Assembly (NCBI RefSeq): GCF_004323735.1
Contig: NZ_CP036455.1
Location: 4,459,101-4,523,100, forward strand
Length of the DNA: 64,000 nucleotides
Direction: 5' to 3'
Origin: Streptomonospora litoralis
Lineage (GTDB): Bacteria > Actinomycetota > Actinomycetes > Streptosporangiales > Streptosporangiaceae
A program made the position numbers and the translations under genes. The notes beneath the pieces are model-generated. The model was not told the origin of the DNA and made no database searches. It saw only the letters and a list, made by a program, of their open reading frames with translations. Positions 1 to 64,000 of this stretch are shown here, piece by piece; the first letter of the stretch is position 1, and every line of letters begins with the position of its first letter.

Positions 1-710
1 CCGGCCTCTTCCAGCCGTGCGGCGATACTGCCGATGTAGCGGGTGACGCCGGGTTTGACGGCGGCGTCGACGAGGGTCGTCATGGAGCGCTCGTACTCGC
101 GGTACTCGCGCAGCACGTCGGAGCTGAGGGACACGGTCGCAGCGGGGTGCTCGGCGCGCAGGATCTCGCGCAGCCGCCGCTCGTGCGCGGGGTCGGCGTA
201 GGCGTGCAGCAGGCAGACGCCGATGGTGTCGACGCCGCGGTCGCGGAACCAGCGGGCGGCCGCGGCGGCGCCCTCCTCCTCCAGGGGACGCAGTTCGGCG
301 CCGGTGTGGTCGAGCCGGCCGCCGACGGTGCGCACCAGGTCGGCGGGAACGATCCGCTCGGGCTTGATCCAGAAGTAGGAGTTGCCGTAGCCGTCGGGCA
401 CGGCCTGGCGGGCGATCTCCAGGATGAACTCGTAGCCCTCGGTGGTGATGAACCCGAGCCGGCCGGTCTTGCCCTCCAGCAGCAGATTGGTGGCCACTGT
501 GGTGCCGTGGGAGACGGCGCTGACCGCGGTGCCGCCACCGAGCAGGTCCAGCGCCTTGGCGACGCCGTCCATGAACCCGGCGGAGGGGTCGGCCGGGGTT
601 GAGGGTGTCTTGGTGGCCAGCAGTTCACCGGTGTCTTCGTCGAGCGCGACGACGTCGGTGAACGTGCCTCCCGTGTCGATCCCGATGCGGACCCTGCGCT
701 GCTCCGCCAT
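1..710 (-). CDS. HyuA-type hydantoinase/oxoprolinase subunit, N-terminal part
   Basis: Members of this family hydrolyse five-membered cyclic amides (hydantoins, 5-oxoproline) or, in related enzymes, carboxylate ketones, with ATP, usually with a HyuB partner. The protein begins with the nucleotide-binding signature IGIDTGGTFTDVV near residues 8-20, followed by SHGTTVATN near residue 70, both typical of the hydantoinase A N-terminal domain. The ATG at the right end is preceded by a purine-rich GGGGCGGG. The C-terminal two thirds lie outside the window, so the partner subunit cannot be seen. Transcription runs out of the window, away from the molybdenum hydroxylase and permease genes, which suggests a nitrogen-heterocycle role. 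The substrate is not predictable from this fragment. Confidence 0.85.
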   Translation of the reverse strand, partial: MAEQRRVRIGIDTGGTFTDVVALDEDTGELLATKTPSTPADPSAGFMDGVAKALDLLGGGTAVSAVSHGTTVATNLLLEGKTGRLGFITTEGYEFILEIARQAVPDGYGNSYFWIKPERIVPADLVRTVGGRLDHTGAELRPLEEEGAAAAARWFRDRGVDTIGVCLLHAYADPAHERRLREILRAEHPAATVSLSSDVLREYREYERSMTTLVDAAVKPGVTRYIGSIAARLEEA

Positions 711-915
711 TCACCCGCCCCTGCGTGTCGGCGACTCGCTTCGGCCGCCGCGCGGAGTCGCGGGGCCGCACTAGGGATTCAACTCGGCGGGAGGTGCTGG
801 TTAATCGGCAAGATCTGCCAACAGATGCGCGGTTTCTTCGTCGACGGCGCCACACGGGCCACGTGGCGCGGCCACTCGGGCCGCTGCGGAGGGGCTCGAC
901 GGCCTCGCGAACACA

Positions 916-943
916 CCCGGAGGGGCGCGCACGCCCCTCCGGG
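916..943 (-). terminator. Hairpin terminator candidate
   Basis: Perfect 12-bp stem (CCCGGAGGGGCG and its complement) around a 4-base loop, just downstream of the stop codon of the leftward remnant at 959. There is no clear T-tract, as is usual in actinomycetes. Confidence 0.6.
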
Positions 944-958
944 ATCGGCCGGGGGCGG

Positions 959-1210
959 TCAGACGAAGCAGTCCGGCAGCGGGTTGGTCTCGCTGGCGAT
1001 GTCGGTGTCCTTCATCCAGCCGAGCTTGCCGTTGTCGGCGACCGTCATCTCCCAGCGGGTGGGGTGCGGTCCGCCGATGTAGGCTTGGCCGTCGATCTTG
1101 CACTCGAACCAGCTCGGGTTCGTGTTCATGTACCCGACGACGTTGCCGGGGTCCGGGTGGAAGGCGCCGCCCTGGCCGACCGAGCCGTCGACACCTGCGG
1201 CGGCCCGGCA
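959..1210 (-). pseudogene. 5'-truncated remnant of a small SH3-like secreted protein
   Basis: This frame ends in a protein-like stretch containing GYMNTNPSWFEC, GGPHPTRWEMTV and GWMKDTDI, then a Cys-containing tail LPDCFV and TGA. I take it for the C-terminal part of a small exported SH3-like actinobacterial protein; that family assignment is from memory. Walking upstream in this frame, no ATG, GTG or TTG appears before the secA2 terminator and coding sequence, and no signal peptide is encoded. An internal ATG at GYM has no good ribosome site. A hairpin downstream suggests it was once a full transcription unit. The alternative is a sequencing frameshift. Confidence 0.5.
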
Positions 1211-1248
1211 TGAAAGCGCCCCGGCCGGCGGAGGGCCGACCGGGGCGC
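1211..1248 (-). terminator. Rho-independent terminator of secA2
   Basis: A 13-bp G+C-rich stem (arms at 1216-1228 and 1236-1248, one G-U pair) is followed on the minus strand by TTTC. It lies about 25 bases after the secA2 stop codon. Confidence 0.7.
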
Positions 1249-1272
1249 GCGGATGCGAATCGCGGCCGGGCG

Positions 1273-3588
1273 TCAGGACGCGGACTCGTCGAGTCGGGTG
1301 AGCTTGCCCCGGAAGCGGCCGACCACGGTCTCCAGGGCCGAGGAGAACGGGTGGTCGTGCACCATGTACGTCCAGGTCATCGTGGGCCGCTTGACTCCGA
1401 CGTCGGCTACGTCGATGGTGCCGTCCTCGTCCACCTCGGCCTCCGCGAAGGTCTCGGCGGCGCGGGCGCGGGCCTCGTCCAAGAAGCCCTTGAACGCGGG
1501 AACGGCGTCGCTGTTGAACTCGTCCAGCGGGTCGCGGCGGCCGAGGAAGCGCAGGTGGATGCCCTCGCGCAGCTCGGCCAGGTAGGCGTTGTGGTCGGTC
1601 CAGCCCCGGTCGAGGTGGTAGAGGGTGATCAGCCGCGCGGCCTTGGCGGTCTCCTCGGACCCGGCTGCCTCCACCAGATCGGCGTGGTGGGCCGGGCAGT
1701 CGACGCCGAGCTGGCGGTCGCCCAGGCCGTCGGCCAGCACCGCCTCGCGGTGCTCCAGCACGACGCTGCGCTGCACGTCGATCAGCTTGTTGTAGCGCCA
1801 GGTGTTGCGGTGCACCTCCAGCAGCTGGCCCTCGGAGACCCGCTGGGCGTGGTCGACCATGCGCAGCCAGCTCTCGTCGGTGATGGCGCCGTCGCCACCG
1901 GCCTCGTAACCGCGGGTCTCGGGCGCGTTGTTGGCCACCAGGTCGTCCTCGACGGAGACGAAGTAGACCGAGGCGCCGGGGTCGCCCTGACGGCCGGCGC
2001 GCCCGCGCAGCTGGTCGTCGAGGCGGCTGCTGGGGTAGCGGCCGTAGCCCATGACGTACAGGCCGCCCGTCTCGACCACGCGGTCGCGATCGGACATGTC
2101 GCTGCCGCCCAGCCGGATGTCGGTGCCGCGCCCGGCCATCTGGGTGGAGACCGTGATCGCGCCGTAGGTCCCGGCCTCGGCGATGATGGCGGCCTCGTCG
2201 GCGTCGTTCTTGGCGTTGAGGACGACGCAGTCCAGGCCGTCCTTGCCCAGCCGCTCGGCCAGCAGCTCGGACTCGGCGACGTCCTGGGTGCCGATGAGGA
2301 TCGGCCGGCCGGTGGCGTGCACCTCGGCGATCTCGTCGACGAGGGCGTCCTCCTTCTCCTCGCGCGTAGCGTAGAGGCGGGTGCCCTCGTCCTCGCGGAT
2401 GCACGGCTTGTTGGACGGGATGACCGCGACTTCGAGCTCGTAGAACTCCCGCAGCTGCTCGGCGACCGCCATGGCGGTGCCGGTCATGCCGCAGCGTGTG
2501 GGGTAGCGCAGCACGAGCGACTGCACCGTGATGGAGTCGAGGACCTCGCCGGTGTCGGAGACGTCGACCTTCTCCTTGGCCTCGACGGCGGCCTGCAGGC
2601 CGTCGGGCCAGCGCTGGAGCAGCGCGATGCGCCCGCGCGACTCGTTGATGATGCGCACCTCGCCGTCGCGGACCACGTAGTGCACGTCGCGCTGGAGCAG
2701 CGCGTGGGCGTGCAGCGCCAGGTTGACCCGCGGCAGCACGGAGGTGTCGTCCTCGTCGTAGAGGTCGACGCCGCCCAGCTCCTTCTCGACGTTGTCGATG
2801 CCGCTGTCGGTGAGCTGGACGTTGCGCCCCTCGGAGTCGATCTCGTAGTCGACGCCGGGGGTGAGGCGGCGCACGAGCTCGGCCATCTCCAGGTCGGCGT
2901 CGGTGCTCTCGGCCGCGCCCGCCAGCACCAGCGGCACGCGGGCCTCGTCGACCAGCACCGAGTCGGCCTCGTCGATCAGCGCGATCTTGGGCTCGGGCAC
3001 CACGCGGTCGGCGATGTCGGTGACCATGCGGTCACGCAGCACGTCGAAGCCGAGCTCGCTCACCGACGCGTAGGTGACGTCGGCGGAGTATGCCGTGCGG
3101 CGCTCCTCGCGCGTGGACTCCTCGCCGATCCACGCCACCGCGACGCCCAGCATGTCGTAGAGGGGCGCCATCCACTCGGCGTCGCGCCGGGCGAGGTAGT
3201 CGTTGACGCTGAGCACGTGCACGCGCTGCCCGCGCATGGCGAACCCGGCCGCCGCGAGCGCACCGGAGAGGGTCTTGCCCTCGCCGGTGGCCATCTCGGC
3301 GATGTGGCCGTCCAGCAGCGCCATGACCCCGAGCAGCTGCACGTCATAGGGGCGCTCGTCGAGGGTGCGGCGCGCCGCCTCGCGGCCGACGGCGCACAGC
3401 TCGACGAGGTCGTGCCGCTCATAGGGCAGATCGGCGCCACCCAGCTCGGTCGCCTTGTCCGTCAGCTCGGCGTCGCTGAGTTCGCGCAGGTCGGGCTCGC
3501 GTGCCTCGATGGATTCCAGAAGCTTGGTATAGGGCCGCAAATCCGCCGCGCCGGGTTTGCCCAACAGCCGGCGGACGCTATCAGCCAT
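1273..3588 (-). CDS. secA2: Accessory preprotein translocase ATPase SecA2
   Basis: Peripheral membrane ATPase that drives export of a subset of proteins through SecYEG, beside the housekeeping SecA. The 771-residue protein carries Walker A as MATGEGKT, Walker B as LIDEADS (DEAD box), the helicase-like motif QMAGRGTDIR and an RGRAGRQGDPG motif VI. It is shorter than SecA1 (about 900 residues) and lacks the C-terminal Cys-rich zinc/SecB-binding tail. The chosen ATG begins MADSVRRLLGK. An upstream extension to 3786 is open but Arg/Pro-rich and overlaps the neighbouring gene's end. No SecY2 or glycoprotein cluster accompanies it, so it probably uses the common SecY channel. Confidence 0.93.
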   Translation of the reverse strand: MADSVRRLLGKPGAADLRPYTKLLESIEAREPDLRELSDAELTDKATELGGADLPYERHDLVELCAVGREAARRTLDERPYDVQLLGVMALLDGHIAEMATGEGKTLSGALAAAGFAMRGQRVHVLSVNDYLARRDAEWMAPLYDMLGVAVAWIGEESTREERRTAYSADVTYASVSELGFDVLRDRMVTDIADRVVPEPKIALIDEADSVLVDEARVPLVLAGAAESTDADLEMAELVRRLTPGVDYEIDSEGRNVQLTDSGIDNVEKELGGVDLYDEDDTSVLPRVNLALHAHALLQRDVHYVVRDGEVRIINESRGRIALLQRWPDGLQAAVEAKEKVDVSDTGEVLDSITVQSLVLRYPTRCGMTGTAMAVAEQLREFYELEVAVIPSNKPCIREDEGTRLYATREEKEDALVDEIAEVHATGRPILIGTQDVAESELLAERLGKDGLDCVVLNAKNDADEAAIIAEAGTYGAITVSTQMAGRGTDIRLGGSDMSDRDRVVETGGLYVMGYGRYPSSRLDDQLRGRAGRQGDPGASVYFVSVEDDLVANNAPETRGYEAGGDGAITDESWLRMVDHAQRVSEGQLLEVHRNTWRYNKLIDVQRSVVLEHREAVLADGLGDRQLGVDCPAHHADLVEAAGSEETAKAARLITLYHLDRGWTDHNAYLAELREGIHLRFLGRRDPLDEFNSDAVPAFKGFLDEARARAAETFAEAEVDEDGTIDVADVGVKRPTMTWTYMVHDHPFSSALETVVGRFRGKLTRLDESAS

Positions 3589-3754
3589 TCGTCCGAACAC
3601 CACGCAAGGGTAACGCCGCCGCGCCCCTGTGAGTTCCATCCCAGTGGCACCGATCGCATCGGTTCCGCTTCGCTGGGCGATCGCGGCCCTTGCGCCTGGG
3701 GCGGGGCGGGCAGGTCTCACCCGTCGCGGCCGCACGCGGGCGCCACCGCGGCGC

Positions 3755-4348
3755 TCAGCGCACGAGCTGGCCGCGCTGCCCCTCACGCTGGGCGGCTTCG
3801 ACCGCCATGGCGTGGCGCACCAGCGCGGCCAGGACGTCGACCACCGAATGGCGCTCCCGGGCGTCGCAGCGCACGACGGGGACCTCGGGGCTGAGGTCGA
3901 GCGCGTCGCGCAACTCCGCCTCGGTGTAGCCGGGGTCGTCCTCGAAGGAGTTCAGCGCAACGAGGAAGGGCAGCCGGTACTGCTTCTCGAAGTAGTCCAG
4001 CGCCTGGAAGGAGTCCTCCAGACGTCTGGTGTCGGCCAGCACGATCGCTCCGAGCGCGCCGCGCACGAGGTCGTCCCACATGAACCAGAACCGCTGCTGG
4101 CCGGGCGTCCCGAACAGGTACAGGGTGAGGTCGGACTCCAGCGAGATGCGGCCGAAGTCCATGGCGACGGTCGTGCTGGTCTTGTCGGGGGTGTGGGACA
4201 GGTCGTCGATTCCGGCGCTGGCGGCGGTGACGGCGGCTTCGGTGCGGACCGGGGGGATCTCCGAAACCGCTCCGATGAAGGTCGTCTTACCCACGCCGAA
4301 CCCGCCGGCGACGATGATCTTCGTTGAGAGTTTCGGTGCTTCGCTCAC
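3755..4348 (-). CDS. CvnD-type small GTPase (conservon GTP-binding protein)
   Basis: Small Ras-like GTPase of the actinobacterial conservon D family. In conservons it works with a membrane sensor-ATPase (CvnA), a roadblock protein (CvnB) and a DUF742 protein (CvnC). G1 is GGFGVGKTT, G3 is FGTPGQ (in place of DTAGQ), and a LNSFEDD stretch stands where NKxD is expected. The length of 197 residues is normal. I chose the GTG start (VSEAPKLSTK) because GGGAG lies at good spacing; the open frame extends further without coding character. None of the usual cvnA, cvnB or cvnC partners is adjacent, so it is an orphan member. Confidence 0.88.
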   Translation of the reverse strand: MSEAPKLSTKIIVAGGFGVGKTTFIGAVSEIPPVRTEAAVTAASAGIDDLSHTPDKTSTTVAMDFGRISLESDLTLYLFGTPGQQRFWFMWDDLVRGALGAIVLADTRRLEDSFQALDYFEKQYRLPFLVALNSFEDDPGYTEAELRDALDLSPEVPVVRCDARERHSVVDVLAALVRHAMAVEAAQREGQRGQLVR

Positions 4349-4624
4349 GTGGATCTCGGCTCCCTCACGACGCTGGGCCAAAGCAGGGCGTTTCCGGCTG
4401 ACAGTGCCAGGCGATACGAAAACGCCTGCGGCAACGGAAGATGCGGGTCCTTGCGGTGGCTCTCGGACACCACGCAGTGAACCTAGCACCGCCCGGCGCC
4501 GTCCGGTGACCGGTCGACTACGACAAGCAGATCACGAGTGTGTGGCGGCGGGCCGCGGAACCGGGCGAAGCGGTGGCCCGCCGCCGCTCGGCCGCACCCG
4601 GCGCGCGGGGCCGCCCGCACAGCG

Positions 4625-4666
4625 GCCGGCCCGCACGCGCCCCGAGGGGTGCGCGTGCGGGCCGGC
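4625..4666 (-). terminator. Terminator of the molybdenum hydroxylase operon
   Basis: Perfect 16-bp stem (arms 4625-4640 and 4651-4666) with a 10-base loop, about 55 bases beyond the stop codon of the CoxG-like gene. It is one of the strongest hairpins in the window. Confidence 0.7.
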
Positions 4667-4721
4667 GCCGCGCGGGTGAGGCGCGCAGTACCCGCGGCAC
4701 GCCCGGGGCCGCGGGGGCGCC

Positions 4722-5381
4722 TCAGCGCGCGCGGCGTCCCGCCCAGGCGCCCACGAGGACGCCCGCCAGCGTGGCGGCGGCGCCGAACACCGCGCCGCGC
4801 ATGAAGGTACCGGAGTCTCCGCCGGGTGCGGCGGTGTTCGCGGGGCGGGTCGGAGCAGGCGCGGGGACGGCCGCAGCACCGGACTCGCCGGGGGCCGACA
4901 CCGGGCCCGACTGTTCGGGGATGGCCTGGCTCAGCGTGCCGCGCCCGGTGACCTCGTCGTCCAGTCGGCTCAGGAACTCCCCGGCCATCTTGCGGGCGAC
5001 GCCGGTGAGCATGCGCTGGCCCACCCCGCCGACCATGCCGCCCACGACGGCGTCGGCGTCGTAGGTCAGCTCGGTGGTGCCGTCGCCGAGGTCGGCCAGG
5101 CGCACCCCGATCTCGGCGGTGACCGTGCCCGGGGCGCCCGCGCCCTGGGCGTGCATCGTCAGCGACTCGGCGGGCTTGAGGTCGGCGAGGCGCACGTCGC
5201 CCTGGAAGGTGCCCTTGATCGAGCCGACGCCGGCGGTGACGGTGCCGCGGTACTCGTCGGGTCCGGTCTGCTCCAGCCGCTCGCAACCGGGGATCGCGCG
5301 GGCCAGCGCGTCGGGGTCGAGCATCCGGTCCCAGATCCGCTGGGCGGGTGCCTGCAGTGTGGCGCTGCCGGTGATCTTCAA
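4722..5381 (-). CDS. CoxG-like SRPBCC protein with C-terminal membrane anchor
   Basis: START/SRPBCC-fold protein related to carbon monoxide dehydrogenase subunit G, a family thought to help recruit or mature molybdenum hydroxylases at the membrane. About 145 residues of SRPBCC domain (WDRMLDPDALARAIPGCE, then a VVGGMVGGVGQRML stretch) are followed by a Pro/Ala-rich linker and a hydrophobic segment ending in WAGRRAR, as in membrane-anchored CoxG. The start is probably TTG. It overlaps the stop of the large-subunit gene as TTGA and is preceded by GAGGGAG, so translation is likely coupled. Last gene of the operon. Confidence 0.85.
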   Translation of the reverse strand: MKITGSATLQAPAQRIWDRMLDPDALARAIPGCERLEQTGPDEYRGTVTAGVGSIKGTFQGDVRLADLKPAESLTMHAQGAGAPGTVTAEIGVRLADLGDGTTELTYDADAVVGGMVGGVGQRMLTGVARKMAGEFLSRLDDEVTGRGTLSQAIPEQSGPVSAPGESGAAAVPAPAPTRPANTAAPGGDSGTFMRGAVFGAAATLAGVLVGAWAGRRAR

Positions 5382-7933
5382 CGGGACTCCCTCGCTGACG
5401 GTACGGATGCATCGGACGGGTGCGCAGGCGACGACGGCGCGGCTTCCTCGCCCGGGCCGGGCTCGGCGGCCGGCCCGGAGGGGTCGAGGGCGGCGGGCGC
5501 AACCGGCGCGGGCCGCTCGGGCACGGAGGGCACTCCGCCCGCGGCGTGGCGGCGCCGCAGCTCGAACAGCTCCGAGGGCGAGATGGGCATGCGGTCGATG
5601 CGGAACCCTTCGGCGTCCTCCACGGCCGCCGCCAGGGCGGCGGAGGCGGGGATGACCCCGGCCTCTCCGGCGCCCTTCACTCCCAGCGGGTTGAGCGGGC
5701 TGGGCGTCTGCATGTGGGCGATCTCGACCGCGGGTATCTCGCTGGCGTAGGGCATCAGGAAGTCCATCAGCGAGGCGTTGAGCAGCTGGCCGTCGGAGTC
5801 GTAGGCCATGCGCTCGTACAGCGCGCCGGCCACGCCCTGGGCCACGCCGCCGTGCACCTGCCCTTCCACGATGCGCGGATTGATGAGGTTGCCGCAGTCG
5901 TGCACCACGCAGTAGCGCAGGATGCGGATCTCGGCGGTGTCCGGATCGGTCTCGACGACGGCGGCATGCGCGCCGTTGGCGAAGGTGCACCGCAGCGGCG
6001 AGTGGTAGTCCAGCCCCTCCAGACCGGGGGTCTCGCCCTCGGCCACCGGCGGCTTGTCGTGGTCGGCGGCGCCGCTGAACTGGGTGGCGGCGGCCGAGGC
6101 CGCGTCGAAGGCGTAGCGCAGCGGGTTGGACAGCACCGCGAGGGTGCCGAGTTCGACGCCGTGCACGGGGCTGCCCTTGACCTGGATGCGCCCCTGGGCG
6201 AACTCCAGGTCGCCGGCGTCGGCCTCCAGCGCGTCGGCGGCGATCCGCAGCGCCTTCTCCTTGAGCCGCCGGGTGGCCAGCGCGACGGCGCTGCCGCTGG
6301 TGACAGCGCCGCGGGAGGCGAAGGTGCCCACCGAGTAGCCCATGCGCCGGGTGTCGCCGGTGGTCACCTCCACGTCGGAGAGGGGGATATCCAGTTCGTC
6401 GGCGACGATCTGGGCGAGCACGGTGCCGTGCCCCTGGCCCTGGCTGGTGAGGCCGGTGGCCACGCGGACCTTGCCGCTGGTCTCGACCTGCACGTGCCCG
6501 CCCTCGTAGGGGCCGGGCCCGGTGCCCTCGACGTAGCAGGCCACGCCGATGCCCACCCGTCGTCCCTCGCGGCGGGCGCGCTCGCGGTACTCGGCGAAGC
6601 CCGGCCAGTCCACCAGCTCGCCGATCATCCGCAGCATCTTGGGGTAGTCGCCGGAGTCGTAGATCAGCGGTCGGCCGTCCTGGAACAGCAGTCCCTGGTC
6701 GTAGGGCATCTCGGCGGGCCGGATGACGTTGGCGGCGCGTACCTGGAGCCGGTCCAGGCCGAGGTGGTCGGCGATGGCGTCCATGGTGCGCTCCATGGCG
6801 AAGACCCCTTGGGGCCGGCCCGCGCCGCGGTAGGGCGTGACGATGGCGGTGGTGGTGTAGAGGCTGCGGAACTCCACCCGGTAGGCGCCGGGCTTGTAGG
6901 GGCCCAGCAGCTGGGTGGAGGTCACGATGGGCACGATGACGCCGTAGGGCAGGTAGGCCCCGTTGTCGTGCAGGATGTCCACGTCCAGGCCGAGGAGGCG
7001 GCCGTCGTCGTCGAAGCCGACCCGGACCCGCTGGTGCTGCGCGCGCTCGTGGGCGGCCGCGACGAAGTGCTCGCGGCGGTCCTCGACCCACTTGACCTCG
7101 CGGCCCAGCACGCGGGCGGCCCAGGGCACCATGACCTCTTCGGGCCAGGGGTGCACGATTTTCACGCCGAACCCGCCGCCGACGTCGGGCACCACCACCT
7201 CGACCTGGCCCAGCGCCAGTTCCATCTTGGCGGCGACGGCCGCGCGCACGCCCGTGGAGGTCTGGGTGGAGGTGTAGACGCGCAGGCGGCCGTCGTCACT
7301 GCCGGTGGAGCTGGAGGCGGGCTCCCAGCGCGCGTAGACGCCGCGGCCCTCCAGCGGGGTGGCCGCCGAGCGCTCGATATCCCAGTCGAGCTCAAGGGTG
7401 TTGGGTGCGGCGTCGACGGCGGCGCGGGCGTCACCCACCTCCTGGACGAGGTGGGCGGCGACGTTGTCGGCCATGCCCTCGTGCACGGTGCGGTCCGCCG
7501 CGACCGCGGCGTCGATGCCGACGACGGCCTCGCCCACCTCGTAGTCGACGCGGATGCGGGCGGCGGCGTCCTCGGCCGTGTAGCGGTCGGCGGCCACCAC
7601 CATGGCCACCGGCTCGCCCACGTGGTGGACGTACTCGCGGGCCAGCGGGTAGGGCGTGCGCCCGTCGCGGATCGACGGGTGCGGGATCAGCAGGGGCAGC
7701 GGCTCGGCCATGGGGCCGGCCAGGTCCTCGTAGGTGTAGACGGCGATGATGCCCTCGACGTCGACGGCGTCCGCGGCGTCGATGTCGCGGATGCGGGCGC
7801 GGGCGTGCGGGCTGCGGACGAACGCTGCGGCGCACGCGCCGGCACCCAGGTCGTCCAGGAAGGCGCCGCGGCCGGCGACCAGGCGGGCGTCCTCGCTGCG
7901 CTGGACCGGGGCGCCGAACATGCGGGTGCTCAC
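5378..7933 (-). CDS. Molybdenum hydroxylase large subunit (form II CoxL / xanthine dehydrogenase family)
   Basis: Catalytic Mo-MCD-binding subunit of a heterotrimeric hydroxylase that adds oxygen from water to an aldehyde or N-heterocycle such as a purine. The 851-residue length fits the family. Residues 10-120 form the aldehyde oxidase a/b hammerhead domain. The active-site loop reads PYRGAGRP, the form II version, rather than the AYRCSFR of genuine aerobic CO dehydrogenase. The conserved C-terminal GVKGAGEAG carries the base-like Glu. It overlaps the genes on both sides by 4 bases. With a nucleobase permease, PucR and a hydantoinase nearby, a purine or related heterocycle is the likeliest substrate. 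CO oxidation is unlikely. Confidence 0.9.
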   Translation of the reverse strand: MSTRMFGAPVQRSEDARLVAGRGAFLDDLGAGACAAAFVRSPHARARIRDIDAADAVDVEGIIAVYTYEDLAGPMAEPLPLLIPHPSIRDGRTPYPLAREYVHHVGEPVAMVVAADRYTAEDAAARIRVDYEVGEAVVGIDAAVAADRTVHEGMADNVAAHLVQEVGDARAAVDAAPNTLELDWDIERSAATPLEGRGVYARWEPASSSTGSDDGRLRVYTSTQTSTGVRAAVAAKMELALGQVEVVVPDVGGGFGVKIVHPWPEEVMVPWAARVLGREVKWVEDRREHFVAAAHERAQHQRVRVGFDDDGRLLGLDVDILHDNGAYLPYGVIVPIVTSTQLLGPYKPGAYRVEFRSLYTTTAIVTPYRGAGRPQGVFAMERTMDAIADHLGLDRLQVRAANVIRPAEMPYDQGLLFQDGRPLIYDSGDYPKMLRMIGELVDWPGFAEYRERARREGRRVGIGVACYVEGTGPGPYEGGHVQVETSGKVRVATGLTSQGQGHGTVLAQIVADELDIPLSDVEVTTGDTRRMGYSVGTFASRGAVTSGSAVALATRRLKEKALRIAADALEADAGDLEFAQGRIQVKGSPVHGVELGTLAVLSNPLRYAFDAASAAATQFSGAADHDKPPVAEGETPGLEGLDYHSPLRCTFANGAHAAVVETDPDTAEIRILRYCVVHDCGNLINPRIVEGQVHGGVAQGVAGALYERMAYDSDGQLLNASLMDFLMPYASEIPAVEIAHMQTPSPLNPLGVKGAGEAGVIPASAALAAAVEDAEGFRIDRMPISPSELFELRRRHAAGGVPSVPERPAPVAPAALDPSGPAAEPGPGEEAAPSSPAHPSDASVPSARESR

Positions 7934-8517
7934 GGGCGGTCTCCTCGCGTCTGGGGTGCCTGCGGCCGGTGCGGTCCGCCCGCCTCGGCGGGGTCGGCGG
8001 GCGGCGCGGTCCCGCTCTTGGCGGCGGGGCCCTGCTCACGGGTGAGCTCCGCGGTGCGCTGCACGGCCGCGACGATGTTCTGGTATCCGGTGCAGCGGCA
8101 CAGATTGCCGGCCACGGCCTCCCGGGCGTCCTCCTCGGCGGGGTCGGGGTTGTCGCGCACGTAGGCGGCGACGAGGGTGAGGAACCCCGGGGTGCAGAAG
8201 CCGCACTGCAGCGCGTGGCACTCGGAGAACGCCTGCTGAACGGGGTGCGGGGTGCCGTCGGCCGCGGCCAGCCCTTCGACGGTGGTGATGTCGTCGTGCT
8301 GGGCGGCGCTGACCGCCAGCATCAGGCAGGAGCGCATCGGCTGCCCGTCGACGAGCACGGTGCATGCGCCGCAGACCCCGTGCTCGCAGCCGACGTGGGT
8401 TCCGGTGAGCCCCAGGTCGTGGCGCAGGCAGTCCGACAGCAGGCGGCGGGCGGGCACCCGGGCGCTGTACTGGATGCCGTTGACGCGCAGCCGGACGTCG
8501 TGCAGTTGCTCGGTCAT
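7930..8517 (-). CDS. Molybdenum hydroxylase 2Fe-2S subunit
   Basis: Electron-transfer subunit carrying two [2Fe-2S] clusters between the Mo site and FAD. The plant-ferredoxin-type cluster ligands are CEHGVCGACTVL plus a downstream SC. The second cluster motif is CGFCTPG, with CRCTGY further on. The 195-residue length includes about 35 extra C-terminal residues rich in Pro and Ala. The ATG overlaps the preceding gene's stop as ATGA, and the stop overlaps the ATG of the large subunit, so all three are translationally coupled. Confidence 0.95.
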   Translation of the reverse strand: MTEQLHDVRLRVNGIQYSARVPARRLLSDCLRHDLGLTGTHVGCEHGVCGACTVLVDGQPMRSCLMLAVSAAQHDDITTVEGLAAADGTPHPVQQAFSECHALQCGFCTPGFLTLVAAYVRDNPDPAEEDAREAVAGNLCRCTGYQNIVAAVQRTAELTREQGPAAKSGTAPPADPAEAGGPHRPQAPQTRGDRP

Positions 8518-9419
8518 CGGCTCGCTCCGGTGTCGGCGGGGGTCGGTGCGGTGGCGGCAGCGGCGCGGGCTGCGGCCTGGGCCAGGGCCCGCTCGGTGAG
8601 CACCCGCGCGAGGTGGCGGCGGTAGTCGGCGCCGGCGTGGATGTCGTCCTCGGGCTCGGTCGTGTCGGCGGCCTCTGCGGCGGCCGCGGCCAGGTCCACA
8701 GCCTCGGCGGGGCGCCCGGCCAGGTGGGCGGTCAGGTCGACCACGAGGGGTACGGGCGCCACCGAGATGAGGCAGCAGCGGGCCGTCGTGATGCGCCCGG
8801 CGGCGTCGAGGGCGACCGCGGCCGCCACGCCGCACAGCGCGTAGTCGCCGTGGCGGCGGGCGGTCTCGACGAAGGCGGTCCCGGTGCCGGGGCCCGGACG
8901 CGGAAAGCGCGCCGCCACCGCGATCTCGCCGCCGGCCAGGGCGTTGTCCATCGGCCCGGTCACGAACTCCGCGGCGGGAACCGTGCGGCCGCCCGCGGGC
9001 CCCCGCACCTCGACCTCGCCCTCCAGCAGCGCCAGCACGGCGGGCATCTCGCCAGAGGGGTCCGCATGGGCGATACTGCCGACACTCGTGCCGCGGTTGC
9101 GGATCACCGGGTGGGCCACCAGCCGCAGCCCCTGGCGCAGCAGGGGCACTGCCTCGGCGGCGGCGGTGTGGGCCTCCAGCGCCGAATGCCGCACGAGCGC
9201 GCCGACGCGGACCCCGGCGCCGTCGACCTCGATGCCGCCGAGCCCGGCGACCCGGTTGATGTCGACCAGGACGCCGGGGGCGGCCAGCCGCATGTTCAGC
9301 AGCGGGATGAGGCTCTGCCCGCCGGCCAGGACCTTGCCCTCCTCGCCCGCCTCGGCCAGCAGTGTCACGGCCTCGTCGAGTTCGGTGGGCGCGTGGTAGG
9401 CGAACGGCGGTGGCTTCAC
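8514..9419 (-). CDS. Molybdenum hydroxylase FAD-binding subunit (CoxM/XdhB-like)
   Basis: FAD subunit that passes electrons from the iron-sulfur protein to the final acceptor. The first FAD motif AGGQSLIPLLNMR lies near residue 33, and the second appears as NRGTSVGSIAHADPSGEMP near residue 110; both are hallmarks of CoxM-type flavoproteins. CO dehydrogenase medium C-terminal domain follows. At 301 residues it is slightly long through an Ala-rich tail. The ATG is preceded by AAAGGAGAACC, a strong ribosome site. First cistron of the hydroxylase set; a hairpin separates it from the permease upstream. Confidence 0.93.
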   Translation of the reverse strand: MKPPPFAYHAPTELDEAVTLLAEAGEEGKVLAGGQSLIPLLNMRLAAPGVLVDINRVAGLGGIEVDGAGVRVGALVRHSALEAHTAAAEAVPLLRQGLRLVAHPVIRNRGTSVGSIAHADPSGEMPAVLALLEGEVEVRGPAGGRTVPAAEFVTGPMDNALAGGEIAVAARFPRPGPGTGTAFVETARRHGDYALCGVAAAVALDAAGRITTARCCLISVAPVPLVVDLTAHLAGRPAEAVDLAAAAAEAADTTEPEDDIHAGADYRRHLARVLTERALAQAAARAAAATAPTPADTGASR

Positions 9420-9464
9420 GGTTCTCCTTTCGCATGCGGGCCCGCGAGGGGCCGGGGACGGAGG

Positions 9465-9489
9465 CTCCGCCGGCGCCGGGCCGGCGGAG
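9465..9489 (-). terminator. Intercistronic hairpin between permease and hydroxylase genes
   Basis: Perfect 9-bp stem CTCCGCCGG with a 7-base loop, 10 bases after the permease stop and about 45 bases before the FAD-subunit start. It may terminate partially and so set a permease:enzyme ratio. Confidence 0.5.
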
Positions 9490-9499
9490 TGCGCGCAGG

Positions 9500-10990
9500 T
9501 CAGGTGACCTGTCCTCCCCCTTCACGCCTTTCCTTCCCGGTTTCCGTGCCGACACCGCCGCTCGGCGCAGCGGTGTCGTCGCGGGTGTCGACACCGCTGC
9601 CCAGCACCACGCCGGCGCCGGAGTCGGAGGCGTCGTGCCCGTCCTCGATCCCGTCGGGCGCCGGCGCGGGCCGCATGCTCGCGGGCGCCAGGCGGTAGAG
9701 GACGTGGTAGCCGGCGAGGATGATGATGGTGCCCAGGGCGATGCCCTCCAGGGAGAAGCCCTCGGTGATATGCAGGCTGACCCCGCCGATGCCGGCGATC
9801 AGCCCCGCCGCGAGCGGGACCAGCACGATCGGGTTGCCGAAGTCGACGCGGTTCTCCACCCAGATCTTTGCCCCGAGCAGGCCGATCATGCCGTAGAGCA
9901 CCACGGTGATGCCGCCGAGGACGCCGGCGGGTGTGGCCGCGACCAGTTCGCCGAACTTGGGGCAGAGGCCGAACAGGATCGCCACCAGCGCGGCGACGTA
10001 GTAGGCGGCCGTGGAGTACACGCGGGTGGCGGCCATGACGCCGATGTTCTCGGCGTAGGTCGTGGTGGGCGAGCCGCCGACCGAGCTGGCGAGGGAGGTG
10101 GCCAGGCCGTCGGCGAAGATGGCGCGGCCCATGTAGGGGTTCAGGTCGTCGCCTGTCATCTCCTGGACGGCCTTGACGTGTCCGGCGTTCTCGGCGATCA
10201 GCGCGATCACGGCGGGCAAGGCGACCAGGATCGCCGAGGTCTCGAAAACGGGGGCGTGGAAGTCGGGCAGGCCGATCCACGCGGCGTCGCCCACGGCGCC
10301 GAGGTCGACCCGGGGCGCGGCGCCGCCGCCCTGGCCCTCGGGCAGCGGTGCCGCGCCGAAGGCCTGGTCGAAGACCCAGGACAGCACGAATCCGAAGACC
10401 AGGCCGAGCAGGATGGTGATGCGGCCCAGGAAGCCGCGCAGCAGGACCGTGGCCAGGATGACGAAGGCCATGGTGAGCAGGCCGACCCACTGGTCGAAGG
10501 GCCAGTAGTTCTCCGCGACGACCGGGGCGAGGTTGAACCCGATCAGCATGACGACCGCACCGGTGACCGCGGGCGGGAAGGCCGCGAGGACGGCGCGGGG
10601 GCCGAGCAGGTGGATGGCGACCCCGGATAGCGCCAACACGACGCCTGCGACCAGGATCGCGCCGGTGAGCACCGCCGGGTTCGCCCCCTCCGGGGAGATC
10701 ACCGCGGCCGCGGCGACGAAGGAGGCGCTGGTGCCGAGGTAGCTGGGTACCCGGCCCTGCACGATCAGCAGGAACAGGATTGTGGCCACGCCCGACATCA
10801 TGATCGCCAGGTTGGGATCCAGGCCCATGATGACGGGGAAGACGAACGTGGCGCCGAACATGGCGATGACGTGCTGGGCGCCCAAGCCCGCCGTCCGCCC
10901 CCAGGAGAGGCGCTCTTGGGGGCGGACGACTTCACCGGGGGGAGGGGCGCTGCCGTCGCCGTAGAGTTTCCACCGCAAGCCGAGGTTCAC
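9500..10990 (-). CDS. NCS2 family nucleobase (uracil/xanthine-type) permease
   Basis: Proton-coupled importer of purines or pyrimidines with the roughly 12-14 membrane segments of the NCS2 fold. Recognisable features are QHVIAMFGATFVFP near the N-terminus, the GGSPTTTYAENIG motif typical of UraA/PyrP-like carriers, and a TM10-like stretch. I chose the GTG that begins VNLGLRWKLYGDG because GGAGG sits 5 bases upstream. GTG at 11002 and TTG at 11104 give longer, hydrophilic Arg-rich extensions. The gene reads into the molybdenum hydroxylase genes, linking nucleobase uptake with oxidation. UraA-like versus xanthine specificity cannot be decided by eye. Confidence 0.9.
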   Translation of the reverse strand: MNLGLRWKLYGDGSAPPPGEVVRPQERLSWGRTAGLGAQHVIAMFGATFVFPVIMGLDPNLAIMMSGVATILFLLIVQGRVPSYLGTSASFVAAAAVISPEGANPAVLTGAILVAGVVLALSGVAIHLLGPRAVLAAFPPAVTGAVVMLIGFNLAPVVAENYWPFDQWVGLLTMAFVILATVLLRGFLGRITILLGLVFGFVLSWVFDQAFGAAPLPEGQGGGAAPRVDLGAVGDAAWIGLPDFHAPVFETSAILVALPAVIALIAENAGHVKAVQEMTGDDLNPYMGRAIFADGLATSLASSVGGSPTTTYAENIGVMAATRVYSTAAYYVAALVAILFGLCPKFGELVAATPAGVLGGITVVLYGMIGLLGAKIWVENRVDFGNPIVLVPLAAGLIAGIGGVSLHITEGFSLEGIALGTIIILAGYHVLYRLAPASMRPAPAPDGIEDGHDASDSGAGVVLGSGVDTRDDTAAPSGGVGTETGKERREGGGQVT

Positions 10991-11337
10991 TGGGGCCTCC
11001 ACCGTGACGTGTCCGTAGCGACCGGGGGCTCGGGCGCGCACCCGCCGGGCACGCGCCCGGGTCGGCGGGTCACCGTAAACGTGATCCAATTCACTTCCGG
11101 GCAACCTTAGAAGGCGGGCACGGGCTCGGCACGGGCGATATCTGCCAAAGGAGCGCCGATTCGTTGGCGATCTCCGACCCCGGCCGCATGTGCCCCATCA
11201 GTTCGGCACAACCATGTGACGCCTCCGTCGCCGAGCGGTTGCGCAGCGGTAACCGATCCCCCGCCCCTGCCTGCCCCGACCGCCCAGAGGGCGCCCGCCC
11301 GAGCACTGCCGATCCCCGCAGCACTTTACGCACCCTG

Positions 11338-11366
11338 TTGATCGCACACAGTGGGCACTCTAGAAT
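11338..11366 (+). promoter_or_regulatory. Sigma-70-type promoter of the LPMO gene
   Basis: TTGATC, a 17-bp spacer, then TAGAAT, about 57 bases upstream of the LPMO start codon. This is a near-consensus housekeeping promoter and unusually clear for this genome. Confidence 0.65.
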
Positions 11367-11422
11367 TCGGTTCCAGTGTGATGTGGGAAGAGGCCATCCC
11401 CTATAGCTCCGATCGAGGTGCC

Positions 11423-12154
11423 ATGCCTTTCTTGCCCCACACCCCCGCCACTACGTCTTCCGCCGCCCGCGCCACGGGGCGCCGACTCCTCGTCGTGGGG
11501 GCCGCGGTACCGCTCATGCTCTCCACCGTGTTCGCCGGCAGCGCCTTCGCCCACGGATCCACGATCGACCCGGCCAGCCGCAACTACGGCTGCTGGGAGC
11601 GCTGGGGCGACGACTTCCAGAATCCCGACATGGCCACCGAGGACCCCATGTGCTGGCAGGCCTGGCAGGCCGACTCCACAGCCATGTGGAACTGGAACGG
11701 CCTCTACCGCGAGAACGTCGGCGGCGACCACCAGGCCGCCATCCCCGACGGCCAACTGTGCAGCGCGGGCAACACCGCCGGCGGACGCTACGCGGCGCTG
11801 AACACCCCCGGCGAGTGGAAGACGACAGCGGTCGACAACGACTTCACCGTCACCGTGCACGACCAGGCCCTCCACGGGGCGGACTACTTCCGCGTCTACG
11901 TCACCGAGCAGGGCTTCGACCCCGTCACCGAGGAACTGGGCTGGGGCGACCTGGAATTGCTCGCCGACACCGGGGTGGTCGAGCCCGGCGAGGGCAGGCC
12001 CTCGGACGGGGAGGCCCTCAACGGCGTCTCCATCGACATCGACGTCAGCGCCCCCGGACGCAGCGGCCACCACATCGTCTACATGATCTGGCAGGCCAGC
12101 CACTACGACCAGGTGTTCTACGCCTGCAGCGACGTCTCCTTCCCCGGCAACTGA
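11423..12154 (+). CDS. Secreted AA10 lytic polysaccharide monooxygenase
   Basis: Copper enzyme that oxidatively cleaves chitin or cellulose outside the cell. A signal peptide with GRRLLVVGAAV and a hydrophobic core ends in SAFA|HG, so the mature protein begins with His, the first ligand of the histidine brace. The second brace His is probably in TVHDQALHGADYF. The C-terminal half contains GHHIVYMIWQASHYDQVFYAC, a run split here by common AA10 residues H-V-Y and YxxFYxC. About 193 mature residues, single domain, with no carbohydrate-binding module. The start has GAGGTG at short spacing. Arg-Arg before the core could indicate Tat export. It is unrelated to its catabolic neighbours. Confidence 0.92.
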   Translation: MPFLPHTPATTSSAARATGRRLLVVGAAVPLMLSTVFAGSAFAHGSTIDPASRNYGCWERWGDDFQNPDMATEDPMCWQAWQADSTAMWNWNGLYRENVGGDHQAAIPDGQLCSAGNTAGGRYAALNTPGEWKTTAVDNDFTVTVHDQALHGADYFRVYVTEQGFDPVTEELGWGDLELLADTGVVEPGEGRPSDGEALNGVSIDIDVSAPGRSGHHIVYMIWQASHYDQVFYACSDVSFPGN

Positions 12155-12238
12155 GGCCGAGTACCGCACCCGCCGGCGGTCGGCGCGCGCTCCCCGGGCG
12201 CACCGTCGGCCGTCGGTCCCCGGGGCCGGACGGGCAGC

Positions 12239-13957
12239 TCAGCCGCGCAGGTCGCGCATGCGGACCACGCGCAGCGCCACCATCAGGTTGAGCCGCAGGT
12301 GCGGGTCGGTGCTGAAGGGGCCCAGCATGCGCTCCAGCTTGCCGATGCGGTAGCGCAGGGTGTTGTAGTGGAAGTGCAGCAGGCGCGCGGTCTCGGCGAC
12401 GTTGAGGTTGTTGTCGAGCAGCGTCTCCAGCGTGGCACGCAGGTCGTCGTGCTCCGGCGAACCGGTCCGCGCGAGCTCGCCGAGGGTCTCCTCGGTGAAG
12501 GACCGCAGCTCCGCGGTGTCGGGGATCTGGCTGAGCAGCCGGTAGACGCCCAGTTCGTCGAACTCGGCCACCGAACCCGGCCCGTTCATACGCCGGCCCA
12601 CGCGGGCGGCCTGGCGTGCCTGCTCGTAGGCGCGCGGCAGCTCGGCGGGACCGGCGGCCACCCGGCTGATACCCGTGGCGAAGGACCGTCGGCCACCGCC
12701 CCCGTCGCCGGCCACCTGGGCGATGACCGAACGCACCAGCCGTCCCGGCCCGGCCTCGCCTTCGCCGCCGGCGCCCATCAGCACGACCACCTCCTGGCTG
12801 TAGCCGACGACCGCCGCGCCGGGGTCGCGGTCGCGCACCACCATGCTCCAGGCGCCGGCGAACCGCTCGTGGGCGGGGCGCAGGTCGCCGGCGGTCGGCA
12901 CCTGCGTCGCGGCCTCGCCGTCGAGTTCGGCCACCGCCACGACCAGGGGCCGGTCGATGTCCCAGCCCAGGCTCGCGCAGTGGCGGATCGCGTGCCCGGG
13001 CTCGCCGGCGCGCCCCGCCAGCAGGTCGCGCAGGAAGTCGCCCTGGTACTTGCCCTCGACCGCGGCCACCGCCAGGTCGCGTGTGATGACCAGCGCCGCG
13101 GTGGCCGCGGCGCGCTCCAGCAGGTGCACGTCGGCCGGCTCGGCGCTGCGCCCGCGGGTGATGAGCACGACGCGGCCGTGGTCGAGGCTGCCGGCCAGGA
13201 CGGGCACCTGCACGACCCGCGGGTCCGCGTCGTCCAGCGCGCGCACGCCATGCTTGAAGTTCTCCACCTGGAAGCGGCCGCCGGCCGGGTCGAAGCACCG
13301 CGCATCGGCCAGCACGTCGGCGTCCATGCCGGAGCGGGCCAGCACGCGGCCGTCGGGGGTGGTGACCATGACGCTGCCGTCGAGCAACTCGGGCAGTTTC
13401 CCGGTGATGGCGGCCAGGCCGCCTCCGGCCAGGATCACGTCGACCAGCACCCGGTGCACCTCCTCGGCGCGGGCGAGAATGGCCGCCTGCCGGTCGACGA
13501 TGTCGGTGAGCAGCTGATTGAGGACGTCGTCGAAGGCCACCTCCTCGTCCAGCCGCAGCAGCGGAAGCCCGAGGGAGTCGGCGGTGCGCAGCACCTCGTC
13601 GGGCAGGGTGTCGACGTAGCGGCCCAGTTTGATGGCCACCGCCGCCAGGCCCCGGGCGTCGAGCTCGCGTACCAGGCCGGCCAGGTCCCCGGCGCTGCGC
13701 AGCGGGTAACCCGTGGTCAGCAGCATCTCGTCGGGTTTGACCCAGGGCAGGATGTCGGGGACCTCCATGACGTTGAGTCGGCGGATGACGCGGCCCAGGC
13801 CGCTCGCGCCGGCCAGCACCTCGGTTCCGGACAGGCTCGACAGGCTCAGGGCGTCGGCCACGGAGAGCCCGCGCGCCAACGTGCTCGCCGAATGCACCGG
13901 ATCGGCGCTCGGCAGATCCTGTCCAGAGCCGGCCCCATCGTTGGCAATGTTTTCCAT
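12239..13957 (-). CDS. PucR-family transcriptional regulator
   Basis: Regulator of the purine-catabolism activator family. It has an N-terminal PucR sensor domain (about residues 30-150, with VMEVPDILPWVKPDEMLLTT), a central GGDEF-like region and a C-terminal PucR helix-turn-helix with NLNVAETARLLHFHYNTLR near residue 520. Length 572 is normal. It is transcribed divergently from the DUF2877-FdrA-DUF1116 operon across 78 bases, the classical layout for a regulator and its target. Members respond to purine-degradation intermediates in Bacillus; the effector here is unknown. The ATG is in MENIANDG. Confidence 0.92.
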   Translation of the reverse strand: MENIANDGAGSGQDLPSADPVHSASTLARGLSVADALSLSSLSGTEVLAGASGLGRVIRRLNVMEVPDILPWVKPDEMLLTTGYPLRSAGDLAGLVRELDARGLAAVAIKLGRYVDTLPDEVLRTADSLGLPLLRLDEEVAFDDVLNQLLTDIVDRQAAILARAEEVHRVLVDVILAGGGLAAITGKLPELLDGSVMVTTPDGRVLARSGMDADVLADARCFDPAGGRFQVENFKHGVRALDDADPRVVQVPVLAGSLDHGRVVLITRGRSAEPADVHLLERAAATAALVITRDLAVAAVEGKYQGDFLRDLLAGRAGEPGHAIRHCASLGWDIDRPLVVAVAELDGEAATQVPTAGDLRPAHERFAGAWSMVVRDRDPGAAVVGYSQEVVVLMGAGGEGEAGPGRLVRSVIAQVAGDGGGGRRSFATGISRVAAGPAELPRAYEQARQAARVGRRMNGPGSVAEFDELGVYRLLSQIPDTAELRSFTEETLGELARTGSPEHDDLRATLETLLDNNLNVAETARLLHFHYNTLRYRIGKLERMLGPFSTDPHLRLNLMVALRVVRMRDLRG

Positions 13958-14035
13958 GGGTCGACGATAGCCGTCGGCATAGCGTCAGCTTGCGGGGCCA
14001 CCCGCTCTGCCGCCGGCGCGAAGGGAGGAGGGGCC

Positions 14036-14968
14036 ATGGCAGCTCGGCCGCCGTCCGCCGCCGCACACGGCCGCGACGCGCCCGCGCATTCCGGCGCGCG
14101 AGACGACAGCTGGCCCGCTGCGGCCTCATCCGCGCTTTATGACATTGTGAGCGGCCCATTTCGGCCGTCGCGAATGCTGGGCGTGTCACGTCTGGCGGTC
14201 TACCTTGAAGTCGAGGGCCCGCACGAGGCGACGGTGATCGCTCTCCTGGCACGAGACGCCGTCCGGTTGCCCAACGGGCTGGTCCTCGTCGGCACGCAGA
14301 GCGTGGGGCCGTTCGCCGACGTCGCGGCCGCGACGTCGGTCCGCATCGGTCGATGCTCCGCGGTGTTCGACGGCCCCACCGGCCCGTGTACCGTCCGCGC
14401 GGGCCGGTGGTGGCGGCCGCCCGCGCCGCGCTCCCCCCTGACCCTGCGCGACACCGCCCGCGCCACCGCCGAACTCAGCCGCGCCCTCGGCGCAGCCGCC
14501 GGCGGCCTGCCCTCGTACGCCGCCGCCGCGCCGGAAGGCGACCTGGCCACCCCCTCCCGCGCCGACGACGCCTGCGCCCGGCTCATCGGCCGCGGCCCCG
14601 GCCTCACCCCCAGCGGCGACGACCTGGTCTGCGGTTACCTGCTCGCCGCCCGCCACCTCGGCGGCCCGCAGGCCGCAGCACCCCTGGCCGCCGCCGCCCA
14701 GCGGGCCGGGTCGGCCACCACGGCCCTGTCGGCGGCGCTGATCGGCCACGCCGCAGCGGGGCGGGCCTGCCCGGAGGCCGTCGCCCTGCTCGACGCCCTC
14801 TCGGGCCACGCCCCGGTCGCCCCCGCCCTGGCGACGCTGCGGGGCATCGGCCACACCTCCGGTACCGACCTGGCGCTGGGCCTGCTCGCGGGAGCCCGCG
14901 CGGCCCTGCGCCACCGCGGCGACCGACGCCCACGCACGCAACGTCCACGTACAGGGAGTGCCCCATGA
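14036..14968 (+). CDS. ylbF: DUF2877 protein (YlbF/AllH-like, oxamate carbamoyltransferase component)
   Basis: Homologue of E. coli YlbF (DUF2877), which together with FdrA and YlbE forms oxamate carbamoyltransferase in anaerobic allantoin use. The diagnostic stretch GPGLTPSGDDLVCGYL lies near residue 185, and a second conserved Ser/Thr-Gly stretch near the end reads GIGHTSGTDLALGLL. I chose the ATG preceded by GGGAGGAGGGG. The N-terminal 45 residues are low-complexity and may be non-conserved; an ATG at MLGVSRL is the alternative. The stop overlaps the fdrA start as ATGA. First gene of a three-gene operon facing pucR. Confidence 0.85.
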   Translation: MAARPPSAAAHGRDAPAHSGARDDSWPAAASSALYDIVSGPFRPSRMLGVSRLAVYLEVEGPHEATVIALLARDAVRLPNGLVLVGTQSVGPFADVAAATSVRIGRCSAVFDGPTGPCTVRAGRWWRPPAPRSPLTLRDTARATAELSRALGAAAGGLPSYAAAAPEGDLATPSRADDACARLIGRGPGLTPSGDDLVCGYLLAARHLGGPQAAAPLAAAAQRAGSATTALSAALIGHAAAGRACPEAVALLDALSGHAPVAPALATLRGIGHTSGTDLALGLLAGARAALRHRGDRRPRTQRPRTGSAP

Positions 14969-16458
14969 CCACGGAACCGGTGACCGCGACGCGTGTGGAA
15001 GTGCGCAAGGGCGCATACCGCGACTCGGTGGCCCTGATGCGGGTGACCCGCGAGGTCGCCGCCGTCGAGGGGGTCGAGGCGGCTTTGGTGGCCATGGCCA
15101 CCGAGCTGAACCTGGGCATCCTCGCCGACATGGGCGGTACCGCTCCGGACGGCACCGGTCCCGACGACCTGGTGATCGCGGTGCGTGCGCCCGAGGAGGC
15201 GGCCGCTTCGGCGGCGCTCGCCACCGCCGAGGCGGAACTGGCGGCGATGTCGGCGGGCGGTCACGGGGCCGCGCCCGCCGACGCGCCGCCGCGGACCCTG
15301 CGCACTGCCGCGCGCAGCGCCGAAGCCGAGGGCCGCCCGGCCACCCTGGCGCTGGTGTCGGTGCCGGGCCGCTACGCGGCCGCCGAAGCCTTCGATGCGC
15401 TGGAGGCCGGGCTGGACGTGCTCGTCTTCAGCGACAACGTGCCCGTCGAGCACGAGGTGGCACTGAAGCGCAGGGCAGAGGAGCTGGACCGACTCGTCAT
15501 GGGCCCCGACTGCGGCACCGCGATGGTGGGCGGAGCCGGGTTCGGTTTCGCCAACGCCGTGCGCCCCGGACCGGTGGGCGTCGTCGCGGCCTCGGGCACC
15601 GGCGCGCAGCAGGTGATGTGCCTGCTGGACGCCGCAGGGGCGGGCGTCAGCCACTGCCTGGGCGTCGGCGGGCGCGACCTGTCGGAGGCCGTCGGAGGCG
15701 TCTCGACCCGCAGAGCGCTGCGGATGCTCGACGAGGACCCCGCTACCGAGCGAATCGTGCTGGTCTCCAAGCCGCCCGCGCCGCGGGTCGCCGAGGAGGT
15801 CCGGCGCGAGGCCGAGCGGCTTTCCACGCCCGTGCACACCGTTCTCGTGGGCACCGGAGACTCCGACATCGCCGCGGCGGTCGCCGAGGTCGCCTCGGCC
15901 CTGGGCCGCGACGAGCCGCAGTGGCCGCGCTGGCTGCCGAAGAGCCCCTCTCCGCGGCGCACCGGGGCACTGCGCGGCCTGTTCTGCGGCGGCACGCTCG
16001 CCGGCGAGGCCGCCGCCGTGGCGACGCGCACACTGGGCCCGGTCGCCTCCAACACCGGCGCCGATCCCGTCGTAGCGGACACTCCCGGCCACCTGGTGAT
16101 CGACTTCGGCGACGACGCGTTCACCCTGGACCGGCCCCATCCCATGATCGACCCGGCCGCGCGCGCCGACCGCTTCGCCGCCGAGCTCGCCGACCCCGCC
16201 ACCGGCGCGGTCCTCGCCGATGTCGTCCTCGGCCACGGCGCCCACCCCGACCCGGCCGCCGGCCTGGCCGAGGCGCTGGAGGCCGCCGAAGCGGATCGGC
16301 CGCACGTCGTGATTTCGCTGTGCGGTGCCCTCGGCGACGCCCAGGGACTCGCCGATCAGGCCGAGCGGCTGCGCCGGGCCGGCGCCGAGGTCTACGCGGC
16401 CAACTCCGCCGCCGCCCGCCGCGCCGCGGATCTGGCCGCAGGCGGGGATCCGGCCTGA
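14965..16458 (+). CDS. fdrA: FdrA-family protein (AllF-like, oxamate carbamoyltransferase component)
   Basis: Acyl-CoA-synthetase-like protein of the FdrA family. It has an N-terminal Rossmann CoA-binding-like part (VEVRKGAYRDSVALMRVT; VFSDNVPVEHEVALKRRA) and a succinyl-CoA ligase-like second half with MGPDCGTAM, VAASGTGAQQVMCLLD and a C-terminal flavodoxin-like lobe. In E. coli the FdrA set carries out carbamoyl transfer from oxalurate, yielding oxamate and carbamoyl phosphate. Length 497 is slightly below the E. coli protein. Start ATG follows AGGGAG and overlaps the upstream stop. No carbamate kinase gene is seen downstream, unlike the E. coli locus. Confidence 0.88.
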   Translation: MTTEPVTATRVEVRKGAYRDSVALMRVTREVAAVEGVEAALVAMATELNLGILADMGGTAPDGTGPDDLVIAVRAPEEAAASAALATAEAELAAMSAGGHGAAPADAPPRTLRTAARSAEAEGRPATLALVSVPGRYAAAEAFDALEAGLDVLVFSDNVPVEHEVALKRRAEELDRLVMGPDCGTAMVGGAGFGFANAVRPGPVGVVAASGTGAQQVMCLLDAAGAGVSHCLGVGGRDLSEAVGGVSTRRALRMLDEDPATERIVLVSKPPAPRVAEEVRREAERLSTPVHTVLVGTGDSDIAAAVAEVASALGRDEPQWPRWLPKSPSPRRTGALRGLFCGGTLAGEAAAVATRTLGPVASNTGADPVVADTPGHLVIDFGDDAFTLDRPHPMIDPAARADRFAAELADPATGAVLADVVLGHGAHPDPAAGLAEALEAAEADRPHVVISLCGALGDAQGLADQAERLRRAGAEVYAANSAAARRAADLAAGGDPA

Positions 16459-16552
16459 TGGCGCCGGCTCCGGCGCCGCCCGCCCGCGAAGCTTCCCGAC
16501 CCCGCTGCCGACCGTCCCGCCCCCGGGGCGGACGTCTCGTGAAAGGTGACCG

Positions 16553-17983
16553 ATGAGCCCGTCCGGACTCCTCACCGAGGACCCCGTCGTCGTGGCCGCG
16601 GGCGCGCGGCTGCTCTCCGACGCACTGGCCGACCAGGCCGTGCCCGTCACCGACACCGACTTCCACCCGCCCCTTTCCGGCGCCGACGGCTCCGACAGCG
16701 CCGGCCGCCTGGTGCGGGTGCTGGCCGACCCGCGCCGCGCCGCAGCCAACGCCGAGGCGACCCGGCGGGTGCTGGCCGTGCGCCCCCGACTGGTGGACGT
16801 ACGCCCGGCCGGTGAGGCGCTGGGACTGGAGCCCGGCTCCTTCCTGCACGCCGGCCCGCCGGTCGACTGGGACGGCGCCTCGGGCCCGCTGCGCGGAGCG
16901 CTGATGGGGGCCATGGTCTTCGAGGGCCTCGCCGATACCCCCGAGGACGCCGAGGAGCGGCTGCGCCGCGGCGCGGCCGACCTGGAGCCGTGCCACCACC
17001 GCGGAGCCGTCGGCCCCATGGCCGGAGTCGTCAGCCCCTCGATGTGGGTCTTCGAGCTGGCCGACCCCGATACCGGCCGCCGGTCCTGGTGCTCGCTGAA
17101 CGAGGGCTTGGGCGCGGTGCTGCGCTACGGCGCCTACGGCCCCGACGTCATGGACCGCCTGCGCTGGATGACGCGGGTGCTGGGCCCGCTGCTGCGCGGC
17201 GCGGTACGCGCCCACGGCCCCATCGACATCGGCGCCATCCTCGCCCAGATGCTGCAGATGGGCGACGAAGGGCACAACCGAAACCGCTCCGGAACGCTGA
17301 TGCTGCTCCGCGCCCTGCTGCCCGACCTGCTCTCCGGCGGAGCACCGAGCAGCGACATCGCCGACGTCGCCGACTTCATCGGCGGCAACGACCACTTCTT
17401 CCTGAACCTGGCCATGCCCGCCGGCAAGCTGATGATGGACGCGGCCCGCGGCATCCCCGGTTCCACCGCGGTCGTTGCGATGGCACGCAACGGCACCGAG
17501 TTCGGCATCCAGGTGTCGGGATGCGGCGACCGGTGGTTCACCGCGCCCGCGCTCACGCCCGAGGGGCTGTTCCTGGGCTCGTTCGGCCCCGACGACGCCA
17601 ACCCCGACATCGGCGACTCCACCATCACCGAGACCTGCGGTATCGGCGGGTTCGCGATGGCCGCGGCTCCCGCGATCGTCCGCTTCGTCGGCGGCGACGC
17701 GTCGTTCGCGCTGCGCACGTCACGCAGCATGTACGAGATCACGCTCACCGAGAACCCCGCCTTCCAGCTGCCGATCCTGGACTTCCGGGGCGCGCCCACC
17801 GGCATCGACGTGACACGGGTGGTGCGGACCGGGATCCTGCCGCAGATCAACACCGGCATGGCCGGACGCCTCCCGGGAACCGGGCAGGTCGGCGCGGGCC
17901 TGGTCAATCCGCCCGCCGAATGCTTCACCGCGGCGCTGAGCGCCCTGGCAGAGGAGGCGCCTCCGCTGCCGCAGTCCGTGTAG
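16553..17983 (+). CDS. ylbE: DUF1116 protein (YlbE/AllG-like, oxamate carbamoyltransferase component)
   Basis: DUF1116 family, homologous to E. coli YlbE. Typical stretches are AMVFEGLADTPEDAEERL, then CHHRGAVGPMAGVVSPSMWV near residue 150, MGDEGHNRN near residue 240, and the C-terminal GNDHFFLN and TGVAMARNGTEFG-like region. Length 476 fits the family. The start follows GAAAGGTGACCG. It lies 94 bases behind fdrA in the same direction, completing the FdrA/YlbE/YlbF trio. The known family role is the carbamoyl-transfer complex with FdrA. Whether oxalurate or another ureide is the substrate in this organism is inference. Confidence 0.88.
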   Translation: MSPSGLLTEDPVVVAAGARLLSDALADQAVPVTDTDFHPPLSGADGSDSAGRLVRVLADPRRAAANAEATRRVLAVRPRLVDVRPAGEALGLEPGSFLHAGPPVDWDGASGPLRGALMGAMVFEGLADTPEDAEERLRRGAADLEPCHHRGAVGPMAGVVSPSMWVFELADPDTGRRSWCSLNEGLGAVLRYGAYGPDVMDRLRWMTRVLGPLLRGAVRAHGPIDIGAILAQMLQMGDEGHNRNRSGTLMLLRALLPDLLSGGAPSSDIADVADFIGGNDHFFLNLAMPAGKLMMDAARGIPGSTAVVAMARNGTEFGIQVSGCGDRWFTAPALTPEGLFLGSFGPDDANPDIGDSTITETCGIGGFAMAAAPAIVRFVGGDASFALRTSRSMYEITLTENPAFQLPILDFRGAPTGIDVTRVVRTGILPQINTGMAGRLPGTGQVGAGLVNPPAECFTAALSALAEEAPPLPQSV

Positions 17984-18108
17984 CGCCGCCTGGGCACTGC
18001 GCCGCAGCGGAGGGCGGCGGCGCCGCTTCCTCGCGATTCCGAGCGGCGGGCGGGAAGGGCCTACCATTGAGCTGATCCACTACCGCCCGCAAGGAGCCTG
18101 CCGAACCC

Positions 18109-19431
18109 ATGTCCGATCAGCGCGTTCTCCGCCCGACACCCATCAGCGGCTTCCCCGAGTGGTCGCCGGAGATTCGGTCCGTGGAGCAGAGCTGGCTGGA
18201 CCATATCCGCACCGGGTTCGAGCGCTACGGCTTCGCCTCGGTCGAGACGCCGTCGGTGGAGGCCCTCGACGTGCTGATGGCCAAGGGCGAGACCTCCCAG
18301 GAGGTCTACACGCTGCACCGGCTCCAGGAGGACGCGGGCGCGGGGGACTCCTCGGACGCGCGCCTGGGCCTGCACTTCGATCTCACCGTGCCCTTCGCGC
18401 GCTACGTCGCCCAGCACTTCAACGAACTGTCCTTCCCGTTCAAGCGCTACCAGATGCAGCGTGTGTGGCGCGGTGAACGACCTCAAGAGGGCCGCTTCCG
18501 CGAGTTCACCCAGTGCGACGTCGACGTCATCAACCCCGACCAGGTGCCGCTGCACTTCGACGCCGAACTCCCGCGCATCGTGCACGAGGTGCTCAGCGGG
18601 CTGGACCTGCCGTCCTGGACTATCAGCGTGAACAACCGCAAGGTGCTGCAGGGCTTCTACGAGGGGCTGGGCATCGGCGACCCGATCACGGTCATCCGCG
18701 CCGTGGACAAGCTGCACAAGATCGGCGCCGAGGGGGTACGGGAGATCCTGGTCGAGGAGGCCGGCCTGGATTCCGAACAGGCGTCGGCGTGCCTGCGGCT
18801 TGCCGAGGTCAAGAGTGCCGGCACCGCGGTGGTGACCGAGGTCAAGCGGCTGGGTGTGCACTCGGCCCTGCTGGAGGAGGGCCTGGAGGAGCTCGGCTTC
18901 GTCCTCGACTCCCTGGCCGACCTGCCCGGCGGAAGCGTGATGGCCGACCTGTCCGTCGCCCGCGGGCTCGACTACTACACCGGGACCGTCTACGAGGCCG
19001 CCTTCGACGACGACCCCGGTTACGGCAGCATCGTCGCCGGCGGGCGCTACGACGACCTGGCCGGGCAGTTCATCCGGCGCCGGCTGCCGGGTGTAGGCAT
19101 CTCCATCGGCCTGACCCGCATCTTCGCCAAAATGGTGGCCGAGGGCCGCATCGCCCCCGGACGCTCCTGCCCCACCGACGTGCTGGTGGCCGTGCCCTCC
19201 GCCGAACGCCGCGCCGAGGCGCTGCGCACCGGTGCCGAGCTGCGCGGGCGCGGCATCAACACCGAGGTCTTCCACCAGGCCGCCAAGGTGGGCAAGCAGA
19301 TCCAGTACGCCTCGCGCAAGGGCATCCCCTACGTGTGGTTCCCGCCGTTCGAGGACGGCAAGGACCACGAGGTCAAGGACCTCGGCAGCGGCGAGCAGAC
19401 CACCGCCGACCCCGCGTCCTGGCGGCCCTGA
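18109..19431 (+). CDS. hisS: Histidyl-tRNA synthetase, atypical form
   Basis: Class II synthetase charging tRNA-His. Motif 2 region reads MQRVWRGERPQEGRFREF, the histidine-A-like motif is GLDYYTGTVYE near residue 285, and AGGRYDDL follows. The C-terminal anticodon-binding domain (VAVPSAERRAEAL onward) is present. Length 440 is normal. It lacks the KGTYDLLP N-terminus and the mid-domain of the usual actinobacterial HisS. Instead it has ARLGLHFDLTVPFARYV and FPFKRYQMQRV, closer to the eukaryote-like group. It may be a second, specialised copy or a replacement. An isolated gene with its own terminator candidate downstream. Confidence 0.9.
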   Translation: MSDQRVLRPTPISGFPEWSPEIRSVEQSWLDHIRTGFERYGFASVETPSVEALDVLMAKGETSQEVYTLHRLQEDAGAGDSSDARLGLHFDLTVPFARYVAQHFNELSFPFKRYQMQRVWRGERPQEGRFREFTQCDVDVINPDQVPLHFDAELPRIVHEVLSGLDLPSWTISVNNRKVLQGFYEGLGIGDPITVIRAVDKLHKIGAEGVREILVEEAGLDSEQASACLRLAEVKSAGTAVVTEVKRLGVHSALLEEGLEELGFVLDSLADLPGGSVMADLSVARGLDYYTGTVYEAAFDDDPGYGSIVAGGRYDDLAGQFIRRRLPGVGISIGLTRIFAKMVAEGRIAPGRSCPTDVLVAVPSAERRAEALRTGAELRGRGINTEVFHQAAKVGKQIQYASRKGIPYVWFPPFEDGKDHEVKDLGSGEQTTADPASWRP

Positions 19432-19475
19432 CCGGCCCGATCCCGCGCGAGGGCGGTCCGCCGGCGCTTGCCGAG

Positions 19476-19499
19476 CGCTCCCGAGCGCGCCCGGGAGCG
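19476..19499 (+). terminator. Hairpin after hisS
   Basis: 8-bp stem CGCTCCCG/CGGGAGCG with an 8-base loop, 45 bases after the hisS stop. Modest terminator candidate. Confidence 0.4.
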
Positions 19500-19649
19500 G
19501 CCGCTTCCGGGCGCCCGGTGCCGGAACCGGCCATTCGCGAGACATCCGCGGACCCGCGTGCAACACTGCAGGGCAGGGCCGATGCCTGCGCCGGTGCCCC
19601 CGTGCGCACCGGTGCGGCCACCCGACGCGGCCGCCTAGTGAACGAGGCC

Positions 19650-22085
19650 ATGACCACCCCGCGCCCCACCCCGCCTTCCGCGTCCGGCGACCTCATCGGC
19701 CGCGAACGCGACGTAGCCGACCTGTGCCGCATCGTCGACGGTAGCCGCCTCGTCTCACTCACCGGGACCGGCGGCATGGGCAAAACCCGCCTGGCCGTGC
19801 GCATCAGCGAGCTCGTCGCGCCCCGCTTCACCGACGGCGTCCGCTTCGTCGACCTCAGCGAGGCGTCCTCCCCCGACCAGGTGGTGCGGGCCGTCGCCCG
19901 CTCGCTGCGGGTACTGGAGAACAACGAGAAACCTCCGCTGGAGGCGATCGTCACCTCGCTGCGTGCTCGGCGGGCCCTGGTGCTGCTGGACACCTGCGAG
20001 CGCGCTGTGGGCCCCCTGGCCGACCTGTGCCGGGCGCTGCTCGACTCCTGCCCCGGCGTGCACATCCTCGCCACCAGCCGCCAGCCGCTGCGCGTCGCCG
20101 GAGAGACCGTGTGGCGCGTCCCTCCGCTGTCGCTGCCCCCCGCGCCGCGCGCGGGCGAGGACGGCACCCGCCCCGGCGCGGTCTCCCCCGAGTACGCCGG
20201 CCGCTTCGAGGCGGTGCGGCTCTTCGCCGCCCGTGCCCACCAGGCGCGGCCCGGCTTCGCCATGACCACCGCGAACGCCGGCGACATCGCCGAGGTCTGC
20301 CGGATGCTCGACGGCCTGCCTCTGGCGATCGAACTCGCCGCCGCGCGGGTGCGCGTGCTGACGGTGCAGCAGATCCTGGCCCGCCTCGACGACCGCTTCC
20401 GGTTGCTGGTCGCGGCCGGCGACGAGCTGCCGGCGCGGCAGCGGACGCTTCGTGCGGTGTTGGAGTGGAGCCACGACCTGCTCAGCCATCCGGAGCAGAT
20501 CCTGCTGCGCCGCCTCACCGTCTTCGGGACCTGGAACCTGGAGCAGGCCGAGCGGGTGTGCGGACACGGCGGCGTCGACCCCGACGGCGTGCCGGAGCTG
20601 CTGTCCTCCCTGCTGGACAAGTCGCTGATCGTGCTGGACGCCGAACTCCAGGGCACGGCCTACTACGGGATGCCCGACACCGTACGCGCCTACGCCGCGG
20701 AGCGCCTCACGGCGGCCGGTGAGGAGGCCGACACCTGGCGGCGCTGCCTGGGCGAGGCCGTCGACCGCATGGAGTCGGTAGCCGCGGCCATCGCCCGGCC
20801 GCTGCCCTGGTCCCGGCGCCTGGAGCACCTGCACCTGCTCGACCGGCACAGGGAGAACACCGCGCGCCTACTCACGTTCGCACAGCGCAGCGGCCGCCCC
20901 GAGGAGGGCCTGCGGCTGTGCGTGGCGCTGCGGCCCTACTGGTTCGCCCGCGGGCTGTTCACCGAGGGCAGCCGGTCCCTGCGCCAGCTGCTGTGGATCG
21001 CGCCGGAGGCCCAGCCGGCCGCGGTGCGGGCCCGCGGACTGGCCGTGCACGCCGAGCTGTGCCTGGACGTCGAGGGCGCCAAGACCGCGACCGAGATCGC
21101 CGAAGCCGCGCTGGAGGCGGCGCACGGCTGCGGCGACGCACCGGCCGAGGCGATCGCGCTGGGCGTGCTCGCCGCCGCCGCGCTGCGCACGGGCGACGAC
21201 GACGCGTGCAGCCGCAGCGCCCACCTCGCTCTGGCGGCCGCCGAGCGGCCGGGCGACCACTTCACGGAGGTTTCCGCGCTGGGCACACTGGGCCGCCTGG
21301 CGCGGCGCCGCGGCGACACCTGCACCGCCGAGGACTACCTCAAGCGAAGCGTCGCCGTCGCCGAGAAACTGGACGACCGATGGTGCGTCGCGCGCTGCCT
21401 GAACGGGCTCGGCGTGCTGGCCACCCAGCGGGGCGAGCTCGAATCCGCCGCGCGCCGACTGGACCGGGCGCTACAGATCTTCACCGAGATGGGCGTCGCC
21501 CCCGAGACCGCGCGCTGCTCGGCGTCGATGGGCTATCTGGAACTGGCCCGGGGAGACGTCTCCGCGGCCCGGCGGCGCTTCGCCGGGGCACTGCGCATCA
21601 GCGCCGCCTCGGGTCGGCGCGGCGCCGTCGCACGGGGCCTGGAGGCGCTGGCGGAACTGGCCATCGCCGAGGACCAGCCTGAACGCGCCGCCTCGCTCGC
21701 CGGGGTGGCGGCACGGCTGTACGCGGTGCTGCACCAGCCCTCGCCGCGCGCCGAGCGACTCTACCGGCAGGTCCAACAGGTGCTGCCCGGCGACGTGGCC
21801 GCCAAGGCGTGGAAAGCCTGGCGCACCCTGCCGCTGGAGCAGGTGGTCGAGAACGCCGTATCGTTCCCCGCGCCGCGCCACCCGCTGCCGTCGCTGCTCA
21901 CCCGCCGGGAGCGCGAGATCGCCGTACTCGTCGCCGACGGGCTCTCCAACCGCCGGATCGCCGACCACCTGACCATCAGCCAGGCCACCGTCGCCCGCCA
22001 CGTCGCCAATATCTTCCGCAAGCTGCTGATCACCTCGCGCGCGCAGCTCGCGGCCTGGGTCGCCGACGAGGGGCTGGAGCCGTGA
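19650..22085 (+). CDS. STAND ATPase / TPR / LuxR-type transcriptional regulator 1
   Basis: Large one-component regulator. The N-terminal NB-ARC-like ATPase has Walker A GTGGMGKT at about residues 39-46 and Walker B LVLLDTCE. A winged-helix and helical TPR-like central region follows, and the C-terminal 65 residues are a LuxR helix-turn-helix (LTRREREIAVLVADGLSNRR). 811 residues from the ATG after GAACGAGG; an in-frame GTG 12 bases upstream is an alternative start. It is a clear paralogue of the next gene, with the same domain order and a near-identical LuxR helix (ATVARHVANI). The ligand and targets are unknown. Confidence 0.88.
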   Translation: MTTPRPTPPSASGDLIGRERDVADLCRIVDGSRLVSLTGTGGMGKTRLAVRISELVAPRFTDGVRFVDLSEASSPDQVVRAVARSLRVLENNEKPPLEAIVTSLRARRALVLLDTCERAVGPLADLCRALLDSCPGVHILATSRQPLRVAGETVWRVPPLSLPPAPRAGEDGTRPGAVSPEYAGRFEAVRLFAARAHQARPGFAMTTANAGDIAEVCRMLDGLPLAIELAAARVRVLTVQQILARLDDRFRLLVAAGDELPARQRTLRAVLEWSHDLLSHPEQILLRRLTVFGTWNLEQAERVCGHGGVDPDGVPELLSSLLDKSLIVLDAELQGTAYYGMPDTVRAYAAERLTAAGEEADTWRRCLGEAVDRMESVAAAIARPLPWSRRLEHLHLLDRHRENTARLLTFAQRSGRPEEGLRLCVALRPYWFARGLFTEGSRSLRQLLWIAPEAQPAAVRARGLAVHAELCLDVEGAKTATEIAEAALEAAHGCGDAPAEAIALGVLAAAALRTGDDDACSRSAHLALAAAERPGDHFTEVSALGTLGRLARRRGDTCTAEDYLKRSVAVAEKLDDRWCVARCLNGLGVLATQRGELESAARRLDRALQIFTEMGVAPETARCSASMGYLELARGDVSAARRRFAGALRISAASGRRGAVARGLEALAELAIAEDQPERAASLAGVAARLYAVLHQPSPRAERLYRQVQQVLPGDVAAKAWKAWRTLPLEQVVENAVSFPAPRHPLPSLLTRREREIAVLVADGLSNRRIADHLTISQATVARHVANIFRKLLITSRAQLAAWVADEGLEP

Positions 22086-22099
22086 ACGGATCTTCCCCG

Positions 22100-22119
22100 C
22101 GCCGCCCTCGCGGGCGGCG
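22100..22119 (+). terminator. Terminator of regulator 1
   Basis: 8-bp perfect stem CGCCGCCC/GGGCGGCG with a 4-base loop, 15 bases after the stop codon. Confidence 0.5.
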
Positions 22120-22542
22120 GTCGCGACCTGCGCCGATGCACACGCCGCCGCTGGTTGCGCGCTATCGCTTGCATACCGAGAGTGCACCTAATAAGACAGA
22201 GCCCTAAGGTGTGGCCGACGAGGCCCGTCCGGAGCGGACGGCGCTTCGCCCGGCTCGCCGGCGATCGCGTGGAGTGCCGGATGTCCGAGAGACAGAGACG
22301 CTGAAGCGGGGACCTTTCCGCTCGGCGGCTTCGCCGTCGAGCGGGGCCCGGAAGCCCCTTTCGGGTTTCGCGCGGCCGAGGAAGGAGGCACAGCGGGGCA
22401 CCGGCGCACCGCACAGCAGGACGGGGACCGTCATACGCGCCCCGAGCAGAGCATGCACCGCCAACGGACCGACCCCCCGACCCCGCCCTCACCCCCGGGC
22501 AAGGTGAGCGCGGCCCCCGAACCGCCTAATCGCGTGAAGGCC
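22120..22542. other. Structured spacer between the two LuxR regulators
   Basis: A 420-base stretch without a convincing gene. Its left part is locally A+T-richer, with TTGCAT at 22169 and TAAGAC 17 bases on, a weak promoter candidate. Further right a 12-bp hairpin with a UUC loop and one G-U pair occupies 22318-22344, and a smaller one (CCGTCC/GGACGG) lies near 22227. These would sit in a long 5' leader of regulator 2. No known riboswitch was recognised. Confidence 0.35.
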
Positions 22543-25035
22543 ATGGCACCTCAGACCGCGCCCGCGCGGCAGAATCTCCCCGTTGAATCCGACAGCCTAA
22601 TCGGTCGCGACCGCGATCTGAGCGAACTGCTCCGGCTGCTGGAGTCCGATACCGTCCTCACCCTCGCCGGCGCCGACGGCATCGGCAAGAGCAGGCTTGC
22701 GCTGCGATTGGCAACCCAGGCCACGGGGCTCTTCGCCGACGGGGTGTGGCTGGCGGCTCTGGACGACGCCGCCACCCGCGCCGAGGTCGTCACCCGGGTC
22801 TGCGGTGCGCTGGGCATCACCGAGGAGGCACGGCGCGATCCGGTCGAGACGCTGTGCGACGCGCTGCGCTCCAGATCGCTGCTGCTCGTCCTGGACGGCT
22901 GCGACGGGGTGGCCGACCACGTGGCCGAGATCGGCGCCGCGCTGGTGTCGGCCTGCCCGGCGGTCTCACTGCTGATCACCGGCCGCGCGCCGCTGCGCAT
23001 CACCGGCGAGTCCGTCTGGCGCGTGCCGCCACTGCCCGTACCCTCCGACGGCGACGGCGCCGAACCCTCCGGTGACGGTTCCGTGCGGCTGTTCCTGGAC
23101 CGCGCCCGCACCGCGGTGCCCGACTACGCTTCCACCCCGCAGGAGGCGGCGGCCGTCAACCGCATCTGCCGCCGGCTGGACGGGATTCCGCTGGCCGTGG
23201 AGCTGGCCGCGGCGTGGGCCGGGCGGGTCGACCCCGCGGGCATCGACGCGGGCCTGGCCGCGGCGCTTGCGACCGCGGACGGCGGTTCGGAGGACGGCTG
23301 CCCCCGCACGCGCGTGCTCGACGCGGTCGTCGGCTGGAGCCTGTCGCTGCTGAGTCAGCCCGAACGCGTGCTCCTGCGCCGCCTGGCGATCTTCCCCAAC
23401 TGGTGCCTGGAGCTGGCCGAGCAGGTATGCGCGGAAGCGCCGCTGGTCGAAGCGGATCTGCTCGACCTGCTGTCTTCACTGCTGGACCGGTCCCTGATCA
23501 CGCTGACCGGCGAGCAGCTGAACCGGGTGCGCTACCGCCTACCGGCCCCGGTGCGCGCCCATGCCCGTGCCCGCCTGGCCGACGCGGGCGAGCTGGCGTG
23601 GATGCGGGCGCGGCACACCGCCCGGATGATAGCCATCGCCGACGACCTCAACCGGATCGCGCTGTCGGGCCGGCCCATGCCGTGGGCGGAGCGGTTCGTG
23701 TACTGGGACCGAGCCGTCGCCGAGTACGACAACATGCGTGCCGCCCTGCGGTGGTCGGCTGAAGCGGCACACGCCCGCGACGGACTGCGGCTGTGCGCCG
23801 GGTTGCGGCCGCTGTGGTTCACCTCCCACCAGTTCACCGAGGGCGGCGAGTGGGCGGAGGCCTTCCTGGCGATGGATGACGACCGTCCCGAGGAGGACGG
23901 CGGCCGCGGCGCCTTCGACGCGCTCCGCGGCCGCGTCATGGTGCAGCACGCCGAACTGAACTGGCCGCGGAAGCGCTTCGACGAGATCGTCGCGACGGTG
24001 ACGGCGGGAGCGGTGCTGTGCCGCGCCGCCGGCGACACCGAGTCGGTGTGCCTCGCCGAGAACCAGCTCGCCCTGATCGACGACCTGCGCGGCGACCACG
24101 AGTCGGCGCGGACCCGGCTGCGGGATGTGCTGGAGCTGGCGCGCTCCGCGGGCGACCTGTGGAGCGAGGCCATCGCGCTGAACGTCCAGGGGGCGATGGC
24201 CGCGCGCGGGGGCGACTTCGCCGAGGCCGAAACGCTGTTCAACACCGCTCTGATGATCATGCGCGGCATGGACCACCGGTGGGGCGTGGGCTCCACGCTG
24301 ATGGCCCAGGGCGCTGCGGCGGAAGCCCAGGGCGACGCCCAGGCGGCCGACCGCTGCTACCGCGAAGCGATGGACATCCAGCGCGCCAACGGCTCGGCAC
24401 CGGAGCTGGCGTCCTGCCTGGCCGGTGTGGGGCGGGTGGCCCAGCAACTCGGCTCGGCGACCCAGGCCTACGACTACCTCGCCGAGAGCCTCCAGCTCAG
24501 CCACGCCAACGGCAGGCTCGCCGGGCTGGCCGAGGCACTGTGGTCGATCGCGAGTGTCTCGTCCCGCCAAGGCGTGGCCGAGGAGGCGACGCGCTGCGCG
24601 GGAGCCGCGGCCGCGCTCGCCGAGATCAGCGGTTGGGCCGGCCCCGCGTCGACCCGGTTCCCGCTGAGCGCGGAGCTGACCGAGGGCGCCGCCTCCACGC
24701 AGTCCCGTACCTGGTGGGAGGAGGGCCGCCGGCTGGGCGTCGACGAGGCCGTCGAGCTGGGCGTGCGGCTGGCCGAAACGGGACGCCTGCCGCGCCCGCG
24801 CCCGCGCCCGGCCCGGACACCGGCGCCGGAACCGCCGCGGAAGGCGCTGACCCCTCGCGAGAGCGAGATCGCGCAGCTCATCGGGAAGGGGCGCAGCAAC
24901 CGCACCATCTCCGACGAGCTGTACATCGCCCCCGCCACTGTGGCGCGCCACGTCGCCAACATCAACCGCAAGCTGGGCTTCAACTCCCGGCAGCAGATTG
25001 CGGCGTGGGTCGACCGGCACTCCCATCCGACCTAA
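22543..25035 (+). CDS. STAND ATPase / TPR / LuxR-type transcriptional regulator 2
   Basis: Paralogue of the upstream regulator with the same architecture. Walker A is GADGIGKS at residues 43-50 (the first copy has GTGGMGKT) and Walker B is LLLVLDGCD. A helical repeat region spans about residues 330-720, and a C-terminal LuxR domain carries LTPRESEIAQLIGKGRSNRT. Length 830. The ATG at MAPQTAP has AAGG very close upstream; GTG at 22534 is an alternative. Tandem duplication is the simplest origin. Weak Shine-Dalgarno sites and a long leader suggest low or regulated translation. Confidence 0.87.
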   Translation: MAPQTAPARQNLPVESDSLIGRDRDLSELLRLLESDTVLTLAGADGIGKSRLALRLATQATGLFADGVWLAALDDAATRAEVVTRVCGALGITEEARRDPVETLCDALRSRSLLLVLDGCDGVADHVAEIGAALVSACPAVSLLITGRAPLRITGESVWRVPPLPVPSDGDGAEPSGDGSVRLFLDRARTAVPDYASTPQEAAAVNRICRRLDGIPLAVELAAAWAGRVDPAGIDAGLAAALATADGGSEDGCPRTRVLDAVVGWSLSLLSQPERVLLRRLAIFPNWCLELAEQVCAEAPLVEADLLDLLSSLLDRSLITLTGEQLNRVRYRLPAPVRAHARARLADAGELAWMRARHTARMIAIADDLNRIALSGRPMPWAERFVYWDRAVAEYDNMRAALRWSAEAAHARDGLRLCAGLRPLWFTSHQFTEGGEWAEAFLAMDDDRPEEDGGRGAFDALRGRVMVQHAELNWPRKRFDEIVATVTAGAVLCRAAGDTESVCLAENQLALIDDLRGDHESARTRLRDVLELARSAGDLWSEAIALNVQGAMAARGGDFAEAETLFNTALMIMRGMDHRWGVGSTLMAQGAAAEAQGDAQAADRCYREAMDIQRANGSAPELASCLAGVGRVAQQLGSATQAYDYLAESLQLSHANGRLAGLAEALWSIASVSSRQGVAEEATRCAGAAAALAEISGWAGPASTRFPLSAELTEGAASTQSRTWWEEGRRLGVDEAVELGVRLAETGRLPRPRPRPARTPAPEPPRKALTPRESEIAQLIGKGRSNRTISDELYIAPATVARHVANINRKLGFNSRQQIAAWVDRHSHPT

Positions 25036-25087
25036 TTCGCTGACCTGTTCGGCGGTCTCCTGCATAGGAAGAAGCCAGAAACTACAT

Positions 25088-25120
25088 ATGCAGGTGCACA
25101 CGTTTATGCATGTGCAAACG
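25088..25120 (+). repeat. Two direct 15-bp repeats, 18-bp period, possible operator
   Basis: ATGCAGGTGCACACG at 25088-25102 and ATGCATGTGCAAACG at 25106-25120 differ at two positions. They contain TGCA-GGTGCA and TGCA-TGTGCA half-sites and end 13 bases before a TAGAGT -10-like hexamer at 25134-25139. A DNA-binding protein, perhaps one of the adjacent LuxR regulators, could bind here. Confidence 0.45.
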
Positions 25121-25146
25121 CCCAGTCGGACGCTAGAGTCGGAGAC

Positions 25147-25389
25147 ATGGGATCGCAGCCGCGCCCCCGACCCGATCAGCGGGTGGCGCGGATGCGGGCC
25201 GGCTCCCGGGGGCTCCTCCGGGAAGCCGCGGAGGCCACTGCCGGTGGCAGGCCCAGGCCAAGCCCCCCGCTTCGTGCTGATCGGGGGCGATGGAGCGGGC
25301 CACCGGCCGCGGGTTTCCGAGGCATCGCCGGGAACCCGTGCGGGGTCTCGGGCGCGCTGAGGGGAGGCGCCCGAGACACCCCGCACGGG
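25147..25389 (+). ncRNA. Candidate short structured transcript upstream of the ANL-like gene
   Basis: The -10-like TAGAGT at 25134 would start a transcript near 25147. The region contains a long-range 10-bp complementarity (CCCGATCAGC at 25171-25180 with its complement at 25276-25285) and ends in a strong hairpin. A 91-codon frame opens at exactly 25147 but is Arg/Gly/Pro-rich, has no recognisable fold and runs into the hairpins, so I favour RNA or spacer. Speculative. Confidence 0.25.
25335..25389 (+). terminator. Long hairpin, terminator candidate
   Basis: Arms 25335-25355 and 25367-25389 pair over 21 bp, interrupted only by a 2-base bulge, with an 11-base loop. Confidence 0.6.
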
Positions 25390-25393
25390 CAAC

Positions 25394-25432
25394 GCCGGGC
25401 TCGTCACGTGGAGGGGGCGTGACGAGCCCGGC
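25394..25432 (+). terminator. Second perfect hairpin just before the ANL-like gene
   Basis: Perfect 15-bp stem (GCCGGCTCGTCACG-type arms at 25394-25408 and 25418-25432) with loop TGGAGGGGG, which contains a Shine-Dalgarno-like GGAGG. It ends 30 bases before the next start codon. Together with the preceding hairpin it insulates or regulates that gene. Confidence 0.55.
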
Positions 25433-25462
25433 ACGCGCTCACGGCTAATCGATGGGGGACGG

Positions 25463-26314
25463 ATGAGGGCCGACGGATCCGATGACGACCGAGCGCCCTT
25501 CCTCGACGGCGTCGCCCCGGTGGGATCGCTGACCGGCGGACTGCTGGCCCGGTTGCGCAGCGGGGCGGGGCGGCCCACCGTCACCGACGCGGCGGGCGGC
25601 GCAGAGGAGGGCGTTGCCTTCGCGGGCACGGTCGAGCGAGCCGCGGCCGGGCTGGGACGGCGCGGCATGTGCCCGGACGACATCATCGGCGTACTGGCGC
25701 CGGTGTGCTCGGACCGGCTGACCGCCGTCTACACCGTCATGGCGATGGGCGGGCTCGCCCTGCCCCTGGACCTCGACTCCGACCTGGAAACGATCACCGA
25801 GATCCTGACCGCCGTGGACGCCCGGATGATCCTGGTGACAACTCCGCTCGCGGGGATCGCCCGCGAACTGGCCGACCGCTCGCGCGTGCGCCAGGTAGTG
25901 GCCTTCGGCGACGCACCCGAGACCACGCCGTTCGGCGAACTCCTGCAGCCCAGCCCCGACGGCAGCGGCTACGATCCCGCGCGGGGCCTCTTCGACAACG
26001 GCATCCTGGACTGCTCCGCCGGTGAGTCGGGCATCCACAGCACCCTGCACGGCCACCGCGAGCTGCTGCAGCGGTTCCGGACCACCAGTGAGGCCCTCGC
26101 GCTCACGCCGGAGGACACCGTGGTCCTCGACGCCGACGCGGACGAGGCGCAACGTGCCGTGCTGTGCGCGGCAGCGCTGTGGGCGGGCGCTTCGGTGGTC
26201 GCCACCACCGCGCGTGGCGAGGACGCGATCACCGCGGTGCTGCGCAAACACGGCGCCACCGTCCGCTGCTCGCCCGCGCCGCAGCGGATCGGTGTCCAGC
26301 ACGCCGCCGGCTGA
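25463..26314 (+). CDS. Truncated adenylate-forming (ANL superfamily) pseudoenzyme
   Basis: 283 residues aligning by eye with the N-terminal half of 4-coumarate-CoA ligase-like enzymes: GLGRRGMCPDDIIGVLAPVC, then MGGLALPLDLDSD, a QVVAFGDAPETTPFGELL linker and ALWAGASVVATTARGED. The catalytic P-loop, normally SSGTTGxPKG, is replaced near residue 183 by CSAGESGIHSTLHGHREL. The aromatic A5 motif, the TGD motif and the whole C-terminal lid domain are absent. It cannot be a normal ligase. Start ATG follows GGGGGACGG. The reading frame is intact, so a non-catalytic role is possible, as is early decay. Confidence 0.7.
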   Translation: MRADGSDDDRAPFLDGVAPVGSLTGGLLARLRSGAGRPTVTDAAGGAEEGVAFAGTVERAAAGLGRRGMCPDDIIGVLAPVCSDRLTAVYTVMAMGGLALPLDLDSDLETITEILTAVDARMILVTTPLAGIARELADRSRVRQVVAFGDAPETTPFGELLQPSPDGSGYDPARGLFDNGILDCSAGESGIHSTLHGHRELLQRFRTTSEALALTPEDTVVLDADADEAQRAVLCAAALWAGASVVATTARGEDAITAVLRKHGATVRCSPAPQRIGVQHAAG

Positions 26315-26359
26315 GCCGCGTCGCCGCGGCGACGCGGCCGGGCATCGCGCTGCCGGTAC

Positions 26360-27307
26360 TCAAGCCGCCTCGCCGTGCAGGGCCGCGCGGGCCGCGTCGA
26401 ATGCGGGCTGCGCAGCGGCGCGGGCCGCGGGGACCGCGTGCATGAAGCGCAGGAAGCTGTGCACCAGGCCGGGACTGTCGCGCCACTGTGCGGCCACGCC
26501 GGCCTGGCGGAGCAGCCGCACGTAGCCGGCGCCGTCGTCGCGCAGCGGGTCCAGCTCGGCCGTCAGCACGAACGTCGGAGGCTGGCAAGTGAGATCGGGT
26601 GCGTGGGCCGGGCGGAAGTAGGCGGGCAGGCGCTCGGCCGGGTAGCCGCCGAGGAAGGTACGCAGGTACCAGTTCATGTCGTCGGGCCGCATGCCCGAGG
26701 AGTCGGCCATCGTGCGCGCCGACTCGGTCTCGCCGGCACCGGTGGAGGGGTAGACGAGCAGCTGGAAGAAGGGCGCCCGCACACCCCGCTCGGCGGCCAT
26801 GAAGCCCACCTGGGTGGCCAGGAAACCGCCCGCGCTGTCGCCGGCGACCGCCACTCGCCGCGGGTCGGTGCCGAGTTCGGCCGCGTTGTCCAGCACCCAG
26901 AGGTAGGCGGCGAAGGCGTCCTCGACGGCTGCCGGGTAGGTGTGTTCGGGGGCGAGGCGGTAGTCGGCGGCGACGACTACGGTACGGGCCTGCTCGGCCA
27001 GCAACCGCGTGGCGTTGTCGTGGGTGTCCAGGCCGCCGACGACGAAGCCGCCGCCGTGCAGGTACAGCGCCACCGGCAGGTCGGGCTCGGTGGTGGGCCG
27101 GTAGACGCGGACGGGGATGTCGGGGGCTCCGTCGGGGCCGGGGATCGCGGTGTCGCGGACGTCGGCCATCTCGGCGAGCCGGGGGGCGGCCGTACTCTCC
27201 GCGGTTTCGCGGGCTCGCTCGGCGGCGAGGTCGAGGGTGTCGTCCCACCGCAGGTCGGGCTGGGTGCTCAGGTAGTCCGCCAGGGCGGGGTCGGGCTGCG
27301 CGGTCAC
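26360..27307 (-). CDS. HSL-type alpha/beta hydrolase (carboxylesterase/lipase)
   Basis: Esterase of the hormone-sensitive-lipase group, cytoplasmic. It has the oxyanion-hole motif YLHGGGFVVG, nucleophile elbow VAGDSAGGFLA, acid residue near ELDPLRDDG and His in LVHSFLRF. About 315 residues from the GTG in VTAQPDPALADYL, preceded by CGGAGACG. An ATG at 27361 would add 18 residues of non-conserved sequence, and the A+T-rich GATATTGGATATA around it looks more like promoter. It converges on the ANL-like gene with only 45 bases between stops. Confidence 0.88.
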   Translation of the reverse strand: MTAQPDPALADYLSTQPDLRWDDTLDLAAERARETAESTAAPRLAEMADVRDTAIPGPDGAPDIPVRVYRPTTEPDLPVALYLHGGGFVVGGLDTHDNATRLLAEQARTVVVAADYRLAPEHTYPAAVEDAFAAYLWVLDNAAELGTDPRRVAVAGDSAGGFLATQVGFMAAERGVRAPFFQLLVYPSTGAGETESARTMADSSGMRPDDMNWYLRTFLGGYPAERLPAYFRPAHAPDLTCQPPTFVLTAELDPLRDDGAGYVRLLRQAGVAAQWRDSPGLVHSFLRFMHAVPAARAAAQPAFDAARAALHGEAA

Positions 27308-27395
27308 CGTCTCCGTGCTCCTCTCAGCGCTGTAATCAGGCAATGCCACGAAAAGCGACATATATCCAATATCACGCAAAAGGCGCAGGCACGTC

Positions 27396-27995
27396 TTACC
27401 GGGTGCCCTCGACGTCGATCTCGAACCAGGCCACGTGCGTCGTGTGGGTCCAGTACTCCCCGCTGCGGGTGGTGCAGCTCTCGATGATGAGCTTGCCGCG
27501 GCCGTAGTCGTCGTTGTCGGCGCGCTCGGGGTCGTCGGAGGCGGCGGCGTGGCTGCGCTCGCCCTGATCTGCGACGGCGACCCGCACCCGGTCGCGGCCG
27601 GAGCGGATGAACAGGGTCATCACCCCGCCGGTCTGGCCCGAGCGCGAATGCAGCAGCGCGTTGGTGGCGAGTTCGCTGGAAGCGAGCTCGGCGTCGTCCA
27701 GCACGTTCGGCGGCGGATCCGCACGCTGCAGGAACTCCCGCACCCGCGCGCGGATCGAGCGGACCGCGGTGAGGTTGCCGACACAGCTCCAGACGGTGTG
27801 GTCGGTAGCGGCACCGGTGTCCTCACTGGCCTCCAGAGCGGCCGCCTCGGGCGGCTCGGACGCCTCGGACGCCTCGGGCGGCTCGGGCGGCTCGGGCGGC
27901 TCGTAGGAGCCGGGCTGGGCGCGGAAGCCGGGGCGGACGTCGCGAGCGAGGTCGTCGGCAGCGGCGTGTTCCCGGAGTCGCTGCGAATCACTCAT
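27396..27995 (-). CDS. RsbW-like ATP-binding protein (putative anti-sigma factor)
   Basis: HATPase_c protein of the SpoIIAB/RsbW type, a large actinobacterial group that binds sigma factors or anti-anti-sigma partners. The N box is ELATNALLHSRS, the G1 box VAVADQG and a G2-like region YGRGKLIIES. The N-terminal 65 residues are low-complexity with a Pro-Glu-Pro repeat (PEPPEPPEASEASEPPEA), encoded by a GGCTCGGGC-type tandem repeat. I chose the ATG in MSDSQRLRE, with GGGGAG upstream; a GTG 18 bases upstream is possible. No sigma factor gene is adjacent. Confidence 0.85.
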   Translation of the reverse strand: MSDSQRLREHAAADDLARDVRPGFRAQPGSYEPPEPPEPPEASEASEPPEAAALEASEDTGAATDHTVWSCVGNLTAVRSIRARVREFLQRADPPPNVLDDAELASSELATNALLHSRSGQTGGVMTLFIRSGRDRVRVAVADQGERSHAAASDDPERADNDDYGRGKLIIESCTTRSGEYWTHTTHVAWFEIDVEGTR

Positions 27996-28283
27996 TCCCG
28001 TCTCACTCCCCACATCACCACCGGGCGACAGCCGACGGCCTCACCTTAGACAACGGCACACCTCCACCAGGACAGCACATCGGGCCTTCCGGGCTCTCGC
28101 ATACCCCGCAAAAGGCAGCCCCGTGTCGGCCCGTTTCACGCCAAAGGACGGCCGACAATCCCGAAGACGACCCATTGACCTGCATATTCATCGTAAGGGC
28201 AACCTCAAGGCAAGCCGACGTCCAAGCGCGGGGCGGCGCCGCTCGCCCCGACGCGGCCGCCAGGACACGATCCGGTGAATTAC

Positions 28284-28317
28284 CTGACAGGCGCACCGAA
28301 GAACAACGATAATCGTT
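28284..28317 (+). promoter_or_regulatory. Promoter with overlapping Fur-family-like operator, CooC-like gene
   Basis: CTGACA at 28284-28289, an 18-bp spacer and GATAAT at 28308-28313 form a good promoter. The -10 lies inside a perfect 6-1-6 palindrome AACGATAATCGTT at 28305-28317. Binding there would block the polymerase. The core CGATAATCG recurs in the palindrome before the ABC importer downstream. Confidence 0.65.
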
Positions 28318-28385
28318 TCCATGAGGCGCCCGCGCCGGACACGGACGGGCGGAACGAAGACACCGGACCACCGAGGAGGCCACCT

Positions 28386-29354
28386 GTGAAGATCGCGTTC
28401 GCGGGGAAGGGCGGCAGCGGCAAGACCACTCTGTCGGCGCTGTTCACCCGCTACCTGGCGGCCGCCGGCGCGACCGTCGTCGCCGTCGACGCCGACATCA
28501 ACCAGAATTTGGGCGCGGCACTGGGCCTGCCGCCCGAGGACCTGGCGGGCATACCCCCGCTGGGATCGCACCTGGCCGAGATCAAGGAGATCCTGCGCGG
28601 CAGCAACCCGCGCATCTCCTCGGCCGATGCGATGGTCAAGACCACGCCGCCCGGACGCGGCTCGCGCCTGCTGGACATGAGCCCGGACAACCCGATCCAC
28701 CGTCGCTTCGGGCGGTCCGCCGCGGGCGCCACGCTCATGGCGACGGGCCCGTTCTCGGAGGATGATCTGGGCGTCGCCTGCTACCACTCCAAGGTCGGCG
28801 CCGCCGAGATGTACCTCAATCACCTGGTCGACGGCGCCGGGGAGTACGCGGTGGTCGACATGACCGCCGGGGCCGACTCCTTCGCCTCGGGCCTGTTCAC
28901 CCGCTTCGACGTCACCTTCCTGGTGGCCGAGCCGACCCTGCGCGGAGTAGGGGTCTATCGCCAGTACGCCGACTACGCACGCGACCACGGCGTGGAGATC
29001 CGGGTCATCGGCAACAAGGTGCAGGACGAAGGCGACACGGAGTTCCTACGCGAGCACGTGGGCTCGGCGCTGGCGGCGTGCTTCGGCTTCTCGCCCTTCG
29101 TGCGCGCCATGGAGAAGGGCCGCCACCCGGAGTTGGGCGAACTGGAGGAGCAGAACGTCAAGACGCTGGCCTGGATGCGGGACAGCGTCGACGCCACAGC
29201 CAAGGACTGGCCCCGGTTCAGCCGCCAGAGCGCACAGTTTCACGCACGCAATGCGCGGGCCTGGGCCAACGCCGCCACCGGCGCGGACCTGGAGTCCCAG
29301 ATCGACCCGGAGTTCGTGATGGGCCCGGAGGCTCTGAAGGCACAACGGGCGTGA
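28386..29354 (+). CDS. CooC/MinD-like ATPase (putative metallochaperone)
   Basis: P-loop ATPase of the MinD/ParA class, closest in feel to CooC, the nickel-insertion ATPase of CO dehydrogenase. The deviant Walker A is GKGGSGKTT at residues 7-15 and switch I has DADINQNLGAALGL. The YAVVDMTAGADSFASG stretch is the switch II/Walker B region. 322 residues from a GTG preceded by GAGGAGG, an excellent ribosome site. The typical CxC metal site of CooC is not visible. The operator in its promoter and the importer behind it suggest a metal-related role. No Ni-CODH gene is in the window. Confidence 0.82.
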   Translation: MKIAFAGKGGSGKTTLSALFTRYLAAAGATVVAVDADINQNLGAALGLPPEDLAGIPPLGSHLAEIKEILRGSNPRISSADAMVKTTPPGRGSRLLDMSPDNPIHRRFGRSAAGATLMATGPFSEDDLGVACYHSKVGAAEMYLNHLVDGAGEYAVVDMTAGADSFASGLFTRFDVTFLVAEPTLRGVGVYRQYADYARDHGVEIRVIGNKVQDEGDTEFLREHVGSALAACFGFSPFVRAMEKGRHPELGELEEQNVKTLAWMRDSVDATAKDWPRFSRQSAQFHARNARAWANAATGADLESQIDPEFVMGPEALKAQRA

Positions 29355-29362
29355 CGCGAGGA

Positions 29363-29414
29363 CGGTGTCGGCACCGTGGCCGCGGCCCGCGGGCGCGCAA
29401 CGGGGCCGACACCG
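29363..29414 (+). terminator. Terminator candidate after the CooC-like gene
   Basis: 10-bp perfect arms CGGTGTCGGC (29363-29372) and its complement (29405-29414) enclose a G+C-rich inner hairpin, 9 bases after the stop codon. Confidence 0.5.
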
Positions 29415-29916
29415 CCCCACCCCCGGCCGACCGGATCCCGACCGCGACTGCGAAGGCGGGCGGGACTGAGTGAGCGACCGAACTGCCGAGCGCGGACAGA
29501 AAAACCGACAAAAGGGATGTTCGGCGCACCAAACAACAAGGTTTTACTACTCGGATGCATCGATCCGATCACGACTAACCGGACCCGAATGACAACTTCG
29601 ACCCCGTGAACCACGCTTTGGCCGCCCGCAACCGGATACCTGCGGCACGACTTGCGATTATCGCAAACCCCCAGGTGAGACGGGAAATCGTCACCCTTGG
29701 TAACCGCGCGGCCGGACCCCTTCAACCGAGCGGGCAACACCGGGTGCGACCGATTGAACACGGCTTGACGTGCGCGTTCGCGGTGACAACTATCGAACGG
29801 TCGGCGCACGTCCGTGCGCGAGCGTCGACAGGCGCCTTCGCCGTGACCGGTCCGTCCCCAGGATTCCTGAACGGCGAACCAGCGCTGCGATCGATCCCCG
29901 ACCGAACGAGGTTCCC
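29415..29916. other. 502-base spacer before the ABC importer
   Basis: No gene seen. The region is locally A+T-richer than its surroundings and holds the palindrome at 29652-29666. A TTGACG hexamer lies at 29765, followed 20 bases on by TATCGA, a poor promoter match. It is probably regulatory, with a long 5' leader for the binding-protein gene. Confidence 0.4.
29652..29666. promoter_or_regulatory. Perfect 7-1-7 palindrome, Fur-family-like operator
   Basis: TTGCGATTATCGCAA, perfect inverted repeat with one central base, the 7-1-7 layout classical for Fur/Zur/Nur boxes. Its core (CGATAATCG on the minus strand) equals that of the operator before the CooC-like gene 1.3 kb upstream. It lies about 250 bases before the binding-protein start. 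Confidence 0.6.
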
Positions 29917-31512
29917 GTGCCGTCCACACCTGCCGAGAGCAGTCATCACCCCGCCGATTCCGCGCCCGACTCCTCCCCCACCCGCCGCACGGTCCTGATG
30001 GCCGGCGCCGCTGGTGCCGTCGTCGTCCCGGCGCTCTCCGCGTGCGGCGGTGGCGGTTCCAGCGACTCCGGCGGCGGAGGCCGTCTGCGCGTCGGCGTAG
30101 CGGGGGGCTCCGCCCAGGACACCCTCGACGCCCACCAGCCGACCGACAACACCGACATCGCACGGTGCCACAACCTCTATGAGAGCCTCTGCCTCTTCGG
30201 CACCGACTACACCATCAAGATGGCGCTCGCCGAGTCGGTCGAGGTCGACGGCGACGCGAAACTGTGGACGATCAAGCTCAAGAAGGGCCTGAAGTTCCAC
30301 GACGGCTCCGCGATCACCGCCGACTCGGTCATCCACACCCTGCGCCGCGTGACCGACCCCGAGGCGCTGAGCACCAGCTCCCAGCAGCTGTCCACGATGG
30401 ACCGCGACAACCTGAAGAAGGTCGACGAGCTCACCGTCGAGGTGCCCTTCACCGAGCCCTACGTCACCTTCCGCGAACTCCTCGCCGAGTACGCCATGGG
30501 CATCGTGCCCGAGGGCTACGACCCCGAGAAGCCGATCGGCGCGGGGGCGTTCAAGTACACCTCGTTCACACCCGGCGAGCGCAGCCTGTTCGCCGCCTTC
30601 GACGGCTACTGGCAGGGGCGGCCGCAGATCGACGAGTTGGAGATCATCAACTTCCCCGACGAGACCGCCCGCGTCAACGCGCTGATCGGCGGCCAGGTCG
30701 ACGCGATCAGCCAGCTGCCGCACAGCCAGCTGGAGGTCGTCAAGTCCAACGGCAACCTGCAGACCCTGGAGTCCGAGACGGGCATGTGGCTGCCGTTCAC
30801 CATGCGCGTGGACAAGAAGCCGTTCGACGACGTACGGGTCCGCCAGGCGTTCCGGCTGATCGTCGACCGCGAGCAGATGGTCGACCAGGCCCTCGCCGGG
30901 CACGGCAGCGTCGGCAACGACATCTACGGCCGCTTCGACCCCGCCTACGACGAGGAGAAGCTGCCCGCCCAGCGCGAACAGGACATCGACGAGGCCAAGC
31001 GGCTGCTGGAGGAGGCCGGCTACGGCGACGGCCTGGAGGTGCAGCTGGTCACCGGCCCCATCAGCGCCGGCGCCGAAGCCGCCGCCCAGGTCCTCAAGGA
31101 GCAGGCCGCCGAGGCCGGCGTCACCGTCAAGCTCAAGCAGACCAACTCCACCGAGTACTACGGCGACAACTACCTCCAGTGGACCTTCGCCCAGGACTTC
31201 TGGGTCACCCGCAACTACCTCTCCCAGGCGGCACAGGGCTCCATGCCCAGCGCGCCGTTCAACGAGACGCACTGGGCCGACGAGGAGTGGATCCGGCTCA
31301 TCAAGAAGGCCCGTGCGACCGTCGACGACAAGAAGCGCAACGAGATCATCCGCCAGGCCATGAAGATCGAGCACGAGCGCGGCGGCTACATCATCTGGGG
31401 CTTCGTCAACACCCTGGACGCCTTCCACTCCAAGGTGAAGGGGCTGGAGCCCTCGGTCACCGGGCACCCGCTGACCTCCTACGGGTTCCACCGGGTCCGC
31501 ATCGAGGCCTAG
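29917..31512 (+). CDS. Family-5 ABC substrate-binding lipoprotein (dipeptide/nickel type)
   Basis: Extracellular receptor of a peptide/nickel-class importer. The N-terminus carries SPTRRTVLMAG and a lipobox LSAC, consistent with a Tat-exported lipoprotein. A Gly/Ser linker is followed by the SBP family-5 signature around AESVEVDGDAKLWTIKLKKG and FHDGSAITADSV. 531 residues. The GTG start follows ACGAGG. Ligand (oligopeptide, Ni-chelate or metallophore) cannot be told from sequence. The Fur-like palindrome upstream favours a metal-related ligand. First gene of a four-gene operon. Confidence 0.9.
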   Translation: MPSTPAESSHHPADSAPDSSPTRRTVLMAGAAGAVVVPALSACGGGGSSDSGGGGRLRVGVAGGSAQDTLDAHQPTDNTDIARCHNLYESLCLFGTDYTIKMALAESVEVDGDAKLWTIKLKKGLKFHDGSAITADSVIHTLRRVTDPEALSTSSQQLSTMDRDNLKKVDELTVEVPFTEPYVTFRELLAEYAMGIVPEGYDPEKPIGAGAFKYTSFTPGERSLFAAFDGYWQGRPQIDELEIINFPDETARVNALIGGQVDAISQLPHSQLEVVKSNGNLQTLESETGMWLPFTMRVDKKPFDDVRVRQAFRLIVDREQMVDQALAGHGSVGNDIYGRFDPAYDEEKLPAQREQDIDEAKRLLEEAGYGDGLEVQLVTGPISAGAEAAAQVLKEQAAEAGVTVKLKQTNSTEYYGDNYLQWTFAQDFWVTRNYLSQAAQGSMPSAPFNETHWADEEWIRLIKKARATVDDKKRNEIIRQAMKIEHERGGYIIWGFVNTLDAFHSKVKGLEPSVTGHPLTSYGFHRVRIEA

Positions 31513-31522
31513 CCCTCCCGCC

Positions 31523-31553
31523 CGTCCCGCCCCCGTCCCCGCGGGGCGGGACG
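31523..31553 (+). terminator. Intercistronic hairpin after the binding-protein gene
   Basis: Perfect 11-bp stem CGTCCCGCCCC with a 9-base loop, 11 bases after the stop. Hairpins here commonly raise binding protein over permease by partial termination or 3'-end protection. Confidence 0.55.
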
Positions 31554-31608
31554 CGTGCCACCAACCGGCCCCGCCCCGCTGACCGACGTCTCGCAAAGGC
31601 CGTCACAC

Positions 31609-32559
31609 ATGTCACGTCTGATCCTGCACCGCCTCTTCTACGGGTTACTGACCCTCTTCGTCGTGTCCCTCGTGGTGTTCCTGGCGACGCAGGCGCTGCC
31701 CGGCGACGCCGCCCGCGCCATGCTGGGCCGCAATGCGACACCGGAGCGCCTTGAGACGCTGCGGGCACAGCTCAACCTCGACGACCCGCTCGCCCTTCAG
31801 TACGGCAAGTGGGTCGCCGGGCTGTTCGTCCTCGACTTCGGCGACTCCTACGCCAACGCGCTGCCCGTCGCCGAGTACCTGGGCCCCCGGATCTCCGGCA
31901 GCCTCACCCTGATGGGGATATCGGCCGTCATCGCGACGCCGATCGCGGTGCTGCTGGGCGCGTTCAGCGCACTGCGCCGCGACCGCGCCGCCGACCACGC
32001 GACCTCGCTGGCCTCGCTCGTCGTGGCCGCCGTGCCCGAGTTCGCGGTGGGCATCCTGCTCATCCTGGCCTTCGCCACGGGCGCCCTGCACGTGCTGCCC
32101 GCGGTCTTCGCCGGCAGTGCGGGCTCCGTGCTGGCCGACCCCGTTCAGCTGGTGCTGCCGGTGGCCACGCTGGTCATCGCGGTGAGCCCGCCGATCATCC
32201 GGATGATGCGGGCCTCGATGATCGAGGTGCTGGAGAGCGAGTACGTGCAGCAGGCCCGGCTCAAGGGCCTGCCCGAGTCCACGGTCATCTGGCGGCACGC
32301 CGCGCCCAACGCCATCGGGCCGGTCGCCCAGGTCATCGCGGTTCAGCTGGGCTGGCTGGCAGGCGGCGTGGTCGCCATCGAGTTCCTGTTCGGGTTCCCC
32401 GGAATCGGGCTCGCCCTGATGGACGCGATCGCCACCCGCGACATCCCCGTCGTCCAGGCGGTCACGCTGCTGATCGCCATGGTCTACATCGTGGTCAACC
32501 TGCTGGCCGATGTGGTGGGTCTGGCCGCCAACCCGAAGGTGAGGGTGTCCTCCCGATGA
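31609..32559 (+). CDS. ABC importer permease, DppB/NikB-like
   Basis: Inner-membrane subunit with about six transmembrane segments. It begins MSRLILHRLFYGLLTLFVVS, a typical DppB first helix. The EAA loop is near EYVQQARLKGLPESTVIWRH, contacting the ATPase. FPGIGLALMDAI near the C-terminus is a family hallmark. 316 residues. AAAGG upstream supports this ATG, about 54 bases inside the open frame. The stop overlaps the next start as ATGA. Confidence 0.92.
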   Translation: MSRLILHRLFYGLLTLFVVSLVVFLATQALPGDAARAMLGRNATPERLETLRAQLNLDDPLALQYGKWVAGLFVLDFGDSYANALPVAEYLGPRISGSLTLMGISAVIATPIAVLLGAFSALRRDRAADHATSLASLVVAAVPEFAVGILLILAFATGALHVLPAVFAGSAGSVLADPVQLVLPVATLVIAVSPPIIRMMRASMIEVLESEYVQQARLKGLPESTVIWRHAAPNAIGPVAQVIAVQLGWLAGGVVAIEFLFGFPGIGLALMDAIATRDIPVVQAVTLLIAMVYIVVNLLADVVGLAANPKVRVSSR

Positions 32560-33461
32560 GCTCCGCAACCCTGCCCGCCGACGCAAACACAGACGCCCCA
32601 GCCCCCGCGTCCCCGGCACCCCGCCGCGCCGGGCTGTTCCGCGCCGCGTGGGGGCACGGCCGCACCAAGACCGGCCTCGTGCTGGCCGGCGCCGTTGTGC
32701 TCGTCGCGGCCGTCGGCCCCTTCATCAGCCCCTACTCCCCCACCGAACTGGTGGGAACGCCCAACAGCACCTCCGTCGACCAGACGGTGTTCGGAACCGA
32801 CGGCATCGGCCGCGATGTGCTGAGCCGGTTCCTGCACGGCGGCTACACGCTGATCGCCATCGCCGTCTCCGCGGCGCTGAGCGGCGTCGTGCTGGGCGCG
32901 GCGCTGGGCATCGTCGCCGGCTACACCCGCGGGTGGACCGACGAGCTGCTCATGCGCACCAACGACATGATGCTGGCGTTCCCGCAGCTGGTCCTCGCGC
33001 TGCTGGTGATGTCGATCATCGGCCCGCAGGTGTGGCTGATCGTGGCACTGATCGGCGTCTCGCACGCCTCCCGGGTCGCGCGCGTCGCCCGCGAGGCCAC
33101 CCTGAAGGTCGTCGAACAGGACTTCGTGAAATCCGCCGAGGCCATCGGCCTGTCGCGGTGGCGCATCATGAGCACCGAGATCCTGCCCAACATCACCAGC
33201 CCGCTGCTGGTCGAGCTGGGGCTGCGGATCACCTACTCGGTCGGCATCATCGCCACGCTGAGCTTCCTCGGCATGGGCCTGCAACCGCCGACGGCCGACT
33301 GGGGCCTGATGATCAACGAGAACCGCGTCGCCATCACGGTGCAGCCCTGGGCGGTCGTCCTGCCGGTCACCGCGGTGGCGCTGCTGACCATCGGCGCGAA
33401 CCTCATCACCGACGGCCTCGCACGAGCGTCGATCGGCATCGATCGGGGGGTGGAGAAATGA
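32556..33461 (+). CDS. ABC importer permease, DppC/NikC-like
   Basis: Second channel subunit. A hydrophilic Ala/Pro-rich N-terminus of about 30 residues precedes the first membrane helix. The FGTDGIGRDVLSRFLHG motif is a strong DppC signature and the EAA loop is EQDFVKSAEAIGLSRWRI. 301 residues. It overlaps both neighbours by 4 bases, so permeases and ATPase are made in coupled fashion. Confidence 0.93.
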   Translation: MSSATLPADANTDAPAPASPAPRRAGLFRAAWGHGRTKTGLVLAGAVVLVAAVGPFISPYSPTELVGTPNSTSVDQTVFGTDGIGRDVLSRFLHGGYTLIAIAVSAALSGVVLGAALGIVAGYTRGWTDELLMRTNDMMLAFPQLVLALLVMSIIGPQVWLIVALIGVSHASRVARVAREATLKVVEQDFVKSAEAIGLSRWRIMSTEILPNITSPLLVELGLRITYSVGIIATLSFLGMGLQPPTADWGLMINENRVAITVQPWAVVLPVTAVALLTIGANLITDGLARASIGIDRGVEK

Positions 33462-35155
33462 GCAGTACGCAGACCCGGCCGCAGGAGGGCGAACAGCTCG
33501 CACTGGAGGTCGAGGGCCTCACCGTCATCGGCCGTCCCTCCGACGTCGAGATCATCAGCGACATCTCACTGCGGGTGCGCCGCGGCGACATACTCGGCCT
33601 CGTCGGGGAGTCGGGATCGGGCAAAACCACCCTGGGCCTGGCTCTGCTGGCCCACTGCAAGCGCGCCACCGAGGCCACGGCGGGCAGCATCGTGCTGTCC
33701 GGCGAGGCGCTGCTGGGCCGCGACGCCGCGGCGGTGCGGCGGATGCGCGGCCGGTCGGTGGCCTACATACCGCAGTCCCCCGCCTCCGCGCTCAACCCGG
33801 CGCTGCGGCTGGGGACCCAGCTGCGCGAGGCGCTGCACGACGCCACCGGCGGGCGCGGAGGCGCCGAGGCCGAGGGCGGACCCGCCTCCTCCGACACCGA
33901 CGCACGCGTCCGCGAAGTGCTGCGCGAGGTCGCCCTGCCCGACGACGGCCGGTTCCTGCGGCGCTACCCGCACCAGCTCTCCGGCGGTCAGCAGCAGCGG
34001 GTGGCCATCGCGATGGCGTTCATCGGCTGCCCCGACCTGATCGTCCTGGACGAGCCCACTACCGGGCTCGACGTGACCACGCAGGCGCACGTGCTGCAGA
34101 CGATCCGGCAGATGACCCGCGAGTACGGCACGGCCGGTGTCTACATCAGCCACGACATGGCGGTAGTGGCCGACCTCGCCGACGACCTCGCGGTCATGTA
34201 CCAGGGCGACGTCGTCGAGCACGGCCCGGCGGCCGAGGTGCTGGCGAACCCGGGCCACCCCTACACCGTCCAACTGCTGCGCGCGGTGCCGCTGCTGAAG
34301 ACCGAGGGGCACACCCGCCCCGACGGCGGCGGCGAGTCGGACGAGCCGCTGCTGCGCGTGCGCGGCCTGCAGGCCGGCTACGGTTCGGCCACCGTGCTGC
34401 AGGGCATCGACCTCGATATCCGGCGCGGCGAGTGCGTCGCGCTACTGGGCGAGTCGGGCTCGGGCAAGACCACATTGTCGCGCTCCCTGGTCGGTCTGCA
34501 CCACCAGTTCAGCGGCGAGGCGGTCTTCGCCGGTGCGCAGCTGGCCACCAGCAGCTACCGGCGCAGCGCCGAGCAGCGCCGCCGCGTCCAATACGTCTTC
34601 CAGAACCCCTACGAGGCCCTCAACCCGCGCAAGCGGGTGCGCGACCTCATCCTGGGGCCCTACACCCACCTGGTCGGCAAGCCCGGCGATCCCGACCGCG
34701 TGGTCGCCACGGCGCTGGAGCGCGCCGCGCTGCCGGCCGCCTACGGCAACCGCTACCCCGACCAGCTCAGCGGCGGTGAGCGCCAGCGGGTGTCCATCGC
34801 CCGCGCGGTGGCGACCACCCCCGAGCTGCTGATCTGCGACGAGATCACCTCGGCGCTGGACGTGTCGGTGCAGGCGGAGATCGTCGAGCTGCTCCGCAAC
34901 CTGCAACGCGACGGGATGGCGCTGCTGTTCGTCACGCACAACATCGCACTGGTCTCCAACATCGCCCAGCGGGTGGCGGTGCTGAACAAGGGCGAGATCG
35001 TGGAGCACGGCGACGTCGGCACGGTGATGTCCGACCCCACCCATCCCTACACCCGGGCGCTGATCGCCGACACGCCCGATTTCGAACTGTCGTTGGGCGA
35101 AGCTCAGTTGGCCCCGGAGCCGGTCGGCGACCCCGCGCCGGCCCGCCGGGACTGA
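33458..35155 (+). CDS. ABC importer ATPase, two fused nucleotide-binding domains (DppD-DppF type)
   Basis: Energises the importer. Both halves are complete: the first has GESGSGKTT near residue 50, LSGGQQQR and LDEPTTGLD; the second has GESGSGKTT near residue 333, LSGGERQR and ICDEITSALD. The fusion replaces the usual separate DppD and DppF. 565 residues. The second Walker B has CDEITSALD, common for DppF. Each half ends with the HPYT segment of oligopeptide-class ATPases. Start follows GGGGGGTGGAG. Confidence 0.94.
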   Translation: MSSTQTRPQEGEQLALEVEGLTVIGRPSDVEIISDISLRVRRGDILGLVGESGSGKTTLGLALLAHCKRATEATAGSIVLSGEALLGRDAAAVRRMRGRSVAYIPQSPASALNPALRLGTQLREALHDATGGRGGAEAEGGPASSDTDARVREVLREVALPDDGRFLRRYPHQLSGGQQQRVAIAMAFIGCPDLIVLDEPTTGLDVTTQAHVLQTIRQMTREYGTAGVYISHDMAVVADLADDLAVMYQGDVVEHGPAAEVLANPGHPYTVQLLRAVPLLKTEGHTRPDGGGESDEPLLRVRGLQAGYGSATVLQGIDLDIRRGECVALLGESGSGKTTLSRSLVGLHHQFSGEAVFAGAQLATSSYRRSAEQRRRVQYVFQNPYEALNPRKRVRDLILGPYTHLVGKPGDPDRVVATALERAALPAAYGNRYPDQLSGGERQRVSIARAVATTPELLICDEITSALDVSVQAEIVELLRNLQRDGMALLFVTHNIALVSNIAQRVAVLNKGEIVEHGDVGTVMSDPTHPYTRALIADTPDFELSLGEAQLAPEPVGDPAPARRD

Positions 35156-35177
35156 TCCGGGCGGGCCGCGGCCGGCT

Positions 35178-36373
<1,196 letters not shown>

Positions 36374-36377
<4 letters not shown>

Positions 36378-36561
36378 GCCGCGGTTCCCTCCTGTGGCTG
36401 TCGTGGCCGGGCCTCCCGTGCCGCGTGGGCCTGTACCGCGGTGATCGCGACCGTGTCGACGGCGCCCTGCACGGCGGCGCCGCGGAAAGGTCGTCGGCCG
36501 GCCTGCGCAGCCCCCGCGGGATCGGCCCGGCGGCCACCGCGCCCGCGCTGCGCTGCAACCC
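36374..36561 (-). pseudogene. pta: Decayed, frameshifted 3' end of pta (phosphate acetyltransferase)
   Basis: The frame upstream reads LQRSAGAVAAGPI, then RGLRRPADDLS, matching the Pta C-terminus (QRSAGAVAxGPVLQGLxxPVNDLSRG). After DDLS the match continues in another frame as RGAAVQGAVDTVAITAVQAHA and stops in the ackA start codon. One base is missing near 36484. Upstream of LQRSAGA there is no further Pta sequence, so only about 60 codons of roughly 700 remain. Frameshift by sequencing error cannot explain the missing 5' part. Confidence 0.75.
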
Positions 36562-36741
36562 TTTTCGACTTCTTCGGGGACTCGGACCCGGCACGGCGGA
36601 CCCCGAACACGCGGACAAGGTGCCTTCCGGCCACTGCACTACCCGCAGCACGGCCCGGCACGCCCGGCACGCGGCCCTGCTCGGCCGCAGTACGGCCGCG
36701 CTATTCCGCGCCTCCTGCCGGGCGGCCGAGCGGCGACGCCG

Positions 36742-37587
36742 TCAGAACAGCACCGAACGCACCGCGCCGACCTCGCGGAAGCCCACTCTGCGGTAGCTCG
36801 CCCGGGCTGCGGTGTTGAAGTCGTTGACGTAGAGGGTCACCCGCGGCGCGATCTCGGCGAGTGCGTAGCGCACGACCGCGGCCATGCCGGTCACCGAGTA
36901 GCCCTTGCCGCGCAGCTCGGGGTGCACCCACACGCCCTGCACCTGGCAGGCGTGCTTGGTGACGGCGCCGATCTCGGCCTTGAACACCACCCGGCCGTCC
37001 TCGATGCGGGCGAACGCCCGGCCGGTGCGCACCAGCTCCTCGATGCGGGCGCGGTAGAGCGAGCCGCCGTCGCCGGAGTCGGGCGGCACCCCGACCTCCT
37101 CGGTGAACATGGCGACGCAGGCCGGCAGCAGGATGCCGAGCTCGCCGGGGGTGACACGGCGCACGTGCGGATCGGCTTCGATGCGGGAGGGCTGGGAGAT
37201 CTCCATGACCGGCTGGCAGGCGCGGATGGCTCGGGCGGGCCCCCAGGCGGGGCTGAGCCGCTCCCACAGGTCGGCGACAACCTCGACGGGGCCGACGATG
37301 GAGGAGCAGCGCCTGCCCTGCCAGCGGGCGTGCTCGGAGAACTGCCGGATCGCGCCGGGGCCGGCGTTGACCGGTACGAGGTTGGCGCCGGAGTAACACA
37401 GCGCGGTGATGCGGCCGCGCTCGATGTATCCCCACAGTTCGGCGCCGAGGCGGCCGGAGTCGATGCCGCTGCGCAGCCGCGAGCCGACGAAGACGTTGCC
37501 GACAGGGTCGGCGTCGAGCAGCGCCTGGACGGAGTCGCGGTCACGCTCGTCGAGCACGCGCACCGATGAGGTCCGCAGCACCCGCAT
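36742..37587 (-). CDS. GNAT-family N-acetyltransferase
   Basis: 281-residue protein whose C-terminal half is a GNAT fold: VQGVWVHPELRGKGYS is the acetyl-CoA pyrophosphate-binding R/Q-x-x-G-x-G/A motif, followed by VTLYVNDFNTAARASYRRV. The N-terminal half (LLDADPVGNVFVGSRLRSG) is the DUF4081-like domain found in the actinobacterial proteins that accompany ispG. Substrate unknown. ATG chosen over the adjacent GTG; GGGG upstream serves either. Last gene of the leftward isoprenoid-linked block, though 216 bases separate it from the hydrolase. Confidence 0.88.
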   Translation of the reverse strand: MRVLRTSSVRVLDERDRDSVQALLDADPVGNVFVGSRLRSGIDSGRLGAELWGYIERGRITALCYSGANLVPVNAGPGAIRQFSEHARWQGRRCSSIVGPVEVVADLWERLSPAWGPARAIRACQPVMEISQPSRIEADPHVRRVTPGELGILLPACVAMFTEEVGVPPDSGDGGSLYRARIEELVRTGRAFARIEDGRVVFKAEIGAVTKHACQVQGVWVHPELRGKGYSVTGMAAVVRYALAEIAPRVTLYVNDFNTAARASYRRVGFREVGAVRSVLF

Positions 37588-37806
37588 CACCCCGTCCGGT
37601 AGCGGGCGGTCCCGCCGTGCGCGTGGGGCCGCACGGTGGCGGCCTCTCGGATCGGGCCCGCGCCGTGAACAGTCATGTTCCTCGCTTCACAGACTAATCG
37701 ACCCCTGCTCCGGGCGGGGATCGCCACTCCCCCGCGGGCGCGTCGCGGGCGCGGGGCCTGTGATGGGCCGTTCGCACCGGAGGCGGACCGCGGGTGAGCG
37801 TGCCGG

Positions 37807-39402
37807 TCAGAGGGTGGAGGGACGAGGCCCCGCCTGCGGTTCCCGGGGGTCGGGGCCGTTTCGGGGCGGCGGCTCGGGCTCGGGCGGTGGCGCGGCCGGA
37901 CACGTGAGGTCGGCCCGCGCCGGGCCGCCGCCTGCCGCGGGCAGCGAGCCGTCGCGCAGGTAGTCGGCGACGGCTCCGTCGATGCAGGGGTTTCCGCCGA
38001 GCGCGACGCCGTGGGAGCGGCCCTGCTCCTCGATCACCAACCGGGAGCCGGGGAAGCGCTCGCGCATGGCGAAGGCGCCCTCCGCCGGGGTGGGGCCGTC
38101 GTGCTCGGCCTGCAGCAGCAGGGCGTCGACCCCGGCGGCGCCGACCTCGAACCAGGTGCGGCTCTGGGCGGGCCAGAACGCGCACGGCATGTTGTACCAG
38201 ATGTTGTTCCACGACTGGAACGGGGCTTCGGCGTGCGCCGCGGCCCCGTCCTCCAGCCAGGTGCGCGGATCACCGGGCCAGCGGGAGTCGGTGCACTGGG
38301 TGGCGAGATAGGCCCCGTAGGTGGGGTCGGTGCCGGTGCTCTGGCCGTACTTGCCGTGCACCTCGACCAGCCCCGCCGTGTCGCCGCGGCGGTAGTCGGC
38401 CAGCGCCCGGGCCAGCTCGGGCCACGCGGCGGAGGTGTAGGCGGCGGTGATGTAGGCGTTCTCCAGTTCGGTGGCGCCCACGGTGCCTTGTGCAGGGTGT
38501 TCGGCGAGGCGCCGCCGGGCTGTGTAGTAGGCGGCGGAGGTTTCGCGCGCCGTGCCGCCCAAGCCGTATGCGGAATCGTGGCGTGCGGTCCAGGCGAAGA
38601 AGTTCTGCGCGGCCGCGTCCAGCGAGCGGCTCTGGCGCAGGTTGCTGCGGTACCAGGGTCGGCCCGGGTGCACGACGCTGTCCAGAACCAGGCGGCGCAC
38701 CCGTTCGGGGTAGCGCGTGGCGTAGACGGCGCCGAGCAGGCTGCCGTAGGAGTAGCCGAGGTAGTCGATGCGGTCGGCGCCCAGGGCGGCGCGCAGGGCG
38801 TCGACGTCGGCCGCCGAGTCCGCGGTGGTCATGTGCCCCAGCAGGGCGCCGGTGGAGTCGGCGCAGGCGGCGGCGTAGTCGGCGGCGCGCTCGACCAGGC
38901 GGGCGGATTCACCCGGGCCGCCGGGGACGGTGTCGGGGCGCGGGGCCCGGAAGTAGGCGGGATCGCAGGAGACGGCGGGGGTGCTCGTGCCGGTACCGCG
39001 GGGGTCGAAGGCCACCACGTCGTAGTGGTCGCGCAGGTCGGCGGGCAGCGCGGCCGCGGTGCGCGAGGCCCAGACGCGTCCCGGGCTGCCCGGACCTCCG
39101 GGGTTGACCACGAGGACGCCGGTGCGTTCCGCACGCGCGGTGACGCGGGAGATCGCGAGTTCGACCGTGCGGCCGCCCGCGCCCGGGCCCCGATCGAGTG
39201 GCACGGTCAGCCGCGCGCACCGCATCGGGGCGCCCTCGGCGGCAGTGAGACCGCTGCACTCGCCCCACTCCAGCGGCCCCGCCTGTGTTGCCGCGGCGAC
39301 AGCGGGTCCGGGTACCACCGCCGCCGCGACCAGCGCGGCGCCCGCCGCTGCGGCCGCCCACCGCGCAGAAGCCGCACCCGCCCCCATGCTGCGTTGAGCC
39401 AT
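37807..39402 (-). CDS. Secreted alpha/beta hydrolase, tripeptidyl-aminopeptidase type
   Basis: Exported serine hydrolase of the SCO-type proteinase/aminopeptidase family that releases N-terminal tripeptides. A signal peptide (AAAAAGAALVAAAVVPGPAVAAA) precedes ECSGLTAAEGAPMRCARLTV. The oxyanion motif is VLVVNPGGPGSPG, nucleophile elbow YLGYSYGSLLGAVYA, acidic residue near EHDGPTP and catalytic His in QGRSHGV. The C-terminal TAP-like domain follows, with a Pro-rich tail. 531 residues. The Shine-Dalgarno is a weak GGAGAG 10 bases away. Confidence 0.9.
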   Translation of the reverse strand: MAQRSMGAGAASARWAAAAAGAALVAAAVVPGPAVAAATQAGPLEWGECSGLTAAEGAPMRCARLTVPLDRGPGAGGRTVELAISRVTARAERTGVLVVNPGGPGSPGRVWASRTAAALPADLRDHYDVVAFDPRGTGTSTPAVSCDPAYFRAPRPDTVPGGPGESARLVERAADYAAACADSTGALLGHMTTADSAADVDALRAALGADRIDYLGYSYGSLLGAVYATRYPERVRRLVLDSVVHPGRPWYRSNLRQSRSLDAAAQNFFAWTARHDSAYGLGGTARETSAAYYTARRRLAEHPAQGTVGATELENAYITAAYTSAAWPELARALADYRRGDTAGLVEVHGKYGQSTGTDPTYGAYLATQCTDSRWPGDPRTWLEDGAAAHAEAPFQSWNNIWYNMPCAFWPAQSRTWFEVGAAGVDALLLQAEHDGPTPAEGAFAMRERFPGSRLVIEEQGRSHGVALGGNPCIDGAVADYLRDGSLPAAGGGPARADLTCPAAPPPEPEPPPRNGPDPREPQAGPRPSTL

Positions 39403-39479
39403 GAGGTGAATTCTCTCCGTAGCCGGAGGGAATCCGGCGAAGCGACACGGCACGGGCGGCACGAGTCGGCTGCGGCGGC

Positions 39480-39512
39480 GAAAACCCCGGCGAGCGCCGT
39501 GCTCGCCGGGGT
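39480..39512 (-). terminator. Rho-independent terminator of ispG
   Basis: Perfect 12-bp stem ACCCCGGCGAGC with a 5-base loop, followed on the minus strand by TTTT. It lies about 40 bases after the ispG stop and is the best classical terminator in the window. Confidence 0.8.
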
Positions 39513-39550
39513 CGCCGCGGCCTTTGCCGGCGGCCGAGGGCCGCCCGGGG

Positions 39551-40708
39551 TCAGCCGGCGACGGAGACCGAGGGCTCGCCGGGCTCGGCGCCGTCGGCCT
39601 GCATGTCCTCGGCGATGCGCATGGCCTCGTCGATCAGGGTCTCGACGATCTTGGCCTCGGGGACCGTCTTGATGACCTCGCCCTTGACGAAGATCTGCCC
39701 CTTGCCGTTGCCGCTGGCGACACCGAGATCGGCGTCGCGGGCCTCGCCCGGGCCGTTGACCACGCAGCCCATGACGGCCACGCGCAGCGGGACCTCCATC
39801 CCCTCCAGACCCGCGGTGACCTCGTCGGCCAGCTTGTAGACGTCGACCTGCGCCCGACCGCAGCTGGGGCAGGAGACGATCTCCAGGCCGCGCTCACGCA
39901 GTCCCAGCGACTCCAGGATCTGGTTGCCGACCTTGACCTCCTCGGCGGGCGGCGCCGACAGCGACACGCGGATGGTGTCGCCGATGCCCTCGGCCAGCAG
40001 CGCGCCGAAAGCGACCGAGGACTTGACCGTGCCCTGGAAGGCGGGCCCGGCCTCGGTGACGCCAAGGTGCAGCGGATACTCGCACTGCTCGGCGAGCAGG
40101 CGGTAGGCGTTGATCATCACGACCGGATCGTTGTGCTTGACCGAGATCTTGATGTCGCGGAAGCCGTGCTCCTCGAACAGCGAGCACTCCCACAGCGCGG
40201 ACTCCGTCAGCGCCTCAGGAGTGGCCTTGCCGTGCTTCTCCAGCAGCCGCTTGTCCAGCGAACCGGCGTTGACACCGATGCGGATGGGCACCCCGGCGTC
40301 GCTCGCGGCCTTGGCGATCTCGCCGACGCGGTCGTCGAACTTGCGGATGTTGCCGGGGTTGACGCGCACGGCCGCACAGCCGGCGTCGATCGCGGCGAAG
40401 ACGTACTTGGGCTGGAAGTGGATGTCGGCGATCACCGGGATCTGGGACTTCTTGGCGATGATCGGCAGGGCCTCGGCGTCGTCGGCGCTGGGCACCGCGA
40501 CACGCACGATCTGGCAGCCCGAGGCGGTCAGCTCGGCGATCTGCTGCAGCGTGGAGTTGATGTCGGATGTGACGGTGGTCGTCATCGACTGCACGGAAAC
40601 GGGGGCGTCCCCACCGACCGGGACATTGCCGACCATGATCTGCCGCGATTTCCGCCGCTGCGCGAGCGGGCGGGGCCGGGCGGCGGGGATTCCAAGATCG
40701 ACGGTCAC
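39551..40708 (-). CDS. ispG: 4-hydroxy-3-methylbut-2-enyl-diphosphate synthase
   Basis: [4Fe-4S] enzyme converting MEcPP to HMBPP in the MEP isoprenoid pathway. The N-terminal TIM barrel carries [16 protein letters not shown] and [18 protein letters not shown]. The cluster ligands are CPSCGR near residue 280 and [10 protein letters not shown] near residue 315. 385 residues, bacterial length without the plant insertion. GTG start at [11 protein letters not shown] with GAGGTG upstream. dxr, the second pathway enzyme, is encoded 2 kb upstream in the same direction. Confidence 0.97.
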
Positions 40709-41196
40709 GCGTTTTCACCTCACGGCTGCCGGGGGCTCGGCCGGCAGCGTCGTTAGAAGTCGGTTTGAAATCTGGGCAGCGGGCAAGCGACGAGCCGCCG
40801 CCGGGGGCGCCGGATCGGACTCCGGACGCTCCGACACGCTGCCAAGGCTACCCGTATCGAGCAGGACGTTACGCCCTGGCCGAGAGAACAGAGGGTGACC
40901 GTTCGCAGCGTGATTGCGGTGATTCGCCCGCATCACGTTCAGGAGATCACGGGCGAAGCGGGGCAACCCGGAGCGGGAGATCCCGCGCTCGCCGGTCACC
41001 TCGGCCCCATCGGCCCCATCGGCCCCATGCGCAACAAGCGGCACGATAACGGACATAGCTAACGCTGGGCGGCCGACATTTCCCGCTCACGCCAAACGAC
41101 GGATACGAAACGGAACCGGCGCCGTGGGGCCGCTGAGCCGTGCCGTCGGAGAGGCGACCCGCAGTCCGGGCCGCTCGGCAGTATCACTGGTCACTG
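40709..41196. other. 488-base spacer between ispG and rseP
   Basis: No convincing gene. A 113-codon frame on the minus strand is unlike any family I know. It contains three perfect copies of the 9-mer CGGCCCCAT at 41002-41028. The region near ispG is comparatively A+T-rich (TCTGTTCTCTC, GATACGGG on the minus strand) and probably holds the ispG promoter. Confidence 0.4.
41002..41028. repeat. Three tandem 9-bp repeats
   Basis: CGGCCCCAT repeated three times without mismatch in the ispG-rseP spacer. Likely a slippage repeat, with no assigned role. Confidence 0.7.
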
Positions 41197-42555
41197 TCAC
41201 TGGGTCAGCCGCACCGGGTTGACCACGTCGGCGACCAGCAGCATCAGGCTGAACACCACGAAGCAGGCCACCACGAGGTAGGCGACCGGCATCAGCTGGG
41301 CGACGTCGAAGGGACCGGGGTCGGGCCTGCGGAACAGCCGCGCCAGGCGCCTGCGCAGCGACTCCCACAGCGCACCGAAGATGTGCCCGCCGTCCAGCGG
41401 CAGGATCGGCACCATGTTGAAGGCGAACAGGAACAGGTTGACCCCGGCGAGCATGTTCACCAGGAACACGACGCGGTCGGTCAGCGGAATGGGCTGGGAG
41501 AGCACCTCTCCGCCGATGCGCGAAGCGCCCACGATGCCCACCGGCGAGTCCACACCCCGCTCCTCGCCGAGGAACGCCGCACCGAAGACGTCGTCGACCT
41601 TGGAGGGGAGTTCGACCAGAGCCTGGGCGACGCCCACGACCGACCCCCACATCGTCTCCGCCGACTCGGCCACGGTCAGCGGCCTGCGCTCCTGGGCGAA
41701 CGTGATGCCCAGGAACCCGGCCGACTCGGTGGCCGGCACCCGGTAGCCCTGGTCGTCGGTGACGATCTCGCCGTCGGGGCCCCTCTCGTAGACGATGTCG
41801 CCCTCGCCGTCGCGGGCGACCACCTGGTTCTCGATGAGATCGACGGTGAGCGTGCGGGTCTCGCCGTCGCGCTCGATCGTCATCTGCGTGGGACCGATGT
41901 GCTCGCGGATGGCGACGTTGACCGCGTACCAGTCGGGCGTGGGCTCGCCGGCCAGGCCCACGATCTCGTCGCCCGGCTCCAGGCCCGCCTGGCTGGCCGG
42001 GGTCGGCGGGGCGTCGGCCGGGCAGTCGGTCCGCGTGGAGTCGGCCGGCAGCACGCACTGGGCGACGGTGCCGACGGTGTTGGTGTTCTGCGGCAGGCCG
42101 ATCCCCATCATGATGATGGTGAACAGCACGATGGCCAGGATCAGGTTCATCGCGGGGCCGGCGACCATGACGATGATGCGCTTCCACGGCGCGCGCTGAT
42201 AGAACTGCCGGTCCTCGTCGCCGGGTTCGAGTTCGACGCTGTTGGCCTCGCGGGCGTCCTCGACCATGGCGCGCCAGCGCGACATCGGCTTGCCGGAAGT
42301 CTGGCGGGGCTTGGCGGCGGGCGGGATCATGCCGACCAGCCGCACGTAGCCGCCCAGCGGCACCAGCTTGACGCCGTACTCGGTGTCGCCCCACTTGCGC
42401 GACCACAGGGTCTTGCCGAAGCCGACCATGTACTGCGTACAACGGATGCCGAACATCTTGGCGGTGGAGAGGTGGCCCAACTCGTGCCAGGCGATGGAGA
42501 AGAGCAGCCCCAGGAAGAACAGCACGATCCCCAGGGCGGTCAGTAGTGTGACCAT
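41197..42555 (-). CDS. rseP: Site-2 intramembrane metalloprotease (RseP/Rip1 type)
   Basis: Cleaves membrane-spanning anti-sigma factors and other single-pass proteins inside the membrane. The zinc motif HELGH is in the first helix (AWHELGHLSTA), MVAGPAMNLILAI is the second conserved helix, a PDZ-like domain sits around residues 200-290, and the third motif is NMVPILPLDGGH. 452 residues. The ATG follows GAGAGG; the open frame extends 27 codons upstream but that part overlaps the dxr end. It lies 22 bases behind dxr, so the two form an operon. Confidence 0.95.
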   Translation of the reverse strand: MVTLLTALGIVLFFLGLLFSIAWHELGHLSTAKMFGIRCTQYMVGFGKTLWSRKWGDTEYGVKLVPLGGYVRLVGMIPPAAKPRQTSGKPMSRWRAMVEDAREANSVELEPGDEDRQFYQRAPWKRIIVMVAGPAMNLILAIVLFTIIMMGIGLPQNTNTVGTVAQCVLPADSTRTDCPADAPPTPASQAGLEPGDEIVGLAGEPTPDWYAVNVAIREHIGPTQMTIERDGETRTLTVDLIENQVVARDGEGDIVYERGPDGEIVTDDQGYRVPATESAGFLGITFAQERRPLTVAESAETMWGSVVGVAQALVELPSKVDDVFGAAFLGEERGVDSPVGIVGASRIGGEVLSQPIPLTDRVVFLVNMLAGVNLFLFAFNMVPILPLDGGHIFGALWESLRRRLARLFRRPDPGPFDVAQLMPVAYLVVACFVVFSLMLLVADVVNPVRLTQ

Positions 42556-42577
42556 GGACCTCTCCCCGTACCTCTCC

Positions 42578-43852
42578 TCATGTCGGCGCCGCGACGAGCT
42601 CCCGGGCGCGGCGGCGCGCCCATTCGTCGGCCGCATAGAGCTCGGCCGGCGAGAGGTCGGACGCGGCAGCCCCCACCCGATGCTCTGAGACTACCTGCGC
42701 CACCGTGTCCACGATCGCAGGGAATGCCAGGGTTTCGTCCAGGAAGGCGGCGACAGCCACCTCGTTGGCGGCGTTGTAGACGGCGGGCGCGGTGCCTCCG
42801 GCCGCCCCGACCTCGCAGGCCAGGGAGACCGCGGGGAACGCCTCGTGGTCGAGCGGGGCGAACGTCCAGGTGTGGGCGCTGGTCCAGTCGACGGGCGGCG
42901 CGGCGGCGCGGACGCGCTCGGGCCAGCCGATGCCGTAGGCGATCGGGATGCGCATGCTGGGCGGACTGGCCTGGGCGAGCGTGGAACCGTCGACGTATTC
43001 GACCATCGAGTGGATGACCGACTGCGGGTGCACCACGACCTCGATCCGCTCGAAGGGGATGTCGAAGAGCAGGTGGGCCTCGATGACCTCCAGCCCCTTG
43101 TTGACCAGTGTCGCCGAGTTGACGGTGATCACCGGGCCCATGTCCCAGGTCGGGTGGTTCATGGCCTCGGCGGGGGTGACCCCGGCCAACTGATCCCGGC
43201 TGCGGGCGCGGAACGGGCCGCCGCTGGCGGTGATGACCAGTCGGCGCACCTCGTCCAGCCGGGCGGCGACCTGCCCTTGGGCGAGGCTGGTGAGCTCGCC
43301 GGGGGCCGCCCGGGGGAAGCACTGGGCCAGCGCGAAGTGCTCGGAGTCGACCGGCACGATCTGGCCGGGCTGGGCCACCGCGCGAACCAGGGGGCCGCCG
43401 ACGATCAGCGACTCCTTGTTGGCCAGGGCCAGCAGCCGCCCGGCGCGCAGCGCGGCCAGTGTGGACTCCAGCCCCAGGGCACCGGTGATGCCGTTGAGGA
43501 CGACGTCGCACTGCCAGGCCGCGAGCTCCGCCACCCCTTCGGCCCCGGCCAGCACTTTGGCCGCGGAACCGCGTTCGCGCAGGCGCGCCGAGACACCACC
43601 GGCGGCGCGGGGGTCGGCGACCGCCACGACCTCGGCGCCGAGCCTGCACGCCTGATCGGCGAGGAGGTCGGCCCGGCCTCCGCCTGCCGCCAGCCCCACT
43701 ACACGGAAGCGGTCGGGTTCGGCCGTGACGACCTCGATCGCCTGGGTTCCGATGGAGCCGGTGGACCCGAGGATCACGACCTCGCGCCGACGGTCGGCAG
43801 GGACGTCCGCAAGAAGCTGCTCCGCGATTCGCACCCCGCCATTGTCGCGCAT
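42578..43852 (-). CDS. dxr: 1-deoxy-D-xylulose 5-phosphate reductoisomerase
   Basis: NADPH-dependent second enzyme of the MEP pathway. N-terminal VILGSTGSIGTQAIEVV is the nucleotide-binding motif. The catalytic region shows NKESLIVGG and PVDSEHFALAQC with conserved Glu, then ITASGGPFR and HPTWDMGP. 424 residues from the ATG in MRDNGGVRI; GTG at 43834, close to GGCGGG, is a possible shorter start and GTG at 43879 a longer one. The C-terminus continues to the RARELVAAPT end. First gene of the dxr-rseP operon. Confidence 0.96.
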   Translation of the reverse strand: MRDNGGVRIAEQLLADVPADRRREVVILGSTGSIGTQAIEVVTAEPDRFRVVGLAAGGGRADLLADQACRLGAEVVAVADPRAAGGVSARLRERGSAAKVLAGAEGVAELAAWQCDVVLNGITGALGLESTLAALRAGRLLALANKESLIVGGPLVRAVAQPGQIVPVDSEHFALAQCFPRAAPGELTSLAQGQVAARLDEVRRLVITASGGPFRARSRDQLAGVTPAEAMNHPTWDMGPVITVNSATLVNKGLEVIEAHLLFDIPFERIEVVVHPQSVIHSMVEYVDGSTLAQASPPSMRIPIAYGIGWPERVRAAAPPVDWTSAHTWTFAPLDHEAFPAVSLACEVGAAGGTAPAVYNAANEVAVAAFLDETLAFPAIVDTVAQVVSEHRVGAAASDLSPAELYAADEWARRRARELVAAPT

Positions 43853-43933
43853 CGCAGCAGGTCCGGAGCCGCCGTCCACAGGCCCGCCGTACCGACCGGC
43901 GCCGGTGTCTACCCGACCGACCCGCCAGGCAAT

Positions 43934-43962
43934 CCCAAAGTAGTCATCTGATTACCCAAAGT
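43934..43962. repeat. Direct repeat CCCAAAGT, 21-bp period, before the protease gene
   Basis: Two perfect 8-mers at 43934-43941 and 43955-43962, two helical turns apart, lying 20-45 bases upstream of the protease start in an otherwise A+T-richer patch between divergent genes. Possible activator or repressor site. Confidence 0.4.
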
Positions 43963-43980
43963 GTGGCATGATCCGGTGCC

Positions 43981-45033
43981 ATGAACTCACCCGTCGCCCA
44001 CAAGCTCATCGGCACCCTGCTCAGCGCCGTCGCGGCGCTCGGCGGACTTCCCGCGGCAGAGCCCGCGCACGAGGCCACCGCCCCGGGCGGCGCGGCTTCC
44101 TCGGGCGCCTCCGCCGCAGCCGCGGCACCCGCCGCGGAAAGCGCCGAGGCCCCGACGGCGCCGGACAGGCCGACCGCCGACGAGGGCGGCGTCATACGGC
44201 AGGCCGCCGCTGTCGGGGCGGACGAGCACCGCGCGGTGCTGGACTACTGGACCCCCCGCCGCATGGCCGAGGCCGCGCCGCTGGTGCCCGCGCTCAACGA
44301 CCTCGCCGACACCCTGCTGCCCGGCTCCCCCACCGACCGGCAGGCCGCGGGACCCGGCACCGGCGCCCCCTGGCAGGGCGGCGGCCGCGTGGCGCGCACC
44401 ACGGGAAAGGTGTTCCTCGCTCTCGACGGACGCGACTTCACCTGCTCGGCCGCGGTGGTCTCGGCCGACAACCGCGACACGGTCATCACGGCCGGGCACT
44501 GCCTGAAGGACGGCAGCGGCCCGTGGGTGGGCAAGTGGGTGTTCGTCCCCGGCTACGACGACGGCGAGAGCCCGTACGGCCGCTACACCGCCCGGCAGAT
44601 GTTCGTCGCGCCGCAGTGGGCGGAGGGCTCCGACGACAGCTACGACTTCGGCATGGCGGTCCTCAACCGCGCCGGCGGCGACCACGTGCAGGACCGGGTC
44701 GGCGCCCAGCGCATCGCCTTCGGCACCGAGCCGGGCGACCCCACCTACTCGTTCGGCTACCCCGCCACCGGCCGCTTCGAGGGGCGGCGGCTGCACTACT
44801 GCTCGGGCCCCACCGTCGACGACGACGGCGGCACCACCGCCAACGGCATGGCCTGCACCATGACCGAGGGCTCCAGCGGCGGCCCGTGGCTGAGCGGATT
44901 CGACGAGGGGTCCGGACGCGGCACCGTGGTCTCGGTCATCAGCTTCAAGTACGCCGGCGACACCCGCACCCAGTACGGCCCCTACCTGGGCCGCGCCGCA
45001 CGCCGGGTCTACGACCGCGCGCAGTCCTACTAA
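43981..45033 (+). CDS. Secreted trypsin-like serine protease
   Basis: Chymotrypsin-fold peptidase exported by a signal peptide (about residues 1-27). A long Ala-rich pro-region (residues 28-130) is followed by the catalytic domain with His in VITAGHCL (about 173), Asp in SYDFGMAVL (about 221) and Ser in EGSSGGPWL (about 300). Two Cys pairs are likely (CSAAV with GHC, and YCSGPT with ACTMTEG). 350 residues. The Ala/Pro-rich propeptide is unusual in length. Related to glutamyl-endopeptidase-like actinobacterial proteases; specificity not assigned. Confidence 0.9.
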   Translation: MNSPVAHKLIGTLLSAVAALGGLPAAEPAHEATAPGGAASSGASAAAAAPAAESAEAPTAPDRPTADEGGVIRQAAAVGADEHRAVLDYWTPRRMAEAAPLVPALNDLADTLLPGSPTDRQAAGPGTGAPWQGGGRVARTTGKVFLALDGRDFTCSAAVVSADNRDTVITAGHCLKDGSGPWVGKWVFVPGYDDGESPYGRYTARQMFVAPQWAEGSDDSYDFGMAVLNRAGGDHVQDRVGAQRIAFGTEPGDPTYSFGYPATGRFEGRRLHYCSGPTVDDDGGTTANGMACTMTEGSSGGPWLSGFDEGSGRGTVVSVISFKYAGDTRTQYGPYLGRAARRVYDRAQSY

Positions 45034-45056
45034 TAAGCCGTGTTTAAGAACGCCGG

Positions 45057-45086
45057 TCTGCTGGGCGACCTTGTTGGTCTGCCGGG
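45057..45086 (+). repeat. 30-mer repeat, copy A
   Basis: Begins TCTGCTGGGCGACC and ends GGTCTGCCGGG. It differs from copy C by one base. The similarity to copy B extends about 40 bases further (a GAAAAGCGGCG stretch) and each unit is followed by GGTGCTC[G/A]CCGGTGG, seen at 45156, 45227 and 45368. Confidence 0.75.
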
Positions 45087-45266
45087 AAACGGGTGGACTT
45101 GCCTGAAAAGCGGCGGCGACGGTGGCGGACGGCTGGGCCCGTGCCCAACACGCCGGGTGCTCGCCGGTGGCCCATCCGACGACGCGGCGAGGGCACCGCG
45201 GGGTGCCGCCCGCGCCCAACGGATCGGGTGCTCGCCGGTGGCGCGCCCGACGGGGGCGGCGGCTCG

Positions 45267-45296
45267 GCTCTGCTGGGCGGCCTTGTCGGTCTGCCG
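45267..45296 (+). repeat. 30-mer repeat, copy B
   Basis: Same 30-mer, 210 bases after copy A in the same direction, so the left part of the element is an imperfect tandem duplication. Confidence 0.75.
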
Positions 45297-46044
45297 GGTG
45301 GATGGGTGGTCCTAGGGAAAAGCGGCGCCGAGGACGGCGCAGGGTTCGGCCCGCGGTCGTCGGTTCCGGTGCTCACCGGTGGCGGCGCCCGACGAGAGCG
45401 GCGACGACGCCGGCGGGGCCGGGTCTGCGGTAGTCGGGGCGGCGGTCACCGGCCCCGGCCGCGGGTGGTCGAGGCCCGGAGGGCCGCCGCCCGGTTACCG
45501 GTGAGGGCGCGACGCGGGGCTCTCGGCGGCGGTCATGCGGCCGGGTCGGGGCCACGAGATGCACGTACGTGCGGCGGCACCCGCCTCGGTGCCGCCCCGA
45601 GGCGCCAGCTTGGCAACGTCATCTTGCGATACGAAAGAACATGGGGTGTTCTGTCCACCAATGCCCGAGTCCCCGGCGGGCCCGCGCCCGCGCTGCGGCG
45701 GCGGTGGCGCACGAGGCGCGCCGAATGGCGCGAAAACACCCCCGACGTCAACTTTTCGTGCACCTCGTGGCCGCCGCGTCCGCCGAGGCCGCCCGCAAAA
45801 CGGGCATAGGCCCCCAAAATTCCACCCCATCGGGCGGTGGGGCCCCCGTCGGCCGCGCCCGGGCGCCACGAGCGACGTGTCGTCGCCCCCCGGCCCCCGA
45901 TCCGGCGCCACCGGGCCGTGCGGGCACCCGCGACCGCGCCCCGCCGCGCTGCCTCCACCCTGTGCGGGCCCGGCAGGGGACACGGCGACACCCAGCCGGC
46001 CCGCCGGCGCCGGTAGGTCCCCTATGCCGGTCCATCCGGCGATG

Positions 46045-46097
46045 ATCGCGAACTTATGGCCGCGGAATACGCCTTCCTGCGACCATAAGTTCGCGAT
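46045..46097. repeat. Perfect 15-bp inverted repeat within the element
   Basis: ATCGCGAACTTATGG and its exact complement separated by 23 bases. The A+T content is unusual for this genome. It could form a cruciform or bind a dimeric protein. Confidence 0.75.
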
Positions 46098-46132
46098 AGA
46101 CGCGCCAAGCCGCGCCGAGTCTGTCTGCAGGG

Positions 46133-46162
46133 CCCGGCAGACCAACAAGGCCGCCCAGCAGA
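46133..46162 (-). repeat. 30-mer repeat, copy C, inverted
   Basis: Same 30-mer on the minus strand (29 of 30 identical with each of the other copies), placed toward the right end, giving the element a partly symmetric layout. Confidence 0.75.
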
Positions 46163-46378
46163 CCCGAGCCGCCCCTCCCCCCGTACCGCCACCGGCGGTC
46201 CCCGCTCCCTCGACCGCGGGCCCCGGCCCGCCATCGTCACCTGTGCCCGCTGCTCCCCATCACTCAGCCCGCCGCCCGGCAGAGGCAAGGCCAAGGGCAA
46301 GTCCGCGTAAACGGATCCGAGCCGTACGGCCCGGCCGCCCATGCGAGCCGGACCGATCCAGCCCTTCTCAAACACGGC

Positions 46379-47815
46379 TCAGGGCGCCGGCGGCGCGGCC
46401 GCGACCGGTTCTTCACGCCGGCGCCCGAACACCAGCAGTCCCAGCAGCAGCGACACCACCAGCAGCACGGCCATGGCGATGAGCAGCGGCGGCGCCCCGA
46501 ACTGCACGATCAGCGGAACCGCGGCCGCGGTGATCAGCCCGCCGCCGAAGAACGGTTCCACGATCAGCTGCTTGTAACCGAACGCCGGGTAGGCCGGTGT
46601 GCGCAGCTCGGGGTCGGCGATGCGCATGAGGATGAGGCCCGTCGCGGTCACGCCGAGCGACTGGCCCAGATCGCCGATGCCGCGCTCGAACCAGTAGGAC
46701 GGCAGCATCCGCGGCGCCAGGAACAGGAACACGCCGATGCAGTAGAGAACCCCGGTCGCCGCCAGCAGCAGGAACGGAACCAGGTTGGCCGCGATGACCT
46801 GCAGCGACAGCGTCCCAAGGGCGGAGATGATCAGCGCGTCGAGCGCGAAGCCCTGAATACGCTCCACCATCTGCCGGTCGACCACCTGCAGCCGGTCGAA
46901 CCGGTCGATGACCAACTGCATCACGATCCCGCCGATCATCGCCAGCGGGAACAGCGGGACGAACGCGAACAGCTCGATGGTGTCGGCCCAGAGCATCCGC
47001 TCCAACGCCTGCAGCCCCCACAGCAGCAGCTGGCCGAGAATGACGGCGATCGCGAGCAGGCCGAAGTGCAAGGCCAGCGGCTCGATCGAGGACGGGTGCA
47101 CGGTCAGTGTGGCCGCGGCGGTGCGGTTCTCGCGCTCGACCACGCCCATCCGCTCGGCCACCGACGGCTTGGCCGTCGAGGTCAGCTCTCGGGTGCGACC
47201 GGTGCGCACGCCCCAGTTGATGAGCACGATGCCGGCGATGATGCCGGTCAGCAGGCCGATGGTGGCCATGCCCAGCGCCAGGTCCTCGCCCTCGGGAAAG
47301 CCCGCCTGGGCGAAGGTCTCGTCGAGTCCGGCCGCGGTGCCGTGGCCGCCCTCGAAACCGATCTCGATGAGTGCGCCGGTCAACGGGGGCAGCCCGAACA
47401 CCGGTCCGAGCACCAGTAGCGCCAGCAGCAGGCCCACCACGTACTGCCCGGAGCTGAAGGTCAGCCCCAGCGCGATCTGCGGCGCGGCCAGCCGCCCGGC
47501 ATAGCGCAGGTTGGGGATGCGCCTGCCCAGGAACAGACCGGCGAAGACCACGGAGATGAGCAGCCCCGGAAGGGCGCTCCACACCTGGAGGACGCCGCCG
47601 CCCCACAGACCGCCCTCGACGAAGCGGTCGGTGCCCATGGCCGCGGCGAGACGGCCGAAGACGCCGGGGCCCAGCAGCAGCGCGATCCCGCCGCCGATGA
47701 TAGAGCTGGGCAGGAACAGCCGCTGCGCGAGCTTCCAGCGCACCCGGATGAGCTTGGCCACCAGGAGCACCACCCCGATCAGGAGCAGCGCGAATCCGAT
47801 CGCTTCGGGAGTCAT
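46379..47815 (-). CDS. gltS: GltS-family sodium/glutamate-type symporter
   Basis: Membrane carrier of the ESS family with about 12 segments, importing glutamate or a related anion with Na+. Family hallmarks are FLPSSIIGGGIALLLGP near residue 45, GFEGGHGTAAGL near residue 155 and FGYKQLIVEPFFGGGLIT near the C-terminus. 478 residues, some 75 longer than E. coli GltS, with an extended cytoplasmic loop around residues 200-260. The ATG follows AAAAGGA. Substrate cannot be taken for granted. The gene has no operon partner. Confidence 0.88.
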   Translation of the reverse strand: MTPEAIGFALLLIGVVLLVAKLIRVRWKLAQRLFLPSSIIGGGIALLLGPGVFGRLAAAMGTDRFVEGGLWGGGVLQVWSALPGLLISVVFAGLFLGRRIPNLRYAGRLAAPQIALGLTFSSGQYVVGLLLALLVLGPVFGLPPLTGALIEIGFEGGHGTAAGLDETFAQAGFPEGEDLALGMATIGLLTGIIAGIVLINWGVRTGRTRELTSTAKPSVAERMGVVERENRTAAATLTVHPSSIEPLALHFGLLAIAVILGQLLLWGLQALERMLWADTIELFAFVPLFPLAMIGGIVMQLVIDRFDRLQVVDRQMVERIQGFALDALIISALGTLSLQVIAANLVPFLLLAATGVLYCIGVFLFLAPRMLPSYWFERGIGDLGQSLGVTATGLILMRIADPELRTPAYPAFGYKQLIVEPFFGGGLITAAAVPLIVQFGAPPLLIAMAVLLVVSLLLGLLVFGRRREEPVAAAPPAP

Positions 47816-48187
47816 CTGATCCTTTTCCCCGCTTCCCCGCAACACGGCGTCACCGGAAGAGCCCCGCGGGCCGGGCGCATCCGGAATGGTCAGCGCCGCA
47901 ATGCTACGACCGGCACTCGGGTGGTCGCGGACAGCGACGCCGCCGCGCCCACCGTGCGAACCGGGTAACCGGCGACGCACACGGCCGCCGCCGCAGCGTT
48001 GTGCGGCACACGAGCGGCGACCGGGACGACACCCGAGAGAAGATTCACCATTGCGTACCGCCGCGGCCGCCGCGGCCGCCGCGGCGCCGATCGACAGCCC
48101 CGACCGCCCGCGCGGCCGCACGAAGCCCCCCCGGCGCCCGCACGGCGGACTTCCACCGGCGAGCATACTCCGCTACGTTACTGCGGC
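47816..48187. other. Divergent promoter region gltS / dacB
   Basis: 372 bases without a gene. It includes two and a partial third copy of CCGCGGCCG at 48061-48086 and the dacB promoter at its right end. Confidence 0.5.
48151..48179 (+). promoter_or_regulatory. Promoter of dacB giving a leaderless mRNA
   Basis: TTCCAC, a 17-bp spacer and TACGTT, the latter only 8 bases before the ATG at 48188. Transcription would start at or next to the start codon, and no Shine-Dalgarno is present, both as expected for leaderless translation. Confidence 0.55.
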
Positions 48188-49825
48188 ATGCCCGACCGTG
48201 ACATCGCGGCGGCCGCCGCAAGGCCCCCCGCCCCCTCGCGCACCCGCCGCCGCACCCTCCGCAACGTGTCGGCCCTGGCCGCTTCGGCGGTGGCGACCGC
48301 CGCCGCCCTGGCCGCCGGGCCCGCCCCCGCGGCCGCCGGCACCGCCGCCGGAGTCGCCGATCTGCGCTCCGACATCGCCGCCCTGCTAGCCGACCCGCAG
48401 CTCGACGGCGCGTCCTCGGGCGTGCTGGTACGCAGCCTCACCCGCGGCGACGTGCTCTACAGCAGCGATGCCCGAACGGAGCTCGTCCCGGCCTCAAACG
48501 CCAAACTGCTCACCTCCGCGGCCGCGATGGAGGTGCTCGGCCCCGACTACCGGTTCACCACCACCCTCGCCGCGGGCGAGGATCCCGGCGACGGCGTCGT
48601 CGACGGCGACCTGTACCTCATCGGCACGGGCGACCCCACACTCACCGCCGACGCGGTGGGCGACCTGGCCGCCGAGGTGGCCGCCGCGGGCGTCACCGAG
48701 GTCACCGGCGACCTGGTCGCCGACGACACCTGGTTCGACGCGCAGCGCCTGTCCCCCGCCTGGGACCCGGCGGACCGGCCCTACTACTACTCGGCGCAGA
48801 TATCGGCGCTGACGCTGGCCGCCAACACCGACTACGACACGGGCGTAGTCGAGGTCGACTCAGTGCCCGGCACCGCGGCGGGCGCCGGGGTGAAGACCTC
48901 CCTCTCCCCGATGACGGGCAACCTCGACGTCGCACAGGGCGGCTCCACCGGAGCGCCCGGCAGCACCTCCACCTTCGGCGTCGACCGCAGGATGGGCACC
49001 AACGAGTTCACCGCGTACGGTTCGCTGCCGGCCGCACAGACCTACTCCGCGCTACGCACGGTGCACGAGCCCACCGACCACGCCGCCCACCTCTTCGCCG
49101 ACCGGCTGGAGCGGGCGGGGGTCGATGTCGCCGGCGAGGTCGGGCGCGGCGCCGCCCCCGCGTCCGCCGAAACCGTGGCCGAACGCTTCTCGATGCGGCT
49201 CGATGAACTGCTGACCCCGTTCATGAAGCTGTCCAACAACGGCCACGCCGAGATCCTGATGAAGGCGATGGGCCGTGAGACCCTCGGCCACGGCAGCTGG
49301 CCGGCCGGAATCGCCGTGGCGAAGACGGCCCTGCTGCGGATGGGCGTGGGCATCGCGAACGTGGAGCTGGACGACGGCTCCGGCCTGGCGCGGTCGGACC
49401 GGCTCACCGCCGCGACCACCGTCCGGCTGCTGGAGCGCGTGCGCGAGCGGCCCTGGTTCGACGCCTGGCGCGACGCCCTGCCGCTGGCCGGCGCCTCCGA
49501 CCGCATGGTGGGAGGCACTCTGGCGCAGCGCATGGGCGGCACGCCCGCCGCGGGCAACGTGCGGGCCAAGACGGGCACGCTCACAGGGGTCAGCGCGCTG
49601 TCGGGCTACGTGCGCGGCGCGAACGGCGAGCGGCTCGTGTTCGCCATCATCAACAACGGATACCGGGGCGCCGCGCCGCGCGGTCTCCAGGACGCGATAG
49701 CCGTGCGCCTGGCCCAGTTCACCCGCGAGGGCACCGCCCCCGTTGCGCGCGCGACGGCCGCGCAACGCGCCGCTCCCTCGCAACCGCAGGCGGACCTGGA
49801 GTGCACGTGGGCGGGCACCTGCTGA
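48188..49825 (+). CDS. dacB: D-alanyl-D-alanine carboxypeptidase/endopeptidase (PBP4, class C)
   Basis: Trims peptidoglycan peptides in the cell envelope. A signal peptide (residues 1-50, Ala-rich) precedes the serine peptidase S13 fold. SxxK is PASNAKLL near residue 103, SxN is KLSNNGHAEIL near residue 350, and KTG is VRAKTGTLTG near residue 460. A large insertion between SxxK and SxN (GTGDPTLTADAV onward) is typical of PBP4. 545 residues with a Cys-containing tail ending TWAGTC. The start codon choice is tied to the leaderless promoter. Confidence 0.94.
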   Translation: MPDRDIAAAAARPPAPSRTRRRTLRNVSALAASAVATAAALAAGPAPAAAGTAAGVADLRSDIAALLADPQLDGASSGVLVRSLTRGDVLYSSDARTELVPASNAKLLTSAAAMEVLGPDYRFTTTLAAGEDPGDGVVDGDLYLIGTGDPTLTADAVGDLAAEVAAAGVTEVTGDLVADDTWFDAQRLSPAWDPADRPYYYSAQISALTLAANTDYDTGVVEVDSVPGTAAGAGVKTSLSPMTGNLDVAQGGSTGAPGSTSTFGVDRRMGTNEFTAYGSLPAAQTYSALRTVHEPTDHAAHLFADRLERAGVDVAGEVGRGAAPASAETVAERFSMRLDELLTPFMKLSNNGHAEILMKAMGRETLGHGSWPAGIAVAKTALLRMGVGIANVELDDGSGLARSDRLTAATTVRLLERVRERPWFDAWRDALPLAGASDRMVGGTLAQRMGGTPAAGNVRAKTGTLTGVSALSGYVRGANGERLVFAIINNGYRGAAPRGLQDAIAVRLAQFTREGTAPVARATAAQRAAPSQPQADLECTWAGTC

Positions 49826-49952
49826 GGCTCCCGCCGAACCACGTGCGACACCGCCACTACAGCCGGATGCGGCAATGCTCACCGAGGGGTACCTGCATAG
49901 CCCGCAGCCACTCCGGAGACCCGCATCGATGATCTCGCTAGGCTGGGAGCCG

Positions 49953-50924
49953 ATGAGCTCCAGCACCGACGCGCAGGGCGGCCTGCGGGCCGACGGGATC
50001 GACGTGCTCGGCGCCGACGTGTGGCGCGAGCGCGAACGGCGCCACCGCGAGCGGGTCGACGCGCTGCTGGCCGACCACCTCGACCGGCGCGCTCGCGGCA
50101 TCGCCCATCCGGTCGAGGACTTCCTGTTCACCTACTACAGCCACCGCCCCGCCCAGCTGCGGCGCTGGCACCCCGGTCCCGGGGTGCTGCTGGCCGGGCC
50201 GACCGCGCAGGCGCCAGCGAGCAACTGGTACCGCGAGGCCGCCGGCACGGATGCCGACGGGCGCGCGGTGCGTGGCACGACGCTGGACCTCGACGCGTTC
50301 GCGGCCAGACGCGGCTCGACCGTGGACTTCGTCCGCGGTCTGCTCGGTGCCGTGCAGGAGCGGCCCGCCCATCTGGGCTGCTTCGGCCTGCACGAGTGGG
50401 CGATGGTCTACCGGCTCCCGGCCGACGAGGTGCGCCACGCGCAGGTGCCGCTGCGGTTGGGCACGCAGGGGACCGACCGTGTCGTCGAGTCGCACCGCAT
50501 CCGCTGCTCCCACTACGACGCCTTCCGCTTCTTCACCGAAGCGGCCCGGCCCCGCAACCGGCTGCAGCCCACGCGCGAGTCCCAGACCGCTCTGGACCAG
50601 CCGGGCTGCCTGCACGCGAACATGGACCTGTACAAGTGGGCCTACAAGCTCTCCCCAGGCGTGCCGGGCGAACTCGTGGTGGACTGCTTCGAACTGGCCA
50701 AAGACATCCGCGAGCTGGACATGCGCGCCTCGCCCTACGACCTGCGCGAGCACGGCTACGAGCCGGTCGCGATCGAGACCCCTGAGGGCAAGGCGGCCTA
50801 CGTCGAGGCCCAGCGCGCCTTCGCCGAGCGCGCCGGCGGCCTGCGCGCCCGGCTGCTTGAGGTCTGCGACCGGCTTCGCCCCGAGCCGGTGGAGCCCGGG
50901 GAGCGTGCAGTAGACGGCGGCTGA
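49953..50924 (+). CDS. Putative 3-methyladenine DNA glycosylase (actinobacterial family)
   Basis: Strongly conserved actinobacterial protein usually named 3-methyladenine DNA glycosylase, although the sequence shows no obvious HhH-GPD or AAG motif. Diagnostic stretches are HPVEDFLFTYYSHRPAQLRR, GCFGLHEWAMVYR and CSHYDAFRFFTEAARPRN. 323 residues from the ATG preceded by GGGAG. An ATG 24 bases upstream is possible, but TAGGCT between the two looks like a -10. Cytoplasmic. The glycosylase name is taken from family annotation, not from visible catalytic residues. Confidence 0.7.
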   Translation: MSSSTDAQGGLRADGIDVLGADVWRERERRHRERVDALLADHLDRRARGIAHPVEDFLFTYYSHRPAQLRRWHPGPGVLLAGPTAQAPASNWYREAAGTDADGRAVRGTTLDLDAFAARRGSTVDFVRGLLGAVQERPAHLGCFGLHEWAMVYRLPADEVRHAQVPLRLGTQGTDRVVESHRIRCSHYDAFRFFTEAARPRNRLQPTRESQTALDQPGCLHANMDLYKWAYKLSPGVPGELVVDCFELAKDIRELDMRASPYDLREHGYEPVAIETPEGKAAYVEAQRAFAERAGGLRARLLEVCDRLRPEPVEPGERAVDGG

Positions 50925-50927
50925 GCC

Positions 50928-50963
50928 GCGGCCGGGGATCGGGGCGCCGCCGCCCCCGGCCGC
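50928..50963. terminator. Bidirectional terminator
   Basis: Perfect 10-bp stem GCGGCCGGGG between two convergent genes with a 16-base loop. Confidence 0.55.
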
Positions 50964-50970
50964 CGCCCTC

Positions 50971-52596
50971 CTAGCCGAATACGGCCACCAGCGAGTTCGC
51001 GGCTGTCACCGCCACCACGCCCGATACGCACACCGACAGGCAGAAGAACGCGATGTGCAGCCACCGCCAGCGGCCCGCTTCGGTGGGGATGCGCGGCCAG
51101 TACCACGCGCCCACTGCGGCGGCGGCGACCAGGGCACCCACCGCGGCCGCCCAGACCGCGGGGGGTGTGGCCACCCAGTCGCCGATCACCAGCGCGCCGA
51201 GCAGCGTCGCGGAGGTCCCCGCCGACATCGACACGACGCGCAGTCGGTCCAGCGGGCGCTGGCCCACCAGTGTGCGGCGGCGCAGCATGAGAGTGACGGC
51301 CAGCAGCGGCGGCAGCACTGCGAACGGCAGTGTGGCACCGAGCCCTGCGGCCACCGAGGTCGCCGTCGGGCTTTCGGCCATCGGCGGCACGTCCGGGGCG
51401 CCGAGCAGCCGCGGTCCGATCAACGAGGCTTCGGCGGTGAAGCTGTTGGAGAGCACGATCGCGCCGCGGTCGCCCTGGAACCCGATGAAGGCGGTGGAGC
51501 CGTAGGTGGCTCCGCTGTGCTGCACCAACTCCACGCCGTCGCCGAAGTCGGTGGTCAGCCAGGCGAGGCCGATGCGGGTCTCGTCGACGGGGCCGCCGTG
51601 GGCGGGCTCGGTGGCGGACATGCCGGGCGCGCTGCCGTCCATGACCGCGCGCAGGAACCGCTCCAGGTCGGCGGCGGTGGTCCAGGTGCCCACGCCCGCT
51701 GGAATGTAGGGCTCGGCCTTCCACGGTTCGACGGGTTTGCCCGGCGTCGCGTGCGGCAGGGCGGCGCCCTCGGGCAGCCCGGCCAGGCCGGCGCCGCGCA
51801 TGACCGTGTCGTCCATGCCCAGCGGGTCGAAGATCCGCTCCCGCACCAGCTGCGGGAACGGGGTTCCGGTCTCTTCGGCCAGCGCGGCGCCGAGAACGGC
51901 GAACCCGAAGTTGGAGTACTGCCAGGCAGGCTGCCCCGGCAGGGGAACGGCCGCCGCCAGGGAATCGCGGACCGGCGGCAGGCCGCCGTAGGGGTCGGTG
52001 AGCGTGAAGGGTGTGACGGCGCCGGCGGCGAGCCCTTCGGCGGGCATCCGCGGCAGGCCGGACCGGTGGCTCGCGAGCTGCTCCAGGGTGATGTCGGCGA
52101 ACTCGGGCGAGGCGAAGGCGAGGTCGGGGAAGACCTCGCCGAGCGTGCGGTCCAGCGAGGTGCGGCCGTCTGCCGCGAGGTCGGCCAGCGTCATCGCGGT
52201 GAAGACCTTGAAGACCGATCCGGTCTCGAACGGGGTTTCGGCGCTTACGCGCTTCTCACCGTCGGCGGTTCCGCCGGAGAGCGAGCGGGTCTCGCCGCCG
52301 TCGATCTCCAGTACCGACAGGCCCTGCACGCGGTACTCGCGGCCCTCGATCGTGGCGGAGACCGAGTCGGCGATCCCGGGGGCGCCGGTGAACTCCGGCG
52401 CTCCAGACGGCTCCGGCGGCTTGCCCGGCATGACGAGGTAGGCGGCGACCGCCGCGACGGCCCCCAGCACACCGGCCACGGCCCACACACGTCCGGGGGC
52501 GCGGCGGGGCAGCGGGCGCCGGGGGTGCTTTGACGTGTCAGGCGGGGGCGCCGGAGACGGCGCGGCGGCCGCCTCCGGGTGGTTCTCGTGGTTCAT
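50971..52596 (-). CDS. Membrane-anchored beta-lactamase-family serine hydrolase
   Basis: Class C beta-lactamase/DD-peptidase-like protein (family S12), probably a penicillin-binding esterase rather than a resistance enzyme. One N-terminal membrane segment (VWAVAGVLGAVAAVAAYLV) puts the catalytic domain outside. SxxK is TGSVFKVFTA near residue 127, YxN is QYSNFGFAVLG and the third motif is QHSGATYGST. The C-terminal 150 residues add about four further hydrophobic helices, an extension common in actinobacterial relatives. 541 residues. Half-sites of a possible operator lie 45-75 bases upstream of its start. Confidence 0.9.
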   Translation of the reverse strand: MNHENHPEAAAAPSPAPPPDTSKHPRRPLPRRAPGRVWAVAGVLGAVAAVAAYLVMPGKPPEPSGAPEFTGAPGIADSVSATIEGREYRVQGLSVLEIDGGETRSLSGGTADGEKRVSAETPFETGSVFKVFTAMTLADLAADGRTSLDRTLGEVFPDLAFASPEFADITLEQLASHRSGLPRMPAEGLAAGAVTPFTLTDPYGGLPPVRDSLAAAVPLPGQPAWQYSNFGFAVLGAALAEETGTPFPQLVRERIFDPLGMDDTVMRGAGLAGLPEGAALPHATPGKPVEPWKAEPYIPAGVGTWTTAADLERFLRAVMDGSAPGMSATEPAHGGPVDETRIGLAWLTTDFGDGVELVQHSGATYGSTAFIGFQGDRGAIVLSNSFTAEASLIGPRLLGAPDVPPMAESPTATSVAAGLGATLPFAVLPPLLAVTLMLRRRTLVGQRPLDRLRVVSMSAGTSATLLGALVIGDWVATPPAVWAAAVGALVAAAAVGAWYWPRIPTEAGRWRWLHIAFFCLSVCVSGVVAVTAANSLVAVFG

Positions 52597-52641
52597 GCCC
52601 CCAAGCGTCGAGGAGCAGCCCGGCGCGCTTGTAGTCGGCGA

Positions 52642-52669
52642 TGTCAGCGATCGGCGATGACAGGTGTCA
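52642..52669. promoter_or_regulatory. Three TGACA/TGTCA half-sites upstream of the beta-lactamase-like gene
   Basis: TGTCA at 52642, TGACA at 52658 and TGTCA at 52665. The last two form the perfect palindrome ATGACAGGTGTCAT (52657-52670). Arrangement suggests a dimeric regulator of the leftward gene. The regulator is unknown. Confidence 0.45.
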
Positions 52670-52841
52670 TGGAAACTGCCGTGTCGTACGCGGACGCGCG
52701 CCCGCAGTAAGGACCGCGGCGCACCGGGCCGGGCACCGGCCCCGCGCGGCGGCGCTGCCGTTCGCCGTCCGCGGGGCCGGTGGTCTCACAGCATCGCGGG
52801 CCGCGCCACAGGCACCGGCCGCACCGGCCGCGCTAGCCGTG

Positions 52842-54245
52842 TTAGCCGCGCTTGGCGACGTGCTCGCGGACGAGCGAGCGGTACCAGTGGTAGCTGTCCT
52901 TGGGCGTGCGCTCCAGGGTGTCGTAGTCGACACGGACGATGCCGAACCGGCGGTCGTAGCCGAACGCCCACTCGAAGTTGTCCATCAGCGACCACACGAA
53001 GTAGCCGCGCACGTCCACGCCCGCCTTGATCGCCTCGGCCACCGCCTGCAGGTGGTCGCGGACGTAGTCGATCCGGTCGCCGTCGTGCACCTGGCTGCCG
53101 GTGCGGTCCAGGTCGGCCTCGGCCGACCCGTTCTCGGTGATCAGCACGGGCGGCAGGTTCGGGTAGCGGCCCTTGATGTCGACCAGCAGGTCCGTGAAGG
53201 ACTCCGGCACCACCGGCCAGTCCATCTCGGTGTGCCGCACGCCGTCGAAGGGCATGTGCGCCACCCGGATGTCGGCGGCGGTGCGGTGCGCCGGGTCCGG
53301 CTCGTCGTAGGGGGCGTCCTTCAGCTTGCCCGGGCGGTAGTAGTTGATGCCGAGGAAGTCCAGCGGCTGCCGGATGGTCTCCAGGTCGCCCTCGCGACGG
53401 TAGGAGCCGTCTGCCAGCTCCCCCCAGGTCTCGGCCTCGTTGTGCGGGTAGTGGCCGCCCAGCAGCGGGTCCAGCCAGACGCGGTTGTGCAGGGTCTCGG
53501 CGCGGTCGACCGCGGCGCGGTCCTCGGCGGAGTCCGTGGCCGGGATGAGCCGGTCCAGGTTCAGGGTGATGCCGACTTCGGCGCTGCGGCCGTGCTCGGC
53601 GGCCGAGGCGCGCAGTTCCCGGGCGGCGAGTCCGTGGGCGAGGAGCAGGTTGTGCGCGGTGGCCAGCGCCGGTGTGCCTTCACGGGTGCCGGGAGCGTGG
53701 CGGCCGATGGCGTGGCCGATGAAGGACGCGCAGAACGGCTCGTTGAGCGTGATCCACCGGGTGACCCGGTCGCCCAGGCGGTCGGCGAGGATGCGGGCGT
53801 AGGCGGCGAAGTGCTCGGCGGTCTCGCGGACGCGCCAGCCGCCCTTGTCCTCCAGGGCCTGGGGCAGGTCCCAGTGGTAGAGGGTCAGCACGGGCTCGAT
53901 TCCGGCGCCGAGCAGTTCGTCGACCAGCCGGTCGTAGAAGGCCAGGCCCTCGGGGTTGGCGGGGCCGCTGCCGGTGGGCTGGATCCGCGGCCAGGCGGTG
54001 GAGAAGCGGTAGGCGTCCACGCCCAACTCCTTGAGCAGCGCCACGTCCTCGCGGTAGCGGTGGTAGTGGTCGCAGGCCACGTCGCCGGTCTCACCGCGGT
54101 CGACGGCGCCGGGAGTGTGGCTGTAGGTGTCCCAGATGGAGGGACCGCGGCCGCCCTCGTGGACGGCGCCTTCGATCTGGTACGAGGCGGTCGCCGCGCC
54201 GAACAGGAAGTCGGCGGGCAGCTCGGGGAGTCCGTTCGATGTCAT
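52842..54245 (-). CDS. GH1 beta-glucosidase
   Basis: Cytoplasmic glycosidase cleaving cellobiose and short cello-oligosaccharides to glucose. FLFGAATASYQIEGA is the GH1 N-terminal signature. The acid/base Glu is in WITLNEPF near residue 166 and the nucleophile Glu in LITENGSA near residue 372. 467 residues, no signal peptide. A perfect CebR/CelR operator lies 133 bases upstream of the start, so induction by cello-oligosaccharides is likely. Cellobiose importer and cellulases are not in the window. Confidence 0.96.
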   Translation of the reverse strand: MTSNGLPELPADFLFGAATASYQIEGAVHEGGRGPSIWDTYSHTPGAVDRGETGDVACDHYHRYREDVALLKELGVDAYRFSTAWPRIQPTGSGPANPEGLAFYDRLVDELLGAGIEPVLTLYHWDLPQALEDKGGWRVRETAEHFAAYARILADRLGDRVTRWITLNEPFCASFIGHAIGRHAPGTREGTPALATAHNLLLAHGLAARELRASAAEHGRSAEVGITLNLDRLIPATDSAEDRAAVDRAETLHNRVWLDPLLGGHYPHNEAETWGELADGSYRREGDLETIRQPLDFLGINYYRPGKLKDAPYDEPDPAHRTAADIRVAHMPFDGVRHTEMDWPVVPESFTDLLVDIKGRYPNLPPVLITENGSAEADLDRTGSQVHDGDRIDYVRDHLQAVAEAIKAGVDVRGYFVWSLMDNFEWAFGYDRRFGIVRVDYDTLERTPKDSYHWYRSLVREHVAKRG

Positions 54246-54377
54246 GGTGTCCTGTCCTCAGGTCGTCGTCCGTCCGCGGCGCCGTGAGCGCAGCGGACGC
54301 GGGGTGGGGGCGGGGGCGTGTCGCTGCGCCGCGCTGGGGGTGCCGGCGACAACGGCGGCGCGTGGCGCAGTGGCGAC

Positions 54378-54391
54378 TGGGAGCGCTCCCA
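54378..54391. promoter_or_regulatory. Perfect CebR/CelR operator
   Basis: TGGGAGCGCTCCCA, the exact 14-bp palindrome bound by CelR of Thermobifida fusca and CebR of Streptomyces, regulators released by cellobiose. Placed upstream of the GH1 gene. Confidence 0.92.
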
Positions 54392-54927
54392 AGCGCGGCG
54401 AGGGGCCTGGGCCGGCTTCGGACTCCCGCGTGAGCGAGAAACGAAAGGTTCGGGCGCCGCCGGAAACCGGCACAATTCCGGCACAGGCGACCGCGGGAGG
54501 ACCGCGCGGCACCGGGTACGGGTGGCCGGAGCACTGGCACCGCTCGCACTTGTGGCCACGCCCGCCCTTCTCGGCTCCCGCTGTCGAAGCGCTTCAGGAG
54601 CCGTCGACCAACCGGCCGACAGGCTACTGAACCGATTCACCTTCCCTTGGGATGTTAGGAACACGTCCACAAAGGGTCAATGCCTGAACATGCGATGTGC
54701 TGGGATTATCCCGCCACCGGGGCGGCGGGCGGCAGGCCGGGGGCCGATGATGCGCGAGCGGCGCGCGGGACGGCCCGCTCGGCACCGAAGCGCCGCAGGC
54801 GTCGCAGGCGTCGGTCGGTACCCCCGCCCCGGTGGCCGCCGGCAGCAGGATTCCGCCGCGCGCCTCGGAGAATACCGCGACCCTTCGCACTCGGACGCCC
54901 GCACCGGGTACGCGAACGGAGCCCGTT

Positions 54928-54956
54928 TTGCCAAGACCACAGCCGCCGGTTATGGT
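54928..54956 (+). promoter_or_regulatory. Sigma-70-type promoter of the HsdR-N-like gene
   Basis: TTGCCA, a 17-bp spacer and TATGGT; start of transcription is expected near 54963, 70 bases before the ATG. Confidence 0.6.
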
Positions 54957-55032
54957 TCCCAACCGGCGGCTGGCATTCGCTCGCGGCCCCGCGCCGGGGC
55001 CGGTGACAACGGAAGCGGGAACGGCGACACCC

Positions 55033-55779
55033 ATGGACCCGGACGCGACGCAGATTCTGAACAGGACCGCGGAATTCCCGGAATTCGGCGGCTCCGCTCC
55101 GTCCTGGGAGGCCGACGCGCGAGCCCGCCTCAGCGAGGCGGTCGAGCGCTTCACCCGGCCTCTGGGCGACCTGCTGGAGCGCGACGCGAACGAAGGCGAC
55201 ACCCGGCTGCTGGTCACCGATTTCCTCAGTGAGGGCCTCAATTTCGACAAATACGGGGACCTCACCACCGAATACCGGACCAAGGGCGAATCCGTCGATT
55301 ACGGAATCTCCTTGGACGAGGAACTCTTCGCCTTCATCGAAGTGAAACCCTGCGGCACCGAGCTCGACGCCCGGAATCTGCGGCAGGCGAAGCTGCACGC
55401 CGCCGCCGAAGGCGTCGCGTGGGTCGTCCTCACCAACGGCCGGATCTGGCAGGCGCACCACGTCGGCGACGGCGAAGAGGGCACCGGTCTGGTCGTCGAC
55501 GTCGACCTGCTCGCCGACACCACTCGGGAGGCGCGCGTCGACGCACTCCTCCCGCTGTCGCGCGACGCCGTAGCCGCCGGCCGCCTGGAGGACCTGCGCG
55601 CCTGGCGCGCCGCCCTGGAGCCCGAGCCGCTGGCCGAGGTCCTGCGCAGCGAGCCGATCGCCACTGCGATCCGCGCGGAGATACGCCGCCGCACGGGCCA
55701 CGTCGGCCACCTCCACGACTTGGACGAGGTAGGCCGCGCCCTGTCCGAGGGCGTCGTCGACCGCCGCCTGCAGCCCTGA
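55033..55779 (+). CDS. Stand-alone HsdR-N-terminal-like (PD-(D/E)XK) protein
   Basis: Resembles the N-terminal nuclease domain of type I restriction subunit HsdR as found in small free-standing proteins. Visible features are VTDFLSEGLNFDKYGDLTTE, VDYGISLDEELFAFIEVKP (Asp ... Glu-x-Lys nuclease motif) and ARNLRQAKLHAAAEGVAWVV, plus VVLTNGRIWQAHHV. 248 residues. No HsdM, HsdS or helicase is encoded nearby, so restriction is unlikely. DNA-nuclease activity is possible since E-V-K is intact. The C-terminal 80 residues are helical. Start chosen to fit the promoter; a longer frame begins at 54832. Confidence 0.75.
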   Translation: MDPDATQILNRTAEFPEFGGSAPSWEADARARLSEAVERFTRPLGDLLERDANEGDTRLLVTDFLSEGLNFDKYGDLTTEYRTKGESVDYGISLDEELFAFIEVKPCGTELDARNLRQAKLHAAAEGVAWVVLTNGRIWQAHHVGDGEEGTGLVVDVDLLADTTREARVDALLPLSRDAVAAGRLEDLRAWRAALEPEPLAEVLRSEPIATAIRAEIRRRTGHVGHLHDLDEVGRALSEGVVDRRLQP

Positions 55780-56058
55780 CGGTGGCGCCTGCGTAGCGCA
55801 CACCCGCGGCATGCCCGCGGCGGCGTGGCCGGCGGACACCACAGACGGATCGCGTACACGGCGCCGTCGGGGACGTCCGCGGCATTCGGCGGAGGAATGC
55901 GGATATTCCGCAACCTCGATGCGATTATGACGCAAAGTGGCCGCCCGGTTACACAATCATCACTCCCTGTTTCCCATGCCCCCTCTTTCGCCGAGCGTGC
56001 TCACTCGCGTATCAATCTGTAGTCACCCCGTACAGCCACCCCGGGAAGGGAATCCCCC

Positions 56059-56697
56059 ATGGGTCACCCCGCTCGCCCCGCCCGCCGCGCCGTGCAGTCC
56101 GCCATCGCCGCCTCGGCCGCCGGTGTGCTCACCCTCCTCGGCACCGGGATCGCCAACGCCGCCGCTCTGCCGCCCGGCGAGCTGCGCCGGGTCACCGACG
56201 ACTACCTTTACGGCGTGTCGCTGAGCAGCTTCATCAGCATCCGCAGCCAGGCGCCCTACGACGACCAGCTCGACTGGAGCAGCGATTCCTGCAGCTGGTC
56301 GCCCGACCAGCCGATCGGATACGACTTCGACCCCGGCTGCAAGCGGCACGACTTCGGATACCGCAATTACAAACTGCAGAACCGGTTCACCGAGGCCGAA
56401 CGGCTGAACATCGACCGGAACTTCCGCGACGACCTGTACGGAATCTGCGACGGCGATTGGCTGTGCCAGGGCACCGCCGACATCTACTACAACGCCGTCC
56501 GCCAGTTCGGCGCCCTGAGCGCAGACACCGCGGCGGCACTGCGCGCCGGTGGCGTGCGTGAGCAGACCCGCGAGCTGGTCGCCGTGCACGAGGAGCTGGA
56601 GCGGGCCGACACCGGCAGCGAGGCCGAGCGCCTCATCACCGACTTCGAGCAGGAGAACGGCGTCCGGATCAAGCAGGAGTACCCGGTCGGCCGCTGA
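56059..56697 (+). CDS. Secreted prokaryotic phospholipase A2
   Basis: Small exported enzyme hydrolysing sn-2 ester bonds of phospholipids. A signal peptide ends near residue 35 (TGIANAA). The catalytic motif is CKRHDFGYRNY near residue 95, with the His-Asp pair typical of bacterial PLA2. Cys residues (SCSW, PGC, GIC, LC) would form two disulfides as in Streptomyces violaceoruber PLA2. At 212 residues it is longer than the roughly 150-residue norm through a Glu-rich helical C-terminal extension. ATG follows GGGAAGGGA. Confidence 0.9.
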   Translation: MGHPARPARRAVQSAIAASAAGVLTLLGTGIANAAALPPGELRRVTDDYLYGVSLSSFISIRSQAPYDDQLDWSSDSCSWSPDQPIGYDFDPGCKRHDFGYRNYKLQNRFTEAERLNIDRNFRDDLYGICDGDWLCQGTADIYYNAVRQFGALSADTAAALRAGGVREQTRELVAVHEELERADTGSEAERLITDFEQENGVRIKQEYPVGR

Positions 56698-56849
56698 GCC
56701 GGAACACCCGGGGCAGGCCGCCCACCGCCCCCATCGGCCCGCGCGCCGCATCGCGCGTCCCGCGGCTGATGGCCGACCTACCGCCGGCGATGCCCCGAGC
56801 GGATCCGGGGACGGGCCTGGGCCGCCCGTATGGCCCCGGGACGACGTAA

Positions 56850-56875
56850 GGGCCGGGCCCGCACGGACCCGGCCC
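56850..56875. terminator. Bidirectional terminator between PLA2 and the glycosidase
   Basis: 8-bp stem GGGCCGGG/CCCGGCCC with a 10-base loop, between convergent genes and 16 bases from the glycosidase stop. Confidence 0.5.
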
Positions 56876-56891
56876 GTTCAGCGGCGGGCGG

Positions 56892-58607
56892 TCACGACAG
56901 CGTGATGCTGTCCAGTTCGGCGTATCCGGTGCCGCCGCCGAAGCCGGGGGAGCCCTTCGCCAACCGGATGACGTTGTATCCGGCCTCCAGGGAGACGGTC
57001 ACGTCGGTGGTGCCGAATTCGCCCCATCCCCCCGTCGGTTCGTAGGAGACCGTGGACCACGCGCCGCCGTTGTAGGCCAGGCCGTGGGTGGAGGCCGCCC
57101 CCGTACCGTTGGCGTACCTGACGGTCATCGTGTAGTCGCGGCTCTCGGGCACGTTCGCGGTGAAGTCCACGAAGGAGTCCGAGCGCATGTCGGCGCTTCC
57201 GTCGATTCTGCCGACGTAGTACCCGTTCGACGCACTGCCCGAGGAGAGGGTCTCGGCGTTGACCACCGTGGCGTTCTCCGCCTCGTAGACCTGCTGCCAA
57301 GAGGAGGTGGGTCCGTCGGCGGGGGTGACCAGTAGTTGGTAGGCGCCTTCGGCGTTCATGCCCTCGATGGGGACGGTGATCGAACCGCTGTCGACCTGCA
57401 TCGTCGTGTCGGTCACGACCGTGGGCGAGGACACGCGGGTGTGCCGGCCCGAGCCCGGGGTGGAACGGACTTCGACGTCGACCGCGGAGCCGAATCCCTC
57501 AAGCCCCTCGACCCGGACGGTGTTGTCGCCCCAATCGCCGCCGAAGACCGTGTTCACGATCTTCCTACTGGAGTCGTAGGAGGTCACGCCGTCGATCCAG
57601 CTGTCGGGCGTGGTGCGCACGATGTTGCCGGACATCGCTCCGTACCAGCGGTACGCCCAGTAGGAGGCGGTCGGCTCTCCGTTCAAAGTGAACAACCCGT
57701 TGAACGTGCCGGGTTCGTACCAGAACGCGCGGTGCGCCTCGCGCGCTCCGTGGCGCTCCAGAACGCTGATCCAGTGGACCGCCACACTCGGGATGTCCAT
57801 CTGGTTGCGGCTGTTGTACTCGTTGATCGCGATCGGGCGCGGCGCGACGCCCAGCTGCTCCTCGATCGCGCGGTAGTCGGCGACGTGGTCGTCGAAGGAG
57901 TCCCACTGCATGTCACCGAGTTCGTGCCAGACGATCACGTCGGGCAGTGTGCCGGTGTCGCGGGCGTGCCGCATGAATTCGAGCATCCGCTCATGCTCGT
58001 AGTGCGCCCAGCTCGGGCCGACGATGGGGGTGGTGTCGTCCAGCGACCGCACGAGGCGGAAAGTGCGGGTCCAGCCGTCCAGGAAGGAGCCGGCGGCCTC
58101 GGTGTCCCAGGTCCAGCCGGGCTCGTTCCACAGCTCGTAGCCGCGGATGTTGGTCGTCCCGGTCGCGGCCAGTCTCTCGTGGACGATCCCGGTGACCTTC
58201 TGCTCCCAGTCGTTCCAGCCCTGCCACTGATAGGGGAAGTCGGGATAGATGTCCGGGAGCCGGATGAACTGCTGGGCGCCGGCCCGCGTGATGTTCGGGC
58301 CGGCCTCAAGGGCGCCGCAGCACGGTTCGGTGGCGCCGTTGGGCAGGTGGGTGGTTCCGGGCGGAGGCTGGGTGAAGCTCGTCGGATTCAGCGGCAGCAG
58401 CATGCCGGTACTCGGCTGCGTGTCGGACGCGACGCCGTAGAGGCCGCCCGAGGCGACCTGCGTTGCGGGGCGCACGACCTCGCCGACGTCCACGGTCAGG
58501 GTCAGGCCGGCGGCGGAAGCCGGACCGGCGGGGGCGACCATGACGGTGCCCGCGGCAAGAGTGAGGAGGGATAGGCGCGTCAACGCTCGGTGTGCGGTGC
58601 GACGCAT
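56892..58607 (-). CDS. Secreted clan-A glycoside hydrolase (GH39-like) with C-terminal CBM
   Basis: Signal peptide (residues 1-32, ending ASA), then a (beta/alpha)8 catalytic domain. GYELWNEPGW near residue 155 carries the acid/base Glu and PIAINEYNSRN near residue 265 the nucleophile Glu, as in GH39 and neighbours. A beta-sandwich linker follows around residues 350-420. The last 130 residues (YEAENATVVNAETL ... YAELDSITLS) are a CBM6/CBM35-type module. Exact family and substrate are uncertain. Divergent pairing with a LacI regulon that includes GH127 suggests an arabinose-containing polymer or glycoprotein. Start follows AAGGAG. Confidence 0.82.
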   Translation of the reverse strand: MRRTAHRALTRLSLLTLAAGTVMVAPAGPASAAGLTLTVDVGEVVRPATQVASGGLYGVASDTQPSTGMLLPLNPTSFTQPPPGTTHLPNGATEPCCGALEAGPNITRAGAQQFIRLPDIYPDFPYQWQGWNDWEQKVTGIVHERLAATGTTNIRGYELWNEPGWTWDTEAAGSFLDGWTRTFRLVRSLDDTTPIVGPSWAHYEHERMLEFMRHARDTGTLPDVIVWHELGDMQWDSFDDHVADYRAIEEQLGVAPRPIAINEYNSRNQMDIPSVAVHWISVLERHGAREAHRAFWYEPGTFNGLFTLNGEPTASYWAYRWYGAMSGNIVRTTPDSWIDGVTSYDSSRKIVNTVFGGDWGDNTVRVEGLEGFGSAVDVEVRSTPGSGRHTRVSSPTVVTDTTMQVDSGSITVPIEGMNAEGAYQLLVTPADGPTSSWQQVYEAENATVVNAETLSSGSASNGYYVGRIDGSADMRSDSFVDFTANVPESRDYTMTVRYANGTGAASTHGLAYNGGAWSTVSYEPTGGWGEFGTTDVTVSLEAGYNVIRLAKGSPGFGGGTGYAELDSITLS

Positions 58608-58674
58608 GGGGTGACTCCTTGTCGGACGTGTCGCATATGTGTGACTCCCCGTATGCAGAACCCCGTATAGGCGG

Positions 58675-58734
58675 CGAACCGGTTCGACGCCCTTTTCGCT
58701 CGCAGACGCTAGTTTCGAACGGTGTTCGCCACAA
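58675..58734 (-). promoter_or_regulatory. Glycosidase promoter with LacI operator sites
   Basis: On the minus strand TTGTGG and TAGCGT are separated by 17 bases (58734-58706). The spacer contains an imperfect operator CGAAC-GGT-GTTCG (58716-58728), and a perfect CGAACCGGTTCG lies at 58675-58686 just downstream of the expected start of transcription. Confidence 0.65.
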
Positions 58735-58784
58735 GACCCCTATCGCAACAAAGCTTTGATCTGCGGTTATTAGTTGACACCGGG

Positions 58785-58826
58785 TTTACACCCGAGAAAC
58801 GTCGGGCTATGGTTCGAACCGGTTCG
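58785..58826 (+). promoter_or_regulatory. lacI-operon promoter with adjoining operator
   Basis: TTTACA, 17-bp spacer, TATGGT (58785-58813), followed directly by the perfect 12-bp palindrome CGAACCGGTTCG at 58815-58826. Identical to the operator at 58675, so autoregulation together with the divergent glycosidase is likely. Confidence 0.75.
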
Positions 58827-58848
58827 CACGGAACAAGGGAGACAAGTC

Positions 58849-59871
58849 ATGGTCACCATCGGGGACGTCGCCCGCGTCGCAGGCGTGGCGCGCTCGACCG
58901 CCTCCTACGCCCTCAGCGGCAGGCGTGCCGTCTCCGACGAGGTGCGCGAGCGGGTCCGCCAGGCGGCGTCCGAGCTGGGCTACGCCCCCAACGCCGGAGC
59001 CCGGGCTTTGGCCACCTCCCAGACCAGGGTGATCGGCCTATTGGCCCAGTTCCTGCCCGACGAATTCGCGCCGGCGATGCTGCAGTACATCCAGGGCGTC
59101 GCCAACACCGCTCGCGACGCCGGATACGACATCCTGCTCAGCTCGGACCCGGACGGGCCCACGGCCCTCAAGCGGATCACCGACTCGCGCATGGTCGACG
59201 GCGTCGTCCTGCTCAACGTCGCCGATCAGGACGACCGCCTGCCGGTGCTGCGGGCCGCAGCGCAGCCCGGCGCGCTTGTGGGCCTGCCCGGCGACTGCAC
59301 CGGCGTGGACGTGTTCGATCTCGACTTCGAGGAATCCGGCCGCAGCATGGTGGCCCACCTGCACGCCCGCGGACACCGTGAACTGATTCTGGTCTCGCAG
59401 CCCGAGCATGTGATCGAACGCGGCGGCGCCTACGTCTGGCGCCTCCAGAACACCGCGCTCGAGACCGCCGCCGCCCGCGACGTCACTCTGCACGCGGTCT
59501 ACGGTTCCTCGGCCCAGCCCGAAATCGGGCGCGAACTGCATGCCCTCCTCGACGCCCATCCGAACGCCACCGGGCTCCTGCTCAACAACGAGGCCGCCGC
59601 GGCGGCACTGCCCACCGTCATGCACGAACGCAACCTGTCGGCGCCCGACGACCTGTCCGTCATCGGGCGCTACTCCGACGAATTCGCCCGGACATTCTCG
59701 CTGCCGTTTTCCTCGATCGAGAGCGCCCCCGACCGGCTCGGGCGCATGGCCGTGCGCCAACTCGTACGCCGGATCGAGCAGGAGACCCCCGCGGACGCCC
59801 CCCACGTAGTGCGGTTCATCTCGCCGGATCTGGTGGATCGGGGCAGCACCGCCCCGCCGCCTGCGACGTGA
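58849..59871 (+). CDS. LacI-family transcriptional regulator
   Basis: Sugar-responsive repressor. The N-terminal helix-turn-helix is TIGDVARVAGVARSTASYAL with the hinge helix at ARALATSQ. The periplasmic-binding-protein-like effector domain spans residues 60-330. 340 residues. ATG preceded by AAGGGAG. The only regulator of this region and transcribed with the importer and GH127. The two perfect 12-mers in its upstream region are its probable operators. The hinge region and operator centre (CG) fit the family rule. Confidence 0.93.
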   Translation: MVTIGDVARVAGVARSTASYALSGRRAVSDEVRERVRQAASELGYAPNAGARALATSQTRVIGLLAQFLPDEFAPAMLQYIQGVANTARDAGYDILLSSDPDGPTALKRITDSRMVDGVVLLNVADQDDRLPVLRAAAQPGALVGLPGDCTGVDVFDLDFEESGRSMVAHLHARGHRELILVSQPEHVIERGGAYVWRLQNTALETAAARDVTLHAVYGSSAQPEIGRELHALLDAHPNATGLLLNNEAAAAALPTVMHERNLSAPDDLSVIGRYSDEFARTFSLPFSSIESAPDRLGRMAVRQLVRRIEQETPADAPHVVRFISPDLVDRGSTAPPPAT

Positions 59872-59927
59872 CCGACTCCCCCGGGCCGACCGTGCCGTGC
59901 CCGGGACCATTCAGGAAGGAACCCCCC

Positions 59928-61187
59928 ATGCTCCACAGCAGACGCACCCGTGCCACCCGCACCGTGTCGGCGAGCGTTGTCGCCGCATCGGTCGTCCTCG
60001 CCGGCGCGTGCTCGTCGGCCGGCACCGGCGGCGGCCACGAAGCCGACACCTACACGTGGTGGGACCCCTACCCGCAGCACCAGGAGGGCTCCGCCTGGGC
60101 GAAGCGCGTAAGCGACTGCGGCGAGCAGGCCGGCGTGCAGATCGAACGCACGCCCTCCGACACCACCGATCTGACCAACCGCGCCCTGCTCGCCGCCCAG
60201 GAGGGCACAAGCCCCGACATCATCCTGCTCGACAACCCCGCGCTGCCCACCCTGGCGGACACCGGCATGCTCGCAACCGTCGGTGAACTCGGCCTGGAGG
60301 TGGGCGACGTCGACAAGAACCTCCTGGCCCCGGGTGTCGTGGACGGCGAGACCTACGGCATCCCCATCGGAGCCAACACGCTGGGGCTCTACTACAACGC
60401 CGAGATACTGCAGGCCGCCGGTGTCGACCCGCAGTCGATCACCGACTGGAAGTCGCTGACGGACGCGCTCGCCGAGGTCACCGACAACGGCGACAACGGC
60501 ATCACCTTCGCCGCCATCGGCACAGAGGAGGGCTCCTTCCAGTTCCTGCCGTGGTTCTGGGGCTCCGGGGCCGAACTGCGCGATCTCGACTCGCCCGATG
60601 CGGCCGAGGCGCTGGAGCTGTGGAAAGGCTGGCTGCAGAAGGGCTATGCCCCCGACTCGGTGCTGACCAACTCCCAGAACACCACCTGGGAGGAGTTCTT
60701 GACCGGCGAATTCGCGTTCGGGGTGAACGGCACCTGGCAGGTCAACAGCGCCGCAGAAGCCGGATTCGACACCGGCGTCATCCAGATCCCGGCCCAGGAC
60801 GGAGGCGTGGCGCCCACACCGACCGGCGGAGAGTTCATCGTGGCCCCCCTGCAGACGGAGACCGACCGCTACGACGTCACCCGGCAGATCGTGGAGTGCA
60901 TGACCACGCCCAAGGGCTTCGTCGAGACGGCCACGACCTTCGCCTACTACATCCCGCCGACCACCGAGGGCCAGGAGGCGCTGCTGCAGGAGCAGCCCGA
61001 CCTCGAACCGTGGGTCCAGGCGGTGCGCGACGCCAAGGGCCGCACGAGCGACAACCTCGGCACCGACTACCCGAAGATCTCCGAGGCGATGTGGACCGCG
61101 GTGCAGAACGCGCTCTCGGGCTCGGCGACACCCTCCGAGGCCCTGGACCAGGCGCAGACCGAGGCCGAATCGGCTACCGGCGAATGA
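59928..61187 (+). CDS. Sugar ABC transporter substrate-binding lipoprotein
   Basis: Family-1 solute-binding protein for an oligosaccharide. Signal peptide with lipobox LAGAC near residue 27, then a Gly-rich linker. TWWDPYPQHQEGSAW, NTLGLYYNAEILQAAGVD and GEFAFGVNGTWQVN are typical conserved places. 419 residues. It follows GGAAGGA. The gene lies 56 bases after lacI, and its stop overlaps the next start as ATGA. Ligand is likely a short L-arabinose oligosaccharide, an inference from GH127 downstream. Confidence 0.92.
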   Translation: MLHSRRTRATRTVSASVVAASVVLAGACSSAGTGGGHEADTYTWWDPYPQHQEGSAWAKRVSDCGEQAGVQIERTPSDTTDLTNRALLAAQEGTSPDIILLDNPALPTLADTGMLATVGELGLEVGDVDKNLLAPGVVDGETYGIPIGANTLGLYYNAEILQAAGVDPQSITDWKSLTDALAEVTDNGDNGITFAAIGTEEGSFQFLPWFWGSGAELRDLDSPDAAEALELWKGWLQKGYAPDSVLTNSQNTTWEEFLTGEFAFGVNGTWQVNSAAEAGFDTGVIQIPAQDGGVAPTPTGGEFIVAPLQTETDRYDVTRQIVECMTTPKGFVETATTFAYYIPPTTEGQEALLQEQPDLEPWVQAVRDAKGRTSDNLGTDYPKISEAMWTAVQNALSGSATPSEALDQAQTEAESATGE

Positions 61188-62194
61188 CGAGGAATCTCCT
61201 GCACTCAGCCGCAACCTCGGTCGAACCGGCGAGGCGTGCGTCCGGCGGCGGTGCGGCGGGCCGAGCGCCCGCCGCACCGGCTCGGCGGCAGCAACGCCGC
61301 CGGTTCTTCCCGGGCGATCCGCAGCAGTGGAGCGCGGTCGGATTCGCCGTTCCCCTCCTGGCGTATCTGGTGGCGTTCTACGCCTACCCGCTGTGGCGGA
61401 ACATCGAGCTCAGCCTGCACGGCTACACCGTTCGGGCGTTCGTGCAAGGCGATCCCGAATTCGTCGGGTTTACGAACTACGTTGAGGTGTTCACCTCCGA
61501 CACCTTCCCGGTCGCCCTGTTCAACACGGTGGTGTTCACTCTGGTGTCGATCGCGTTCCAGTACGCGATCGGCCTGGTGCTGGCCGTGTTCTTCCGGGCG
61601 AACTTCCGGTTGTCCAGTGTGCTGCGTGCGCTGTTCCTGGTGCCGTGGCTGCTGCCGCTGATCGTGTCGTCGTCGACGTGGGCGTGGATGCTCAACAGCG
61701 AGAACGGGATCGTGAACTCGGTCATCGAGGCATTCGGCGGCCAGCAGATCAACTGGCTCACCTCGCCGGAGACCGCCCTGATCTCGGTGATCATCGCCAA
61801 CATCTGGCTGGGCATCCCGTTCAACCTGGTGATCCTGTACTCCGGTCTGCAGCAGATCCCCGGTGAGCTCTACGAGGCGGCGTCCCTGGACGGGGCCTCG
61901 GCTTGGCAGCGGTTCCGGCACATCACCTTTCCGCTGCTGCGCCCGGTCACCGCCATCACCCTGCTACTCGGGTTCATCTACACCCTCAAGGTGGTCGACG
62001 TCGTGTGGATCATGACGACCGGCGGACCGGGCGACGCGTCGCTCATCCTCGCCGTCTGGTCCTACCGCGAGGCATTCGGCACGGGCCAGCCGGAGTTCTC
62101 CCCGGCCGCCGCGATCGGCAATCTGCTGATCGTCCTCGCGCTGGTGTTCGGATTCATCCATCTGCGGATGCAGCGTTCCTGGGAGAGAAAATGA
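61184..62194 (+). CDS. Sugar ABC permease, MalF/UgpA-like
   Basis: Inner-membrane subunit with six transmembrane segments after a 50-residue Arg/Ala-rich cytoplasmic leader. EAA loop ELYEAASLDGASAWQRFRHI near residue 228. 336 residues. The leader is long for the family; a later start lacks a ribosome site. Overlaps both flanking genes by 4 bases. Confidence 0.93.
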   Translation: MTRNLLHSAATSVEPARRASGGGAAGRAPAAPARRQQRRRFFPGDPQQWSAVGFAVPLLAYLVAFYAYPLWRNIELSLHGYTVRAFVQGDPEFVGFTNYVEVFTSDTFPVALFNTVVFTLVSIAFQYAIGLVLAVFFRANFRLSSVLRALFLVPWLLPLIVSSSTWAWMLNSENGIVNSVIEAFGGQQINWLTSPETALISVIIANIWLGIPFNLVILYSGLQQIPGELYEAASLDGASAWQRFRHITFPLLRPVTAITLLLGFIYTLKVVDVVWIMTTGGPGDASLILAVWSYREAFGTGQPEFSPAAAIGNLLIVLALVFGFIHLRMQRSWERK

Positions 62195-63003
62195 CCGCCC
62201 GCCCCTGGTGGAAGACGGCGCTCGGAGTCGTGCTCACCGCGTTCATGCTGTTCCCCGTCTACTGGATGGTGAACGTGTCGCTGACGCGGACCCAGGATCT
62301 GCGCGGCACCCCGCGCTGGTTCCCCGCAGCCCCGACATTCGACGGCTACGCCTCCGCTCTGGCGCAGCAACTGCCGGCGCTGGGCACCAGCCTGGTGATC
62401 GGATTCGGCTGTGTCGCCCTGACCGTCGTGATCGCGGCTCCTGCCGGTTACGCACTCGCGATCCTCCGGCTGCGCGGCGGGCGCACACTGAACTTCCTGC
62501 TGCTGGCGGCCCAGATGATTCCGGCGGTGGTCATGGCCATGGGCTTCTACGCGGTCTATGTGAACCTGGGCCTGCTCAACACGGTCTGGGGCCTGATCGT
62601 GGCCGATTCGACGATCGCGGTCCCCTTCGGCGTGCTGCTGTACTCGACGTTCATGGCCGGCATCCCGCGCGAACTCGTCCAGGCCGCGCGCATCGACGGC
62701 GCCGGGGTGTGGCGCATCTTCCGCTCGATCGTGCTACCGGTCAGCAGGAACTCGACGGTCACCGTGTCGTTGTTCGCCTTCCTGTGGGCGTGGTCGGATT
62801 TCATCTTCGCCTCCACACTCAACCGGGCGGGAGAGTTCGTCCCGATCACGCTCGGCATCTACCGGTACATCGGAAACAACACCACCCAGTGGAACGCGAT
62901 CATGGCCACCGCCGTGGTGGCGTCCCTTCCCGCGGCGATCCTGCTGGTCGTCGCGCAACGCTACGTGGCCGCCGGAGTGACCGCCGGCGCAGTGAAGGAC
63001 TGA
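62191..63003 (+). CDS. Sugar ABC permease, MalG/UgpE-like
   Basis: Second channel subunit, six segments, EAA loop ELVQAARIDGAGVWRIFRSI near residue 155. 270 residues, preceded by GGGAGAG. No ATPase gene follows. As in many actinomycetes a shared MsiK-type ATPase encoded elsewhere probably powers this importer. Confidence 0.93.
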   Translation: MTARPWWKTALGVVLTAFMLFPVYWMVNVSLTRTQDLRGTPRWFPAAPTFDGYASALAQQLPALGTSLVIGFGCVALTVVIAAPAGYALAILRLRGGRTLNFLLLAAQMIPAVVMAMGFYAVYVNLGLLNTVWGLIVADSTIAVPFGVLLYSTFMAGIPRELVQAARIDGAGVWRIFRSIVLPVSRNSTVTVSLFAFLWAWSDFIFASTLNRAGEFVPITLGIYRYIGNNTTQWNAIMATAVVASLPAAILLVVAQRYVAAGVTAGAVKD

Positions 63004-63006
63004 TAA

Positions 63007-64000
63007 GTGGACAACGACACCCGCGCCTCCGCCGTTATCGTCGAGCCCGCCGCCGGACCGCGCCGAGGCATCGGACTGGACGAGTTCCGACTGGCCGACG
63101 GTTTCTGGGAACGGATGCAGCGGTCGAATTCGCGCAACACCCTGCGCCACTGCCTGGACTGGATGGACCGGCTGGGTTGGACCGCGAACTTCGACCGGGT
63201 GTCGGAGGGCGCGACCGAGGACTCCCGCCCGGGGTGGCAGTTCTCCGATTCCGAGATATACAAGTTGCTGGAGGCCCTGGCCTGGGAATACGGCCGTACA
63301 GGCGAAGCCTGGGTGAATGCGCTGCTCGAATCGCTCGTCGACCGGGTCGCCGCGGCGCAGGACGGCGACGGCTACCTCAACACGTGCTTCGGACACGCCG
63401 GACAGCAGCCTCGCTACTCCGACCTGGCATCGGGACACGAGCTGTACTGCACGGGCCACCTGCTGCAGGCCGCCGCCGCGCGGGCGCGCACCGTCGGGCC
63501 GGACAAACTCGTGGAGGTCGCCCGCCGAGCCGCCGATCAGGTATGCCGCCAGTTCGGACCGGACGGCCGCGCGGGCCTGTGCGGGCACCCGGAGATCGAG
63601 CTCGGCCTCGCCGAGTTGGGGCGCGTCTTGCACGAACCCCGCTATACCGAGCAGGCGCGCTTGTTCGTGGAACGGCGCGGATACGGCACGCTGAAAGCGA
63701 TCCCGCTGTTGGACGCGTCCTACTTCCAGGACGACGTCCCCGTACGCGCGGCGGCGGTGTGGCGGGGCCACGCGGTGCGAGCGCTCTACCTGGCGGCCGG
63801 GGCAGCCGACGTGGCCGCTGACACGGGCGACACGGGGCTGCTGGAGGCCGTCGAGCGGCAGTGGGAGCGCACGGTCGAGCGACGCACCTACCTGACCGGC
63901 GGCATGGGCTCGCGCCATCAGGACGAGGGCTTCGGCGAGGACTGGGAGTTGCCGCCGGACCGCGCCTACTCCGAGACGTGCGCGGGGATCGCCTCCGTCA
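63007..64000 (+). CDS. GH127 beta-L-arabinofuranosidase family protein, N-terminal part
   Basis: Cytoplasmic enzyme of the DUF1680/GH127 family that releases beta-L-arabinofuranose. Visible are DGFWERMQRSNSRNTL, an all-helical (alpha/alpha)6 body with DGDGYLNTCF and SGHELYCTGHLLQAAAA, TYLTGGMGSRHQDEGFGEDW and the start of the SETCAGIAS motif. The zinc/Cys catalytic triplet lies beyond the window edge. The start is GTG, 3 bases after the permease stop codon, with AAGGA upstream. The protein has 331 residues here; full length is normally about 650. Transport plus intracellular cleavage fits an L-arabinofuranoside pathway. Confidence 0.92.
   Translation, partial: MDNDTRASAVIVEPAAGPRRGIGLDEFRLADGFWERMQRSNSRNTLRHCLDWMDRLGWTANFDRVSEGATEDSRPGWQFSDSEIYKLLEALAWEYGRTGEAWVNALLESLVDRVAAAQDGDGYLNTCFGHAGQQPRYSDLASGHELYCTGHLLQAAAARARTVGPDKLVEVARRAADQVCRQFGPDGRAGLCGHPEIELGLAELGRVLHEPRYTEQARLFVERRGYGTLKAIPLLDASYFQDDVPVRAAAVWRGHAVRALYLAAGAADVAADTGDTGLLEAVERQWERTVERRTYLTGGMGSRHQDEGFGEDWELPPDRAYSETCAGIASV

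Follow-up and report, generated by a model that had tools for sequence, protein, structure and literature searches.

The stretch of DNA analysed here, referred to as the window, comprises 64,000 nt of the genome of Streptomonospora litoralis (GCF_004323735.1, NZ_CP036455.1, 4,459,101-4,523,100), in which the cluster of interest occupies positions 1-17983 and continues off the left edge. Coordinates to the left of the window are negative, with 0 denoting the base preceding base 1, and a coordinate x corresponds to 20000 + x on the fetched stretch L003. On the reverse strand, four genes are contiguous according to their borders and run leftward past the window edge, namely hyuA (735 aa; 1-710 in the window, extending left to -1497; PF05378, 155 bits for the window part), hyuB (-3383 to -1494, off the window; PF02538, 466.7 bits), a carbamate kinase gene (-4321 to -3380, off the window, alternative start -3398), and a predicted barbiturase gene (-5469 to -4360, off the window; TIGR02714, 539.9 bits). 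The earlier note had suggested a leftward extension for HyuB, which was found there, and had reported the absence of an adjacent carbamate kinase, which proved to be an artefact of the window edge, the gene of the ArcC-family kinase following immediately on hyuB, 3.4-4.3 kb to the left of base 1.

Within the window, the same strand carries coxG (4722-5381, 219 aa; PF06240, 93.5 bits), the genes for the Mo-binding large subunit (5378-7933; PF20256, 275 bits; PF02738, 244 bits), 2Fe-2S subunit (7930-8517; PF01799, 105 bits) and FAD subunit (8514-9419; PF00941, 147.3 bits) of a hydroxylase, an NCS2 permease gene (9500-10990; longer reading from 11104), and pucR (12239-13861, 540 aa; longer reading from 13957; PF07905, 111.5 bits; PF13556, 66.8 bits). 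The forward strand carries allH (14036-14968, start at 14036 or 14174; PF11392, 86.7 bits), allF, also called fdrA (14965-16458, 497 aa, overlapping allH by 4 bp; PF00549, 100 bits), and allG (16553-17983, 476 aa; PF06545, 308 bits), AllH and AllG being the present Pfam names of DUF2877 and DUF1116. Every gene of the initial inventory, consisting of a HyuA-like protein, a three-subunit Mo hydroxylase with CoxG, an NCS2 permease, PucR, and the DUF2877-FdrA-DUF1116 set, was confirmed. Genes for SecA2 and a small nucleotide-binding protein separate coxG from hyuA, and the NCS2 gene and pucR are separated by an LPMO10 gene.

Pattern matching located candidate operators of the form TTGGCAN7CC upstream of hyuA (807-821, reverse strand, as TTGGCA-N5-TGCCGA), upstream of the NCS2 gene (11134-11148, reverse strand), and in the pucR/allH intergenic region (13941-13955, forward strand). 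Exact dyads and 9-mers shared between the promoters were sought and none was found; TTGGCA emerged from a 6-mer test, whose count filter let 318 of 2080 words through, and was then checked on the named loci. This core occurs upstream of pucR (17/19), hyuA (9/19) and the NCS2 gene (9/21), compared with 11 of 505 other upstream regions, and it is held in the named loci upstream of hyuA (12/33) and the carbamate kinase gene (25/73), against 29 of 800 random stretches. An extended version, TTGGCAN7CCNT, occurs almost exclusively at pucR (16/19, with 0/19 for hyuA and 0/21 for NCS2), and within the window TTGGCAN7CC is weakly above chance, with four occurrences against 1.37 expected and 3 of 100 shuffles equally high. 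The placement of these candidate sites suggests that both divisions of the cluster are jointly regulated, and PucR probably controls the units through them.

The ring-opening enzyme encoded beside the carbamate kinase is predicted to be a barbiturase. It is identical to the enzyme of R. erythropolis at 270 of 369 positions (73%) and scores 582 bits to 5hwe versus 325 bits to the best cyanuric acid hydrolase. According to the available text of PMC3758960, barbiturases are distinguished by Asn, His, Lys, Val, and Ser/Ala at AtzD positions 195, 321, 325, 345, and 346; the enzyme encoded here has N-H-K-V-A, barbiturase-like at all five specificity positions. Across 92 aligned rows (the reference, 80 named loci, and 11 composites, including that of this genome), 77 have NHKVS, 13 have NHKVA, and two are incomplete at the end of a stretch.

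The active-site Cys of the YRCSFR loop has a role in form I CoxL, the large subunit type of aerobic CO dehydrogenase. At the corresponding place the Mo subunit has the loop PYRGAGR, whose aligned residues are YRGAGR, so that the loop contains no Cys. Another motif of this subunit, AYRVEFR, was rejected as the active-site loop since the alignment places the loop at PYRGAGR. Automatic names would assign the cluster to cyanuric acid or carbon monoxide, through matches above the cut-off to two NCBIfam models, the cyanuric acid amidohydrolase model NF052395 (479.5 bits against 360) and the aerobic CO dehydrogenase model NF040766 (1422 bits against 950), but the barbiturase signature and the Cys-free loop, on which this assignment was set aside, together with the type of the permease, leave it hardly any credibility. 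The permease scores 207 bits to the uracil permease 8omz versus 44 bits to a uric acid-xanthine permease, and the model scores follow the order RutG (386 bits), UraA (266 bits), and xanthine pbuX (152 bits), all below the cut-offs of the models; by these comparisons it is uracil-like, standing nearer to the uracil permeases of the NCS2 family than to the purine ones. The class of the Mo hydroxylase fits an oxidative pyrimidine pathway, its substrate being a prediction, and its linkage to the cluster is conserved in relatives.

A genome-wide search found no uricase, no allantoinase over the cut-off, and no urease. The reported absence of an adjacent allantoinase therefore holds for the whole genome at the cut-off, and the upstream uricase or allantoinase step of an E. 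coli-type allantoin/oxalurate route is lacking. The purine/ureide substrate class previously proposed is probably wrong in view of these absences, the barbiturase beside the kinase and the uracil-like permease, because of which pyrimidine fits and purine or allantoin does not.

AllH, AllF, and AllG are encoded together and consecutively, as in the AllFGH family (PF11392, PF00549 with FdrA similarity, and PF06545), and the linked catabolic carbamate kinase of that family is likewise present at this locus. AllF scores 385 bits on the FdrA model PRK06091 (cut-off 433) and is 37% identical to E. coli AllF, AllG is 48% identical to its E. coli counterpart over 409 positions, and the kinase is 39% identical to E. 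coli AllK, scoring 323.6 bits on the arcC model, below its cut-off of 358, and 284.7 bits on PRK12352, above its cut-off of 266. The biochemistry of AllFGH concerns oxalurate/oxamate in the accessible part of PMC11326118, and it is conceivable, if improbable, that AllHFG is here an oxalurate (oxamate) carbamoyltransferase of purine/ureide breakdown that has no more in common with an adjacent pyrimidine pathway than the carbamate kinase and the regulator. Such a function would agree with the nearly invariant alignment columns, E. coli included (103 in AllF, 134 in AllG, and 25 in AllH), and with the three full-length Ldh_2 genes (AllD family) and one fragment of the genome.

Co-occurrence was surveyed in 198 genomes, kin of the genome that carries the cluster. 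AllG is correlated with allantoinase, which is present over the cut-off in 75 of 96 AllG genomes versus 39 of 102 others (p 1.3e-8, ignoring relatedness) and missing in 21 of the 96, but its link to barbiturase is far tighter: 88 genomes have both AllG and the barbiturase family, eight AllG only, eight barbiturase only, and 94 neither (Fisher p 1.9e-36, ignoring relatedness). The same holds at the level of AllG groups. In the AllG tree, the cluster-type AllGs, 57 of the 82 rows, are separated by a 100/99 branch from E. coli AllG and from every sampled AllG of the eight AllG-only genomes, and the barbiturase family is present in 54 of the 54 relatives contributing a cluster-type row. On the absence of allantoinase and uricase, the barbiturase scores, the permease type, and this co-occurrence, purine/oxalurate breakdown was set aside as the main reading.

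Oxidative uracil degradation is also favoured by physical linkage. AllG and the barbiturase gene are on one contig in 51, and no more than 60 kb apart in 44, of the 87 genomes in which both were placed; the carbamate kinase gene ends 15-153 bp upstream of barbiturase in 73 of 80 named loci; and cluster-type XdhA (at least 60% identity) occurs in 47 of 60 AllG stretches fetched from relatives, with gene order mostly kept, so that the linkage of XdhA and AllG exceeds chance. The idea that the cluster is special to Nocardiopsaceae gives way to a gene set widespread across the class. AllG was found in 46 of the 50 genomes searched out of the 80 named, the four without it being Rhodococcus/Rhodococcoides (L119-L122), and one locus (L134) has AllG in its genome and no carbamate kinase beside barbiturase. 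Four of the eight genomes with barbiturase family and without AllG keep the kinase beside barbiturase, and the Rhodococcus amidase is absent from the fetched stretches of all eight; they may represent either draft gaps or a carbamate kinase operating without AllHFG.

In R. erythropolis, a urea-forming oxidative pathway converts uracil via barbiturate and ureidomalonate to malonate and urea (Soong et al. 2001, 2002, cited in PMC3758960 and PMC3961730). The barbiturase of strain NBRC 15567, identical to the 5hwe sequence over 369 aa and orthologous to that encoded here, is likewise surrounded by NCS2, Mo hydroxylase subunits, CoxG, HyuA, and PucR, whereas an amidase stands beside it, in the place taken here by carbamate kinase and AllHFG; the fetched stretch has no carbamate kinase, and AllG is absent from the genome. 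All five Rhodococcus-type loci (L119-L122, L143) have this amidase directly after barbiturase, 76-100% identical to that of L119, and no carbamate kinase on the fetched stretch; no cluster-type AllG was found in their genomes, the two AllGs of R. koreensis (L143) both falling outside that group. Since Rhodococcus is one lineage, this contrast is in effect one event.

The amidase raises the question of whether a ureidomalonase splits ureidomalonate to urea and malonate here as well, with AllHFG and carbamate kinase acting on another N-carbamoyl compound, such as the product of HyuAB from a hydantoin-like ring. A ureidomalonase gene was not found named in the literature, and an unlinked amidase of this genome (546.8 bits, C1:4236593-4238011) belongs to the PRK07486 subfamily, which also includes the Rhodococcus amidase (709-729 bits), so that a ureidomalonase may be encoded; similar unlinked amidases over the cut-off occur in G001, G004, G015, G028, and G058, and hyuAB lies in line with the kinase gene. 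We nevertheless regard this division of labour as unlikely. Without urease in the genome, the urea would be lost as nitrogen; the Rhodococcus-type amidase, at least 76% identical to that of L119 at its own loci, has no match above 43% identity at the other named loci; and hyuA adjoins coxG in R. erythropolis as well, a genome without AllG, so HyuAB has no fixed link to AllHFG. HyuA scores 495.6 bits on the caprolactamase alpha model, far below its cut-off of 1000, and as a guess, HyuAB could open 5-methylbarbiturate derived from thymine.

The lack of urease was also considered as a general explanation, AllFGH having been proposed as the answer of urease-free enteric genomes (PMC11326118). It fits this genome and the named set, where urease is present in five of five Rhodococcus-type genomes versus 9 of 45 others (p 0.0009, with Rhodococcus a single lineage), and fails in the wider sample, in which urease is commoner with AllG (66 of 96 genomes versus 45 of 102).

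On the whole, the cluster probably serves oxidative uracil (pyrimidine) degradation, with AllHFG and carbamate kinase acting after barbiturase. From gene identities, the barbiturase signature, the uracil-type permease, conservation, co-occurrence, and the Rhodococcus contrast, all of which are sequence-based, we infer every reaction in the cluster, above all that of AllHFG on ureidomalonate. Uracil would be taken up by the NCS2 permease and oxidized to barbiturate by the three-subunit Mo hydroxylase, proposed as a uracil/thymine dehydrogenase, and barbiturase would open the ring to give ureidomalonate. This N-acylurea has one carbon more than oxalurate. Its phosphorolysis by AllH-AllF-AllG would yield malonamate and carbamoyl phosphate, from which carbamate kinase would form ATP from ADP, the carbamate decomposing to CO2 and ammonia, and malonamate would be converted to malonate by an amidase encoded away from the cluster or, in some relatives, within it. 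Of the single pathway initially envisaged, the core idea appears to hold, namely that oxidation of a heterocycle, its opening, and the transfer of a carbamoyl group belong together, with AllFGH as the key part; the purine/ureide substrate class probably does not hold. No published link of AllHFG and carbamate kinase with oxidative uracil breakdown was found in print.

Two further known systems are comparable. The oxamic transcarbamylase AllFGH of E. coli with AllK, as described in the available text of PMC11326118, shares the three homologous subunits in a row, a carbamate kinase, and, by inference, an N-acylurea substrate; the present cluster differs in the order H-F-G, a kinase gene in another operon, the absence of allantoin genes, a separate AllG group, its occurrence in aerobic actinomycetes, and the proposed substrate ureidomalonate. 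The allFGHK genes of nitrifiers, located beside biuret/triuret genes, also combine AllFGH and carbamate kinase away from allantoin genes, but sit with isochorismatase-type hydrolases, and barbiturase and Mo hydroxylase go unmentioned in the accessible part of that source (PMC12625717).

The oxidative pyrimidine pathway has been termed rare, with AtzD/Bar homologues in 3% of 6423 surveyed genomes (PMC3758960, available text), whereas the barbiturase family occurs in 96 of the 198 kin genomes. We consider it rather more plausible than otherwise that this AllFGH lineage is a ureidomalonate carbamoyltransferase, replacing ureidomalonase in an ATP-yielding, urea-free pyrimidine breakdown of aerobic actinomycetes, and that the uracil/thymine dehydrogenase goes under the name 'aerobic CO dehydrogenase group 5'. 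If true, this would supply candidates for the genes of uracil/thymine dehydrogenase and of the step that follows barbiturase, and it would add a second substrate to the AllFGH family and, in aerobes, substrate-level phosphorylation. The names assigned automatically (CO dehydrogenase, cyanuric acid hydrolase, FdrA acyl-CoA synthetase) would then mask a uracil pathway, for which Rhodococcus and the other actinomycetes offer a ready-made comparison.

The first 18 kb of the window (C1:4459101-4523100, in a genome of 5.81 Mb) are occupied by two facing divisions which very probably belong to an oxidative pyrimidine cluster. On the minus strand, the genes for PucR, an NCS2 permease, the FAD, 2Fe-2S and Mo subunits of a hydroxylase, CoxG, a small nucleotide-binding protein, SecA2 and HyuA follow one another leftward, hyuA running off the window, while the plus strand carries allH-allF-allG (DUF2877, FdrA and DUF1116), with a 4 bp overlap between allH and allF. 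Left of base 1, hyuB, a carbamate kinase (CK) gene and a ring-opening amidohydrolase gene continue in the hyuA direction; hyuB overlaps hyuA by 4 bp, CK overlaps hyuB by 4 bp if the GTG at -3380 is its start, and the amidohydrolase gene lies 38 bp beyond CK. Since CK sits just outside the window, in line behind hyuB, and continues the hyuA-hyuB run, the statement in the earlier note that no carbamate kinase is adjacent was an artefact of the window edge.

By its sequence, the ring opener beside CK is a barbiturase. Compared with solved structures, it scored 582 bits to barbiturase 5hwe (270 of 369 positions identical), against at most 325 bits to cyanuric acid hydrolases. At the five positions given as separating the two groups in the available part of PMC3758960, it carries N-H-K-V-A; the reference barbiturase has Asn194, His324, Lys328, Val348 and Ser349, in agreement with what that part gives for the Rhodococcus erythropolis enzyme, and N-H-K-V-S or N-H-K-V-A occurs in 90 of the 92 rows compared, the other two being cut short. 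One active-site Arg is described as missing from the barbiturase subgroup (PMC4051656, in the portion available).

The NCS2 permease, like the ring opener, points to a pyrimidine by sequence comparison. Among solved structures it matches uracil permeases best, at 207 bits, and reaches 44 bits with the uric acid-xanthine permease. The RutG model gives a much higher score than the one for xanthine, although every model stays below its own cut-off, and the two Glu-containing stretches aligned with UraA, which presumably bind substrate, are retained. For the Mo hydroxylase, the nearest solved structures by sequence are quinoline 2-oxidoreductase and a hydroxypseudooxynicotine dehydrogenase; the loop PYRGAGR of its Mo subunit aligns with YRCSFR of CO dehydrogenase, and YRGAGR is what we take to be the mark of form II. 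A search of open papers found none naming a uracil dehydrogenase gene and none joining AllFGH with barbiturase or pyrimidines. In several relatives (L083, L086, L128 and L134), a Mo hydroxylase maturation set with MobA-like, XdhC/CoxI, CoxE-type VWA and AAA genes lies near allG or barbiturase. That HyuAB acts on 5-methylbarbiturate is a guess, and an unlikely one.

AllG is present in 96 of 198 relatives, and 60 stretches around it were fetched, chosen from these matches; a cluster-type large Mo subunit (XdhA, at least 60% identity) occurs in 47 of them. When the left side was also fetched for 20 relatives and the S. litoralis genome was added, XdhA was found in all 21 genomes, CoxG and NCS2 in 20 each, HyuA and PucR in 19 each, HyuB in 18, CK in 12 and barbiturase in 11, the fetched stretch stopping short of the CK or barbiturase place in many of the misses. 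The genes for SecA2 and the small nucleotide-binding protein (1273-4489, between coxG and hyuA; mycobacterial-type model TIGR04221, 1062 bits, and PF03029) have no apparent pathway role. Since this pair occurs in 6 of the 21 genomes and the LPMO10 gene (11516-12154, between NCS2 and pucR) in 3, all of the genus of S. litoralis, they look like passengers. A histidyl-tRNA-synthetase-like gene (18109-19431, PF13393) lies 3' of allG in 6 of the 21.

Across the 198 genomes, AllG and the barbiturase family occur together in 88, AllG alone in 8, barbiturase alone in 8 and neither in 94 (p 1.9e-36, a value that ignores the relatedness of genomes; G145, one of the 88, was counted on a weak match under cut-off). 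Both genes could be placed in 87 genomes: they share a contig in 51, within 60 kb in 44 and within 110 kb in 49, and lie on different contigs in 36, mostly drafts. Allantoinase, over cut-off in 114 of the 198, is more weakly linked to AllG (75 of 96 with AllG versus 39 of 102 without), and a search of the S. litoralis genome found no uricase, urease or allantoinase over cut-off. In an AllG tree of 82 rows, a branch with 100/99 support separates all 57 rows labelled cluster type from E. coli AllG and 24 others, several of them long-branched, so that their mutual order is unsure. The 57 comprise 54 rows from the 60 fetched stretches together with the window, L128 and L138. The barbiturase family is found in all 54 relatives contributing cluster-type rows; XdhA is absent from the fetched stretch in seven of the 57 (L050, L063, L064, L071, L077, L083 and L086). 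All eight genomes with AllG alone are represented on the non-cluster side, a second, fragmentary AllG of G119 having been left out. Distant AllG genes at L096 and L203 adjoin a different Mo hydroxylase set, its large subunit 36-37% identical to that of S. litoralis, which hints at a further pathway that pairs AllFGH with a Mo hydroxylase.

E. coli AllFGH reversibly converts oxalurate and phosphate into oxamate and carbamoyl phosphate (PMC11326118, available part). By analogy, AllHFG would convert ureidomalonate and phosphate into malonamate and carbamoyl phosphate, and its action on ureidomalonate together with CK is considered probable; both substrates are carboxylate-ended N-acylureas one CH2 apart. 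Identity to the E. coli proteins is 37% for AllF, 48% for AllG and 38% for AllH (over 107 positions only), with 103, 134 and 25 near-invariant columns, respectively, E. coli included; a further 54 AllG columns, fixed within the cluster and different in E. coli, fit either a changed substrate or plain divergence. Named genomes were also scanned with the barbiturase sequence, and the best 80 of at least 562 stretches encoding a relative were kept as loci. A CaiB-type CoA-transferase occurs at 48 of these best 80, a carboxyltransferase akin to AccA/AccD and to malonate decarboxylase subunits at 17, and an amidase-signature or nitrilase-type amidase adjoins coxG in some relatives; these could be users of malonate or malonamate. 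None of them is present at the S. litoralis locus. Its genome does have an unlinked PRK07486-type amidase (546.8 bits, with one TGA reported within the match), a candidate for acting on malonamate and equally a rival candidate ureidomalonase, which would split ureidomalonate in place of AllHFG.

Rhodococcus provides a contrast. Among the best 80 of at least 562 loci, CK ends 15-153 bp before barbiturase in 73 and is lacking in seven, namely L119-L122 and L143 (Rhodococcus/Rhodococcoides), L134 and L195; AllG was found in 46 of 50 of these genomes searched, the four without it being L119-L122, and the two AllGs of R. koreensis (L143; 251 and 245 bits, at L199 and L200) both lie outside the cluster group. 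In the five Rhodococcus-type loci, fetched up to 10 kb each side, a PF01425 amidase, 76-100% identical to that of L119 (11233-12726; best match elsewhere among the best 80 named loci, 43%), directly follows barbiturase and is a candidate ureidomalonase. R. erythropolis is the source of the characterised barbiturase and of a urea-forming oxidative route (cited in the available parts of PMC3758960 and PMC3961730). Given this route and the distribution of the amidase against CK and AllG, the product of barbiturase seems to be processed by the amidase in Rhodococcus and by AllHFG with CK in nearly all others; the contrast comes from one lineage and is in effect one event.

TTGGCA, a word picked on the same upstream regions, precedes pucR in 17 of 19 cases, hyuA in 9 of 19 and NCS2 in 9 of 21; among upstream regions of other genes, 11 of 505 contain it. 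At the best 80 of at least 562 named loci, it precedes hyuA in 12 of 33 and CK in 25 of 73; random stretches contained it in 29 of 800 cases, and before barbiturase (5 of 80) or hyuB (4 of 44) it is not clearly over background. When spacings of four, five and six were tried for the dyad TTGGCA-N-TGCC(A/G)A in the same best 80, all 18 matches (both strands counted) had spacing five, a form shared by the S. litoralis hyuA site. TTGGCAN7CC occurs four times in 104 kb of S. litoralis sequence, three times before hyuA, NCS2 and pucR/allH, and PucR may bind these candidate sites.

Two NCBIfam models name products of the locus over their cut-offs: NF052395 takes the barbiturase (14531-15640 of L003, the fetched left-hand stretch, numbered 20000 plus window position) as a cyanuric acid amidohydrolase, and NF040766 takes the Mo subunit (window 5378-7933) as an aerobic CO dehydrogenase of group 5. 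Both names are probably wrong, and the misnaming would spread to many actinomycete genomes.
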